A DNA stretch of 64,000 bases, from NCBI RefSeq assembly GCF_010015585.1, contig NW_022985072.1, forward strand, positions 186,001 through 250,000, given 5' to 3'. The notes beneath the pieces are model-generated. The model had not been told where the DNA came from. It worked only from the letters and a program-made list of their open reading frames with translations, and ran no database searches. The DNA is from Eremomyces bilateralis CBS 781.70. Lineage: Eukaryota; Ascomycota; Dothideomycetes; Eremomycetales; Eremomycetaceae. This document shows, in pieces, positions 1-64,000 of the stretch (the stretch's first letter is position 1; the number at the start of each line of letters is the position of its first letter). The position numbers were made by a program, and so were the translations under genes.

Positions 1-1413
1 TTCAGCTCGTGACGCGCCTGGCCAACAAATTTGACGAAGAGCTTGGCGAGGATCATTCCGGGGTGGCGTTGGTCGAACAACGCGTGGAAGAGATGCAGAG
101 GCAAGGACTCCTTCAACCACCCTTCGGTACTAGTTCCAAGAAAGCCAAAGCGGAGTCTGAGGACGAAGATGCGATGGAAGAGGGTGAAGAGGAGGAGGAG
201 GGTACATATGACGAGGATGTGGATGACGAGGATCTCCTTGCGAAAAAGAAGAAGCTCGATCTTACGGTCGAGTATCTGCGCCGGGTCTTCAACTTCTGCT
301 TCTTCTGCGTCTTCGAAAGCGACTCGGTCCATGAATTGATGAGGAAGTGTCCGGGTGGACATTTGCGTCGGCCGAGAGCGAGTCTTACCACGCCAGCCAA
401 GATCGCTGCCAAAGCGAGTGCTTCCGGCCAGCCATTCCCTTACAAAAAGCAGGATTTGTCTGGAGAGGGCGAAGGCGCGTTGTCGCCAGTTGAAGAGAAG
501 AAATTCCCCAAAGGAAATCCGAAGACCCAGCAGCAGCTTCAACGAGCGTTCAACTGGGTGAAGACCTACGAGGACAAGCTGTTCCAGATCTTGGACCCTG
601 CGAGTGTGGATATCAAGAAGCTGGGCGGGAAACCTTCCGAAGAGGGAATGGAAGAAGAACTTCACAAATTTGTGAAGCAGGAGGACGAAGCCAAGTTCCG
701 ATGCAAAGTGCCCGACTGCGCCAAGCTTTTCAAAGGCGAGAATTTCTGGCGGAAGCATGTTGAGAAGAGGCACGCCGAGTTCTTTGAGAAGATCAAATCC
801 GATGTAAGTGATCCATACGCGATTTACTTGGATCATAGACTAATGTCCGTAGGTCGAGCTTGTGAATGCATATGTCCTTGATCCAGCTCATATCGCACCA
901 TCTAGGACGGACGCCAACAGCAACGGCCACTTCCCCATGAGCAATCATGCTGTCACCGGAACCCCTCGTGGCTTCAACCTCTCCGCCATACCCTTCGCCT
1001 TCAACAACGCGATACCAGGCGGTGTCCCCAACCCCGCCGCCATCCAAGCCTACTTCGCCCAAAACAACATGGTCCCCCCACCCGGCTGGACGGCCGGCGG
1101 CGCCATGATGGGTGCGGAAGACGACCGTCGCCCCGGCGGCCCGATCCGACGCTTCAACAACCGCCCGAACAACCGCGCGGGCGGCCCTTACGATCGGCCC
1201 TCGAAGGACATGCGGAACGCGCGATGGGGCAGCGCGTCTGGGCGGTTGACGCCGCCTCGCGCCAACGGGGCGCGCATGCCGGTTGATCCGCGCTTTGCCG
1301 ATGCGGCGGCGGCGCTAGTGGGGCCGCGGGAGGCGGTGCAAGGGAGGACGTTGCGGAGCTATGAGGACCTCGATGCGGCGGGGGCGAATGGGAGTGCGGA
1401 GTTGAATTACTGA
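1..1413 (+). CDS. ARS2/SERRATE-like zinc-finger protein (5' end outside window)
   Basis: Two exons are seen, from the window edge to 803 and 853-1413; the GT-AG intron at 804-852 restores frame as KIKSD/VELVNAY. The protein belongs to the SERRATE/Ars2 family (S. pombe Pir2), nuclear factors that link the cap-binding complex to RNA processing and decay. Visible parts are a long acidic stretch (near 165-235), a conserved helical middle with LQRAFNWVKTYEDKL, then the family's C2H2 finger with cysteines in CKVPDC and histidines in HVEKRH (about 709-775). The tail is Arg/Gly/Pro-rich (RRFNNRPNNR and following) and ends ELNY. The N-terminal part lies outside the window, and the first bases (ttcag) could themselves be a splice acceptor. 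The tail switches from C-rich to G-rich codons near 1150-1190. Family assignment is firm from the finger and its flanks. Confidence 0.85.
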
Positions 1414-2474
1414 GTCGGCACGGGTTCCTTGCGACGTCGCGTGGATATGGGGAGAAATGCGCGGGATTCGTCACGCGGAATTAGAACATCACATGGTCTT
1501 ATCGATGGGGTTCGCACCACAAGAGTCCGTGTTCGTTAGGGTGACTTAACGGGTGCAAAATTGCGTTCATTATTGCTGGGGACGATCATTTAACATTCTC
1601 TACTCCGTCGAAGGGTGTCTGACTTCCGAGAGATGACGGACCCAGCCTTTATGTTTCACACTGTATGTTAGATTGACGGCTGGACTTCAGGGCCATCGAC
1701 GCGGAGATGGCACCGCGTCCTCCGGGTTTCGGATCAAAATTTTTATTTCTAGCTAGCCTGAGTAACAAATGGAAATTCGAAATCTGCACCATGATCCCGT
1801 CGTGTCTCTTGTGAGTAGTGACTTGTGAGGATGTCCGATGACGCCAATCCGAAGTTGCCGTTAGATTGGCGATGGTCGCTTACAAGGATGGATCAGATGG
1901 ACATTGGAGGAACGTTCAACAACGGGATCTTGCTCGACGGGCAGTTTAGTCCCCATTGGCTCCTTCAGCTCGCAACTAACCAATGCCCAGGAATTGGTGG
2001 GCTTAGCACTTAGCCAGCTTAGCTTGAAGAGGCATCGTCATCTATATTGGTTAGCACCATTACGCGGCGAGGAAGCGTGGATACGGAATGTATTGCTTCC
2101 CATCACTCACTCTTTGTCTCCATTACTTGATGCTTCTTGCTTCTTACTCTTCACCGATCTACTCCACCCTTTTTCGCGTCATTCTCCCCATGAAATTATA
2201 TCTCCGTCCATCCTTCCGCACCTTGTAAAAGCCTCCGTCCCGCTCTCTGCTTCCTGTTCCGCGCTGCCACACTCCACCTTTTCCCCCTCTGCTTGGCTCG
2301 TTCCTCCAGCCCTGACATCAATCTCTTCCACCATTCCTGAACATTGCTACCTCTCCCGTGCCAAAGCCCTTCCATACTCCCGTCTCCCGTGCTTGCGAAC
2401 ACAATCGTTTCCATCTCCAGCCATCCGGAAGCGCTCTCTCGTCCGCACGAACTTACAGCCCCAGTGACGTTGGA
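1414..2474. other. Intergenic: ARS2 3' region and LEC1 leader
   Basis: No gene is seen. The distal half (about 2100-2474) is strongly pyrimidine-rich, typical of a filamentous-fungal promoter and leader, and probably holds the LEC1 transcription start. An open frame at 1904-2467 on the + strand has low-complexity Ser/Pro/Leu content and looks like this CT-rich leader rather than a gene. Confidence 0.5.
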
Positions 2475-5400
2475 ATGGCAGCCGACACCACCGTCTCAGA
2501 CCCAGCAAACGCGACGAACTACCATCCCCCGAAGGCTGTGCCGCACCTAGGAGAGTCGCTCGATAGCACGGGCAATGGATCGCTATTAAAGCCCCGGGGA
2601 TCGAGCCCTTCAGATACCTCTGCCGTGTCTATACCTCCACCTGGCTCGATCCTGACCGGCAAGCAAGAGCATTGTAAGCAATCCCACTCGTGTAGAACCA
2701 GCGATACGGATATGATCGCTGACCCTCCCCAGACCTCAAACGACAACTGCTCTCCGAGCAAGTCGAGCATGAAATCCAAGAACTCTCGTCCAACACCGCC
2801 CTCCAGCGCTTCGGCGCCCCTTTCCGATCGGACGCCGGCGAGGTGCCGCCCAAGGACTCCGAACTACCGATACTAAGATACGTATTTGTCCACCATGTGC
2901 GGAATTTTCCGTTCCTCGACCAGGCACGAGAGAAGGAGTTTTGGCAGGACAAGCTTCAAGTGGTAAGGAACCTAACAGCGGGCTTCGGTGTGACATAGTG
3001 ACTGACGCGTGTCGTTCCAGTTCCTCGAATCGTTTGCGAACAAACATATTTCGTCTTCGGAGGATCGGCTCGAGGAGACGAAGCGGAAGAAATTGGCGGT
3101 GAAGGCGGAGAAGATCGTCGAGTTGATGATGGTGTCCGGGCTGCCGACCGCATCGGGGTATGAGGAGCGGATCCGGTTCGCGGAGATCGAGGTGGTGGAC
3201 CGGGGAGCGAATGAGCTCGGCCTCATGGCGAATGCGCCGCACGGGCATGCAATTCACGGTTGGGATGTCAATGTTGCTGGCGTACGAGTAACGTCGGTCA
3301 AGAGACATGTCAGATACCATCAGCATGCGGTATGAGGTCGGATCACTACAGGAGGGAAACCGGCTAATCCAGTATCTAGGAGTATATCCTCAGAGTCAAG
3401 CGAGAGGGAAAACCCGACATCTATGTTGGACGACGATACGACGAGTTCGTCCACCTCCACAAGCGGATCCGAATGGGACTGCCTGGGAAGGTATTAACCC
3501 CCCTCCCGCGCAAAAACAAGTCAAATGCCGTAGCTCCTGCATTGGGAGACGACTCGGAATCCATATCCTCTGTTTCCACGCAGTCCACGACACCTCCCAA
3601 CGATCCTCAGGAGGTGTCCAACTCATCATTCACGGGCCATCGATCTCTTCTACGTCCCGTGGATGGGTCAGGCCACAAGCGAGGCGCGTCCCTTTCGTCC
3701 CTCCGCAGCCGAAAATCTCCTCGTAGCTCGGGCGATTTTAGTCGCCCGGCGGTGCTCTACCGCGAGGAACAGCGCGTTTCCCTTCGCGCGTTTCTTCGCA
3801 CATTCCTGCAAAACGAACACATCGCCCGCAGCCCCGCGATGCAGGAGTTCCTAACGGGGAACGTCGTCCAACCCAACGAGGAAGAGTTGGAGGACATCGA
3901 GCGCCGGCAGGGACTCGACGAACGGCGCCTGGAAGAGCAGCAGAAGTTCTACGAGATTGCTAAGCAGCGCGCGGCGGACCTGGACAAGCACATGGAGAAG
4001 TTCCGGCGCGACGTCGTCGAGCGGAACGGGCTGTCGAAGCTGTTCCAGGAGATTCGGGAGAAAAGCACCATCGCGGAGCTCAAGCCGGAGTACCGCGTGT
4101 TTGCCGAGTGGCTGCGCATCGAGGTGGCCGCGACGATCTATCATCTCTTCCTCGCCGAGGACAATTCCCCCGAGCTGTTCGCCCAAGCGAAACGCATCCA
4201 CTCGCTCATCCCATATTCCCTGCTCAAAAACGTCATCCGGATCGCCAACCCGGCCGCGGTCATGGCGGGCGTGCTCGATCTCTTTCTCGCGCAGCCGTTC
4301 GGGACGCGCTCGCTGATGCAGCGGATTTTCGGTATGGCCATCCACGACGGGATCAGTAACATCCAGAAATCCGTCGACGTTGTGCGAGGAAAGGTTGACG
4401 ACGATGTCCTGTCAGACAAGATCAAAACGTTTGTGGAGGCTGATGAGGACGTCAAGGCTATCATACGGGAGGAAGCGGTCGACGACAACGTCGATCCTGT
4501 CGTTGCCGTGTTGCGCTCGGCGCTCATCGAGCCTCCACTCACGCCGGAGCAGATTGGGAAGGTTTTCAACGCCTATGTTGCTTGGACGAATGCTGTTGAT
4601 AATGTAAGTGTTTTGTCCCTAATACTCTTCCGTCAATTTCGTGGCTAGTACTAATCAATTCTATAGGTCGACGAGGAGATGAAGCAAGGGGCTGAATTGT
4701 TCGCGCATCTCAAACAGCTACTAAAGCTGAGTCTACGACAGCGGGACAAATCCATGATGCTGCAGATGATTGAAGAGGTGAGTTCCACGCAAGGCCACTA
4801 ACCTAGCGATCATGCTGACAACGCTTTACGAACAGCCTACCACCCTCCAACTCTTCAAGGATCTCTTCACCATCTTCTACGAACCCCTCGTCCGCGTCTA
4901 CAAGTCCGCAAACGTGTACAACAGCATCACCGACTTCGCCTCCTTCGTCGACGATACGATCAAGACCGTCGAAGCCGCCCAACGGCAAGATTTCTCCGCC
5001 GACCCCAACCAGACCGTGCAAGCCTTCATCGACCTGTGCGCGCGGCACGAAGACGACTTCTACAAGTTCGTGCACGAGGTACACACCCACGACGACGGGC
5101 TCTTCGACCGGCTGATGGGGTGGATCGAGGAGCTGCTGCATTTCCTGAAACAGGGACCGCGTGGGGGGGGGCGGTTGGACATGAACGCGCTGTATCAAGG
5201 GGCGGTAGACGCGAATGTCATCGACGGGGCGGCAGCGACGCGGGAGATCAACGCGCTGATCAAGTGGCAGATGGCGCGGAAGAAGTGGCATCAGGACAAG
5301 ACGCGGCAGAAGATGGCGACGGGGGATGGGTTGGATGAGACGCGGATGCCGGGGATGAACTCGTTCAAGAGCAGCGATTTCGGGCTGAATGAGGTATGTT

Positions 5401-5684
5401 GACTTTTCGTTTCCACGTGACCCCTTTCGCCTAGACCATCTCTAACCTTTCCGTAGGTCGATCTTGAAGACCTCGAGCTCGACGACCCCAGCGACAGCGA
5501 CGATGAGTCCGAGCTGGACGATGAAGACGTGGTCGATCCCATCGCGGCGGAGCGGAAGCGGCGGCAGCGGCGGTCGGAGACGTTAAGGCGGTCGGCCGGG
5601 GAGCCGAAGAAGCCGGAGGTGACGGAGTTGAAGAAGCTGACGGGGAGTTTCAATACCATGCTGCGGTCGGTTCTTGCGGAGTGA
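2475..5684 (+). CDS. LEC1: PX-domain lipid-binding protein, LEC1/YPR097W family
   Basis: Seven exons: 2475-2673, 2733-2962, 3021-3329, 3380-4603, 4667-4777, 4836-5393 and 5457-5684, giving about 952 residues; yeast YPR097W is of similar size. The N-terminal third carries a PX-associated (PXB) region (YVFVHHVRNFPFLDQAREKE). Then comes a PX domain (about 225-295: YILRVKREGKPDIYVGRRYDEF, then PLPRKNK) interrupted by a Ser-rich insert before its last helices (QRVSLRAFLRTFLQNEHIA). The rest is the DUF3818 helical region. The family binds phosphoinositides and is placed at ER contacts in yeast. The C-terminus is acidic then basic. An in-frame ATG at 2358 would add 39 residues, but I prefer 2475 because the upstream stretch is CT-rich leader. 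All junctions keep frame and restore conserved sequence. Confidence 0.88.
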
Positions 5685-6064
5685 TGCGGCTCAATTGCGC
5701 TGGTGGGGATCGACGCCGTCGGGTGACAGACGTCATTGGGGATGGGTAGATGATGCATAGCGTACGGACGGCATGGACTGGATGGGTGGGCGTTTCATGG
5801 ATTTTGAATTAAAGTCCGGGGGTTGCTCTGGGCTTGGAATATTGATACCAAAACGGGTATGGTACACCTGCAACCAGGACAGGCCTACCGAGTTTAGAAT
5901 CCCTAGATATTTGTACAACCATCGACCACGCCGTCCTTGAGACGTAGACTTTTGTTTCCCTAAAAACGCCGAACGCTCCGTGAAATGCAAGCAACACCAC
6001 CAAAGGACGCAAGACATATGAACGCCCGATCATTGCCAGTGCGTAACACCATCCATCTCCCCTT
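5685..6064. other. Convergent intergenic between LEC1 and SEC66
   Basis: The two genes end facing each other about 380 bp apart. No gene or RNA is recognised; the space must hold both 3' untranslated regions. Confidence 0.5.
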
Positions 6065-6913
6065 TCAATGCTTCCCCTTCTTCTTCTTCTTCCCCCCTCC
6101 CTGCTGCGACGCCGTCGGTCCCCCCGCCTCCACCAACACCGTATCGTCATCGCTCCCCTTACTCCCCACTGCCGACACTGGCACCGCTGCCGTCGCTTTC
6201 TTCGCCCCCGATTCCTCGTCCAGCTCCTTCATGAAGTCCGACTGGATCCCCGCGAGCTTCTTTGCCCACCACTCTTTCTCCTTGGGCACCTGCGCCTGGA
6301 GCTCCTCGGTGCGCTTGCGGACGATGGCGTTGTTGGCCATCTCGTTGGCGCTTTGGAAGATGGATTGGCCCCAGTTGGGGGAGAAGGCGTTGGCCTCGTC
6401 ATTGTCAGTCGTTCGTCCGCCTCCGATCAAGCGAGTCAGAAATAAGAAGGGAGAACATACCTCATTCACCACATCCCTTATCTCCTCCTCCACCTCCTTC
6501 TCCGCCCGCTGAAACCGCTGCCATAGCTCGTCCCCGACGCTCCCGCGCTGCAGCAACGTCGTCAGCGCCTGCTTCGCGTTCCGCACGGCGACGATGCGGT
6601 GGATGTCCTCGGTGGCGCGGCGGAGCAGCGCAGCGCGCAGCACGCCATCGGGGACCTTGGGAGTGCCTTCGGGGGGGTCGAGGTGCAGGAGGGAGAGGTA
6701 GATGTTGCGCTGGAGGTGCGGGTCGAACCATGGGGCGAGAGAAGCAGCGTGAGCTGGGGTATGTTAGTATCGTGGGTGTGGTATATGGGTAGGAGGTGGT
6801 TGGAGGGACATACCGGCTTGCCGTTTGCGATAGAGGTAGGAGAAGGTGTAGAGGGAGCCCACGACCACGCCTAGGTAGGCGAAGGGGATCGCGAGGTTAA
6901 CCCAGTCCACCAT
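6065..6913 (-). CDS. SEC66: Sec66 (Sec71), ER post-translational translocon subunit
   Basis: Three exons on the minus strand: 6913-6814, 6753-6461 and 6394-6065, about 240 residues. It is the membrane-anchored partner of Sec72 in the Sec62/63 complex that moves finished proteins into the ER. The start MVDWVNLAIPFAYLGVVVG opens a single transmembrane segment (about residues 5-27). The conserved body follows: PWFDPHLQRNIYLSLLHLDP, LRAALLRRATEDIHRI and NAFSPNWGQSIFQSANEM. The tail is disordered and ends in a Lys stretch (GGGKKKKKGKH). The second intron (6460-6395, 66 nt) has no in-frame stop, so retention would insert 22 residues. It shares a 415-bp divergent promoter with NOP14. Confidence 0.92.
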
Positions 6914-7328
6914 GGTCTACGGAATTCCGAACCCAGAGAGAATGGGATGTTACAGGTGCTATAGTTGTTGCTGTTGTGGTGTGTATGGGGGAGTGTCTAT
7001 TGTCAATATGTCGATGGTGGATACAAAGGTTCAGTTTGGACACATAAGCGCATCGGCCAAAAACAGAAGCGACGACCTGAGAGCCGACAGGGGGGATAGG
7101 AATGTGGAAGGGACGAAATCTTGGCGGACAGGGGTTGAATTTTGAGTTGTGTAACTTCATTTCTTCAATTCTCTGCCTCTGCAGCTTCCTTTGGTTTCAA
7201 GGGCTTCTTGACACTATACCAACCCGCCATAATCCTTCTTTTCGAATATATATTTTCATTGTCAAGCCCATGCGGACTGCATAACCTCAATTATCTCGAA
7301 CTACTGGAGCTGCCAGTGATTGGGAAAG
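6914..7328. promoter_or_regulatory. Bidirectional promoter SEC66/NOP14
   Basis: This 415-bp spacer separates the start codons of two divergently transcribed housekeeping genes. It contains no convincing ORF. A pyrimidine-rich run near 7150-7215 lies on the NOP14 side. The promoter role is inferred from position. Confidence 0.55.
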
Positions 7329-9838
7329 ATGGCGCCCTCACAGTTGAAGCAACTGAAGTCTTCACTCCGCGACCATGGAATCTCTGGACCTTCCCAGTCG
7401 AAAAAGGCACGCAAATCCGATCAATCCCGTTCGAAGAAGGGCCATAAAGAAGCGGTCTTATCTACCTTACGAGAGTCTTTCAATCCATTCGAGCTCAAGT
7501 CCGCCGTGAGACCGCGCAAGTTCGATGTTACGTCCTCGAAGACCATCGGACAAAATGGCAAAGCTGTGGTGCTTGGGCGTCCGGGCGTCACGAAAAGCCG
7601 AGGAGAAGAGCTGGTATGTACAGCCTGAGAGTATAAAATTATTCAGATACTGACTCTATATAGCGGCGGAACACCCTTCTTCCGGACCTTCACCGCCGTG
7701 GCAAGGTTGGAGGGATCCAGGATCGTCGAATCGGAGAGATGGACCGCACGTTGACTCCTGAAGAGCGATTACAACAGCGTCTTGCCAAAGAAGCCACCCG
7801 CCGACGAGGGAAGACGATGTTTGACTTGGATGAAGACGAGGATACCATCGGACTGACCCATCTTGGGAAGGATCTGGATGACTTCGAGGAGGACATCAGC
7901 GATGCGTCGGAAGACGAAGCGCGTGGAGAAAACGATTATAGTGATGATGACCGGGAAGATGGCGCGTCCAGGAAAAGGCGATGGGAAGGGGACGGTGCCG
8001 CATCAGATGTCGAGGATGGAGCAGAACCGGAGAGGAAAAAGAGCAAGGCGGAAGTCATGAAGGAAGTCATTGCAAAATCTAAGTTCCACAAGTTCGAACG
8101 GCAGCAGGCGAAAGAAGAGGATCACGAAATCCGGGAGAAGTTGGACAAGGAGACGCAAGGGATTCTTGCATTACTCGGGAAGGGGAAGCCCGGTGCGCCG
8201 AAGGCCGGATTACCACCTGCTCCAGCCAACGGGATCTCCAAAGACGCCGGTGGAGAGACCGCCGCGGAGAAACGCAGGGATTACGATGAAGATCGTGGAA
8301 AACTCCTGTTCGACCAGCGCGCGAAGCCAACGGAGCGGACGAAGACGGTGGAAGAACTCGAGCAAGCACGAGTGGATCGTCTGAAAGCCATGGACGAAGA
8401 GCGAGCGCGTCGTATGAGAGGCGAGGCGGACGATTCGGCAGAGAAACTTAAATCTGACGAGGACGGCGACGCTGAGTTCTTCGGGTTCCAGTCGTCGAAA
8501 ATACCGGAAGAAGACAGAATGCCTGGAGAAGAGCAAACCGACGAGCTCGGGTTTGAGGACGAAGACGACTTCCTGATTGAGGATGACCTCGTGGCGTCCG
8601 ACATGGAGGGGAGCGTCGCTGAGTATTCTAGCGACGAAGAGTCGGAGGACGAGTCTACCACGTTTGCGGGGGACGATATCGTGAATCCCAACCGGACGGC
8701 CCTTGGCTCTGGCCGAAAAGCCGAGCAGCACATAGACTTCGGCCCTGAGCATGCGGGCAGTTACCCCTGTCCGCAAAGTCACGAGGAGTTCTTGACGATA
8801 TTGGAGCCTACCACGATGGACGAGTTGCCGTCGGTCATTCAAAAGATTCGCGCGGCTTACGGGGCGCAGCTACGACCCGAGAATGTTGAGAAGTTGTCGG
8901 CCTTTTCCACCGTCTTGGTCGACCATATCGCGTACCTAGGGACTCTCCAGCCGCCCGCTCCGTTGCCGGTAGTGGAGACGGTAATCCGCCACATCCACTC
9001 CCTCGCGCGCTCCTCCCCCCTCGCGGTCTCCAAAACCTTCCGCACGCACCTCCGCCGCATCCAAACTACCTCTGACCTCGCCCCCGGCGACCTCTTCCTC
9101 CTCACCGCCATCAGCACCATCTATCCGACATCCGACCACTTCCACCAGGTCGCCACCCCCGCCATCTCCCTCATCGGCCGCTGGCTCGGTCTCCACACCG
9201 CCAAAACCCCCTCCGAATCCCTTACCGGGGCCTACCTTGTCGCCCTCGCCCTCCGCTACCTCCGCCTCTCCGCTCGCTACATGCCCGAGCTTCTCCGCTT
9301 CTCCACTTCTGCCCTCCGCCACCGTCCTGCTCCCACCCTCGCCGCCGCGCACGTCGCCAACCTCCTCACCATGGCCGAACTATGGTCGGGGACTCCCGGC
9401 GCCTTCCCCGCCATGTTCCCCTCCTCCATCCTCCCCCTCCTCGACCCCACCTCCGCTCACCGCCTGCGCGTCCTCCTCGCGAACGCGCGCCGCGGCCGCC
9501 GCCCCCTCGAACTGCACCACCACCGCCCGCTCGCGATCCGCAGCGTGCAACCCAAGTTCGAGGAGAACTACAACCCGGACAAGCACTACGATCCGGACGC
9601 GGGGCGGACGGAGTCGAAGAAGCTAGCAAAGGAGTACAAGAGGGAGCGGAAGGGGGCGATGAGGGAACTGCGGAAGGACGCGAACTTCGTGGCGCGGGAG
9701 CAGTTGAAGGAGAAGAAGGCGAAGGATGCGGCGTATGAGGTAAAGTATCGGAAGTTGGTGGCGGAGATTAATGAGGAGGGGGGAAGGGGGCGGAATGAGT
9801 ATGATCGGGAGAGGAGGAAGGCAGGGAGAGGGAGGTAG
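7329..9838 (+). CDS. NOP14: Nop14, 40S ribosome biogenesis / U3 snoRNP factor
   Basis: Exons 7329-7613 and 7664-9838 give about 819 residues, normal for the family. Nop14 is a nucleolar component of the small-subunit processome needed for 18S rRNA maturation and 40S assembly. Family landmarks are the N-terminal ESFNPFELK and DVTSSKTIG segments, the junction GEEL/RRNTLLPDLHRRGKVGGI, GEMDRTLTPEERLQQRL, long acidic runs in the middle (residues about 140-330), the helical Nop14 body, and a lysine/arginine-rich C-terminus (KEYKRERKGAMRELRKDANF). I chose the ATG at 7329 (MAPSQLKQLK), as in relatives; an in-frame ATG at 7320 would add three residues. Codons are C-ending over about 8990-9480 and then turn G-rich to the stop. 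Confidence 0.93.
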
Positions 9839-12800
9839 ATGGGGAGGTAGTTATTGTTTGTAGGGAAGATGGGATGAGATATGTTTACAATGGATGGACA
9901 TTCTGTGCTTCCTACGATTTCGTGATCGACATTGCATACTTCGACGACACACTCTTGCAGTCCCGCTCATACCAAGTTCCATCCCACCACCCAACTTTCC
10001 CGACGTCGTACAAGGCTGCGGTACGTACCCCGGCATGGCTGCCTCCTCCTCCACCTCACAAAAATCCCCCCTATCCACTCCCATCCCTCCCACCTCCTCG
10101 CTCCAGCCCGCCGCCCCATCCTAGTCGCATCCCACCTCACCTTCCATCGCCCAACCAACGTCCGACCTACATCTCCCACTCCACACGCATACTCGTTGCC
10201 AAGGCAACGAGGTAGGACGGTTGGGTGGTTGGGCGGTTGGATGCACAGTGCGTGGGGCAGGCATGATACGACAGATGCAGGAGGTCGGAAGGAGGGAGTA
10301 CAGGGTGGGGTTTGTCACCGGTAAGCTAGGACTTGGGGGGAGGTGAGGGAGTCGTGAGGACTGAGGAGAGAGGAGAGAAGAGGCGTGGATGGGATGGGAT
10401 GGATGGAGTGGGAAAGAGAACAGGATAGTCGGTGTGTGTCTATGATACATTTCCCTGACTCAGACTGAGCGGAGGGGAATGGACAGGTACGCATCAACGT
10501 ACCTCCCTACCTCTCATCCTCCCGTCTCCCCCTCCACCCTCCACAGCCCCTATCTTCGATCATCTCCCTCAACTCATCACACAAGCTCCCTCCCAACTCC
10601 CAACTCCCAACGGTCTAGACCCCCACCGCCCGCGCCAATCCTGCTAGCATCCGATTCAGTGCTGCGGTTCGGTGGTACGAGGGGTGGTCGCAGTGGTAAT
10701 GGGACACGTGCCGCCCGGGCGCTTGGCGAGGATGGGTTAGTTCATTGTTGGAGGAAGTGAAGAGATTTTCCCCACTGCGGGAGATTGTAGATATCTGGGA
10801 TGAAGGACCATCGGAAGTGGTTGGGTTGGTGGGTTGGGCGGTTACCTTCGGAATGGGAGTGCGGTTGGGCCGCTTGGGTGGGCACGGAGACTACCGACTA
10901 CAGGAATACACGCAGCAACTCCGTTGTTGGGAGAGGGTCAACAGCTGGGGAAGTGGGGATATAGACTGGTAAGTGGTGTGGATGTCGCCTTGGCCCTGAA
11001 TGGAGGGTCTCCCATCCTTCGGTATGCTACCTACCCGTTTTCGACCCATGGCTGGGAAGAGCAGGTAGAGGGTATTCCGTATGCTACTCGATCATAGGGA
11101 TATGCGGTTCACGGGCATGGGGTGTAGTGATCGGGGGTGGGGAGCGACCGCCTGGGGAAAGCCTGGGATGGCGGGGCGAAAGGAAACGTGAGAACTGAGA
11201 AGGTGACATATCGCGTTGTATGTGTTTCTGCGATGGTGTTGGGAGGCGTTCATGGCTTCCTGTAGAATTGCCCTCGTGTGACGACACAAGCTGAGAGGAC
11301 CATGGTCGGTCGGATTACGTACAGGGCGGCCGATTGGGATTCGGTAATCTCGATCAACCCAATGATCAGGCTTTTGGAATCGATCAACTATCAAACCCCT
11401 TTTGGAGGGCGACATCGTGCCCGCCGTCTGGACTCTGCACTCGGGAATCACTACCGATTGCCGTCGACATTCGATAATACCGCATGTGGAGACAGATGTG
11501 AGACGGGGAACTCCATAAGGCTGAAAAAGGATATGACGCGCTGAAAGCCTGAAATGAACCGATCGACTTCCGGTTTCCACATCGGAATTCGCCATGACCG
11601 TGGCGTTCACGATTCCAAAAAAGGTCCAACAAAGCAAAGGGAACGGCAACGGATCATCCAATGGAACGGAGGGACGTGCGGTCGATAGCTGGACGGCAAC
11701 CAAACTCAAAGTCAGAAGTCACAGCGAATGTGTTGAAGAGACCGTGGCTGTCCAATTATGTATCCGTTACAGTAGGTAGCGAAGTGGTGCACGTATCCGA
11801 ACTCATGGACTTAGAAAATATCGAAAAGGAGTCTTCTCGTCGCGCATGTGCTGAGAAGATCCTGAAGGCGTGTCCCTCGATCCACGGGACGCGGCATGCT
11901 TGGCGAGGTTGGATGGAATCATGCAACCAAGGATGCCCGAGAGAGGACAAATAAGACAATGGACGGATACAGATTACAGACGTACAGTGTCCCTACATTG
12001 CTGCCAATAAGTGACTTCGAAACAAGTGCAACGACCCTCGGTCTGCGGAGTCCTCCATGCAGCCGGCCAGGTACATCACATTCCCTCCGTCGTAGGTTGG
12101 TCGCACAGCGCTCCACCGGAAGCGGGCAAACGTCCTAAGTGTCGCCAAAACATCTGGGCGACGGCGCTCCCTGTCGTTCTGACGTCCGAGAAGCGTTCTG
12201 GGTCTGAAACCGGAGGACGATGGGATTGCTTTTTTTCCTCGCGGTCGGGACGCGGATTCGTGCCTAGCCATATAAAAAGCATTGTCGGCGCACGCGGTCA
12301 AGGGAATGGGGACGGGGGTTGAAGGCGCCGTGGTTGGGTTCCCTGTGGTTTTGTGGGGAGGCACGGGGAGGTGGTTAAGCGATCAATATGGGCGAGAGAA
12401 AACCATCTCGAGTTCTTGACGTAATTAAGGGACGATCGGTGCGGAACGTAGATGGGGAAGTGGTTGAGGGCGAACGGTGCGCGATGAGAACCCGGGTGGT
12501 GAACCGTGGACGACAGACCTTGAGGGACCAGGGAAGGTATGTATCATCAAGGTTCATTGGAAGGGACTTAAATTGAATTTGGGAGGTGTTGTGGAACGGA
12601 AGGGAAACAGTCCGGGGTCGAACTGGAGATACAGTTCCGAATGCATCGAGATTGGGAGAAATGCGATCATGAAATAGGTAATTACCGTGGCTCGGAATGT
12701 AATAACTAGTCATAGTGACAGATTTGAGTTTCGAGGAGAGGCGAGAGCATCCATCATATCATCGGCCAATCAATGGCGAAGTACCAGTGTCCAGTACATA

Positions 12801-15800
12801 CATATTACATACTAATTATCGAAAATTGGTACGAAATACCCAACCGAACAGCAAAGCAAAAGCTGCAAAACCATTGAATCGCGCCAAAGCATCCCAAAAA
12901 TGAAAGAGCCGATCCAAGGATTTCAATGATTTGATAATCTTCTGTTCACATGAAAGAATTAAGATACCATACTAAGGCTGTACGATGACGATCCTTCCTT
13001 AATCGGTAATGAACATTATTAACAGAACAGCTGAATCTTGCACCATCCACAGTTCCATTATCATTTGTGATTTGACATTTATCCATAGACCATGGCCCAT
13101 AATACCCCGGAGGCGCCGAGCTAAATGAATTAGCTTGTACTTTGATGCCTAGTAAAGGCAATTACCGCAAGTGAAACATATTCCACGTTTCCCGGCACGC
13201 TGCCCATTGGATGGCGATCTTCGAACCGGTTCAGTTAGTATTAGTCTCACACTCACAGTTGGCACTTGACACTCATGACAAGCGCTCCACAAGGATGAAC
13301 GCTATCGACAGGAGCCACGGCTGAGGGAACCTTCGACTTTTTGAGTTTGTGGACTGAAGATCTAATGCTGAAGATCGACGACTTCCATGTGGAGCTAAAG
13401 AGGCGCTTTACTGAGTTTCCTCCCACTAAAAGTTTCCCGTCACTTTTGCTTTTGGACCTTCGCCCAGATGATAACTAAGGTGATGGGATTGATCACGTTT
13501 TGACTTTTTGAGAGTCTTTTTCCCTTGTGCTTCCCATCCGGACGGACAATCCGGACATCAACCAAATCACCAGGTTCGTAACAATCGGAAAGACATCACA
13601 TCATAACTAGCGCACACTGTAACTCCTCGTGGTGAGCACGGAGCCCATCAGCAATTCCGCACATGGACGTGGAATCAAGAAGCAATTAGTTAGCAGCAAC
13701 TAGCATCAAACCATGATCCATCCACCTGCGATCCCTTCGGCCCTTCCTTGCGTCTGCCCCTCCCAACCAATGGCCGCCTCCCATTCTTGCCCAGCGTCCA
13801 AACGGGTCCACAACGCCCACAATGCCCAGACCCCGAGACATCCTTGGCGATTCCCGTGACCAGGGGTTCCCTGTGGACTGGAGCCCGTGACGGGGGTTCC
13901 TTGGAGGGGAGCCACGCGGGAATCCGTCGAGCAGATGAACTCACGGACGGGCCCCAGAATATTAATGAGTTATGGGTTATGAGATGGGCTGAGGCCTTGA
14001 GGGAGTTGGTCGTTGTGTTGTTGGTACTTGGTAGAAGAGCTCGGAGTTGAGAGGGACAGTAGATGGGTATTGATGCTCAGTTGATGGTTGCTTTGACTCT
14101 CAATATCCGTTCTTCCCAGTAAGTACGCAGCAACGGTAAGGTAATGAATGGCCCTCTCTACCACTCCATGTCACCCAGCGCTTTGGCTCTCCCCTCGCCG
14201 AGTGCCCGCCCGCAGTCCGCCCGCCGCCGCCGCCGCTGCTGTTGCGTGTTCAACGCCGAAATCCATCCATGTATTAGATTAATATGTAGAATTAATGCCG
14301 TTGAAAGCGAGAGGCAAAACAGAAACGATGGACAAAGGGCCGAGGGGGAACGTGTCATCCATCCTGTCAACACTGTCAACGGAATACTCAACAGACAAGC
14401 CACAGCGCTCCTCTAAGTTGCTAGCTAATTATCAACTCCCAAGGATTCGAGTCCCCAGCCCGATCGGATCTGCTTCCCAGTTGTCTGTCTAACTAACTAG
14501 CCTCTGTTTCCTAACTAGTCTCTATTTCCTAGTGAGGGTCCCCTGGCTCCCGCGTGCTCCCAAAATGCCGAACGGAAAATGCGCCATCTGCTCAGCGCGT
14601 GTCCTCAGTTCTGTGTGCCCGTAGTGCCAGACTGCCACACTGCCAGTAGTCGTGTGGGTGCTTGGAAGTGGCTTGGAGTCCGATTTCCACGCGAACTCGG
14701 ACTTAGGCAGCGTGAATTGCTCCATTATCCTTTCATCCACGTTCTTGCGCCAACATCACCCATCCCATTGCTATCAGCACTTGGCCATCGCTGTCTCCGC
14801 CAGATTGTCAATTGATAAAGCAATTTGTATCGCTCGTTCCCTCCTCTACCTCCTTTCCTTTATCGTCTCTACCTTATGGTCTCGATAATACTGGCCCGAG
14901 TCGCTTATCCTGCCGCTCTTCACCACCTCCATCCCTCTACCGTTTCGAACCGACGACCCTCTGGCTCTCAGCACCCTCCGATCCATACTCTCGCTCAAGA
15001 ACTCTCCCGGTCGACCAACGTACACTATCGTTTCTAAAGCGTTTGTCGTTTCTTGGAATATACCCAATATATCTCATTGATCGCATCCGTGGTTCTCGAG
15101 ACCCTGCCGTCCCCGGTGCGCATTGGACCCCGAATCGCATTCCCGCATGGCTACCCGTTCCAGCAGAACGTGAAAGACCACGCCAACCACTCCTCCCAAA
15201 CCCTCCAGTTTAGAAGCGGATATATAAAAGATAGATAAAACCCCTTGTGCGACGCCTCCGATCTTCCACCAACAATCCCACCCCAAGTTTCCTTGGTCGC
15301 CGAAAATCCCATACGCGCATATCCCGACACTTCCCACCACTCCAACCGCCATCCGCATCGCATCCTCCACCAACGCACTCGTAGGAACCGGTACCCAATC
15401 AGCGGACCATCGATTCTCCCTCCCGTGTAACCTCGCCATCCAAGCGACCGCCCTCCCTCCCCTCGCAACTCCGTACACAAGGCAAATCCCCTTCACGCAT
15501 CGAACCGCGCCGAGCTGCAGCCACGTCTACTTTCGCTGGCCCGCGAACGCCATCGCTCCGAGCCACCCTCTCACCAGCTGCGAAAAGCGCTGCTTTGGAA
15601 TTTGACGAACTCTGTCGCTTGCTCTTCGTCAGACGACTGCGTTGGAGCTTTCCTGTCGCCTCGCACTGTGAGAGCCGTCGGAATTGGTAGATCGTGGTCT
15701 TTACGATCGACCTTTGCGATCGATCGCTTTCTTCTTACTGTGCCGTGGTGGTACCTAACGTCCCTCGACGGACTCGAAATTGAATTCAACCGTCCACGGA

Positions 15801-15903
15801 GATCTCTCCGGGTGCGGACGTCTACTCTCTCGAGAACTCAAGTCTAACTTGTTCTCCTCCTTCACCATCCGTACCTCGCAGACGTAGCACTGCAATCAAA
15901 GCT
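9839..15903. other. 6-kb gene-poor tract upstream of the bHLH gene
   Basis: No gene could be supported. Open frames here (the largest is 11092-11709, minus) lack recognisable domains, coding texture and plausible splice partners. Visible features are CT-rich blocks (about 10020-10135 and 10490-10600), a perfect CACGTG E-box at 10705-10710, and a moderately AT-rich stretch (about 12700-13200). From about 14820 to 15890 the DNA is pyrimidine-rich and is probably the long promoter and leader of the bHLH gene. That leader would contain several short upstream ORFs, the last at 15602-15847. Confidence 0.5.
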
Positions 15904-17936
15904 ATGGAGACAGCTGTCACGACGATGACGGACCGCACCCGCCAGAATGGTCCCGCACAGCCTCCTCAAAGCCAGAGGATATCGACGCTGCCGCCGATCA
16001 CCGCGTTGACGGGATCGTTGCCGCCTCCGGAGCTGTCACCTGGGATTCCGCGACCCGTCTCCGATGCGAGAGACTCGGGGAATTGGTCAATATCCCAAAG
16101 CAAACGTAAGTTCTAGTTTCTTTTGCTGCTGAACTGTCGCGTTGAGTCTTTATCATCTTTGATCGCATCGATACCGTCTTGTTCTTGCTCGCCCTAGAAT
16201 GGTCTAGGTATACGATCAATTTCAGGGGCATTGTTCCGGCCATCTACCTCGATGGATTCCTTGTTATTTTGTGGAATGTCCCTCGAGCGTGATTGGATGA
16301 TCTCCCTGCGGTTGCTAGAGCGAATCTGAATTGAAGTCTCGTTGCTGCTTTACTCATTGCCTCATCTGAACGATTGAACCAATCACTGACAGCAATTGTA
16401 GACTCCTCAACTGTCTCCAACCCTCTCGGAGGATTGCAATTACAATCCATTCTCAACGCAGAAGAATCTCCTTCGCGATCATCTGCCCCAGAGACACCTC
16501 ACTCCGCTCGAGGATCGGCCCACCAGGTATATTTGACCGTTTCTGTTCAATTTAAATAACTAATCTCCATAGCCCGTTCCGACACCCCATGTCAGCACAT
16601 GGACCTCCGACCCTCGAGCAAGTGCCGACGCAGCCTCCGTCCTCGCCGACTCGAGGCGAAGCAGCGTCGACAGCCGAGTGAACAACGGCTTCCATCATCT
16701 CTCCATCGGCCCAACCTCCCCGTACGCGAGCGAAAACCCATCCCGCACCTCGCTTACCTCTGCCCTGGCAAGAGAACGTGGCATCACCGGCGCCCCAATC
16801 AACGGCAACCCCCTCTCCCCCACCCAACCCATGATGCGCAATCGCGCCCAAGTCCAACCACGGCGCGCGCCCGTCATCCACCCCAATCCGCGCAGCGTCT
16901 CAGGCATGCCCGATCCCACCGCCGCCGCGCCGACGAAGGGGTTCGCATGGGCGTTCCCCGATCATCCCGAGCCGGACGACCGGCGAGACTCGAGTAGCGG
17001 CGACTCGCTGGACCCGTCGATCCCGTCGCGGCAGAACAGCTTTGCCGCCTCGGTCAACAGCAACACGTTCACTGATGGGGTGCTCCCTGCCGGCCAAAGG
17101 CGGTTCGACGAAGGTACGTGTCTCCCCTGTGGCCGAACAATTCTCAATTTCGGAGTGCTAACCGCATAATAGACATCCCGACACATCATCATTCGATGCA
17201 GCATCGGGCCATCGCCAACCTGCAGCAGGCAGAGCAGGGCGCCAATGCCGGCCCGGGGAATTACAGCCGCACGCCGGCCCTCCGGGTGAGCCACAAGATG
17301 GCGGAGCGCAAACGCCGCAGCGAAATGAAGCAGCTCTTCGACGAACTGAACGCCATTCTCCCCAACTCCCCGGGCGGCAAATCCAGCAAATGGGAGGTCC
17401 TCACCAAATGTATGCCCCCCCTCCCCTCCCTTCCCTTCCCGTCCTCCAACCCCCAACTAAACTAACCCCCACCAGCAATCGACCACATCCGCTCCCTCAA
17501 AGTCGGCGACGCCCACCTCCGCCGCGACCACGACCGCCTCGCCGACACCACCCGCCACCTCGAGGACGAAAACCGCCACCTCCGCGCCGAGATCCATGCC
17601 CTCTGGCAGCACGCGCACCGCAACGACCCCTCCGTCTCCCCCGCCTCCTTCGGCCCCTTCACTAACGTTGCCGCCCACGAGCCGAGCGCGCCCGTCGTGA
17701 ATGGCGGGGGGCCGCGGCAGGGTCCTCATCCACCTCCTCCTTCACAGCAGCCGCATCCGCAGCAGGCGGGGCAGACGCCAGGAGTGTCGCCGCCCCAGGC
17801 GCCGTTGCCGCAGGGCGCGGCGCCGCCACAGCAGTCGGTGACGGGGTCGTGGAATGGGGTGAATGGCGCGGTGGGGCCGTCGGCGATGCAGGGGGTGGAG
17901 TTTCAGTCGCCGCGGATAGGGTATGAGCACCGTTAG
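15904..17936 (+). CDS. bHLH transcription factor, Esc1-like
   Basis: Five exons: 15904-16105, 16402-16526, 16573-17113, 17173-17409 and 17476-17936, about 521 residues. The first intron is about 300 nt, long for this window. The basic helix-loop-helix lies near residues 328-376 (HKMAERKRRSEMKQLFDELN, loop, SKWEVLTKSIDHIRSL), followed by a heptad-like helix to about 415. His330, Glu334 and Arg338 fit the H-E-R pattern of class B factors, which predicts CACGTG binding. The basic region most resembles S. pombe Esc1. The rest is Ser/Pro-rich and disordered, with a Gln/Pro-rich tail after 430. No target genes can be read from the context; the gene stands alone between two large non-coding tracts, which suggests extended cis-regulation. 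Fungal relatives act in development and metabolism, but the role here is unknown. Confidence 0.85.
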
Positions 17937-18136
17937 CGGGGTTCTTTTTCTCGTGGCGTTTTCGGAGGCGAGAGGACGATGGGATCTCGCGTGTCTGTTA
18001 TGCTCGGCTTTTCTGTTCGGGGTTGGATTTCCGCCTTTTTTCCTCCCATCGTGCATCCGTCCCCTCCGTTGAATGTTCCAGGACTTTCTATTCCGATGCT
18101 CAAGACGTCGGGACGGGGATTGAGAAGATAATTGGC

Positions 18137-18162
18137 CGACGCTCGACGCTCGACGCTCGACG
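18137..18162. repeat. Short 7-bp tandem repeat (CGACGCT)
   Basis: CGACGCT is repeated about 3.7 times, about 200 bp past the stop of the bHLH gene and probably within its 3' untranslated region. No function is evident. Confidence 0.8.
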
Positions 18163-20895
18163 TGCGTATCGCATCTTGATGAGGGAGGATGGCCATCGGG
18201 GGCCGGCGCCATCGGGTTTACTTTCTTTTGTCACGAGTCTCGTTTGTTTGGTTCAGACCCGGTTCGGTCGGGTCCACATGGGTGGCCGGATTTGTGTTTC
18301 TCGGGTATTACACGACGTGGAGGGGCTGCCTGGCGACACGACATTGCTTGACCGATCAATCGGTTGACACGAGGTGTCCGGAAGGGAATCAGGCTGCCCC
18401 GACGACTCTGCACGCTCGGTCCCGATTCTGATTTCGTCGGTTCGGATCTGTTTTTCGCATATCGTATCGTATTGATATACCCCCATCATTCTTACGGCGG
18501 GGACCTTGTTCGGTCGGGAGGGTTTCTTCGTTTTGGCTTTGGATAATGGGGGGTGCGGGGATGAAACTGCGGCGGAGGGGTGGGGAGAAAGGTTGAGGTG
18601 GTCATGTCCGGATATTATGAGAGGTTGGGTTGTCGTGGGTGGAATAGAAGAGCTGGACGGAGGGCGGGAAGGGGGTTCGCAGTCGAGTCAGGTTGGATGG
18701 AGAGAGCGGGTGACGAATATGTTCGAAGAGCTGGGAGCGCGAGGGCGGCGAGGTAATGCTTCTTCATCCTTTCGTCGTCCTTTCAAATCGCAATACCGGC
18801 GCCGTCCTACGACGATCCGAGCTTCTCACGAACCCTCCCATCCACCACCGGCCCGCCCTCACTCCCACCGTTATCCCGCCGCCCGGCACGAGCGATCGCC
18901 ATCCCATCGGATCAGCCGGGTGAGCGCGCACATCACGCGTAAGATCGGGTGTTGGAAGTCGCGGAGAGCGGGAATTGACGGTATCGATAATATGAATGCG
19001 GCCGATGTAGGCAAATGCAAAGACGTTGCTTGAAAACAGAAGTGGTTCGGTTCCGTTTGCATGCGTTTGACGTTGACTGCGCGTTTTTGTCGAGGATGAT
19101 ATCCAAATCGTCTCAAACCAACGGGCTGCCGCTCTATATTCTTGCACCTGCGCCTGAAAGGCCATTTCCCTTCCTTTGCCAGTCGTTTCGTTCCGCCTCC
19201 TTTCCCAAGTCGCTCGTCATGTGTCCTCAGTCCATCCTATCATGGCATGCCCAAGGGACCAACTAATCATCGATATTTCACGTTCGTGGCATGTTTACTT
19301 ACCGGAGATCCCTCTTTGCACTATACCGTCCACCACAGTTTCGATTATCGGTGCAGAAAGCTACCGGCGGTTAGATGCTACGCACTCTATGAATTCCACC
19401 CTTCGGATGTCATTATCTTCCCAGCTTTCCATTTCTTCACTCTCTCTTATCCCTTTCCCTCTCCATTTCCAATATCGCCCCTCGCCCTCCCAATCCCCAT
19501 CCTACCCTTCTTCCCCCTTTCCACATCTCCATCCACCCGCCCCTCACCCAAACCAACCCCTCCCGCCATTATCCCCAGCCCATCTTCGCGACCATCCCTC
19601 GGCCTTCGCCCCTCTATTCCCTCTAGACCCTCCCTCCTTCAATCTAGACCCTCCTCCCTACATAATGATCCCCTCACGCGCAATCGTGGCTGCATGAGAC
19701 GCACCCATGCATGTCATGTCATGCAGAATGGACGGGGTGCAGATGAGGCTGCATACCAGCTGGCGGGCGGCTGGTAGGGCAGGGCAGGGGACGGCCGGGG
19801 ACGCTGACTGCTGGGTCGAGGATGAGGAAGATGGTGAATAGTACAGCATGGTAGGCCAATAATGCGGGGTTAATGTCTGAGAGGCGTTGAAGCGATGGTG
19901 GGTGGTAAGGGGGCTGGATGAAAGGGGACAGTACGAGGCAATGATGCCGGGATTTGATATTGGTCGTCGTGATTCGGAGGTTGATAGAGCGGAATTCAAC
20001 TGTGGTTTGGACATAGGGGATTGCCTACATCCATTCACGCGTGCATATGTCCATCAGACGTGCATACTACCGACAGATTTACATATCAAAAACTCGAAAT
20101 ACATGTAAGTATGCTTGCAACTCGTTCACGTCGCTTGGCTTGCTCAATTCGCAGCTTTCCGTCCATCAGCCTTGTTGCGGGAGAGCTTCCCCGAGCTCCG
20201 CTAGGGCTCGGAACGGAGAGGCGAGGTCGACGAAATATCCCTTCTACGTATCAACGGGGACATGGGGCCATGGCGGTTTGTCGTCCGAGGGCGCGACGGG
20301 AGGCAAGTGTCGGGACGGCCCGTTCGGAGGGAAAAGCAAGTCAAGGTGGCCTGTGATCTGCGGTGGTTCATCGCGGGTTTCAAAACGCGAGGGATAAAGC
20401 TGTTACTGATGATAGATTTCCTGGATCTGGGTGGGCGATGGTAGGGGAATCTGACCGATTGCTCCCGAAAAAGAGACGGTAGCAATAAGATTGGGGGCTC
20501 CTTCCACGCCGTTCCAGGTCTTCATGATCCATCATGTCCGATTATACCACTGACCTGCACGTCGTCTAACGCCGCTGTCAATTGCCGTCCATCTACCCTA
20601 CCTGAGACACCTAGTTCAGCCGTTGTCCAGACCTCGCTCGTAGGCCTCATTCTCCGCACTTTCAGGTTCCAACCGGTCGGGATCCCGTCTCCCGAATGGC
20701 CGCGGAATTGTTCGCGCTTGCATATTCGTATCCCCTTGGCGCAGGAGAAGTGGACGGCGACAAACATTACATCCGACGATGGACCAATGAGCGCGCAGGG
20801 TAGGTTCGCAACCTGCGTGAGGCCGTTAGATATTAGGAAGATCTAGAGAACTGAACCTGGGCAGTACTACGCACCATTCAGTGTTCGTGTACTAT

Positions 20896-20975
20896 AGTCC
20901 AGTCCAGTCCAGTCCAGTCCAGTCCAGTCCAGTCCAGTCCAGTCCAGTTCAGTTTAGTTCAGTCTAGTCCAGTAT
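20896..20975. repeat. AGTCC pentamer microsatellite with degenerate 3' end
   Basis: Ten perfect AGTCC units (20896-20945) are followed by six more units in the same 5-bp register: AGTTC, AGTTT, AGTTC, AGTCT, AGTCC and AGTAT. All but one of the altered positions are C-to-T. It lies in non-coding DNA. Confidence 0.95.
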
Positions 20976-23900
20976 CCTCCCAATTCTAGCTTGGTCCACC
21001 TCCCTTGAGTCCTGAGAAATGCTCAGGTCTTGGCTGTATAAGCTAAGGTACGGTACGGTAAGGTAATATCCCAGCTTCCTGGCGTCCGCCTCATCTGTGC
21101 GACGAACCGGTGTGGTTCCTGACACCTCGAAGTGGAAGTGATTGGAGATTTGGGCGCTGGGGTGCTCTTCGGTAATTGCGTGCGCGAGGGCCGGTTTGCG
21201 TAGGTTAGAATTGTAGTATGTGCGCTGTGCTTTTGGGATTGATGAGGGACAGGTTGGTCTGGTGGTTGGAGGAATGTCGAGCGAAGCGGGTGGTTGCGTG
21301 GACATGGGTGGCGGCATGCAATATTCCTCGCTGGCGGTCGAGACCGTCGATCTCGATAACGGTCGAAGTGCGACGTACTGTGCCAATTAAATCGCCGATG
21401 TAGTTTATACCACTTGAACAGCAACGTGGAATAAACACTGGTGACCTCTCAAACAAATTGGCCTAGTCCATGCCATCTCCTTATCCTTGACGTAAGTACC
21501 GGTACTTGCCTCAACCATCTACACACCGTTCGTATCACTACCAAACGGTACCTACCCGTACCGTACCAATGCATTACTTCGACGTGTATTCAGGAATATC
21601 CTACCCTGCCAAGTAACGATCGACTCGGGAACTCCTCGACGCCGCCCCCGAGCGAAGCGAAGATCTCGATGGACGAAAGATCCCCATCGTTCGAGACCTT
21701 TATCCTCCCCAACCCGGGCGATTCGATCCAGGCCTCCGAAAGCTGGCTCGGAGCCGACCGTGGAGCCCGTGGATTGACAATGGATGTGGATATCAGCCGA
21801 CGTCAGACGAAATATGCTATACGCTGTAGCGGTCCGTTGCAGGTACCTACTTACTTTCTGTTGTGCTCCCCGATCCGTCCAACGTAGGGAACACGCGTCA
21901 TTGGTTGATGGAGGGGTAACACTTGACAGCGATGAGGGGAGAGCAGCAGCCATCTTTTTTCATGTGGAGGTACCGGGAGCTCCTTTTGCGTAGCACCTGG
22001 GAAGGAGATACAAGATTGGAACTTGAAAACGGTTACCGTAGGTACCAGAGTCCAGACTCCCTCTTCATGCGCGAATGGTGGGGACAATGGAGCGACACTC
22101 CTGCTGACAGGGACGGTTTGTGGATCTCCAAATATGCGGTTGAGAGCGGGAGATATTGCATTGGGAAGAAACCCTGCATAGGCTGCGGATATGTGCTGCG
22201 GTTGCGTGCTGTTGCAGTTGCGCGCGCAGGAAGGCTGTGATATCTGGAACCACAAAGTGTGGACTGCGAGATTCCGCAAAAAAAAAGGAGAATAATTGGA
22301 TGTTTGTTTGCCGAATGTACTCCGCCTTGTGATCGGGGTATGTGATTTGTCGTGGAGGTGGCGATATCGAGATCGACTTTGAAGTTGATATTCCTATTCC
22401 CGCCTCAAGGTCTTGATATCAACAATTCTCAATGAGATCAGGTGAACCTTGGACTGCCAGCCTTTTAATTAGAAGAGTGGGACCGGTTCCCATTGTTCCA
22501 ATCTTTATTGAGCCCGTTTATAAGCCGGTCAATATCAAAGCTCCACAGACATATCTTTGTACAATCAGACGGTCCCTAGTACTCATGCTGCTGAGTTTAG
22601 ACCGATGCATGCACTTGAGGATCGATGCAGCTCACCCGCCGCGAACGTCGCAGAGACGCGCAGTGATATCCCTTGAAAATTGCAGTCATCACCATGCACA
22701 TAGTGCATATGTTTCATGTGTCCCCTTGAAGGCATGGTACTGTACCCAGTTGTAAGTATAGTCAGGACTGGGCACTGTGTACTATGGCGCGGGTACCCAA
22801 GTAGGAGGATGATAACGGTCGAACGGGACCTGGATGCTATGCATACGATTGAACCATCACCTAGCTACTAAATGGTAGGTACTCGAACGTTGAACCTGGA
22901 GACGGTCAATATCAATAGAATTAGCCTATCCGAGGGGTCAGACAAGCGAGAATTATGTGCAGCATAGCTTCTCGTGTGTGGATCGACCCCCATGTCGATG
23001 CAATTCAAAGCGAACTGTCGCTCGCTGCTTTGATATCAAGATGCTGGTCTCCAATCTCTATACGCAATTGTCTGGCCCGATAGATGTTGCATGTTCGGGA
23101 GAAATAGCTCCGACCGATAAGGACAGAGGTATCGCTCTCGTTCCGCGACGCGACCAATCGCAGGGGGGAGGCTATCTGAATCGGAGAAACAGGCCAGCAT
23201 GCGGAATATTCCCATGCCCGCCATGGCAATGTGGGATGTCGTCGAAGATGCCAAAGTGCTCGCCACCATCCAGAATACCTGACATCTCCACGACGTCAAA
23301 TTGCTCGCCTTTCGGCGGATCTCGGATGTACCGACTACCGAGGGATCCCGCACTTTCGAAGCTATGGAAGGTGAATCAGACACCGAAATGATTGAATTAT
23401 TCGGAAATCGGAACCGCTGAAGAAACTCGCGGAACCAACGCCACCAATCGGGACGGCTGCCAGCGCTAGCGCCCACCTCTCGACGCGTTCTGCAGATTTG
23501 CTTTCCCTCGTGGCAGTGATAGGCTTGCCCTGATGCGGTATCGAGCCGCTAATGACATCGCCGCTAGCCATTCTCGTCTCGTAAGACCAATGAACGCTGG
23601 CTCAGCTAGAGTTTTTCTTCATCTTCAGAAGTAAAAAAGGCGCTCGATCCGTGGTTTGGCCTTTGACATGGCGGCGATGGAAGGATGAAGGAATAATTTT
23701 TCCTGTCCCTGAGTCGAGGCGTATCGTCTCCATAATTGTGTCGGTGCGGGGAAAGGGGAAGAAATCGACGGGAATCTGACAAGACTCGACACGCTATGGC
23801 ACGATGATAAATGCCCGGTACTCCGGTAATGGTCATCTTGAGTTGATGAATGAAGCAGACAGAGCGGTATACGAGGTGCTTCTATGTACTCTGGACTTTG

Positions 23901-25651
23901 ATATATCCATCTTCTAGGATCACTGCCATGGATGGAGGATCGAGATGCAATCTGCGATGGATTGGACGTTGAGGTTTAGCCTGACCCACCACCTCGCGTC
24001 CAACTGCTGTCTGGCGGCCCATCCACTTTCATGGCTTGATGGTGTGCGAGTTCGACCATTGGTAATATGGATGGCGTTGGCAGTTGGATGCCTTGGAATG
24101 ATGGAATGCGGATGAGACGATGCTGATGACCATGGCGATATCCTACAACTTAATATGTAGTCAGACAGGCGACAGCGGTTCAAACTCGAAAGTAGAAAGT
24201 CATATCGAAGCGTGCAAAAAGAGCCTAGAAGCTCCGGATGAAGCTTGTCAGCCAGACTAGGGCAAAGTCTAGGGGGTCAAGGGACCCCCTTCCGGAGGCG
24301 CTTTGGCCGTTGCGGCGATCAGGATGGTCGGAAAACTCGAAATGCACCAAGTCATTCTTCCAAGTTCCAGAAGATCAGAACCCCAAACCAATCCTCCGCC
24401 AGGCCTCCGAGCGATTGATTCATGATTGGGAGAGTCCTGCGTGGCTGACTGCCTGGATCCCGTCCCCTTCCACGAAACAATCCCTTGTCTGGCCACTGGG
24501 CAACCTTCGCTCCGTGGGCGTGCTCGTGCCCACCGGAGTTTTCTGTGCACAGTGCACCACCGTGCAGGGCAGTGTGCGGGGAACGCATGTAACGGCCGAA
24601 CATCCGGAAGGGATGCGCGGCGGACGCAAGAAAATATGGTGGGTTCTTCGAAGGATAGCTTCCTGAACGTTGAAATTGAGGAGAATGAATCGGGAGGATG
24701 ATGGGGAAGGGATGGGTGGAATGGACAGTGGGAGGACGGGCAACAGGATTCTTGATATTCGGTATTGTTCGAGGCCCGAGGGGATCAAGGAACAATGGAA
24801 TGGAGCTTGCCAATTCATCTACGAATTCCATCTTGTACCAGAGGAGCTTGAGTGATGCATACTGGATTACTGGTATTCGAAAATCGGAGCAGAGATGAGG
24901 AACAAAGGGCTGGACGAAATCACGAAATCGAGTCGCTGACCGCTCATATCTTGATGAGTTTAGTTCATAAAGTTTTGATGACATACATGATACATAATTG
25001 CCCCTACAACTATCCCTCTGGACTATTCCGCTTTATTCCTCTTTACGGTATTCAATCCCCGTAAGCTGTTTAGTTGGAAGGCGTTGGGCTAGATTCGCCT
25101 CCGATTTTCGTCACTAAGAAAACGCTAAGCACAGCAGAACACGGCTCTTTTGTAAAATCGGTCTAGCCAGGCCTTTTCGCTATTAAGAGTTAGGAAGAGT
25201 TAGGACTTCACTTCGAGCATTTCTTCTCTATCACTGCTGTGGCGTTAACTCGGAATTCCATTCATACTTCCCTTTACAAATTCCACCACCTTCACTACAC
25301 ATCCCTTCACTCGACATCTCGACCTTCCTTTACTCCCACCTCCAACGTCCTCCAACTTCCAATTCATCCATCAAGCACCGTCGTGCTGGCTGTCGCTTCC
25401 TCTCCAGATCTTACGAATTCTATGGCATCATAACATCATAACATCATCCTTCTCTCCCACATCCAAATCCTCCCGTCTCTACTCTCTACGTCTCCAATCA
25501 ATCGACTCCCTCCAGTCTTCGGTTCCGCTGGTTTGCCGCCCCACAGGTTCCTACACCAACATTCCATCAACGGTCTCTTCCGATTTCAGGTTCCAACGGT
25601 TGTCTCGTCATTTGACCTCGACCATCGCTACCCTTTGGTTCCGCCCGTGAC

Positions 25652-25921
25652 GTGCTTCCATCGTTACCATATCATTCCCCCAGCTCCGAGACTTCACGCG
25701 GGACCCCAACTCAGTCCACCGTATCGGTAGCGACGTTACATAATATCATCCGAGACCAATTTGTCGAACGAAACGAACCGTCGATGAATGAGATTTCTAG
25801 CAACGGGTCGAGTCTTAAAAGGAGCCGCAACTCCTCCCTCACTCTCGATACCGACCTTTTTCTCCCGTCACCTAGTTCGACCGCTGAATTCTCGAGGGGC
25901 GCACCCTCTGAGAACAGTTGA
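25652..25921 (+). other. Upstream ORF in frame with REG1
   Basis: An 89-codon ORF ends with TGA only 12 nt before the REG1 ATG and in the same reading frame. It lies inside the presumed leader. It could modulate REG1 translation by reinitiation, be an older N-terminal extension cut off by the stop, or be chance. The peptide is Ser-rich with no domain. The reading frame is certain; use as a uORF is inference. Confidence 0.4.
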
Positions 25922-25933
25922 CCCCCATCGAAC

Positions 25934-27657
25934 ATGGCCGCCGTCTTACCGCCCTCGCATAATATCCGCGATGGGCAATACTTCAATTCCTCATTACGAC
26001 GCACCTCTCCTTCCCGATCCGCTTACCGGAGTTCCTCGCCATCATATCCTGTCCTTCGTTCCAATTCATGCGCCTCGACCCTCGATAATCCATCTCTCCC
26101 CAACTCCGCACCCCCCTCCTCCCGGTCGTCCCAGATCGAATTGACGAGAGCTGCCGGTCTACCGGTTCGTTCAAGAAGTAATCCATGCTTGTCCACCGGC
26201 TTTGGGGAAGAGGAGATCTCTTTTCCTGCGTACGGGCGTAGTGAGCTACCCGACCAACATGAGGATTTGGAGCCGCCCACGAGTCCGCGCACAGAAAATT
26301 CCTATACGACCCCGTCATCCGCCGGTGACTCGACCGAGACCACGACACCGGATGCCGTCTATCACGCCGAAGATGACACGTCGATCAAGCCGGAACCCAC
26401 CCGACATGTCGACTATCTTTCATACGACTGGCGGGAAGAAGATATCTGGAGTTCGTGGCGACATATTGTTGCGCAACGGCGGGTCCTTGGGGAGCGGTCA
26501 CGGTTAGAGAACGCGTCATGGCGACAATGGGCAAAGCAACAGAACAAACTCAAGACCGTTGCACCTGAGTCACTGAATTGGTAGGTGCCGGTCCAATTGG
26601 GTTCCTCGATGAACTCAATGCTAACTTAACTCCCAGGTTAAAAGACTGTGACGTGACATGGCTATACGGCCCGTTGCAAACCGCCACGTCAATTTACATC
26701 AGCCAGCAGATGGATGAGCCACCGTCCAAATCAATATCGCGAAGTAACTCATTTCTTGCGAAAAAGCCCATCTTAAAGAAACGGAGCATGTCGGAAATTA
26801 TGCTGCAAAAGTCCTTATCAGCCGCATCCCTACTCAAACAGGCCACCGCAGCCGTTCAAGCTCAACAAGGACGAGAAGCGCGAAGGGGACGGCCGATACT
26901 ATACCGAGCCATCTCGGATTTTATACCGCCTCCCCTTCCCTCAAAGACGATCAGTCGCGATGGGACGGTCAGTTCCTCACGCTCCTCGGGTCTTCACACG
27001 CCGAACGGCGAGCGAAAACACATCCGATTCGACGACAAAGTCGAGCAATGCATCGCGGTGGACCAACAAGGGGAAGATGACGAAGCCATCGTCGACTGGG
27101 GAAACGATTCCGACTCCGACGACGGCATTATTATGATGAAGCCCTCCAAGAAAAAGCCCCTCTCCCGCACCCACTCCCGCACCTCCTTCGCCTCCGACAG
27201 CAAAACCATCGCCATGCTCCCCGCCACCACCCTCAAATACCGCACCGACTCCCCCGACATCCTCGACCACCCCTCCCACTCCCTCCCCTCGAACTCCTTC
27301 TGGCGCTCCCCTCGCTTCTCCCCCTCCCCCTCCCAAGAAACCCTCCGCCCCTCCCGCCCCTCCGCCAACTTCCTCCTCGACCCAGATGACGACGACGACG
27401 ACCCCGACATCTCCTGGGAGCCGTCCCTCGCCTACGCCTCGAACGGGGACTCCCCGCGCAACGACGCGATCGACGGCGCGGCCCCGGCCGGATCCGGCGC
27501 GATGCGTCGCACTGCAAGCGGTATGTTCATGCCCTATGAAGACGACAGGGAGGAGGAGCCCGGGGGCGAGTCGGGCTTGTTCGGACGCGTGGTCGACTCG
27601 GTGAACACGGCGAAAGACATCGCGCATGTGATCTGGAATGTCGGCTGGCGCCGGTGA
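25934..27657 (+). CDS. REG1: Reg1-like regulatory subunit of protein phosphatase 1 (DUF1752)
   Basis: Exons 25934-26580 and 26637-27657 give about 555 residues. The family targets the PP1 catalytic subunit (Glc7) to control glucose repression and Snf1 kinase. The DUF1752 signature spans the intron: YDWREEDIWSSWRHIVAQRR through NASWRQWAKQQ, PESLNW and LKDCDVTWLYGPLQ (about 165-232). Residues 343-347 read KHIRF within HIRFDDKVEQCIAVD, a match to the PP1-docking RVxF pattern (K343, I345, F347) at the position conserved in Reg1. The rest is disordered and Ser-rich with Asp clusters (DDDDDDPD). An in-frame upstream ORF stops 12 nt before this ATG. Codons over 27130-27400 are almost all C-ending, then turn G-rich. 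Confidence 0.85.
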
Positions 27658-29047
27658 TAAGGACGATGTCGGCCGGGGGTTTCGCGTTTCGTCGAGGCAC
27701 CGTGCCTCGCGTTCTTCTCCGTCGCCGCCGCCGCTCCCTCCCCACCTACCGAGCTCTTTGCCCTGCCGTCTTTGATACCCCCTACCTTACCTAATATCCA
27801 TTCTGACAGCGATTTCCCCCGCAGGCAACCTCGCCTCCTTCCTCTCTCTCGCCCCCTCCACGTCCCCCTCCTCCCCTCCCTCTCCTCCACACCTCTCCGG
27901 CAGCCGCGGTTCCCCCCCTGCGACCCGCAAACCCCCCGACTCCGGCCGACGCACGCGCAGTCGGTTCACGGCTTCATGACGACGGACTAGTAATGCACAC
28001 ACCAACAACGACGCGGGCGGGCCAGCACATAGAACGGCGTTTTGCTTCTCTGTTTTTTTCCTTACCGAAAAACATGGGGAGCCGGTTGGGTTGGGTGGGA
28101 ATGGGATGGGAATGGGATGGGAATCGGAACGGACGCGATCAGCGGTCCGGATCATGGCATGGCATTTTTAGAGCCGTGGAAATGGAAAAAGTCCATGCAT
28201 TGAGGCTGTTTTTGATATACGTGCTTTTTCGCTGGTCGGTGCTCTGCTATTCACGACAGATAATGTCTTGGGCCTCGCGAATTGAGTCCTAAGGTAATTC
28301 CAATGTGCCTAGCATGATATCCTAATAATTCCACACCCACCAACAAATCCTTAGCATTGCTCTCCAGCACCTCCGATATTCTCCGGCTATTGTAGCAAGT
28401 CCCGTATCGTAATATAAACAATTCCCTTAGGTAATACCAACGGAATCGATTTTGCGGTATCCAAACGGAAACGGAAGGTGCGACAAAGTGGTCTAGAACA
28501 TGGGATCATCAGGGTGAGATCATGCGGCACAGGTCGATGGATCGGTACCGCGGAGCGGGACTGGGCTGGGCCAGGGGAGGGTGGTCAGGCTGTAAGGCAT
28601 ACAGGCAGAAAGGTAGCTGGCGGGTGACGACACAGGAGATCAGATGAAGTTGCAGTTGATATGTGAGTAGATATGCCCCTGGATCGGATGTCGACAGGCG
28701 CATGGGGTTTAATCTGGGACACTTGATGGGTCTGTCGATTGGGCGGGTTCGACTTCTGGGGAGCTCTCAGAGATGGCTGATATTAACCACTCGTGTGCTG
28801 GTGTACTTCCTGGCAACTCACACGTCCAACTCCTCAGGCGCGGGGAAGTATGATGGATGGAGGCCTAAAGAAGGACGGACTTGAGCACAAACAGGTCTGG
28901 TCATGGATAGGGAGGTGCTGATATATGGATGATCGTAAATTTCTAAGATCAGTCCCGAACTCCTGAAACGAGCATGCCATGATCCACGTCCCGAGCCGTG
29001 GAATGGTAGAGATGTGAGGCGAACAACCCCATGCCGCTAACGACTGC
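27658..29047. other. Convergent intergenic between REG1 and SEC9
   Basis: Two 3' ends face each other across 1.4 kb. The stretch holds a CT-rich run (about 27825-27910) and short tandem GGGATGGGAAT units (about 28095-28130). No gene is recognised. Near 28860-28960 the minus-strand frame of SEC9 stays open only because the intron before its last exon is ignored. Confidence 0.5.
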
Positions 29048-30528
29048 TTATTTGATGCGGTCCAACTTGAATTTATTCCGTTGAATCTCGTCGTCGACGT
29101 GGTCAACCTAACACAGTTAGCGAGCCGCCTTCCAGTAGCGGAAAGCGGACGACATACCTTCGGATTCAACCGATCCAACACATGATTCTGCGCCTCCACC
29201 TCCCTCCCCATCGCCCCCGCCAATGTCTTCAACCGCCTCGCCCCGCCATGCAAATGGTCCAAATTCCGATCAATCTCATTCTCCATATCCTCATCCTCAC
29301 TGTCCGCCTCGAACTGAAACTTCGCCCGATCCTGCAAACTCGCCTTGCCCGGCTGCCCGCGCTCCCCTTGCCCCGCGCCACGGAGCTCCTTCTCCGCCTC
29401 GTTCTGCCGCGCCTTGCTCTTGTACTGGTCAAACCGCGTATCCTCTCGCTGCTCCCGCTCCTTTCGATGCGTGTCGACGATGCGCTCCTGCGCCTCCTCC
29501 TGCCGCTTCGCCGACGTGAACGGGTTGCCCACGTGTACCGCGAACATGCTCCGGTTCAGCGTCTTCAGCTCCCCGGCCTTCTCGCTCGCCATCCGGTTCT
29601 GGTTGCTCGCGAGATCGAGGTTCTTCTCCGTGTTATGCAGCCGCTCGCCTTGCCCGCCGAGTCGCCCGAGTGTCTCGCTCCCTGTCTGGTACGCCTGGTC
29701 GACCAGACGTAGCGCGTTGCGCGTCGAGGATACGTCTTGCTGCTTGATCTGCCGCACCTGCTGCTTCGTTGCCTGCACGTCTTCCTCCTCCTGCTCTTCC
29801 GCGGTGAGTTGCCGGTCCGCGTACGCACTGCCATACTCCCCGTCGCCACCCTCGTTCGCGTTGCCGGTAGGCGGAGCGTTCTGCGATTCCTGGCGCTGCA
29901 TGCGGCGCTGCGGGTCTCCGAAGAGCTCGTTGCGACCGGCGTCGGTGTTGGTGGTCTCGTTGCTGTTGTGCCGCGGGAGGCGAGATCCCATGCCGCCGTA
30001 GCCGCCGGGTCCGTAGCGGGAGCCGCTGTCGTTGGAGGGGGGCTCATCGCCGTATTTGTTGGCGCCGTAGCCGCTTTGGCCGCCGTAACTGCCTTGGCCG
30101 CCGTAGCCGCCACTTTGGCTGGATCTACCGCTTTGGGGGTTGGATCCTCCGCCGTAGCCTCCGCCGTAGCCTCCGCCTTGGTTGTTATTCCCTCCGCCAT
30201 ACCCGCCTGCAGGTACGGGGGTTTTCTCCTGCCGGGCGCGGTCGCTTTGGCCGTTATTGCTATACGGTGGCGGGGGACTCCCGTGACTGCCATTGCCGCT
30301 GTGGCCTCCATAACCGCCCTCCATGTTGCCCTTGGGTTTCGGGGCGTAAGGATCGGGACCGGAGTTCTGGGCGTAGGGATCGGGGCTGTTGGAGTTCTGA
30401 GCGTAGGGGTTCTGAGACCTGGGCTTGTCTTTGTTGGAGCGGGAACCGAAGAGGGCGTTGCGGGAGTCGGTGTCGTCGTCAGCGTCTTTGCCGTTCTTGC
30501 GGCTGGAGCCGAAGCCGAATTTGCCCAT
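29048..30528 (-). CDS. SEC9: Sec9, SNAP-25-type t-SNARE for exocytosis
   Basis: Two exons, 30528-29158 and 29107-29048, about 476 residues. Sec9 supplies two helices (Qb and Qc) to the plasma-membrane SNARE complex with Sso and Snc proteins. The N-terminal half is disordered, with repeats of Tyr-Gly-Gly and Pro-Tyr-Ala-Gln type. The first SNARE helix is around VRQIKQQDVSSTRNALRLVD to LNRSMF. The second is NEIDRNLDHLHGGARRLKTL to VLDRLNPK, completed by the last exon VDHVDDEIQRNKFKLDRIK. That final 60-nt exon is essential to the Qc helix; without the splice the frame runs into unrelated sequence. There is no membrane segment, as expected for SNAP-25 relatives. Confidence 0.92.
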
Positions 30529-31291
30529 TGTCGTAGGTGGATTTGGGAGACGGAATGGGTTTGTTGGGGGGAATGATGGGGTTCTTTGGCAGAGGAGTGG
30601 GAGTTGTGAGGTGGATTGAGTGTTGCCTGTCGAGGTTGGATGGAACGGTGATGTATTAGAGTATGGGGTGAGTTGTTGTTGTGGGGTCGTCTCAGCTGTT
30701 TCAATTTCTATTTCAGGGTCTTCCAGGTGTGGCGGTGTTAATGGACAGCAAGGAGGGAGTGGCAGCAGGTTCGGTTGAATATTCTAGGAGTCGGCCAAAT
30801 CGTGAAATTGTTCGGATTGCAACAAAGGCAAAGTAGTAATACTTATGGTATATTGCGTTTCACAGGCATTTCTAACAATAGTCGGCTCCTATCATATCAG
30901 CTCCTTCATATGACAGCGTCTGCGCCACACCTCCACGCAACAAGACTCAGGAGACTTACGAGTTACGACATTAGGTGAATGGTACGGAGTAGACTTGGTA
31001 TTGAACGACGGCAAGACACCGGCATCCAACGTCCAAATGCTTTTGAATTGATCTGCGATACGATACATTCACAACGCCATCGTCCCTCGAAAAAGCCGCA
31101 ACGACGAAAAAGCCCTTTCGAAACCCTCATCATTAACAGCCCTGATTGTATCGCCCGTTCTAGGCGTATGAAAAGTCCTGGCCGTACCGGTCGGAGCAAC
31201 GGATGGATAGAATTACATGTCGTGGAAAAGACAGTCTCCACACCTTCCTACTGAGTTTATGTTGTCGTGCTAGAGAAATGAGAATGGACGA
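30529..31291. other. Intergenic: U2AF65 3' region and SEC9 promoter
   Basis: This 0.76-kb spacer lies between two minus-strand genes. It contains a half-site TACGGAGTA at about 30983. No gene is seen; it should hold the SEC9 promoter. Confidence 0.45.
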
Positions 31292-33102
31292 CTACCATGC
31301 ATTGACGTCGAAGTATTCCTGCGATGGATGTTAGCTATGCACCTCGAAACCCGATGGAACTGTATAAATACCTCGCTGAAGAACGAAACCACGACGGTGC
31401 GGTCGGCGAATTTCCGGCCGGCCAACGCCTTGAACGCTCGCTGCGCGGACTCCGGCTGCTCGAACTTGACGAAGATCTTCCCGACGCCAGCCGATTGCCG
31501 TCCGCCGCTGGGACGCGGGATTTTGAGGTCGTTGACGGGGCCGTATTTGGCGCATTCTTCCTTGACGTCTTCGCAGATTTCTAGGTGGGTGGGTTAGTAA
31601 TGGAAGTTAGGGGCTAGATGGGGTGACGTACCTTCGTATTCGTCGTTGTCCATCAGTTCTTCGGGTGTGACCATGTTCAGTAGCTGGAGCACGCGTCCCT
31701 GCTCTAACTCCTCCGTCGTCGTCCCAGCCAGCATCGTCATCGCATTGACGCCCATCTCCAAGCCCGAGGCCTGTTGCTGACCGATGCTCGCCCGCTGGAC
31801 CTTCAGATGCTCCTCACCCAGCTCCATACCGTTCAGCCCTTCGACAGCGATGTCCGTGCTCGACGGATCGGTGTATTCGCAGAACGCAATGCCTCGCGAC
31901 TCCTCGGAGCCGATGTCTTTGACCAGCACAAATTTCTTGAGCTCACCGAACGATTGCAGCAGCTCGGTGACTTGCTCGTCGTTGAGATATGTCGGGACGT
32001 GCGAGATGCAGATCTTGTTCGCGGAGTCGCGGACCACGGCAGCGAGCACGCCTTCGGGCTCCTCCGCGTCGTCCAAGGCAGGCGCAACGATGTAGTCTTT
32101 CGGTCGTCGGATCGATAGCCCGGCGGTGTCTCCGTTCGATGCACCGTTCGATGCGGTTTTGGCCTCCATGCTGATTCCATCTAATGCCAACGCCATCGTC
32201 GCATCTTCCGGCGTCTTGAACTCCAGCAGCGCGTACGCTCGATCCGAAGTGATCTGCGCGACCAAGCAAGGGTTCTCACCACTGATGACGTTCAGCCCGT
32301 TGAGTTGGAGGTTGAAGAACTCCACCAGCGACTCATCCGTGGTGGTTGCCGGGATATTATACGCGAACAACCGCTTCGCCTGCCTCGCCTTCGACGGCTT
32401 CAACGACGATGTCACCGCCGCGCTAGTTGACGGGTTCATAAACGCCTGCAACCGGCTCGGATCCATCGGCTGCTGCCGCGGCGCCCCCGGCAACGGGAAC
32501 ATCCCCGACAACTTCGCCTGCTCCGCCGTCACGTTCTCGTATCCCGGCGGCTTGATATCCCACTGCGTCAACCGCCGCTTCCGCTGCAACACCCCCACCG
32601 TCCCCGTCAAATCCGGCGTCGGTTCCCTCTTCTTCGCCGGGGGACTCTTGCTCCGCTTCCGCTCCCGGTCGCCCCCCCGGTCACCGCGGTCCCGTCGTCC
32701 TCGTCCCCCACGGTCGTCGAACAGGTCGCGGTCCCGTCGCGGTTCGCCATCGTCAGCGCGTCGATCACGGCGCGGGCCGCGGTCGCCGCGCTCCCAACCG
32801 CTGCGGTCTTCGCGGCGGTCGCGGCCGGCGTAGCGGTCTTCGCGCTCGCGCTCGCGGTAGTCGCGACTGGAGGAGTAGGTGTCGCCGTCGTAATCGCGGC
32901 GGGAGGAGCGGTGGCCGTGGGGGGAGCGGGAGCGTCGGCGGGTGGTTCGGTCGCGGTCTCGGCGGTCGTCGCGCTCGCCTCGGTCAGCTCTCGAGGACTG
33001 GAGGATTGGTGAGTGGTGGTTTAGGAGTGGGGAGGGGAGAGGACTTACGTAGTGGTCTCGCGACGACCCGTGTCGGGAGGAGGAGTAGGTTTCGCCGTTC
33101 AT
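31292..33102 (-). CDS. U2AF large subunit (U2AF65), 3' splice-site recognition
   Basis: Four exons: 33102-33049, 32997-31632, 31580-31372 and 31318-31292, about 551 residues. The protein binds the polypyrimidine tract and recruits U2 snRNP with U2AF35. It has an N-terminal Arg/Ser/Asp-rich region and the U2AF35-binding ligand around RRLTQWDIKPPGYE. RRM1 is RLFAYNIPATTTDESLVEFF, RRM2 is NKICISHVPTYLNDEQVTEL, and the C-terminal UHM runs from EICEDVKEECAKYGPV to RTVVVSFFSE. The last exon is only 27 nt and encodes EYFDVNAW, the conserved family C-terminus, which confirms the splice. The first intron (33048-32998, 51 nt) has no stop, so retention adds 17 residues within the RS region. It is divergent from OGG1. 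Confidence 0.93.
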
Positions 33103-33645
33103 CGCTGCTCACGGGGGTTGGGATATCCCTCGATTGGAAGTGAAACGCCAAAGTTTTGCGCGTGGTGATATGCGGGTCCGTAGCACGAAGACACGATAGT
33201 TGCTTGGGTCGTGTCGTCGATGGATCCGAAATGAAGGGCGACTGGCACCGACCTGCGATACGATTCAGGACGAGATTGGTGAGGGAGCGCAGATAGAATT
33301 GATGATGATCAACGGGGAGGTTCAGCAAAAGTTCCAGCGTTCAGTTCATGTTGGCGTCTGAACAGCAAAGTCTCGTGGCAAGGGTTTGGCGCACTGGTCG
33401 TATTCGTCCGCCGGATCACAGTGTCAGATATGATGGATGAATGTTCTCCTTATTTCGAAGCGCGCAGTCCTCGACTTTCGTTCATTTATACGTTCGTCAA
33501 TTGTATAAAAAGAGCAAGGATAAACCGCTTTGTGTACTGAGCTATCATGTCCATTTGGTGATTTTCTAAAAGAGCCTGGACCTTGGAGAGAGCCCCTATA
33601 TTGTTCATAGTTGTTCCCCTGTCCCGCTCCTCTCCAACAGCGAAG
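33103..33645. promoter_or_regulatory. Bidirectional promoter U2AF65/OGG1
   Basis: This 543-bp spacer separates divergent start codons. A TGTATAAAAAG element at about 33501-33511 is TATA-like but about 135 bp from the OGG1 ATG. The regulatory role is inferred from position. Confidence 0.5.
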
Positions 33646-34934
33646 ATGGGTGTATTACGAACCTCCGAATGGCAGAAACTGCCCATGAGTCTCAATGAAC
33701 TCTGTATAAACACCACCCTTCGCTGCGGCCAAACCTTCAGGTGAATCCCCCCTGTTTTCAATCCCCGCCTCTTCCTAACATCCCTAGATGGCGCCAATCC
33801 CCCTCCTCCGAATGGTCCATCGCCCTCCACGGCCGCATCCTCTCCCTCCGCCAGGACGCCTCCCACCTGCACTACCGCACCGTCTCCCCCTCCCTCCCCA
33901 CCTCTAATAAAACTCCTCTACCCTCACAATCCCTAGATAAAGACGATACCGTCCCCCTCCTCCACCACTACTTCAACCTCACCCCCCACCTCCCCTCCCT
34001 CTACGCCCACTGGTCCGCCCTCGACCCGCACTTCCGGCGCCTCGCTCCCCGCTTCACCGGCGTGCGCATCCTCCAACAAGACGCATGGGAGGCCCTCGTC
34101 GGGTTCATCTGCAGCAGCAACAACCACATTTCTCGCATCTCCTCGATGGTCGAGAAGTTGTGCACGCACTTCGGGACGCTGATCGGCGAGGTCGACGGGG
34201 TGAAGTATTTTGATTTTCCGGAGCCCAAGGCGCTGGCGGGGGAGGGGGTGGAGGGAAGGCTAAGGGAGCTGGGGTTCGGGTATCGGGCCGGGTATTTGTG
34301 GAAGACGGCGAAGGTGGTGGATGAGCGGGGGGTCAGGTGGTTAGAGGGGTTGCGGAATCCCGAGGCGTGGGGGTCAGGGGCGTCGACGATGGCGGAGGGG
34401 GGACGGGAAGGATATCGGACGGCGCATGAGGCGCTGTTAACGCTGGCGGGGGTCGGGCCGAAGGTGGCGGATTGCGTGTGTTTGATGGGGTTGGGGTGGG
34501 GGGAGGCGGTGCCGGTGGACACGCATGTGTGGCAGATTGCGCAGCGGGACTATCGGTTTGGGAAGCGGGGGCAGAAGAGCTTGACGAAGGGGACGTATGA
34601 TGCGGTGGCGAATATGTTTCGGGGGTTGTGGGGGAGTGAGGCGGGGTGGGCGCATTCGGTGCTGTTTACGGCGGATTTGAAGGCTTTTGCGGAGAAGGGG
34701 AGGGAGGGTGTGAAGAAGGTTAAGGAGGAAGAGGAGGTGGAGCTGATGCGGTTTAAAGAGGAAGAGGGGACGGTGATGGAGATGAAGCGGATTACGAAGG
34801 AGGAGGAGACGGTTGTCGCTAAGGCGTTGAGGAGGGATAGTCGGAAGAGGAGCGTGGTGGAGGATGAGGAGAAGGTGGTCACGGTTAAGGGGGAGGTGGT
34901 TAGGAGATCGAAACGGCGGAAGCAGACGGGGTGA
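33646..34934 (+). CDS. OGG1: 8-oxoguanine DNA glycosylase OGG1
   Basis: Exons 33646-33740 and 33788-34934 give about 413 residues. It removes 8-oxoguanine from DNA and nicks the strand (helix-hairpin-helix-GPD superfamily). The N-terminus MGVLRTSEWQKLPMSLNELC continues through TLRCGQTFR/WRQS across the intron, as in other OGG1 proteins. Next come ICSSNNHISRI and the hairpin-GPD segment GVGPKVADCVCLMGLGWGEA, then VPVDTHVWQIAQRDY. The catalytic lysine is about K257 and the aspartate about D276, both present. Beyond the catalytic core is a charged tail of about 75 residues ending SKRRKQTG, a likely nuclear localisation signal. Codons switch from C-ending (33790-34090) to G-ending (34170 to the stop). 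Confidence 0.93.
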
Positions 34935-35557
34935 GAGACATGGTGGACGCCAATGAATGATACCTAGCAAGGCTGTTAGGAGCAGCTAATTGTATGTATA
35001 GTATTCACGCAGCAATGAGTTGAAGCTTATGGTGAAGGACAGGCGTAATACTACTACTGATCCTATGAATCGAACTGTTCATTCAGTCAGGGTCTCTTTC
35101 TGCCCAACAATGATGGTGCCAGTTATTCGAATATTGAACATCAGGGCTACATACAACCAATAGCTGGGAATTCGGGGAGCGTTTCATGTCTCTTGACTTG
35201 CCGATTCGATATTGCAGATGTTGAATGTTGAATCTCGGATCATGTACGGGAATATCAAGGAGTTAATGACATGGCTCACGTGCTGTGAATGTACCATTCC
35301 GTCAAGGATCAACGTCATCCATATTATTCTTGAGTAAGGTTGAACCAATTCAATATTTCCTTTCCTTCTCCGTCTCATGACCATTATTTGTCCTACGATT
35401 GATTCAATTCCCTATAAATTCACGTCCTGCCGGATTTCCTTCCTGTCACCGAAGAACCGCCTATTACAATAAACATCTCAATCCTCCTCACACCCCGCAA
35501 ACAAAGACTATTTACACGACCAACTATAGGCCAATACCTTCCCATCCGACCACCATC
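34935..35557. other. Intergenic: OGG1 to LanC-like gene
   Basis: Relatively AT-rich spacer with a CACGTG at about 35278-35283. It should hold the LanC-like gene promoter. No gene is recognised. Confidence 0.45.
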
Positions 35558-36718
35558 ATGCCCCAACCCCCCCAACCAGGCGAACCAACCTCAACCCCCC
35601 GCCCCCCCCGCCCCCGCTTCTTCCGCAACTCCTCCCCCCCCACCTCCCGCACCCCCCACAAACAGCTCTTCGCCTCCCTCCACCGCCTCACCACCCTCCA
35701 CCCCCCTTCCTCCATCCCCCCATCGGGCGGCCTCTACTCCGGCGCCCTCGGCGTCGCCCACCTCCTCGCCCTCCTCCACCCACTCCACCCCTCCCTCCGC
35801 CTCGACGACCACTCCCTCGCATCCTGGTCTGCCGCCTACCTCCACCGCGCCGAGGAACACATGAAAGACTTCCCCGGCCCATCGCCCAGATGCTGCGGTG
35901 TCAGAGATGATATACTAGTGGTTCTAGCGCTGGGGGCCGCAGGGACGCAGGACACGGCGCTGGTGGAGGAGCTGGTACGGTATGCTGCGGTGGCATGCGA
36001 CCCCGACGCCGAGAACGAGTGGCTGAACGGCCGCGCGGGGTATCTCTACCTCCTCCGCCTAGTCCGCGTATCCTTCCCGAACAACGCTGAGGTTGCCTCG
36101 CTCATCAACGGCGCGGCGACGGAGGTGATCGACGCGATACTCGAGGCGCCGCGGCCGTGGACGTGGCGGAGGAAAGCGTATGTGGGTGCGGCACACGGGG
36201 CGATGGGGATCATCGTGCAGATCGTGTTGACGGACCCGACGCGGGCGGGGGAGGTGGAGGCAGATTTGGGGGCGTTGTTGAGTTATCAGTTTGAGAGTGG
36301 AAATTGGCCGAGTTCGATCCCGGTGGGGCGGGATCGGTTGGTGCAGTTTTGTCATGGGGCGGCGGGGATGGCGACGTCGTTGGTGAGTATCCGTGAGCAC
36401 TTTCCAGCGCTGCAGGAGCGGATTGACGGGGCGGTGAAGAGGGGGCGGGAGTGTATTTTGGAGCGGGGGCTGTTGACGAAGGAGCCGTGTCTGTGCCATG
36501 GGATCTCGGGGAATGCGCTGGCGCTGGAGGATGAGGGGTTGGAGCATTTCTTGTCGTATACGACGGGGCATGAGATGAAGGGGATGGAGCGGGATGGGAT
36601 GATGGAGCGGAGTGAGGAGCCGTGGGGGTTGTTTGGAGGGGAGGCGGGGAGGGCATGGGCATGGGCGGTGGTGGATTCGGGATTGGAAAGGAGGGTGTTG
36701 GGGTATAATGATATTTGA
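35558..36718 (+). CDS. LanC-like protein (LANCL family)
   Basis: Single exon of 386 residues from the ATG at 35558; an in-frame ATG at 35399 would add 53 residues of leader-like sequence. It has the LanC barrel repeats: SGGLYSGALGVAHLL, WLNGRAGYLYLL, VGAAHGAMGI, QFCHGAAGMATSL, CLCHGISGNALAL and GLFGGEAG. The zinc ligands of the fold are present: Cys265, and Cys313-His314 (numbered from 35558). Bacterial LanC enzymes cyclise lanthipeptides; eukaryotic LANCL proteins bind glutathione and have been reported to add it to dehydroamino acids in proteins. No lanthipeptide precursor or dehydratase is nearby, so a LANCL-type role is more likely. Codon choice flips from C-ending (35565-35860) to G-ending (about 36080 on). 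Confidence 0.85.
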   Translation: MPQPPQPGEPTSTPRPPRPRFFRNSSPPTSRTPHKQLFASLHRLTTLHPPSSIPPSGGLYSGALGVAHLLALLHPLHPSLRLDDHSLASWSAAYLHRAEEHMKDFPGPSPRCCGVRDDILVVLALGAAGTQDTALVEELVRYAAVACDPDAENEWLNGRAGYLYLLRLVRVSFPNNAEVASLINGAATEVIDAILEAPRPWTWRRKAYVGAAHGAMGIIVQIVLTDPTRAGEVEADLGALLSYQFESGNWPSSIPVGRDRLVQFCHGAAGMATSLVSIREHFPALQERIDGAVKRGRECILERGLLTKEPCLCHGISGNALALEDEGLEHFLSYTTGHEMKGMERDGMMERSEEPWGLFGGEAGRAWAWAVVDSGLERRVLGYNDI

Positions 36719-38179
36719 GGGGTTGGGACTGGGAAGATTACACGGTCAGGATGTGGTGGTACAGGCGGCAGGACGGCTGCTTCTGGGGTTGGCCGACTAC
36801 TTCTACTGGTCGCAGGATGGACTGCTGGTTCAGGATGGGACCTCCGATGACCATTACGAAGGACGAAACGCATGATGCACCTCGACACCATATGAGGATG
36901 GAGAGCGTGAGGTCGGGACACCCATGGCATGACGCGAGACACGATGAACGCAAGAGAAGCAGAGCCATGATCAGGCAGCGTTCCTCACCCGTCGCAAGAT
37001 GTATACTTAAAGAAAGAAAGTACCTTGTGTATTATTATCATTTGAGACGGATTCGATCTCAGGATCCTGGTCATGCTGGGCTGGTATTGGTTGATAAGTG
37101 ACCGACGAGGGACCCTGTTGGTGCATGATGGACATGTGGGATGTCGCAGGTCGACGACCTGTAGATTTGTGATGATGTTGTAGGAATTACTTGGAGTGGG
37201 ATTGACTGAAGTAGTTCCGTTTACACTGTTAAGAAGATCATTTCCAATACCAATGTGAATCTCTCTGTTCTCTCGATTGTTCCGATGATGTCAAGGGGTC
37301 AAGTCTGAGTACAGTAGGGCTGTAAGGTGTCAAGGCATCCAGGGATCAGGCATCAAGTCATCCAGGAACCAGGCATCAAGGCCATCAGGGTCTTCAGAGA
37401 GTATCCACATTCCTGATTGGTCGGGCGCCCCGGCAACACGCTAACTTCTTCTTCTCCTCCTTTAATTAACAATTGTAAACGAGGGCCATATGAATGACGA
37501 TGATGCTGTTGACAATTGACCGCCAAACCGTGAAATCTCATAAAGCCATTCCTTCTAGATAGATCAAAACATACCGAGTAACCCCCCCAACCGCCAATAA
37601 AGCATCACCAGCCGTTTGTATCACCTGTAGTTCTTCTAGTCCAACCTCCACCTTCTATCTCGGATGGAAATTGTAAACCCGCTCTGTGCCTCGCGTTTGA
37701 CAAGGATCTTTAACCAGCAATTCTTCATCTCGGAGCCATTAGGCGATTTGGCGTGCAACAGTAATTCCATGGGCCAGGCATTCCCCCTGTAGCGTTGCTA
37801 GTGGTGAGAGCCTGTGCGGAGGCTGGCGCTGCGGTGCTCTGGTGGAGTTCTCTTCCACGCACCACCGACACTCACGTCTACCAGTTTCAGTGTCACCAAC
37901 TCTCACTCTCTTGTCACTGTCTTGTCACTCTCTTCACCTCCTCTTCACTTTTCCAGGTTGCGAACCTATTACACTCATTTTCCCCTGATTGGGACATCTG
38001 AATTTCTCCGACTTTCGTTCACTTTGACTTCTTTTTCTCCTTCTCCCTTTCTTTCTCTACGAATCTCCCTTCGGTTCCCCTATCCCCCGAAAGCCATGCC
38101 GATAACCAACCGCAAGCGATAACGATTCCAGCGAAACCCCTCAATCGTCATCAACTTTCTTCGGCCTTCTCTTCAGGCC
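36719..38179. other. Intergenic: LanC-like 3' region and RAX2 promoter
   Basis: No gene is recognised in 1.46 kb. It contains a degenerate 23-bp tandem repeat (about 37327-37395) and a strongly CT-rich stretch (about 37870-38080) just upstream of RAX2, typical of a fungal leader. Confidence 0.5.
37327..37395. repeat. Degenerate 23-bp minisatellite
   Basis: About two and a half copies of a unit close to CATCCAGGRAYCAGGCATCA with a short AG/AGT link. Neighbouring copies differ by a few substitutions. It lies in non-coding DNA about 0.8 kb upstream of RAX2. Confidence 0.7.
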
Positions 38180-41100
38180 ATGAGGATCCATTCCTCATGG
38201 CTGCCATGCAGCTCCCAATCCATCGCCTCCTGGCTCATCACCACCGCCTGCTTCCTGGTCCCCACCTCGGCCATCTCCTTCCAACCCTCCCCGTCACCCA
38301 ACCTCGACCTCTCCCAACTCGGCCGCGTCGCCTTCGCCGGTGATTTTGATGGCGTCTCACTCTACGAATACCTCGGTCAGTCGCAGGACGCCAACCTCAA
38401 TGGGACCCAGTCCCTGCTCGCCCAGTTTCCCAATGGCGCGTTCGCGAGCGTCGCCAACGCCGATGCATACATCCAGACCATCTGCCCGTTCGTCTCGAAG
38501 GACGGCATCTTCCACGGCGTGGTCGTCGGCGGGAATTTCACTAGCCTCGGCGGCGTAGAGGCGCAGGGCGTTGCGCTGTTCAACGCGACCTCCGGCAAAG
38601 TCACCGCACTTCCCGGCCTCTCGGGACGGGTATCGAGCGTCTACTGCGATCGGGAGTCGAGCACGGTATATGTCGGTGGGATGTTCACGGGCGAGAACTC
38701 GACGAACGCGATCGCGTGGACCGACGAATGGACGAACCTGCCGTTTCAGGGATTCAATGGACCGGTGACCGCGATCACGAAAGCGCCGAATGGGAATATC
38801 GTGTTCGGGGGGTCGTTTACGGGGCTGGGGAACTCGTCGGCGCCGAAGACGAAGGATTCGCACTCGGTTGCGATCACGTCGGCGGAGATTACGGCGAGTC
38901 GGTCATCGGGTGCAGCAGGATTCGGCGACCCAAAAAATATTGTGTGCAAGACCGGAAATCAAGATGGGCCCGGGAATACATGGCTGCTTCCCGATCGGAG
39001 CCCCGGATTTTGGCAGGCGAAGTTTGGGTTTGGCTTCCTGCCGACCAAGCTACGTCTGTATAACACGGTGCAGCCGAATCGAGGGACGAAAACATGGCGA
39101 TTAACCGCGATGCCGATCAACGGGATCATGAACTTGACATATACCGACCCGTCCGGACAAAAGAAATTCTGCGACGCGCAATGTCCACTCCCGGAGAAGA
39201 ACTCGACCTTCCAGGATTTTAGCTTCGTGAACAGCGTCGGCATGGACGCCGTCCGCATCGATATCTCCGACTGGTATGGTGACGGTGCAGGCCTGAGCGG
39301 CATCGAGATATTCCAGGACGACATCTATTCGTATGCCATCAACGACTTCAACCAACCGACGTGTGGAGGCAGTTCGACACGCCCCGAAGCGACGAGCACC
39401 GGTCCCTGGGCCATCGCACCATCCGGCCTAACCAATTCCCAATATCTGGCCGCAAATGTAGGTGGGAACGTGGATCAGGACGCCCTGACCGTGGAATTCC
39501 AACCGGACATCCAGCATTCGGGGAACTACTCAGTGACTGTCTACACCCCCGGCTGTCTGCAGGACAGCACCTGTGCCACGCGAGGCCGTGTCATGATCAG
39601 CGGCACCGTCGGCTCGGATCCTCCCATTTCTACTGAAATCCACCAGACCAACAGCTTCGACAAATACGATCGCGTGTATTACGGTTACGTCGACGCCTCC
39701 AGCAGCGGCTTCCGTCCTACCGTCACCCTTCGACCGAGTCCCGGCCAAAAAGGGCCCCTCAACGTCGTCGCTCAGCGCGTACGGTTCGAGATGGTCTCCT
39801 CCGGTGGTGGATTGAACGGGATCTATGAATACAATCCCAGCGTCACCACCGTCGAAACCGACTTCTCCCGATCGGACATCAATCGCGCGGGATTGGAGAT
39901 GGGCGACCGCGCGCAAGTCAACGCCCTTGCCGTCCAAGGACAAACGACGTTCGTCGCAGGCAATTTCTCCTCGCAGAACTTTAGCCACATCTTCTCCATT
40001 GGCGGCTCGGACGTCGTGTCGCTCTCCGGAGACGGGTTGAACGGCGCCGTACGCACGATGACCCAAGACGGATCGACCCTCTACATTGGCGGGGCCTTCA
40101 ACAACACACGGGACAAATCCGCCCAAGGCCTGAACAATGTCGCGACCTACTCTGTCCCCGACAAAAGATGGCAACCGCTCGGAGCCGGCGTCAACGGCGC
40201 GGTCGAGTTCCTCGTCCCGTTCAGCATCAACGTCACCGCCGACACCCCCGAGCCTGCGATCGCGGTGAGCGGGAAGTTCACCGAGGTGCTTGCGTTCGGG
40301 AACAACAGCGCGACCGCCGTGGACAACATGGCGATCTGGGTCCCGTCGCGCGATAACTGGGCGGTCAACCTCGATGTTGCGCTCCCGTCGATCAGTGGCA
40401 TCGTCACCGCACGAACTGACGTCCCGGGATCTGCTCCTCTCTATGCTGGCGGGGTCTCCTCGCAATCGCTTGGCGTGACGGGTGCGGTTGGATTAATCAG
40501 CGGAGAACGTCCGTCGTTGCAGAAGCTTCCTTTCAAGGTCCAGCCGTCTACGCCCTCGTCGATCCAAAAGCGACAGGATACACCTTCGAACGCCACCGGC
40601 GCCGTGACCGGCCTAATGTATAATGAAAACGGACTAAACATCACCATCCTCGGCGGCCACTTCTCCGCCTCAGGCCCCGACCCCTCCTCCCCCATCCACA
40701 ACCTCCTCTTCCTCAACGGCTCCAACGACGACGCCCTTTCCGGCATTCCTTCCCTCTCCCCCGAATCCACCATCCTCGCCCTCGCCACCCACCGCACCAC
40801 CCTCTTCGCCGGCGGCGCCCTCACTGCCCCCGACCCCTCCGACCCCACCACCCCCCTTTCCGCCCTCCTCCTCTACGACCTCCTCACCGCCTCCCTCCTC
40901 CCCACCCAACCTCCCGCCCTCACCGGCCCCTCCCCCGCCGTCCACGCCATCGCCCCCCACCCGTCCTCCGCCGACATCTACATCGGCGGCGCCTTCGCCT
41001 CCGCCGGTGCCTTCACCTGCCCCGCCCTCTGCATCTTCAACGCCGACCGCGCCCAGTGGTCCTCCCCGTCCAACGGCCTCGCCGGCTCCGTCAATGCCCT

Positions 41101-41897
41101 CCTCTGGCTCTCCCCCGCCAAACTCCTCGTCGCCGGCGATTTCGCCGTCGCTGGCGTCTCTTCCTCCCTCTCCCTCTTCGACGCCGACGCCCGCGCCTTC
41201 GCCCCTTTCGCCACCGCTCCCCCTGGCCCCGTCTCCGCCCTCTGCGCCGCCACTCCCGACGGCGCCCAACTCTACATCTCTGGCAGCAAATCCTCGGGTA
41301 CCCCCTACCTCGCGAAATTCGATGGTGCTCAGTGGACGGAATTCGGCTTCGGCGCGGGGCTCGGTGCCGACTCGGAGATCCGCAGCCTCCAGGTGTTCAC
41401 GACGAGCGCGAAGCACGGAGATAGTGCGCTGGTGGAGCAGAATCGCGCGCTGTTGGTGATGGGGAAGATAGAAGTAGACGGGTTCGGGAGCGTGGGGGCA
41501 GCGGTGTTTAATGGGACGGGGTGGGTGCCGTATTTGTTGGTCGGGGGTGGTGATGATGGAGGGAGTATCAGCGCGGCGTTCGTGGAACGACCCGGGAATT
41601 TCTTCATGTCTAGTGGTATGTTCCCCTCCTCCCCCATCTTTCCCTCAAATCTCAAGCTAACATCCGTGATTTCCAGCCCATCACCTCGCCACCGGCTTCG
41701 TTGTCCTCATCGCCCTCGCCATCGCCCTTGTCCTCCTCTTCCTCCTCGTTGTCGCCGGCCTCCTCGCCGAACGCTACCGCCGCCACCGCGACGGCTACCT
41801 GCCTGCGCCCACCGGCGTCGACCGCGCGCACAACGTCGCGCGCATCCCGCCGGAGCATCTGTTTGGGAGTGTGGGGGTCGGGAAGGGGAGGTTGTGA
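38180..41897 (+). CDS. RAX2: Rax2-like cell-polarity membrane protein
   Basis: Exons 38180-41615 and 41677-41897, about 1,218 residues, matching the size of yeast Rax2 (1,220). Rax2 is a large type I membrane protein marking division sites for bud-site selection; in filamentous relatives it serves polarity and morphogenesis. A signal peptide spans about residues 1-31. A long lumenal/extracellular part is made of repeated beta-propeller-like segments such as VYVGGMFTG, IVFGGSFTG, LYIGGAFNN and IYIGGAFASAG. One transmembrane helix lies near 1152-1175 (FVVLIALAIALVLLFLL), followed by a short cytoplasmic tail (LLAERYRRHRDGYLP). The 61-nt intron is needed to reach the membrane helix; read through, the frame gives a Pro/Arg-rich tail. 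N-glycosylation sequons are frequent. Confidence 0.93.
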
Positions 41898-43044
41898 TGG
41901 GTAGAGATTAGAGGGAATGTATGGATGGCGTTTATCGGGATCTGATGGGCATGTATGACCTGGGTAGGACGGACACGGCGTGGTTGCACATCTCTTACAG
42001 CGGCATCTTTTTATTGCATTTTCTACGACGCACATACGTGTGTTTTCTTTCCTGAAAACGGAATTTTTCAACCCCAGTGTGGTATCACCTTCCGCAATAC
42101 CGCATGGTTCTTTGTTTTTTTTTGGCTTCGGCTACATTTCATCGACCTTCCACTTTCCACTCTTCATGGGAAGGAGGGATTTTTCAAGCGACATCATCCA
42201 CCAACGCCGCTGTCTAGACCCACATGCACACACGAATGCCCCCTTTTCTTATGTACCGCCCTCGCGCTTACTCGCCTTTTCTCGGTTGCGATACCGATAC
42301 CAACCGCATTGCTTCCCGCGAATGTAATGTGTACTTGTCGCGTGCGTCATGCGGCGTTGTCTGAATAGTGGTATGGAAGAGGGACCGGAGACGCATGATA
42401 GGCGTTGTTGATACCTTGGTGAGCGGCAGTCGAGGAAACTAAGCTGTGCGCTCGGTTACTTATATAGAGAATGGAATGGTTGAATGAATGGACGAGGGGA
42501 TTTACGTGATAAATTGTGATTCGTGATGAGGCGATGGAGCCAGGATTCGGTGATGTATTACATTAAGCCCAAAGAATAAGTGAAGTGGATTTGATGTCTG
42601 GGGAGCAGAATTTCACAATGGGTAGGTGAATTGTCGATGGAATTTATATACCCAGTTTACACAAATCATTTCAGCGGAAATAGATAATCTGGCTGTAGTG
42701 TAGTGGTTATAACACCACTCGTTTCACAGTCCACCGGTCAAAATGAAGTATCGGGAGTACGTTGGGAAAACCTCAGGGGGTTTCCCAGGGCCTCGAGGCT
42801 TATATTTTTGCTCTTTTGCTGGACATCACCATCACCATGCCTACGTCGTTCTCCTTTTGCTCTACACTGTATGCACGAGTGAGTGCTATGTCTTCCATCA
42901 CCTGTACTCCTATGTATCATGGCAACGCTAGTGTGCTCTACTCATTCTACATCGCCCTCCGTCTCTTGACACATTAGATAGATATCATCCCCGATATCTT
43001 CCGTCACCCAGCAGTAGAGCAGAGTTTCCCTATCCACCCCTCCC
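41898..43044. other. Convergent intergenic between RAX2 and the unknown 824-aa gene
   Basis: No protein gene is seen in 1.15 kb. It holds a tRNA-like 5'-half sequence (42689-42729). The rest is 3' untranslated sequence and spacer. Confidence 0.5.
42689..42729 (+). pseudogene. tRNA-like 5' half (Glu-type), possibly a tRNA or SINE remnant
   Basis: The stretch TCTGGCTGTAGTGTAGTGGT plus TATAACAC resembles the acceptor strand, box A and D-arm of fungal tRNA-Glu, followed by a TTTCAC word like its anticodon loop. The anticodon stem pairs poorly, and I find no box B, T-arm or matching 3' acceptor strand in the next 100 bp. It is therefore a decayed tRNA copy, the head of an old SINE, or chance similarity. 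Confidence 0.35.
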
Positions 43045-45519
43045 TCACAACCACCCACTCTCCCCAAACCTCTCCTTCCGAACCGCATACCCATTCAACA
43101 TCCCCCCTTTCACCACCCCCTGCGCCTCGCCTCCTCTTCTTTCCCCCACCCCCGCATGCGTTCTCCGTCGATTCAATACCTCCACCGCATTCGGATCCAC
43201 GTTCCCCACCACCCGTATACTCCGCTTCAACTTCACCCTCCGCCTCTCCGCCGCCGCCTCCCGCCGCGCCTCAAACACATTCACATTCCGAAACAGCCCT
43301 CTCCCGCCGCCCAACGCCCCCATCGATGGCCGGAGCAGGTGGACGAACGAGTCGCGTTTCGCGGGGACCGTCAGCGAGTCGCTCCCCGTCTCGTGCGGCG
43401 TGCTACGGACGCGGTGCGCGCGGTGGTGGCGCACTGAATGTTTGTCGAATGCGGTTGGTTGCTGGGACTTCGCGCGGGGTTGGGGGCTTCCGTGCCGCTT
43501 GGACATGCACCAGGAGGACATGGAGAGGTGGCGTCCGAGGACGTTATGGAGGACGTGCGAGGCGGAAGAGGGCTTGCGCATGGCGGTTGGGGAGACGTCG
43601 CTGGTGGGCGAGGGAGGTGCGGATGTCGCGGAGGGGAAACGGAGGTGCGGGAGGCGCTCCATGGTCTGGGGGTAGGGGATGTGGTCGTCGGCGGCGCCGG
43701 GGCGGGCGGTGGAGCGCCAGAGCGGGTCGGTGCGGCCGCCGTCGCTGTACCACGAGAGGCTCTGGGAGGCAGAGGCGTCGGAGAACATAGACATGGAGTG
43801 GCTGGGGGCGTCGGAGGGTTTCCGCTCAGTGTGGTCGCCGCCGATGATGCGGACCATCTTAGCGAGGTGGGCTTTGGAGTTGTGGCGGGCGGCAGCGACT
43901 TTGGAGGGGAGATGGAGGGGGAGCGGCGGCTCGTTGATGGGTTGCTTCTTGGATTTCTTGCCTTTCGGATGCGAGGTGGGCGGTTTTGTGCGGGTGTAGT
44001 AGGCGGATGAGCGATAAGATTTGGGGGCGTAGCCGGCGTTTCGAAGGCGGGGATCTGTCCCACCTTCCTCGCGGTCTCGTCGTCCGGAGGGGGGTGGCGA
44101 GCGGGAACGGACATATCGGTCTTTTTCGGTTTGGTTCCTTCTGACTTGCCGGGGGAGAACCATCTTGAGGGGAGCGGCGGACAGAGGGCGACGTCGGCGA
44201 GGACGTGGTTCACTTTCGTTGGATTTCTTGCTCGGAGTCGGTGGTGTGTCGTCTCTTATTACTATAGCACCAAGTATCCTGTGCGCCTTGCTGTTCTTCC
44301 GGCTCCAGAGGGGTGATGGTGGTACCAGTCGAACTTGTTGGCCATCATCGTCATGATCGTCGTCCTCGTGATTGGAGCCAAACTCTTCGTAGCTCGTGCT
44401 CCCGGGATGGTGGGCTGCTATGTCGCGATACTGTTCAACGAGCTGTCTATGGTACTCATCAGAACCTTCGTCTTCACCTTCCTCCGTCTCATCCTCGCCC
44501 CCATCGTTTCCGAACGGTGGATTATATCTCCCTGGACTCTCGGGTGCACTGACGGACCCCGCGCTATATCTCGCGAGCGGACTACTAGGTGAACGACCCG
44601 AAGAAGCAGGTTTGCGGCCCGGCATATAATGCGAGTAATCCCGTGAACGAGGTTGTACGTTGCGGAACAATGCTCGGTGTCGACCCCGCAGTGCCTCTGC
44701 TGGATTGTCTTCTAGAATACCAAGAGCAGCTATTGCCTTCTCACTAGGTCCCCTGTTCACCGACCCTAGTGATGATGTCTCAGTGGGACTAGACGCTATG
44801 TAGTGAGGGGATGGTAGGGAGTCGTTGAACCCCTGTTGTCCTGCGGGAGGAATGAAAAGCGAAGGAGGTGGCGCAAGGGTTGGTGATGAATGATACGGGA
44901 GATGATGAGCTTTATATGGTATCGAACGACGTCCGGGCAGCTCTGGATACGACACCGTTGGCGGAGACGAGGGTTCTGCAGGCAATGCAGCCCAAACATT
45001 GCTTCTTTCACTCATGCGGGCGTGCGAGACATCCACTAGAGACTCACCAGATCGGTGTGACGCCCATTCTGGGGTGGATCCCACACTCGGCGAAGTGTCA
45101 GGAAGAAGTAGATCATATACGCGTAGTTGCAAGGACGTGGGGTATTTGACACGCTGGAGCTGCGGTGTACTGGCGTTGGACGATCGATAGCTCGTTCGTC
45201 GACTGTGGTCAAGACGTTTGCCCGGCTCCAAATCCTCATACTCATCATCCAACCGATCCTCCGAAAAACTGTACACGCTTGACGGACGTTTGATGCGATG
45301 GGTCATCAGGAGCTTCGACGCTCGATCTCGAGGGATGTTCCGTGATATTCGTTTCGCATGGCCTCGAACCGGTGCCGTCCGTTTGGCAAATGCCTGGAAC
45401 GGAAGGGCGGCGCTAGGGGTGCTTGATATCGCAGAACGACCATTGAAATCTAGCTGCTCAGGGCTCCCGCGATACTCCCCATACGGATTGTAACTGGCGT
45501 GCATTGTAGCTGATTCCAC
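43045..45519 (-). CDS. Conserved-looking disordered protein of unknown function
   Basis: Single uninterrupted ORF of 824 residues; I do not recognise a family. It is rich in Ser, Pro and Arg throughout and probably disordered. Visible parts are a basic N-terminal patch (FAKRTAPVRGHAKRISRN), a Tyr/Asp segment (SVYSFSEDRLDDEYEDLEPG), an acidic run (GGEDETEEGEDEGSDEYHRQ) and a His/Asp patch (NHEDDDHDDD). There are many RSxS and SPxx sites, and a C-terminal highly charged helix (FEARREAAAERRRVKLKRSI) leading to RVVGNVDPNAVEVLNRRR. Length, codon texture and the same C-then-G switch seen in neighbouring genes argue that it is real. It is divergent from the Zn(II)2Cys6 gene across 1.4 kb. A scaffold or phosphorylated regulator is possible, but that is a guess. 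Confidence 0.7.
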   Translation of the reverse strand: MESATMHASYNPYGEYRGSPEQLDFNGRSAISSTPSAALPFQAFAKRTAPVRGHAKRISRNIPRDRASKLLMTHRIKRPSSVYSFSEDRLDDEYEDLEPGKRLDHSRRTSYRSSNASTPQLQRVKYPTSLQLRVYDLLLPDTSPSVGSTPEWASHRSGESLVDVSHARMSERSNVWAALPAEPSSPPTVSYPELPGRRSIPYKAHHLPYHSSPTLAPPPSLFIPPAGQQGFNDSLPSPHYIASSPTETSSLGSVNRGPSEKAIAALGILEDNPAEALRGRHRALFRNVQPRSRDYSHYMPGRKPASSGRSPSSPLARYSAGSVSAPESPGRYNPPFGNDGGEDETEEGEDEGSDEYHRQLVEQYRDIAAHHPGSTSYEEFGSNHEDDDHDDDGQQVRLVPPSPLWSRKNSKAHRILGAIVIRDDTPPTPSKKSNESEPRPRRRRPLSAAPLKMVLPRQVRRNQTEKDRYVRSRSPPPSGRRDREEGGTDPRLRNAGYAPKSYRSSAYYTRTKPPTSHPKGKKSKKQPINEPPLPLHLPSKVAAARHNSKAHLAKMVRIIGGDHTERKPSDAPSHSMSMFSDASASQSLSWYSDGGRTDPLWRSTARPGAADDHIPYPQTMERLPHLRFPSATSAPPSPTSDVSPTAMRKPSSASHVLHNVLGRHLSMSSWCMSKRHGSPQPRAKSQQPTAFDKHSVRHHRAHRVRSTPHETGSDSLTVPAKRDSFVHLLRPSMGALGGGRGLFRNVNVFEARREAAAERRRVKLKRSIRVVGNVDPNAVEVLNRRRTHAGVGERRGGEAQGVVKGGMLNGYAVRKERFGESGWL

Positions 45520-46920
45520 AGCTTGGTGATAGAACGGGTATTATGGAAGATTGGACCATCAGAGACATGACTTACGAGGCGTTAAGACTCCACGAGACAA
45601 AGAAAACTATTGAAGAGAGAATGCTCTCACTTGAAAGGAAAGTGACTTGCTAGACTACGGAAAGGGAAAGGCAGCGCGAGTACAAAGAACATGATGATGA
45701 GGCAGACTGATAGCTGAGTGTGACATAGTCAATCCAACGTTACCGTGCTGATCGATGAAGTCGGTTAGGACGATCATGGTATTTCGACGTCGCTATCCAC
45801 ATGTTCGATACGTCAGCAATGGCGATGGCCCAATGAATATATTACCATACTAGATAACTCCGACATTCTCCTTCCGGACGCTCGTCCGTCGTGGAGTTCC
45901 TGATGGCCTCTCGGAGATAAGAGGTATGGTCCGAGGATGAGAAGATAGAAAGATGCCCCGGTGCCCCAACAAGAATTCCCTCGACTCGTGGCCGGGCTGA
46001 TGGTTTTATCGATGAGTCATAAATCATCTAAACCAATAAGTGGAACCGTGGAATTGTGGAAGAGATGGTGATGCAATCAGGTGTTGGTACAACGAGAGAA
46101 ACGGGAGAGATGAGAGATGAAGTGTGGAGGAAGAGGGAGAACAGAGGGGCCGCGGTCTGTGCTAGTCATAGGGCAGACGATCTGATAGACGGGACAAGCA
46201 CTGAGATTCAAGTACGTACGTACCTTGATACCATCTTCCTCTCTCACATCTACTCCCTTCATTCGGCGCATATTCACCTTCCTCTATTGTCGTCTCTCTT
46301 GCGCCCCTTTCCGCTGTCGCGACTCTATTGTTCTGCGCTCCAACTCCAGCCCAAGGTAAATCATCCTCGATTCTTAACTCCGGACCCTTCGCGCCAACAT
46401 CTGAGGATTTCTCGTCGCTGCTGGTGAATACGCGGTGTTTTGTACGTTTATGCTAAAGCTATAGCCGTTCCAGATATTCCGCTTTCCTCCGAGAGATCGA
46501 TCGATTTGTTCGGGAGAGCGAGCTCTGAGAGACATCCATCACCCACCCGACCAGAAACCAGTCGGAGGGCTATCACCGAGAACGACCCACAATAGGAACG
46601 AAAGCAGATCAAGTACAATAGACAAAATCAGCAGCATCTTGCTCCTTAAAAGAACTTCCCTTGCAAGTTGCGACTAAGTTTCGGCGAGTCCACCGATATT
46701 GAACGTACCGGGCACCTGCAGACGGCGAAGTGCGCCACACTACTTATTCCAACCCTGAAACACCATCCAAGCCGTCCACAAGGCTGGATTGTACCGAAGA
46801 CCGGGGCATACGCGTATACCGATTAGTGCGCGGACACAATACGGGCACGTCGAATACATATTTAGTCTAAAGACAAGATTCTGCTCTCTCCATTCATTCG
46901 AGGGAGTACGGAAGCTCGAA
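45520..46920. promoter_or_regulatory. Divergent promoter region, unknown gene / Zn(II)2Cys6 regulator
   Basis: A 1.4-kb spacer between divergent genes. It contains a GTAC-rich near-palindrome AAGTACGTACGTACCTT (about 46210-46226). On the minus strand there is a consensus donor (CGTAAGT, about 45570-45576) just upstream of the 824-aa gene that could begin a leader intron. No ORF here is convincing. Confidence 0.45.
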
Positions 46921-49915
46921 ATGGCGCCGACACCGCCTTCCACCACCCCTTCAAGCACCGGACAATCCCCAGACGCTCAGTTCCGAGTCGTCAGAAAACG
47001 GAACCGGATCCCTCTATCTTGTGCGCCATGCAGGAACAGAAAGTAAGCAAGTCCCCTCACCGTCTGCGGTCTCCCGAACCCCTCACGGTCATGAGCTCGA
47101 AGCTGATGGTGCACCCTCCAGACTCAAATGTAACCGCGCCCATCCCTGTGATAACTGCACCAAGCGTGGAGATCTCGGATCTTGCACCTACGCTAACCCT
47201 GGCGTCCGTAAGAAGACCTCATCAAGCAATGCCTCTTCCGGTTCTCCTGACGAGATGCAAAGCCGTATTGACCGACTGGAAGGCTTGGTATTATCGCTTA
47301 TGACCAATGGCACGCAATCCGCAGGTTCGACCGCAGCGCACGCCGCAATATCGGAAAGTATCAGTGGCAGCTCGCAGGATGCGCAGGGTGACCTAGAGAA
47401 TAGTGAAATGGTAGCCGTGGAGCAGGAAGGGGAGGAAAACGAGGTGGATCAAGTCGGCCATTCGATCGGGATGATGAAGATTGATAAAGATAAGGCGGTA
47501 TTTGCTTCGGAATCGCACTGGTATGCGATACTCGGAGAGGTAAGTCGCATCCGTAGGAAAACAATCGAATATATCTGACGGAATCCAGATCGCCGAAGTC
47601 AAGAACTATTTTAACGACCACAAGAAACAATATGAGGAACAAGTCCGAAAGATCAAAGCGACCAATCAGACCGATGATCGTTTTGAGAGTGTTCCTCTTT
47701 TAGGGACCCCAAAACCAAGCAGCAAAGCTGAGATTTTGAGTGCTTTCCCGCAGAAGCCGACCGCGGATCTACTAGTCACCCGATACTTCAATACATACGA
47801 TCCTGCATTGCGTAAGTTCAGCTGCACAGTTCAGACAACGTTTGCTAATGCGAGACCAGACATCATCCATGGACCGACATTCCAAAGGCAATACGACCAG
47901 TACTGGGCGAATCCGAATGAAACTCCGGTCATCTGGCTCGGACTGGTGTTTGCCATGATGTCCATTGCCCTTCAATCATACCACCGAGCAGGTGATGAAC
48001 CCCCGGAGTATCGTGGCCGGTCATGGAATATGTCCAATGAGTATCGCAGGCTGACGGCGCAGTGCTTGGTGTTTTCCGACATCACGCAGCCCATCACCCA
48101 TATGCTGGAAACACTGGTCCTCCACGTCCACGCGGAGCATTCACGAAGCAATGATGCGGAGCCCGGCATCCTGGTTACGGTAAGCATCCTGGTGCGCCTA
48201 GCGATGCGAATGGGATACCATCGCGATCCGGCTCCGTACCCAAACGTCACCCCCTTCCAAGGCGAGATGCGAAGGAGAGTATGGGCGGTAATCCGGAACA
48301 TGGACTTGTTATTCTCCAATCAAGCCGGCCTGCCGCCGATCGTGAGGTCATCCGACACCAATACCGAGCTGCCACTGAATGTGTATGACGACGAGCTTGA
48401 CGAGCAGATGAAAACATTGCCGATTGGACGACCGATGCGAGAGGCAACCCCGGCAACCTACATGATCCAGAAAACCCGTTTAGTCGCCCTCTTCGGCACC
48501 ATCGTCGACGTCGTGCAAACCCTGAATACCCCCGCCTACGAAGAAATCATGAAACTCGACCAACGCGTCCGCGAGCTCAAAGCCTCCATCCCCCCACACC
48601 TCGTCGCCCGCCCCATCGCCGAGTCCGGCCGCGACCCCTCCTCCCTCATCATGCAGCGCTGCTCGCTCGACTTCCTCGTCCTCCGCTGCCTCTGCGTTCT
48701 CCACCGCCGCTACATGCGCGCCGCCCGCAGCAACCCGCGCTTCGCCCACTCCCGCCGCGTCTGCGTCGACGCCTCCCTCGACCTCCTCAAGCACCAGGCC
48801 GTCCTCCAGCAGGAAACCCACCCAGGCGGCCGCCTCGCCAGCGTCACCTGGTTCATCTCCTCGCTCACCATGAACGAGTTCCTCATGGCCGCCATGACCG
48901 TCGCCCTCGACCTCTACCACACTTCCGAAGCCGAGTGCGCCGCCGGGATCCGCCTGCCGCTCGAAAACCCCCCCAAGGAGAGTTGCGCGCTGATGACCGC
49001 CCTCGAGCAGAGCCTCGTCACCTGGGACTCCCTGAAAGATCGCAGCGTCGAGGCCTACAAAGCCTACAATACTCTCTCCGCCACCATTCCGAAGCTGAAA
49101 ACCCACTGCGCTGCGACTTACGGTGCCGAACTCACCTCGTCGGCGGGAGCCGGGTTCGCGACCACGGGCTTGCCGTCTAGCGTAGATGCGAAGATGTCCC
49201 CCGACCAGTCGGCCGCGATGACGCTGGGAATGCTGAGCGCCGGAGGGCTGGCAGCGAATTCAGGCAATACGTTCTATGCTCAGCAACAGCCGCCGTTCGA
49301 TGGCCCGGCGGGGATGGCAGCGTATACAGGGACGATGGGCCCAGCTGGAGGGATGGCGGCGCCGGAGGCGGTGGGCGTGACGAATCCGTTTTCGTCGCTG
49401 TTTGGGCCTAGTATTGGGAGTGGGTTTCCGGGGATGGAAGTGCCGTCCGCGAATCTGAACTGGGTAAGCTTCCCCCGATCCTTCCCCTTTTTCCTCTTCC
49501 TTTCCTCTTCCCTTTCCTTTTCCTTGTCCTTTTCCTTGTCTTTTACTTTCTTCACAGACACCTCCCCTCCCTTCTGCTTTTTTCTTACCACCACACTGCC
49601 TTCCAATGTGTAAATATGTTTCTGCCCGTGCTAACCCTATCCCCACCCCAGGACCAATGGGATACCATCCTCCAAAACCCCCCCCTCGACTCCTCCTCCA
49701 ACTTCTGGCCCGGCACCATGGATCTCTCATCCGGCATCCTCGGCGCCGACAGTTCGACCACCGGCGCGCCAACCACTACAACTTCCGGCGTCCAGGCGAG
49801 TTCAGTTCCGGAGTTTATGCGGACGAATGCGCAGGCGGGAGACGAGCAGACGAAGGCAGTGACGGAGAAGATGTTTCCTGGGGCGGTGTTTCGTGGGGGT
49901 TTGGGGTTTGAATAA
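46921..49915 (+). CDS. Zn(II)2Cys6 fungal-specific transcription factor
   Basis: Five exons: 46921-47042, 47122-47539, 47589-47811, 47860-49463 and 49652-49915, about 876 residues. The binuclear zinc cluster is CAPCRNRKLKCNRAHPCDNC followed by eight residues and a sixth Cys (spacing C2C6C5C2C8C). The first intron splits it after RNRK, a common place in this class. A coiled dimerisation segment follows (MQSRIDRLEGLVLSLM). The fungal_trans middle domain carries LLVTRYFNTYDPALHIIHGPTF, the RLAMRMGYHRDP helix and GEMRRRVWAVIRNMDLLFSNQAGLPP. The tail is Gly/Ala/Met-rich, and the last exon ends GGLGFE. The 188-nt last intron is CT-rich and large for this window. Target genes cannot be inferred from the neighbours. 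Confidence 0.88.
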
Positions 49916-50481
49916 GGGGGGAGATGAAGCGTGGGATTGAGTGGAGGGTTTGGGTTATGACGTTTATGGGCTATGATGGATGGGATAGAACTCTGCTCAC
50001 TTACACCGGATTGCGTCCAGGTTAGGGGTGGGTTGGTGGCAAGCGATTGATCGGCGGGGGGAAAAAGTTTATCGGGGCTGAATAGGGTTAGTATATACCT
50101 ATGGAATATACCTCGAGGAGTCACGGCCGGTTGAATATTATGGAAAATCTATTGGCGAGATACGGTTATGTACGATCCCGAAACGTTATTGCTCCATCTG
50201 CCATTTCGCTTTGATGGTGAAGAATTCTTCCAACGGTCATGGATACACTCCGCTACGGGCAGGAGTATCTTATTCCAAAACTTGTAGAGCGCTGATACAA
50301 GGGCCGAAAATGACCAGTACCAAGCCTATCTGTAGTCCCAGGCCTCAATTCGTCGACAACGTAGATATAGGCATAAGAGCTCATTAGATTGTAGTTCTAG
50401 TTTGACCTCAATCAGTAGAGAGGACCACATCTAAGCCTGTCTCAACTTCCGAATATCTACAACCGAAAGACCAGGACCACA
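49916..50481. other. Convergent intergenic between Zn(II)2Cys6 gene and MMS19
   Basis: 566 bp between two 3' ends. No gene or RNA is recognised. Confidence 0.45.
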
Positions 50482-53400
50482 TCACTCGGAAATATCACCA
50501 TCCTTCGGCTCATCGAGCTCAATCCACTTAGTGCGACACTTCACCGCAGCGGCTCGCACCGCCCGCCTACTATCATCCAGCGGCCTAGTCAGCTCTTTAA
50601 TCACCGACTTCCGGAACGGAATGACCGCATCGACCGAGAACGCAGCCGCGATGTTCGCAAGGCATCGCAGTGATGTCTCCCGCACGGCGCCGGAGTTCGA
50701 CTTGGACGACGCGGCCTTGAGGAGCCGCGGGATCAGACTGCTCAGATAGCTCGCCATCGCCGCGGAGTTCTCGGTTAAGATCAACCCCAGCGTCTCGACT
50801 GCGGCGACTTTGGTGGCTTCTTCGTCCGCGAGGTCGAGCATCTGGAGGATGAGCGGGAGGAGAGAGGGGAGGTCGGATTCGATCACGGAGTAGGGAAGGG
50901 ACTTGACAATGCTCATGATCGCGACAAGGTAGTTCCGCTTGATAGCGTCGGACTCTTCTTTGAAGGACGTCGTCAGTGGAGGGACAATGAGGGAGAAGGC
51001 TTTCTGGCGGTAGAGCGGGGAGATTTTGCAATGGTTCTCTTTGGTTAGGAAATCGTCGGATTGGAGAATCGTGGCAAAGCCTCGTGCTACCGGGCGACCG
51101 TACTCTGGATCCAACAACAGCTTGCGCAGCTCAGGTAGGATGGGGATAAGCTTCCGTTCGTTCCGGAGGAGAAGAGCCTTGACAGACGCCAGGATGAGTC
51201 GCGCGGAGTCCTTTTTATGCGCGCAGGCAGCGAAGTCGCCGATCGGTTTACTGCACAAGAGGTCCACCGCAAATTCCGCATTATCAGGCGACAGGAATTT
51301 GTTTAGGATTAGAGAGACCTGTCGCAGACTTGCTCGACGTACTTCGACACTGGTAGAGTCAGCTGTGGCGATGTCGGAAAGGGTCGAAAGATGCTTTCTC
51401 AGATCTTGGATTGGTACGACGTCTCGCTGAAGGGCAGCGACAATATACGAGGATGCGAGGAGCTTGAGGGGATTTAGCAGGGTGCCACTGGCATCGACAT
51501 TCTCTGATGACTCTCCAAAGGCATCCACAGGGTTGTAGATTTCGATGAGGTGTTTCTTCTGGAAAGCCGACGTTTGTCGGCGCAGCACAACGTTGCAGAG
51601 CTGGCCGACCAACTCGTAAACTCTGTTGTTGGCGAAGTTGCTCTGGTTGCTACCGTCGCCTACCCGTTGCAGTAACGGGAAAATCAGTTGCCCATAGAGA
51701 GGACAGTCCTCATCAGTACCGTCAAGAGAAGCGGATGTGTGGGTGAGCGCATATAACAGCGCTGACAACAACGCACAGAGGAAGGTCGAAGAAGATTGCT
51801 CTCTGATGGCGGCGTCTAATTTGTTCCGGAGCCGTAAGATGACAAGATCGAAGACTTTGGCTTCTTGAGCCAAGTTCGAGAACGCGTCCAACACAGGAAC
51901 GTATCCAAGGTCGCCGGCCGTATCATTGTCGGGTATAAGGGAAAGGAAACGAGGGAAGGCGTGGTCTATGATGAGGTGAGGTTTCTGATGAGCAATGTCG
52001 ACTAACGCTTGGATCGCGGGCCCACGAAGCTCGACTTTGCCTTCGTAATCATCAAGGATGAGGTCTAAACACTGTCGGATGAGGGTGGAAATCTCTTGGT
52101 CCTGGAGGAGATTTCGACACATGCAAAGCTGTACTAATCCCTCCAGGCAAATCTTCTTAAATGCCACTTCATTCGCAGGGACGCTCAATTGTCCACCCAC
52201 AAGCAATGTGACAAGAATGTCTTTGTGCTCGGAAAAGGCGTTGTACGTATCCTCTTGCGTGTCTGCCACGCCCCTTCCGGCGATGGTTACCCAATCACCA
52301 AACACTTTGACGGATGCCTTCAGCAGTTGCACCAGGACTTCCAGCAGACTTCGGCGCTTTGCGAGCGAATCGGCGCCTTCGAAAAGCGCAACGAGATGCG
52401 GAACGACGTGGGCCACCAGTAAATTTGCGCATTCTCGCGTTCTTGAGGCGACGGCCTCCAGGATCTGTCCGGCTGCTTTCGATTGCTTCGTCGGCGCGTC
52501 CTCGAGGTGCTCGGAGCATTCTTTCGATATTGGCCGGAGATATGCAACGAGTTGCGGACGTCCGACGGATAACTGTGCTCCGATCTCGGATATGACATCC
52601 AGAGCCTTATCTGCCAGGTCTTCTTCCTGGACGCTAAGAATCTCGAATTTGAGGGCATCCCAGAGCGTGACGGCATAGAGGGACACGGTCCTGGTTCCGT
52701 AGTTGGAGATGCAGCTATGGAGCGCTGCAAGAGTGTCTCGCTTAGTATTCAGCGATGACGAATCCAACTTATCGAGCAGCGCTGGGAAGGAATAGGGCGC
52801 AAAGCTCCCGCATGCGGCTATGCAGTCGCGAAGTCTGTCTTTCAGATCTTGCGCGGTTATGCCGTAAGGATCATCTGGAGGGGGACGGAAGGTAATGGGG
52901 AAGTAGTTGAATACCGCTTCGAACCCGTCCTGTGCATAAGCTCCCAGCTCCCATTCACTGAAGGGCACATTGAGGATCGAAAACACGATCATAAGGTTCC
53001 TAGGATCCTTTTCTCCCTCGAACAGCGAGATGAACGTTGGCATGAAGTCCGAGGACGCTTGATGGAGGCCGTGAATCGCTTCCCGGTACTCTGCTATTAG
53101 TAGGTTTATCAATTTCAGAACCGCGTATCGCTCTGACTGCTGTCTGATCTGCCGTAACGGATGAAGGGATTGGATGATGGTCTGCATGCACTCCGCAGCT
53201 CTTTCCGCGTCCCATTTCCCAAACTCTTCTATCTTCATGAGCGCATTCGCGCAGGCGGCAGCGCCGAGCCCTTCAGCATCACCGTTAATCCGAGTCGTGA
53301 GAAAATGTACGAGCAGTTCTCCTGATAAAGCAAAAGGTCAGTATTCGTTCCTCTTTCCGTGACTTCCGCCAACGCGATAAGACCGGGGAAAGCGACGGTC

Positions 53401-53763
53401 CTAAAAATCTCACAACGTACTTTGCTGGCGAGACACGGTACCACGGGGCACCGATTCCAACACGTCCGCCAGATATGCGAGCGCTATCCAAGCCAAATCA
53501 GCGGGGTTATCCAGAAGTTGAGGATGGAGTGTAGTATACCTTTTGCCCTAACGGACGGATCATTATCGTTGAGGAACTCTCCTAGAGCCTCGATAAGGTC
53601 CAATAATTTGAGTTCCTTGGATTGTAACCCTGCCACAGTACTCAGCGATCTCTTCATGCAACTCGACAATGTAAGGCTAACTCTCTGCGGTTCTGATCGC
53701 GATCTGGGACGCCTCCTTTCTGCTTTTCTCGTGCTCTACTAAGTAAAGCCGGATGTCCGACAT
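50482..53763 (-). CDS. MET18: MMS19/Met18, cytosolic iron-sulfur targeting factor
   Basis: Four exons: 53763-53682, 53629-53540, 53483-53421 and 53321-50482, about 1,024 residues, the family's usual length. MMS19 is the HEAT-repeat adaptor of the CIA targeting complex that delivers iron-sulfur clusters to DNA polymerases, helicases (such as XPD) and other nuclear enzymes. The short upstream exons rebuild the conserved N-terminus: MSDIRLYLVEHEKSRKEA, then RLQSKELKLLDLIEALGEFL, AYLADVLESVP, and SRQQRELLVHFLTTRINGDA. The large exon carries the HEAT repeats, ending DSRRAVRAAAVKCRTKWIEL. All three introns are phase 1. The first uses a weak donor (GTTAGC), chosen because it alone restores the conserved frame. 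Confidence 0.92.
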
Positions 53764-54383
53764 GGTATGGGAGGGGTCCATCCAAGCAATTATATGGCTG
53801 GTCTAACCCGGAGATATCGGTTGTTCGTTGATTGTCTTTGAAATATGAAAAGTTCGGTCAACCCTGAGCGCTTGCGACAACAATTGTCACGCATCTCACT
53901 GATTGAATGTATTAGATTGGACACATCATGGGGAGTAAACCCTTTGTTGGACAACTATCGCACCACTAGATATCTTATGCAGGAATATCAGATGCGGTTG
54001 TACGGAAGTAGAAGCACAGCGTCAACGGTCAAATTCAAAGTCAGATCCCTTCCCTGGCGAATGTCGTCACATTTTGGCGGGAAGGTGCATATATTGATAG
54101 TGAAATTTATTATCCAATTGCAGTGTCCTGATTACACTTTCTGGAATGACTCACCCCTCAACAGGCTTAGCGCGGGGGATCTCTGTGGGATGGATGCATC
54201 AAGCAAGAAAATTAAATGCCAGCCGTCATCGGAGCCAGGGCCTGAATTGCTCGAATTTATATACCGCGTTCCTCCGGCCGATCGAAAAATTTGATAAGGA
54301 ATCTGACCGTTGTCGAAAGGGCATTGACGACGGCATTGAGAAACAAAGAAGAGCAAAGAACCATTAGTTAGAAGACGATTAAG
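53764..54383. promoter_or_regulatory. Bidirectional promoter MMS19/MTD1
   Basis: A 620-bp spacer between divergent start codons. No ORF is convincing. The regulatory role is inferred from position. Confidence 0.5.
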
Positions 54384-55451
54384 ATGGAACCTAAGCCGGA
54401 GCCAAAATCCCAATGCAAGGTCCTCTTGGCCAACACGATGTCGAAGAAGCTCCAGGAGGAGGTAATCCAGAGTCTTCAAGCCCTCAACCCGCCGCAACCC
54501 CCGAAGTTAGTGGGATTCCTTAGCAGCGAGGACCCGGCCGCGCGCGTGTACGCCGAGTGGACGGGCCGCAACTGCCGCGAGCTGGGCTTCGAGTTCGAGC
54601 TGCGCGAAGTCGACCGCGAGGACCTCGAGGAAAGCCTCATCGCGGCGAACGCCGACGCGGGAGTCCACGGGATCATTGTTTACTATCCGATCTATGGCAG
54701 CCAGCACGATCGGTACCTGCAGCAGATCGTGGGGCTGAACAAGGACGTGGAGGGGCTGAGCCACACGTATATCTTCAACATGTATCAGAACATTCGGTTC
54801 CTGGACGAGGAGCGGAAGGTGAAGAGCATCCTGCCGTGCACGCCGTTGGCCGTCATTAAGGTGCTGGAGTATCTGCAGATTTACAATACGATCTTGCCGT
54901 ATGGGAATCGGCTGCATGGGCGCACGATTACGGTCATCAACCGGTCCGAAGTGGTCGGACGACCGCTGGCGGCGCTGCTGGCGAACGACGGAGCGTATGT
55001 GTACTCGGTCGATGTGAACGATGTGCTGGGGTTTCATCGTGGGCAAGGGTTGAAGAAGAAACGGCACGAGGTCACGGAGAAACCGGGATGGACGATGAAG
55101 GACTGCATTCCACTGAGTGATGTGGTCATTAGCGGTGTACCTGGCGACAAGTTCAAGGTGCCGTTGGAGCTGATCAAAGACGGCGCGGTCTGCATCAACT
55201 TCTCCAGCGAAAAGGTTAGGTGCTCTCCCTGTCATCCTTCGCTTGACACTAACGCCTCGTAGAACTTCGCGCCCGGCGTCAAAGATCGCGCCTCGATATA
55301 TATCCCCGCGATTGGCAAGATGACCATTGTCGTCCTGCTGCGAAACTTGTTGGTATGTTTTCCTAATCCTCCTCGCCGATAACCCTATCGCTGATTTTCC
55401 CGCTCCTAGCGCCTCTACCAAAACACCCTGGCACAACAAAACAGCTCATGA
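54384..55451 (+). CDS. MTD1: NAD-dependent methylenetetrahydrofolate dehydrogenase
   Basis: Three exons: 54384-55214, 55263-55352 and 55410-55451, 320 residues, the same as yeast Mtd1. It oxidises 5,10-methylene-THF to methenyl-THF with NAD in the cytosol, feeding one-carbon units to purine synthesis. It has the tetrahydrofolate dehydrogenase/cyclohydrolase fold: KLVGFLSSEDPAARVYAEWT, GIIVYYPIYG, KSILPCTPLAVIKVLEYLQI, then the nucleotide-binding segment GRTITVINRSEVVGRPLAAL and SDVVISGVPGD. The last exons give NFAPGVKDRASIYIPAIGKM and RLYQNTLAQQNSS. The first intron has a less usual donor (GTTAGG). The gene converges on RPF2 with only 138 bp between stops. Confidence 0.94.
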
Positions 55452-55589
55452 CAGTGACGACGAAACGGGGGGATTGGCCCCCTCTTTCCACCATAACTTG
55501 TCGAGACCTGCAACACGACTCCTTGGTGAATTTAGTATCGACAACCCATGTGGATGGATATGCTTGCATCGTGAGAGTCGCGGAACATC

Positions 55590-56679
55590 TCAAGTCTCGG
55601 CACGAGATTTCTTTGGCGGCGGGCTTGCAGAGCGTTCTTTGAGGTCGGTCGCGTCCACAGTTGACTCCCCCCGATCGCGTTTCAGACCCTTCATCTTTCG
55701 GGTCTGCAGATGGGTGAGGTCTTGCTTGCCGACATGGATCCGGCCGACCTTGTCTCCCACGATATCTGTTTCGATGTTCTTCTTCGTCCTGGCCTGTACA
55801 GATAGACTTGTCAGATATGCTTTCAATAGAAAAGGAAGAGAGATACGCACCTCGAGCGCCCTCGGCCTCTTCAACGCCTCCTTCATGATTGATTCGTCCG
55901 CTTGCTTATGCCTCCCAACATGGAAGTCGATCCGTGGCCCCATCTCCTCCAGCTCGACCAGCGGCGTCTTCTCCCCACTCCGCTTCGTGACGAGCTTGTA
56001 GACCCGCATCCGGATCTTCGGCGCCGGCTGGCCCTCCACCTCTTCTTCCGCGCTGATATGGATCATGTACTGCAACCCCTCGATATCGATGCTGGGGGCG
56101 TCATGGCCGCGGAATAAATCCACGAACAGACTCTTGGCGACGCTGTATGCATTGGTGGTCGGACTCTCAAACGGCGTCCCCGAGAAGGACAGCAGCGGTT
56201 TCGCGCCCACGGCGCACTTCTCGTTCTTGAACTGGTTCAGCGTGCGGAACGACTCCGGATCGATGTACAGCTCCAGCATATCCAGCACCTTGTGGCTGAA
56301 ACAGCGGATGAATGTCAAGCAATGCGGGCGCTTCTTGCTATGGTAGCCGAAGACGAGGAGCGCGGCATCGTTCTTCTCAGAGAAGAACTCGAGCGACGAC
56401 GGGTCCTCGAACGGATGGATGCCATCGTTCTTCTTGGTGAATCGGATGGACAACGGTCGTTTGAGGGCGTTTAGGTCGGCGAGGGCGAGCTGGACGACCT
56501 GGCTTGCATTCTGGCCGCGGAGGAAGAGGGTTGTCTTCGGGTTCTCGACTAATTGCGGTTGTTTCTTCTCCAGGATCCTCTTGGACCGAGCGGTCTTGGG
56601 TTTTCTGGATGGCAGATAACATATCAGCTTGGGATTCTCATTTGAATCGTTCGTTTGGACCTTACACTGTTTTTAACAT
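55590..56679 (-). CDS. RPF2: Rpf2, Brix-domain 60S ribosome assembly factor
   Basis: Three exons: 56679-56666, 56604-55851 and 55793-55590, about 323 residues. With Rrs1 it brings 5S rRNA and its ribosomal proteins into the early 60S particle in the nucleolus. The first exon is only 14 nt; joined to the second it reads MLKTVKPKTARSKRILEKKQ, the expected Rpf2 start. The Brix domain follows (TLFLRGQNASQVVQLALADL, PLSIRFTKKNDGIHPFED, HKVLDMLELY, GLQYMIHISAE). A Lys/Arg-rich tail ends PPPKKSRAET. The second intron (55850-55794, 57 nt) has no stop, so retention would add 19 residues. It is divergent from GRX4 and convergent with MTD1. Confidence 0.93.
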
Positions 56680-57097
56680 CCTGGCCGGCGATATATGCGA
56701 AGTGGTTCTTGTAAAAGTCCGACTTGAAGTTCACTTGAAGCCGTACATGGTCTGCAATCCAAAATTTCACCTCCCAGAGCCAAATCTCAAATTTCCAAAT
56801 CGGTATCTTATCAGATGATCAGGCCCCACTTAAAGATGAGTGGTGATGAAAAGCCAGAAAAGCACGTCACGGACTCTTCGATGTTCGAGGCCTCGACTGC
56901 GCCATTTGTGTCTTACAACTTAGAGAATCTTTGCTCAATTCACTTGCGATAGCTTAGAAAAGCGAGACTACCGGCCTCCAAACATTGACATAGCCTGAAG
57001 CACCTCAATCCGAGAGGTACACCCGTCGCCTTCTGCCACCTCCCCGCCGTCAACCCGGTCACCAGAGCCATCAAGCTGATTACCAACCCCCGAAACC
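56680..57097. promoter_or_regulatory. Bidirectional promoter RPF2/GRX4
   Basis: A 418-bp spacer between divergent start codons. No ORF is convincing. The regulatory role is inferred from position. Confidence 0.5.
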
Positions 57098-58055
57098 ATG
57101 GCAGAAGTGCGTACATATCCATCCTGTGTAGACGTTAAGATGGAAAACTAACCGTCGCATGACCCCAGCCCACAAAAGTCACCGAGATCACCTCCGAACT
57201 CGGGTTCCAAACCTTCGCCAACACCGTCCCGGCCACCGCCCTCCTCGTCGTCTACTTCCACGCACCATGGGCCGCGCCCTGCAAACAGATGGCCACCGTC
57301 CTGGACACCCTCGCCAGCACCTATCCCGCACAGAGCCCGCCCGCCATCAGCTTCGTCTCGATCAACGCGGAAGAGGTGCCCGAGGTCTCCGAGCAGTTCG
57401 ACGTGACGGCAGTGCCGTTCATCGTGCTGCTGAGAGGCGGCGCACGGCTCGAGACGATATCCGGCAGCGACGCGGCTAAGGTGCGGGCAGCGGTCGAGCG
57501 GCATGCGGCGCCGGGTGGCGCACCGGGTGGCCAACGACTGCCACCGGCGCAGCAGGTGGTGAAGAAGGCAGAGGACACGACATTGGGAGATGTGGGAAGC
57601 ACGACGAACGGAGCACTAGGAGCCAGAGGAAACGAGACAGCACCGATAGATAGTACTGGTGAGCAAGACAAGGAGGCACTATTTGCACGGCTCAAGGATC
57701 TGGTGAAGGCGGCGCCGGTGATGCTGTTCATGAAAGGGACGCCCAGCGCTCCACAGTGCGGGTTCAGCAGACAGACGGTGGCGCTACTGAGGCAGAAAAA
57801 CGTGCGATATGGGTTCTTCAATATTTTGGCCGACGACGACGTCAGACAGGGGCTCAAGGAGTACGCGGACTGGCCGACTTTCCCTCAATTGTGGGTTGAT
57901 GGGGAGCTGGTGGGTGGATTGGACATCGTAAGTACCACCCGAGAAGAATTCCATCGGCTGTGGGAAACTAATGATTTTTGAAGGTTCGAGAGGAATTCGA
58001 GAATAACGACGAGTTCCTGACGGAGTATTCCACAGGGGCAACGGCAGCAGCATAG
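57098..58055 (+). CDS. GRX4: Monothiol glutaredoxin Grx3/4 (thioredoxin-glutaredoxin fusion)
   Basis: Three exons: 57098-57106, 57169-57927 and 57984-58055, about 279 residues. Cytosolic Grx3/4 proteins carry a glutathione-ligated 2Fe-2S cluster and act in iron trafficking and iron sensing. The N-terminal thioredoxin-like domain (about 4-115) has the single-Cys motif WAAPCKQM (Cys41) and the cis-proline segment VTAVPFIV. A disordered linker follows. The C-terminal glutaredoxin domain has KGTPSAPQCGFSRQTV with the CGFS active site at 200-203, then DWPTFPQLWVDGELVGGLDI. The first exon is 9 nt and encodes only MAE. The last exon gives REEFENNDEFLTEY. MMS19, another iron-sulfur factor, lies 3.3 kb away. 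Confidence 0.93.
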
Positions 58056-60055
58056 ATCATAATGAATTGAAGACCCCATGATCATAAGAACGTGTGTTTG
58101 CCGTTTGGCGAGCCGTGAGGATTAGGCCTTTGGGGGTGACGACAGATTCACAGATAGGATGTGACGGGTCGGTAGTTGGTGGTGCAGTACGGAGTACCCC
58201 GTATGGGATGAAATGGGCCAAGTCACGCCCATCTTTTCCCGTTGCAGTTGCACCGCCTACGTACATAGCCATCGGGATCAACAAGACAGCAGAGCAACTC
58301 AACAACATTCTGTAGAATTCGGTCCCACATGTTGGAATATTGGACACTGTTTGATAGAGATCAACACAGCGGCAGTGGGATCGCTCATGGGAGCAGATTG
58401 CAGATCGGATGCAAACTTGTAAAGACGATGCGCGATAGGACCACGGAATCTGTATTTGAATCCCAGAGTGTCAAGGTTGTATTAGCATTTAAACGAGCAG
58501 TTCATGCGAGAATCTTTGTTCCTGGATCCAGGGTAATTCAGTGGAAACTTCACATCACCAGCATCATCGATATTAATCACAAGCTCGACAGTCGACTGGT
58601 CTGAACTCTGGACTCAGGATCTGCCCAACATCCCCCGTCCTCCTTGACCCTTGTCCAGACGACAGACGTCCACCCATTTTCGGAGACAAGCCTTTTCTGA
58701 GGGTTCCGCCTCCGTTTGGTTCGCTATCACTGTCCAGTTGATTCCCGTTTCCCATTTCCCACGTCTCGCAGTTCGCACAGACACGCACAAATCACCGATC
58801 ACAATTGATGATGGAACCAATACCGAACATCTCTACTCCAAACCATCCTTGTCCGAGGAATCCCCGTGTCCAGTCGGTGTCCAGTCGGCGTCCAGTGGCA
58901 CCATTCCCACTGCGGGGACGTGAAACCGCTAATCCGCCCATTAACGCGCATCCTCATCCCCCATCTTCAAACGTCGCGCCACCCCTTTATCCTGCGCTTA
59001 TCCTCCGCTTCCACGCCCTCTCCCTTACCCGATCGGTCATCTTGTGAAAGTCTGAAAAAGCCCCAAAGGCCCCGAATGCTACCCGGTTTGGCGTCCATGG
59101 CACTAGCCGCCGCCTAGCTGGGGAACTTAATACGTATCAGGCAGATTGGACGTTGCTCCTTGCCAATCGGTCCCATGGTTGCTAGGCACATCTTCCACAA
59201 GTTTACGGTGGGAATAGGGATGCGTCGCCCCCCTTGGCCTCTGCGCCGGCTGCGGTGTTTCGTATCTTTGTCTCCCAATGCCCAACAAACCATCACCCAA
59301 ACCTGCGATTTGGTGACGCGGAGACACACGGTCATGGCGGTTTCAGGCCCGAAGCCAACGTCGTTGGTCTGTTCCACACGACCCGCTTCTCATCGACCGC
59401 CTTAGTTTCCGTCGTCCCACCTCGATCAATGCGTTGCCAATTCCCTTTAACTAGCGGGTGTGTCGTGATGCCGTGTATGCTTCATCTTTGTTCAATCGTT
59501 CGTGTCTCTTCAGAAGTGCCATCTTTTAAAACTTCTGTCGGTTTGAACTGTCCTTCCCTAATTGCTATCAGGGTCATTTAAAAGCCTTTCGTTGTACCTA
59601 TCTGTACGCTCTTTTCGCATTTCAGTATAGCGGAGTCTCAGCAAGCTGCTGACCCGTTGGTGAATCCCGTGAGGGTGAATTATTATTTGGTTTCCTATTG
59701 AACTTTCCGGTATCGAGCTGGTTCTCCCATATTTTACGAGCCCGTCGTTTATATCACTGTCCAGTGGCATAAGGACATTGACAGGACCTTTGGAACCTCC
59801 TGTCATAACTGTCACGAGTCAGAACTGTAATCATCAACACGATCCTTCGAGTTGATAACACCCCACAGTCAGTTCCCGAAGCACGTCCTTCATCACCATT
59901 GTTTGTTTGTGTTGGAACAGTTCCTCACCGTCAATCATAGATCAATCGCTCTCTAAGCCACCCTCGGACTCTTTAGACATACTGTCTTTCCCTCATTTTT
60001 TTGAACGACCCGAGTCGAACACTCTTTATTCCGAGTTTGAATATTCCCCTTCAAT
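58056..60055. other. 2-kb intergenic upstream of the serine protease gene
   Basis: No gene could be supported. Seen: a near-perfect 16-bp palindrome TACGGAGTACCCCGTA at 58188-58203; an 11-bp tandem repeat close to GTCCAGTCGGT, about 2.8 copies, at 58868-58898; and a T/C-rich leader directly before the protease ATG (about 59870-60055). Confidence 0.5.
58868..58898. repeat. 11-bp tandem repeat
   Basis: GTCCAGTCGGT, GTCCAGTCGGC and a partial GTCCAGTGG lie in tandem. Short, and in non-coding DNA. Confidence 0.75.
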
Positions 60056-61537
60056 ATGAAACTCACCTCCTCCATTTTGGTTACCGGCTTGGCTGCTGTG
60101 GCTGCGGCTAAACCACTTCTCCATCCTCATGTCTCCAACTCGCTCTCTTCTCGACAAGTTGCTCGATCAACTGAAGAATCCCATCAAACTGGTGGAGAAG
60201 AATTCGTCATCATCCTCGACAACGACCAGCCCACCCCGCCGGTGATCCACGATGTTCTTGCACGGTTGGCATTGACTTCGGATCATAACGATGTCAAATA
60301 CGTGTTCAACAATACGGCCTTCCGGGGGTTCGTGGCGAATATGGAAGATCACTGCCTGGACGCGCTTCTGAATATGACCGACGTATCCATTGTCGAGAAG
60401 GCCATGTCCGTCTCAACCTTTGCCACGCAACGAGGTGGCGCACCATGGGGACTGGAACGCATCTCCAGTGCGGACACGGTGACCGGGAACCCCACCGGTC
60501 TCGATTTCACGTATTCGTTTGACAACACTGAGCTCGGAGCTGGCGTCGACATCTACGTCATCGACACTGGCGTCTACACCGATCACATCGCTTTCGGGGG
60601 TCGAGCACGCTCCGGCTTCTCATTCGAGAACGATACATCTGACGGCGATGGCCACGGCACCCACGTTGCGGGCACTGCCGCAGGAAATGTGCTGGGTGTT
60701 GCATCTGGCGCCAACATTTGGGCCGTTAAGGTGCTTGGGGCTGATGGATCCGGATCTACCTCCGATACGCTCAAGGGCATGGATTGGGTGATTCAGAATC
60801 ACAACAAACGCAAGGAGGAGGAAGGCTTTGTCGGTAGCATCATGAGCATGTCTTGGGGTCTTGCCCGACGTAAGTATCAGTAAATTCCTGGAGCGAACGA
60901 CATGAACTCACCATTTCCAGACAACGACGGTATCGACCGCGCCATCCGCTCCGCCAGCGAAATTGGCATCCACATGGCCGTTGCCGCCGGCAACGAAGCC
61001 GGCAACTCCTGCACCGCATCCCCCGGATCCTCTGGCGGTTCCCAAGGCCCCGCCATCGTCGTCGGCAGCATCGACATTACCAACACGATCTCCAAGTTCT
61101 CCAACACCGGCGCCTGCAACGACATTTACGCCCCCGGCGAAGACATCGTCTCCTCGTGGATCGGCCAGAACAACTACGTCAACTCCCTCGACGGCACCAG
61201 CATGGCCTGCCCCCACGTCACCGGCCTGATGGCCTATCTGATGGACGCCAAGCCCGAGCTGCGCACCGACCCCCTCGCCATGAAGGAGTACCTGAAGCAG
61301 ACCTCGCTGAGGGACGTCGTCCAGGGCACCGCGCTCGACGGCGACGACAAGCTGCTCGCGAACAACGGCGTCACCGCCCAGGCGAAGCGCGACGTGCCGT
61401 CGAACGTGCAGCTCGTCAAGAAGCGATCGGTGGAGGATACGGTGGTGAGCCAGGTGGAGTCGAAGACGGAGCTTGAAGGACGCGCGGGGACGATCACGCT
61501 TGAGTTGGCGCAGTCTAACAAGAGGTTGCGGCTGTGA
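60056..61537 (+). CDS. Subtilisin-like serine protease (S8, proteinase K type)
   Basis: Exons 60056-60869 and 60921-61537 give about 476 residues. Signal peptide at about residues 1-18 (ILVTGLAAVAAA). An inhibitor I9-type propeptide follows (EEFVIILDNDQPTPPVIHDV to SVEKAMSVS-like end near 120). The catalytic domain starts around APWGLERIS. The triad is complete: Asp170 (YVIDTGVY), His200 (DGDGHGTHVAGT) and Ser365 (LDGTSMACPHVTG), with oxyanion Asn296 (AAGNEAGNS). The C-terminal extension past about 425 is charged, with dibasic KR sites (AKRDVP, KKRSVED), and may be trimmed. It is secreted or vacuolar; the sequence does not decide between an extracellular alkaline protease and a Prb1-like vacuolar enzyme. 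Codons go from C-ending to G-ending near 61270. Confidence 0.92.
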
Positions 61538-64000
61538 GGCGCGAACACGATCCCCTCCTCTTCGTTTCCACACGCTCAGCTAGATGCCACCACATTCCCT
61601 CGGCTTGTATCATGATCTGGCATGAGTACATGTGGTAAATAGACGATTTGACCCCGTCGAGTTATCCCCACCTTGGTCACACGGGTATATGGTACGCTCG
61701 TGTGCACCTCCATCTAATAATGTCTGATTTTCCGTAACTGGGGGCGATACTGGTCGCCGTGGGTTGCGTATGTGTGTTACAATACTACCACGGATACTCA
61801 ATGGGACTCGAATATCAAAGACTTCATGTTAGCTGGATTTCTTGATGCTGGTGATATATCGATCCGCCTGCTTGATCAACGCGGCGTCGCCTACGTACTG
61901 CGTTCCCAACCCCTTTTCCAGACCTCTACTCCATCTATCTAGAACCTCAGCTACTGCAATCGTGAGCATGTACAAACTACAAACGTCTGATATCGCCAAG
62001 CCACTGCCCACCCGAAACGCCAGCGTCTTCCACCATCGCCTCATCCTGTGCACAGTATCGCATCCCCCTGTCCGACCCCGCATTCTTCCGCATCCTCACC
62101 TAAATTGCCTTACCCATCAAGCTGAAGCCCTCCAGTGTAGCCTGCGTAGGTACTATACCCTCGTCAATACTACGTAAGCCCAGCCTATAGCACATGGTCC
62201 TCTAAATCTACCATCTGCGGCATCGTCGGCAAGTCGCGGACAGAGCGGCGGACCCGTGTCCACGGCGCGGTCCCGTACATGAAGTGCGGCTTTCACTATC
62301 TTTGAGAAGGTCTAGATGCGGGCGACGGGGGAGACCCGGCTGGCGTTACATAAATAAAGACGCCTTGCTTGTCGTTGGGGTGATGCCGTCGGCGTTCCTG
62401 GATGTTGATCTGCCGTGATTTACATTGAGGTCGATCACTTTATCTGAAGGAGTGGTTCGGTTCATGCGGTTGGGTTGATTTGGTTGATTTATTTAGTTTG
62501 TTCGGAGTTCATGGATGCTGCAGGTGTTCGTGGCTACGGATACTCTAATGGCGAAGGAGGGGATTCATGCGCCAGCCGAGGAGCGCTGGGATGGGACGGC
62601 GGGCTAAGAGCTTCACGGCGATGTGAATGGAAGAATGACGGCTGGGGAGATTTGGCGACGAGATGTCACCCTTCCTACCTCCTTACCTGAGTCGTCCGAG
62701 ATGGTGTTCGTATTTCTCGCGAGGAGCCGTGGTGGTCGGATGGATAGGATGATATGGGAGATGTCGGAAGGGGGGTTGAGAGATCGGGTTGTTTGGTACT
62801 TTCTGGCACTTAATATTTCGTACCATGGCATGGTTGGACTCGGGAGTGTAGGGCAGATGGATCGTGAAGTATCGTCAGATATATTCCGTAAACGAGTTGT
62901 CGACGATCTGGTTATGACCGTCTCTGAGTCTTCGAGATTCCGCTCCAGTTTCAACGCCGAAAACCAGTTCCCGCCTCCATTCCCTCACGTATTCGACTCT
63001 CCAGCATAGATTCCACCCGTTGCTCTTCCACAGCCCTTGCTCCGATTCTCTCTCTCACTGGCCCACCTTGCCGTCCGCTGCAAGTCATGACCACACGAGA
63101 AGAAGCCATTCCACGGGCCATCCCGCCGGCCCGTTGGTATTTGATGACATATTATTTCAGACCTCAAGCGAAATAAGTAAATAACTAACGCCATATGTTA
63201 AATGCTCGCTCGCATGATGATCTAAGCCCTTCAAAAGTCAAACCAGGACGGACCTCTGAATTTCCCTGCGCAACTGATCGCCAATGGCTCAATCCATTCC
63301 CAACTCAAAGTCTGTGACAAACATACATGTGACTCTTGACCTAGGCTAAAGTATGAAGGCAACCTTAACAAAGGATTGAGGAACTAGCTTTTGAGTTTTG
63401 ACCCACTGGCCAATCCCCACGCGGAGTGCTGCGGAGCGCCGCGAAATAGCGGCGTGGCGTCCTATCACAGCATCAAATGGGCGGTGAATATTGTGATTGG
63501 TGAGCGACGGGGTGCATGAAGAGTGAGGATTGGGGGTTCGATCATCGATGTCACGCGGATGGGGAAATGAGAAGGACATCGGTCGTGGAGAGGTTGGTGT
63601 GGGAATGGGACTGGGAGGACTGAGGAGTGGAGGAAAGGGTGCTGCCCGTGCTGGACAGCGAACAGTGGACTGCTGGGTGGCGATCGGTTGGGGTTGAGAC
63701 TTGAGACATGCGGGGAGTTATTAATATCAATTTGAAATGCATTTGAGTGAGCAGGGGAGCAAGGAAGCAATAGTGACGAGAGACAGATAGAGGCTTTCTT
63801 GAAGGATCGACTGGATAGCGCATGCAGATCGGAATAGTCAAGCCGCAGCATCTGACATCTGGAGTTCTCAACTCGTCTTCACGAAATCGCACAAAGCAGG
63901 TCGCAGAATCACGGCGGTTATGTCGACGTGACTTGACCTCGAGGTCACGCTCCTCTCGCCGATCACTCCGACCCCGGTACAATGTACACAGACAACAACG
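61538..64000. other. Gene-free end of the window
   Basis: No gene, RNA gene or repeat could be supported in the last 2.5 kb. ORFs such as 62623-63009 (+) and 63465-63851 (-) show no domain and no splice partner. The edge may include the promoter of a gene beyond the window. Confidence 0.45.

Follow-up and report, generated by a model that had tools for sequence, protein, structure and literature searches.

What turns a fungal gene from C-rich to G-rich along its length, the gene itself or the DNA in which it lies? In fungal genes the coding strand leans towards C at the 5′ end and towards G at the 3′ end (McLean and Tirosh 2011, PMC3315797), a skew that was described for a species list including filamentous ascomycetes; it is also visible at fourfold sites, in amino acids, in promoters and in 3′ UTRs, and AT skew is uncoupled from it. 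The published profiles are averaged and change gradually with gene position, and their cause was left open between transcription phase and CTP-saving elongation; our literature search found no later answer on the cause of the opposite 5′ and 3′ skews. We addressed the question in one 64-kb stretch of Eremomyces bilateralis CBS 781.70 (NW_022985072.1, positions 186,001-250,000; hereafter the window), analysed on its own. An earlier note on this DNA had claimed that in most genes a C-ending block changes fairly abruptly to G-ending codons.

Genes of the window switch from C-rich to G-rich blocks

Eighteen genes were modelled with a Markov gene finder trained on the window itself and then hand-fixed; 14 have a Pfam match. 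As a control, third bases were permuted within each gene among codons of the same fourfold family, so that amino acids were kept. Against these shuffles the local C-to-G switch goes beyond chance (p < 0.05) in 16 of the 18 genes, SEC9 and MMS19 being the exceptions, and the opposite, G-to-C switch does so in six. REG1 entered the shuffle test as a partial model and MTD1 as a provisional one, the first intron of the latter being revised before the block calling described below. The C blocks that had been delimited by eye in 11 plus-strand genes are all C-rich at third positions (C3 0.66-0.87, G3 0.02-0.15); the matching G blocks have G3 (0.47-0.74) above C3 in 10 of the 11, REG1 being the one that did not bear out the claim (C3 0.48, G3 0.38). 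The change is indeed fairly abrupt: on held-out sites the flip spans about 120-180 nt, localisation error included. Summed BIC falls from 11833 for a constant composition to 11372 for a gradient, 11086 for one step and 10696 for two steps; gene by gene, two steps are preferred in 13 cases, one step in four (in MMS19 barely) and a gradient in one (SEC9).

Blocks were called with a three-state HMM (C, G and balanced) on third positions, which yielded 27 C-to-G switches over the 18 genes, with two to four cycles in six of them. The blocks are as follows (all from this HMM, with further evidence in brackets).

910-1191 C, 1192-1410 G, plus strand: ARS2-like gene, truncated by the window edge (p = 0.0135; no Pfam match in the exon scanned, name given in the earlier note)
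2750-2863 C/2864-3248 G, 3809-3922 C/3923-4144 G, 4839-5108 C/5109-5681 G, plus strand: LEC1 (Pfam PX, DUF3818)
6913-6587 C/6586-6461 G, 6400-6299 C/6298-6068 G, minus strand: Sec66 gene, two cycles (Pfam Sec66)
7329-8986 balanced, 8987-9574 C, 9575-9835 G, plus strand: NOP14 (shuffle and BIC; Pfam Nop14)
16599-16926 C/16927-17306 G, 17307-17678 C/17679-17933 G, plus strand: bHLH gene, two cycles (Pfam HLH)
27079-27597 C, then a short weak G end (whole 27079-27654), plus strand: REG1-like gene (no Pfam match)
30528-29842 C, 29841-29158 G, minus strand: putative SEC9-like gene (p = 0.10; no Pfam match)
33102-32743 C, 32742-32191 G, minus strand: U2AF65-like gene, switch in its 5′ half (shuffle; Pfam RRM_1)
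33646-34142 C, 34143-34931 G, plus strand: OGG1 (shuffle and BIC; Pfam OGG_N, HhH-GPD)
35558-35902 C, 35903-35995 G, 35996-36112 C, 36113-36715 G, plus strand: LanC-like gene (Pfam LANC_like)
38180-38620 C/38621-38908 G, 39686-40249 C/40250-40363 G, plus strand: RAX2, cycles 1 and 2 of four (Pfam Rax2 domains)
40637-41389 C/41390-41599 G, 41600-41837 C/41838-41894 G, plus strand: RAX2, cycles 3 and 4 (Pfam Rax2 domains)
44040-43405 C, 43404-43048 G, minus strand: 824-aa ORF, model beginning at a GTG of uncertain use (no Pfam match)
48456-49136 C/49137-49457 G, 49458-49792 C/49793-49912 G, plus strand: fungal transcription factor gene, second C block beginning at intron 49464-49651 (Pfam Fungal_trans)
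51030-50797 C, 50796-50485 G, minus strand: MMS19, weak (p = 0.054; Pfam MMS19_N, MMS19_C)
54537-54638 C, 54639-55175 G, 55176-55448 C, plus strand: MTD1-like gene (Pfam THF_DHG_CYH)
56679-56436 C, 56435-55779 G, minus strand: RPF2 (Pfam Brix)
57098-57390 C, 57391-57513 G, balanced until the stop, plus strand: GRX4 (Pfam thioredoxin, glutaredoxin)
C from the exon junction at 60869, 61379-61534 G, plus strand: subtilisin-like protease gene (Pfam Peptidase_S8)

The window gave no tRNA genes in a scan at bacterial settings and no Rfam match at the gathering score. Relatives of RPF2 were absent from the viral and genome contigs searched, and those of RAX2 from the genome contigs searched.

Blocks restart at introns and often lie away from gene ends

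The switch had been placed near gene 3′ ends, with the G block running to the stop. The placement suits the six longest genes, whose strongest switch lies at 0.79-0.94 of gene length, but not seven others (U2AF65 0.19, GRX4 0.24, LanC 0.28, RPF2 0.30, OGG1 0.33, MTD1 0.36, SEC9 0.45). G is indeed the last state in 13 of the 18 genes; the last state is C in SEC9, U2AF65 and MTD1 and balanced in RPF2 and GRX4, and RAX2 shifts to C at its last intron and then has a short G end. Skew is negative in the first 60 codons of 13/18 genes and positive in the last 60 of 13/18, counting the truncated ARS2 and the 824-aa ORF with its uncertain start. Pooled skew is −0.22 in the 300 nt upstream (17 genes) and +0.12 in the 200 nt past the stop (18 genes), both being fixed lengths that stand in for promoter and 3′ UTR.

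Introns reset the pattern: skew drops at 20 of 25 testable junctions (mean −0.47; null +0.06, s.d. 0.11), and 6 of the 19 C-block starts in intron-bearing genes lie no more than 30 nt from an exon junction, against 1.4 expected. All six G-side introns are C-rich (summed 79 C versus 34 G; one used a provisional border). The G-side intron of RAX2 sits at a G-to-C border. R-loop-linked termination, one of the causes that had been put forward, expects the G block at the gene end, whereas the 3′ half of the gene holds 14 of the 27 HMM switches and G-to-C resets occur at internal introns. Nor does the mirror image on the minus strand carry the strand information that had been read into it: a C-left/G-right pattern is its own reverse complement, and therefore the label 'strand-oriented' says nothing on strand.

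Skew follows the local GC gradient, also outside gene models

Skew is towards C where GC rises and towards G where GC falls, with r between −0.42 and −0.56 in five settings (null s.d. 0.04-0.07). The correlation holds in coding DNA alone (−0.34 to −0.56) and in non-coding DNA (−0.35 to −0.46); the controls gave +0.047 (E. coli) and −0.039 (lambda). When fourfold skew was regressed over 657 overlapping windows, the local GC gradient gave an R2 of 0.325 and gene fraction one of 0.017, and the interval of the gene-position coefficient spans zero once the gradient is included. Inside long exons alone the rule is weaker (negative in 10/12 exons; pooled r −0.33, p = 0.0175), and AT skew is hardly coupled to the GC gradient (0.05-0.13). 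Skew is thus shown to run counter to the slope of local GC and not to follow gene position, so that each DNA strand is enriched in G 3′ of a GC-rich centre. This speaks against a cause linked to the 3′ ends of genes, to termination or to transcription of the gene itself, as do the repeated cycles and the intron reset.

An HMM at the DNA level, run across the whole window, coding and non-coding, places 25 of its 32 C-to-G centres in coding sequence. Two islands lie where there is no gene model.

9942-10200 C, 10201-10487 G, no strand assigned: island without gene model (DNA-level HMM), with open frames of up to 136 codons, one of which was scanned and gave no Pfam match
19396-19712 C, 19713-19994 G, no strand assigned: island without gene model (DNA-level HMM), where the local switch from C to G is stronger than anywhere else in the window (0.683 at 19710); its C arm is overlapped by a 225-codon open frame (19100-19774), uncalled by the gene finder and without a Pfam match

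Both long stretches without gene models, in which ten of the longer open frames gave no Pfam match, fit the order balanced-C-G better than its reverse, by 8 and 11 log units, and skew follows the GC gradient there with r about −0.46 to −0.48; none of 217-274 circular shifts gave r as low. A strand-asymmetric process that acts on nucleotides, not codons, is supported because synonymous sites and codon positions 1 and 2 all shift, 3′ flanks are G-biased on average and the switch is present without gene models. Relative to C blocks, G blocks have more V, E, G, K and R and less S, H and P; since amino-acid choice shifts with the blocks, studies of codon usage and protein evolution would be affected.

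Composition, order and edges of the arms

The arms have a median length of about 260-290 nt on either side. Fourfold composition (A/C/G/T) is 0.056/0.742/0.131/0.071 in the C state and 0.047/0.724/0.144/0.084 in the reverse-complemented G state, a small residual difference (p = 0.049); the balanced state (C 0.321, G 0.296) compares with its own mirror at p = 0.12. At twofold sites, taken outside the decoding, C/(C+T) and G/(G+A) are 0.611 and 0.593 in balanced stretches, 0.862 and 0.489 in C blocks, and 0.517 and 0.873 in G blocks. Each arm gains in one base only and the arms are near mirror images, which tells against selection on translation, against ordinary GC-biased conversion and against C-to-T deamination. 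The three other bases do not give way in exactly equal measure: in G blocks T is depleted more strongly than A or C (p = 0.0007). Fourfold GC peaks at the switch, with 0.85 within 300 nt and 0.69 beyond 600 nt (difference 0.153; null 0.030, s.d. 0.013).

C-to-G changes outnumber G-to-C changes by 27 to 6 with learned transitions, 19 to 4 with fixed symmetric ones and 32 to 12 at the DNA level, where over the whole window the order balanced-C-G beats its reverse by 87 log units. This order is a tendency, not a rule: there are 43 balanced-to-C and 39 G-to-balanced changes against 18 balanced-to-G and 23 C-to-balanced. We discarded a strict order, since the complete lack of the latter two changes in the third-position HMM is partly due to learned transitions; fixed symmetric transitions give five of each, against 12 balanced-to-C and eight G-to-balanced. 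Balanced-to-C edges are step-like, taking at most 45-90 nt on held-out sites.

Over the whole window an excess of C-before-G pairs extends to the 600-800 nt bin, and its source is coding DNA: in masked non-coding DNA it is absent or of opposite sign at distances above 3 nt, and the two stretches without gene models show a weak form of it (z 1.6-1.7 at 60-240 nt). In non-coding DNA the pair asymmetry is thus unlike the gradient correlation, which holds there. Of the 32 DNA-level centres, 24 have arms of at least 100 nt; among these, CCGCCC occurs in eight (1.95 expected) and CGCGAA in eight (1.20 expected); these expectations are uncorrected for local GC and for the number of 6-mers, and a promoter motif is neither shown nor excluded. 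A hairpin between C and G blocks is unsupported at the 18 of 27 switches with at least 40 codons on each side (mean z +0.51 versus within-block codon shuffles).

What could make the islands

We tentatively prefer, as one possibility that is still more doubtful than probable, to see the islands as the footprint of recurrent synthesis outward from fixed centres. The GC-rich islands are discrete, with a C arm and then a G arm around the centre; nucleic-acid synthesis would start there recurrently and run outward on both strands, most probably as recombination or break-repair DNA synthesis (D-loop extension), and the exposed or newly made strand would gain G, for example through translesion synthesis. 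To explain the rise in GC one would not have to assume a GC bias as well, because each arm gains in a single base, and the published 5′ C/3′ G trend would be the average of islands, because introns and gene ends are GC troughs. At human meiotic breaks, Hinch et al. (2023, PMC7615360) describe strand-asymmetric C>G and A>G changes, with translesion synthesis proposed. As far as composition goes, the G blocks may reflect such changes: purine twofold sites are 0.873 G, and fourfold C and A are depleted. A study of Zymoseptoria tritici (PMC5844332) places 1435 of 2578 hotspots in exons; the same study reports GC-biased conversion as very weak or absent, which we count against this reading.

Polarity also counts against break repair. 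By the account of the human breaks, C loss from 3′ overhangs (left of the break, forward strand) predicts G-left/C-right, which is opposite to the GC-peak centres; C loss from the overhang strands on both sides of the centre is not what we see, and would fit only breaks at GC troughs. Synthesis from fixed centres would therefore have to leave its mark on the displaced strand or on the newly made one, or else the breaks would have to lie in GC troughs. Such breaks are disfavoured because balanced-C-G is commoner than C-balanced-G, and breaks at G-to-C junctions with resection, which we initially favoured, were downgraded for the same reason. Step-like balanced-to-C edges count against variable repair tracts, which should decay smoothly, and the C-rich G-side introns, the coding-only pair excess, the loose order at the DNA level and the weaker rule in long exons count against the preferred model too. 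Its furthest-reaching form appears unlikely to us: local GC peaks, coding or not, would be C-led and G-trailed on either strand, the islands would record, like fossils, the fixed points within genes from which divergent DNA synthesis starts, a recombination-initiation map would be readable from one genome, and the published fungal 5′/3′ skew would be a by-product.

Divergent non-coding transcription, antisense and sense, from intragenic promoters, with the displaced non-template strand gaining G, perhaps in R-loops, strikes us as rather improbable, but as a serious competitor. It has the same C-left/G-right sign and outward geometry, its transcripts with fixed ends fit the step-like outer edges, and G bias persists in the first 200 nt past the stop. 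Vertebrate R-loop-forming CpG-island promoters, which mark gene starts, are GC-rich peaks with the same C-left/G-right flip, and we count their sign in its favour. However, the balanced stretches are transcribed along with their genes and yet have no excess of G, and therefore transcription as such does not create skew; ordinary gene starts of the window are C-rich on the coding strand, as are the 300 nt upstream; and the 6-mers at the centres yield no clear promoter motif.

We regard as unlikely that mutation pressure by transcription phase, with C left by initiation and G by termination on the coding strand, made the blocks. C-biased gene starts and G-biased ends (13/18 each), the average biases of promoters and 3′ flanks and the hardly coupled AT skew are all as expected from this proposal, and the trend is published for most fungi examined (PMC3315797). 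Against it, gene position accounts for 1.7% of fourfold skew and contributes nothing clear once the GC gradient is included, there are 27 switches in 18 genes, introns reset the skew, and the gradient rule holds without gene models.

Selection on the transcript, through CTP-limited elongation rate, RNA structure, splicing or codon choice for translation, seems to us quite improbable. The intron reset and the C-block starts near exon junctions would suit splicing, and the outer block edges are sharp; but translational choice should lift both twofold classes, and C- and G-ending twofold codons do not rise together, the C and G blocks pair no better than their shuffles, and one would expect neither mirror composition nor islands where there is no gene model. 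We give very little credence to replication origins, ordinary GC-biased conversion or C-to-T deamination. The fourfold GC peak at the switch is in their favour, but conversion would lift C-ending and G-ending twofold codons alike. Deamination should leave more T in G blocks; fourfold T drops there from 0.17-0.18 to 0.04-0.05, although twofold T/(C+T) climbs from 0.389 to 0.483. Known replication origins lie much further apart than the DNA-level centres, of which there are 32 in 64 kb.

Comparison with known systems

Vertebrate CpG-island promoters show the same flip at a GC peak, but the centres here lie mostly in coding sequence and gene starts are C-rich. The human breaks of Hinch et al. (PMC7615360) resemble our islands in that asymmetry flips at the centre; it reaches hundreds of bp to 2 kb, with C>G and A>G among the types, but surrounds PRDM9 hotspots, and the sign on resected overhangs is opposite to that at our GC-peak centres. 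Two gerbil papers were set aside, 'GC skew' in them meaning GC richness and not strand skew, as was a paper on mismatch repair in single-strand annealing, which describes strand-biased repair with little effect of mismatch type.

Like the fungal genes of McLean and Tirosh, those of the window have C-biased 5′ and G-biased 3′ ends, a spread into promoter and 3′ flank, and uncoupled AT skew. Unlike in their averages, the change is not gradual by gene position: summed BIC favours steps, SEC9 excepted, and gene fraction explains little. The window also shows blocks, repeats of them within some genes, intron reset, near mirror symmetry and tracking of the GC gradient even without gene models. While the gene-level trend has thus been known for fungi since 2011, the block structure, mirror symmetry, intron reset and GC-gradient rule appear new, as seen in one 64-kb window. 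If skew follows the GC gradient and resets at introns, both proposals of McLean and Tirosh aim at the wrong variable, and a DNA process starting at fixed points inside exons is the thing to seek.

Results

The C-to-G switch is a step, and the order of states is directional

The earlier note had reported that most genes carry a block of C-ending codons which gives way abruptly to G-ending codons that continue as far as the stop. The blocks themselves largely held: all 11 C blocks that it located were recovered, as were 10 of the 11 G blocks, with one G block failing. When third bases were permuted within each gene, and only between codons belonging to one fourfold family, the local C-to-G switch exceeded this codon-shuffled control significantly in 16 of 18 genes, while the reverse, G-to-C, switch did so in 6 of 18. 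Because 16 of the 18 genes beat the same-family permutation, amino-acid content alone does not account for the switch. A two-step model fitted much better than a gradient (summed BIC 10696 versus 11372); among the modelled genes the gradient was preferred by SEC9 alone, and on held-out sites the C-to-G flip spans about 120-180 nt.

All results concern one 64-kb window with 18 genes whose models were built in this analysis, and several statistics were picked after earlier results had been seen and are exploratory. Judging by its short GT-AG introns, a Rax2 gene and a fungal transcription factor domain, the DNA appears to be nuclear and to come from a filamentous ascomycete. Pfam matches were found for 14 of the 18 modelled genes; ARS2, REG1, SEC9 and the 824-aa ORF had none in the parts scanned. 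OGG1 is adjoined by a LanC-like gene (35558-36715; Pfam LANC_like). For the first intron of MTD1 (55158-55262), no ordinary donor lies in a frame that would preserve the expected protein; by presumed homology, a GTTAGG donor at 55215 fits best.

A three-state HMM on third positions yielded one balanced state and two skewed states. The direction of its state order is robust and its two zero counts are not, since an HMM with fixed symmetric transitions, applied to fourfold sites only, gave five transitions of each missing kind.

Table. Transitions counted by the HMMs (learned transitions, third positions; fixed symmetric transitions, fourfold sites; raw DNA, whole window)
Balanced to C: 15; 12; 43
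C to G: 27; 19; 32
G to balanced: 8; 8; 39
G to C: 6; 4; 12
Balanced to G: 0; 5; 18
C to balanced: 0; 5; 23

With fixed transitions, C-to-G outnumbers G-to-C by 12 to 3 in plus-strand genes and by 7 to 1 in minus-strand genes. On raw DNA the balanced-C-G order beats its reverse by 87 log units over the whole window, and by 8 and 11 log units in the two long stretches where no gene was modelled. The largest G-to-C change in the window (0.70) is a sharp turn to C at 9897, which ends the 58 nt that follow the NOP14 stop (9840-9897; 23 G, 1 C).

The unit of the pattern is not the gene

The pattern had been framed as strand-oriented and tied to gene 3' ends. The first part of this framing falls away: a C-left/G-right arrangement is its own reverse complement, so its occurrence on both strands carries no information on orientation. 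The second applies in part. In the six longest genes the strongest switch lies in the last 21% of the gene, as the earlier note had observed, yet only 14 of 27 HMM switches fall in the 3' half; likewise, the G state reaches the end of 13 of 18 genes, and not of the remaining 5.

The pattern resets within genes, at introns. A test was possible at 25 of the 31 exon junctions (6 or more fourfold C/G sites in the 120 nt to either side), and at 20 of these skew drops from upstream to downstream. The mean change is -0.47, versus +0.06 (sd 0.11) at random positions in the same genes (0 of 2000 simulations as low). With 150-nt windows, it drops at 11 of 12 testable junctions in 3' halves. In genes with introns, 6 of 19 C blocks begin no more than 30 nt from a junction (1.4 expected, p=0.0016), and C-to-G switches lie that close in 0 of 24 (1.7 expected). 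Skew rises from the first to the last third in 27 of 35 exons of at least 200 nt. Against this, introns on the G side are C-rich rather than G-rich in 6 of 6 cases, and overall C exceeds G in 23 of 31 introns, with the opposite in 6. The longest modelled intron (49464-49651, 188 nt), whose core has C or T at 133 of 160 bases, separates two C-to-G cycles of a transcription factor gene.

Skew runs against the local GC gradient

Plus-strand GC skew correlates negatively with the local GC gradient in five settings (r -0.42 to -0.56; null sd 0.04-0.07), both in coding-only DNA (-0.34 to -0.56) and in non-coding DNA (-0.35 to -0.46). Control values were +0.047 for 50 kb of E. coli K-12 and -0.039 for lambda (null sd 0.053). 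Restricted to the two long stretches that lack gene models, the correlation is about -0.46 to -0.48, lower than under any circular shift.

These stretches, 9839-16598 (~7 kb) and 17937-25933 (~8 kb), lie upstream of the bHLH and REG1-like genes, both of which are preceded by C-rich DNA. Their open frames reach at most 226 codons, and they are labelled non-coding on the basis of the gene finder and a Pfam scan of ten of these frames, which returned no match.

Across 657 overlapping 30-codon windows, with the gradient measured outside each window, the gradient accounts for 32.5% of fourfold skew, compared with 1.7% for gene fraction and 5.8% for exon fraction; in the joint model the interval excludes zero for the gradient only. 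The rule is weaker inside long exons (pooled r -0.33, p=0.0175), being negative in 10 of 12, with REG1 (+0.48) and LanC (+0.01) as exceptions. When the whole window is counted, C-before-G exceeds G-before-C out to the 600-800 nt bin. This excess stems from coding DNA: masked non-coding DNA shows none or the reverse, and in E. coli K-12 and lambda it never exceeds 0.002 beyond 15 nt.

C and G blocks are near mirror images

At fourfold sites the C and G states are nearly reverse complements (residual difference p=0.049). Twofold codons were left out of the fixed-transition decoding. Their C/(C+T) and G/(G+A) stand at 0.611 and 0.593 in the balanced state; these values change to 0.862 and 0.489 in C blocks and to 0.517 and 0.873 in G blocks. 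Each block thus gains in a single base, with no rise in the other S base. Codon positions 1 and 2 and amino acids also shift with the blocks.

Translational optimisation should raise both C- and G-ending twofold codons, and ordinary GC-biased conversion both S bases; only one rises per block. Under C-to-T deamination, T would be expected to rise in G blocks, where fourfold T instead goes down. CpG observed/expected over all modelled coding sequence is 1.12 in the balanced state, 1.19 in C blocks and 1.26 in G blocks; CpG is not depleted, and there is therefore no sign of CpG decay.

Discussion

What the data show is an enrichment in G, on each strand, 3' of a GC-rich centre. Such an arrangement could arise by polymerisation outward from the centre, either of DNA (D-loop or break-induced synthesis, or replication) or of RNA (divergent transcription). 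Rev1 puts C opposite damaged bases, by which a lost base would become G on the damaged strand. We favour, with low confidence, DNA synthesis of the recombination type at long-lived sites, because the pattern is nearly independent of gene position, is seen where no genes were modelled, and in its base composition would be of the same kind as the C>G and A>G asymmetry of Hinch et al. (PMC7615360). Our confidence is low because resected overhangs around a break placed at the centre would show the opposite sign, the step-like outer edges sit uneasily with such synthesis, and divergent transcription from the centres is nearly as good an explanation.

Regarding known systems, Hinch et al. (PMC7615360) link C>G and A>G asymmetry to translesion synthesis. 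In fungi, the available excerpts of McLean and Tirosh 2011 (PMC3315797) describe an average skew towards C at 5' and G at 3' ends in most of the species examined, reaching fourfold sites, amino acids, promoters and 3' UTRs, with AT skew uncoupled from GC skew and GC skew negatively correlated with GC content. Among the open-access matches listed, as far as their excerpts go, there is no account of blocks, mirror symmetry, intron reset or GC-gradient dependence. Set against those same excerpts of McLean and Tirosh, the window is an instance of the 5' C / 3' G skew, and unlike what they describe it shows discrete blocks, mirror symmetry in twofold codons, a reset at introns and a skew that depends on the intragenic GC gradient.
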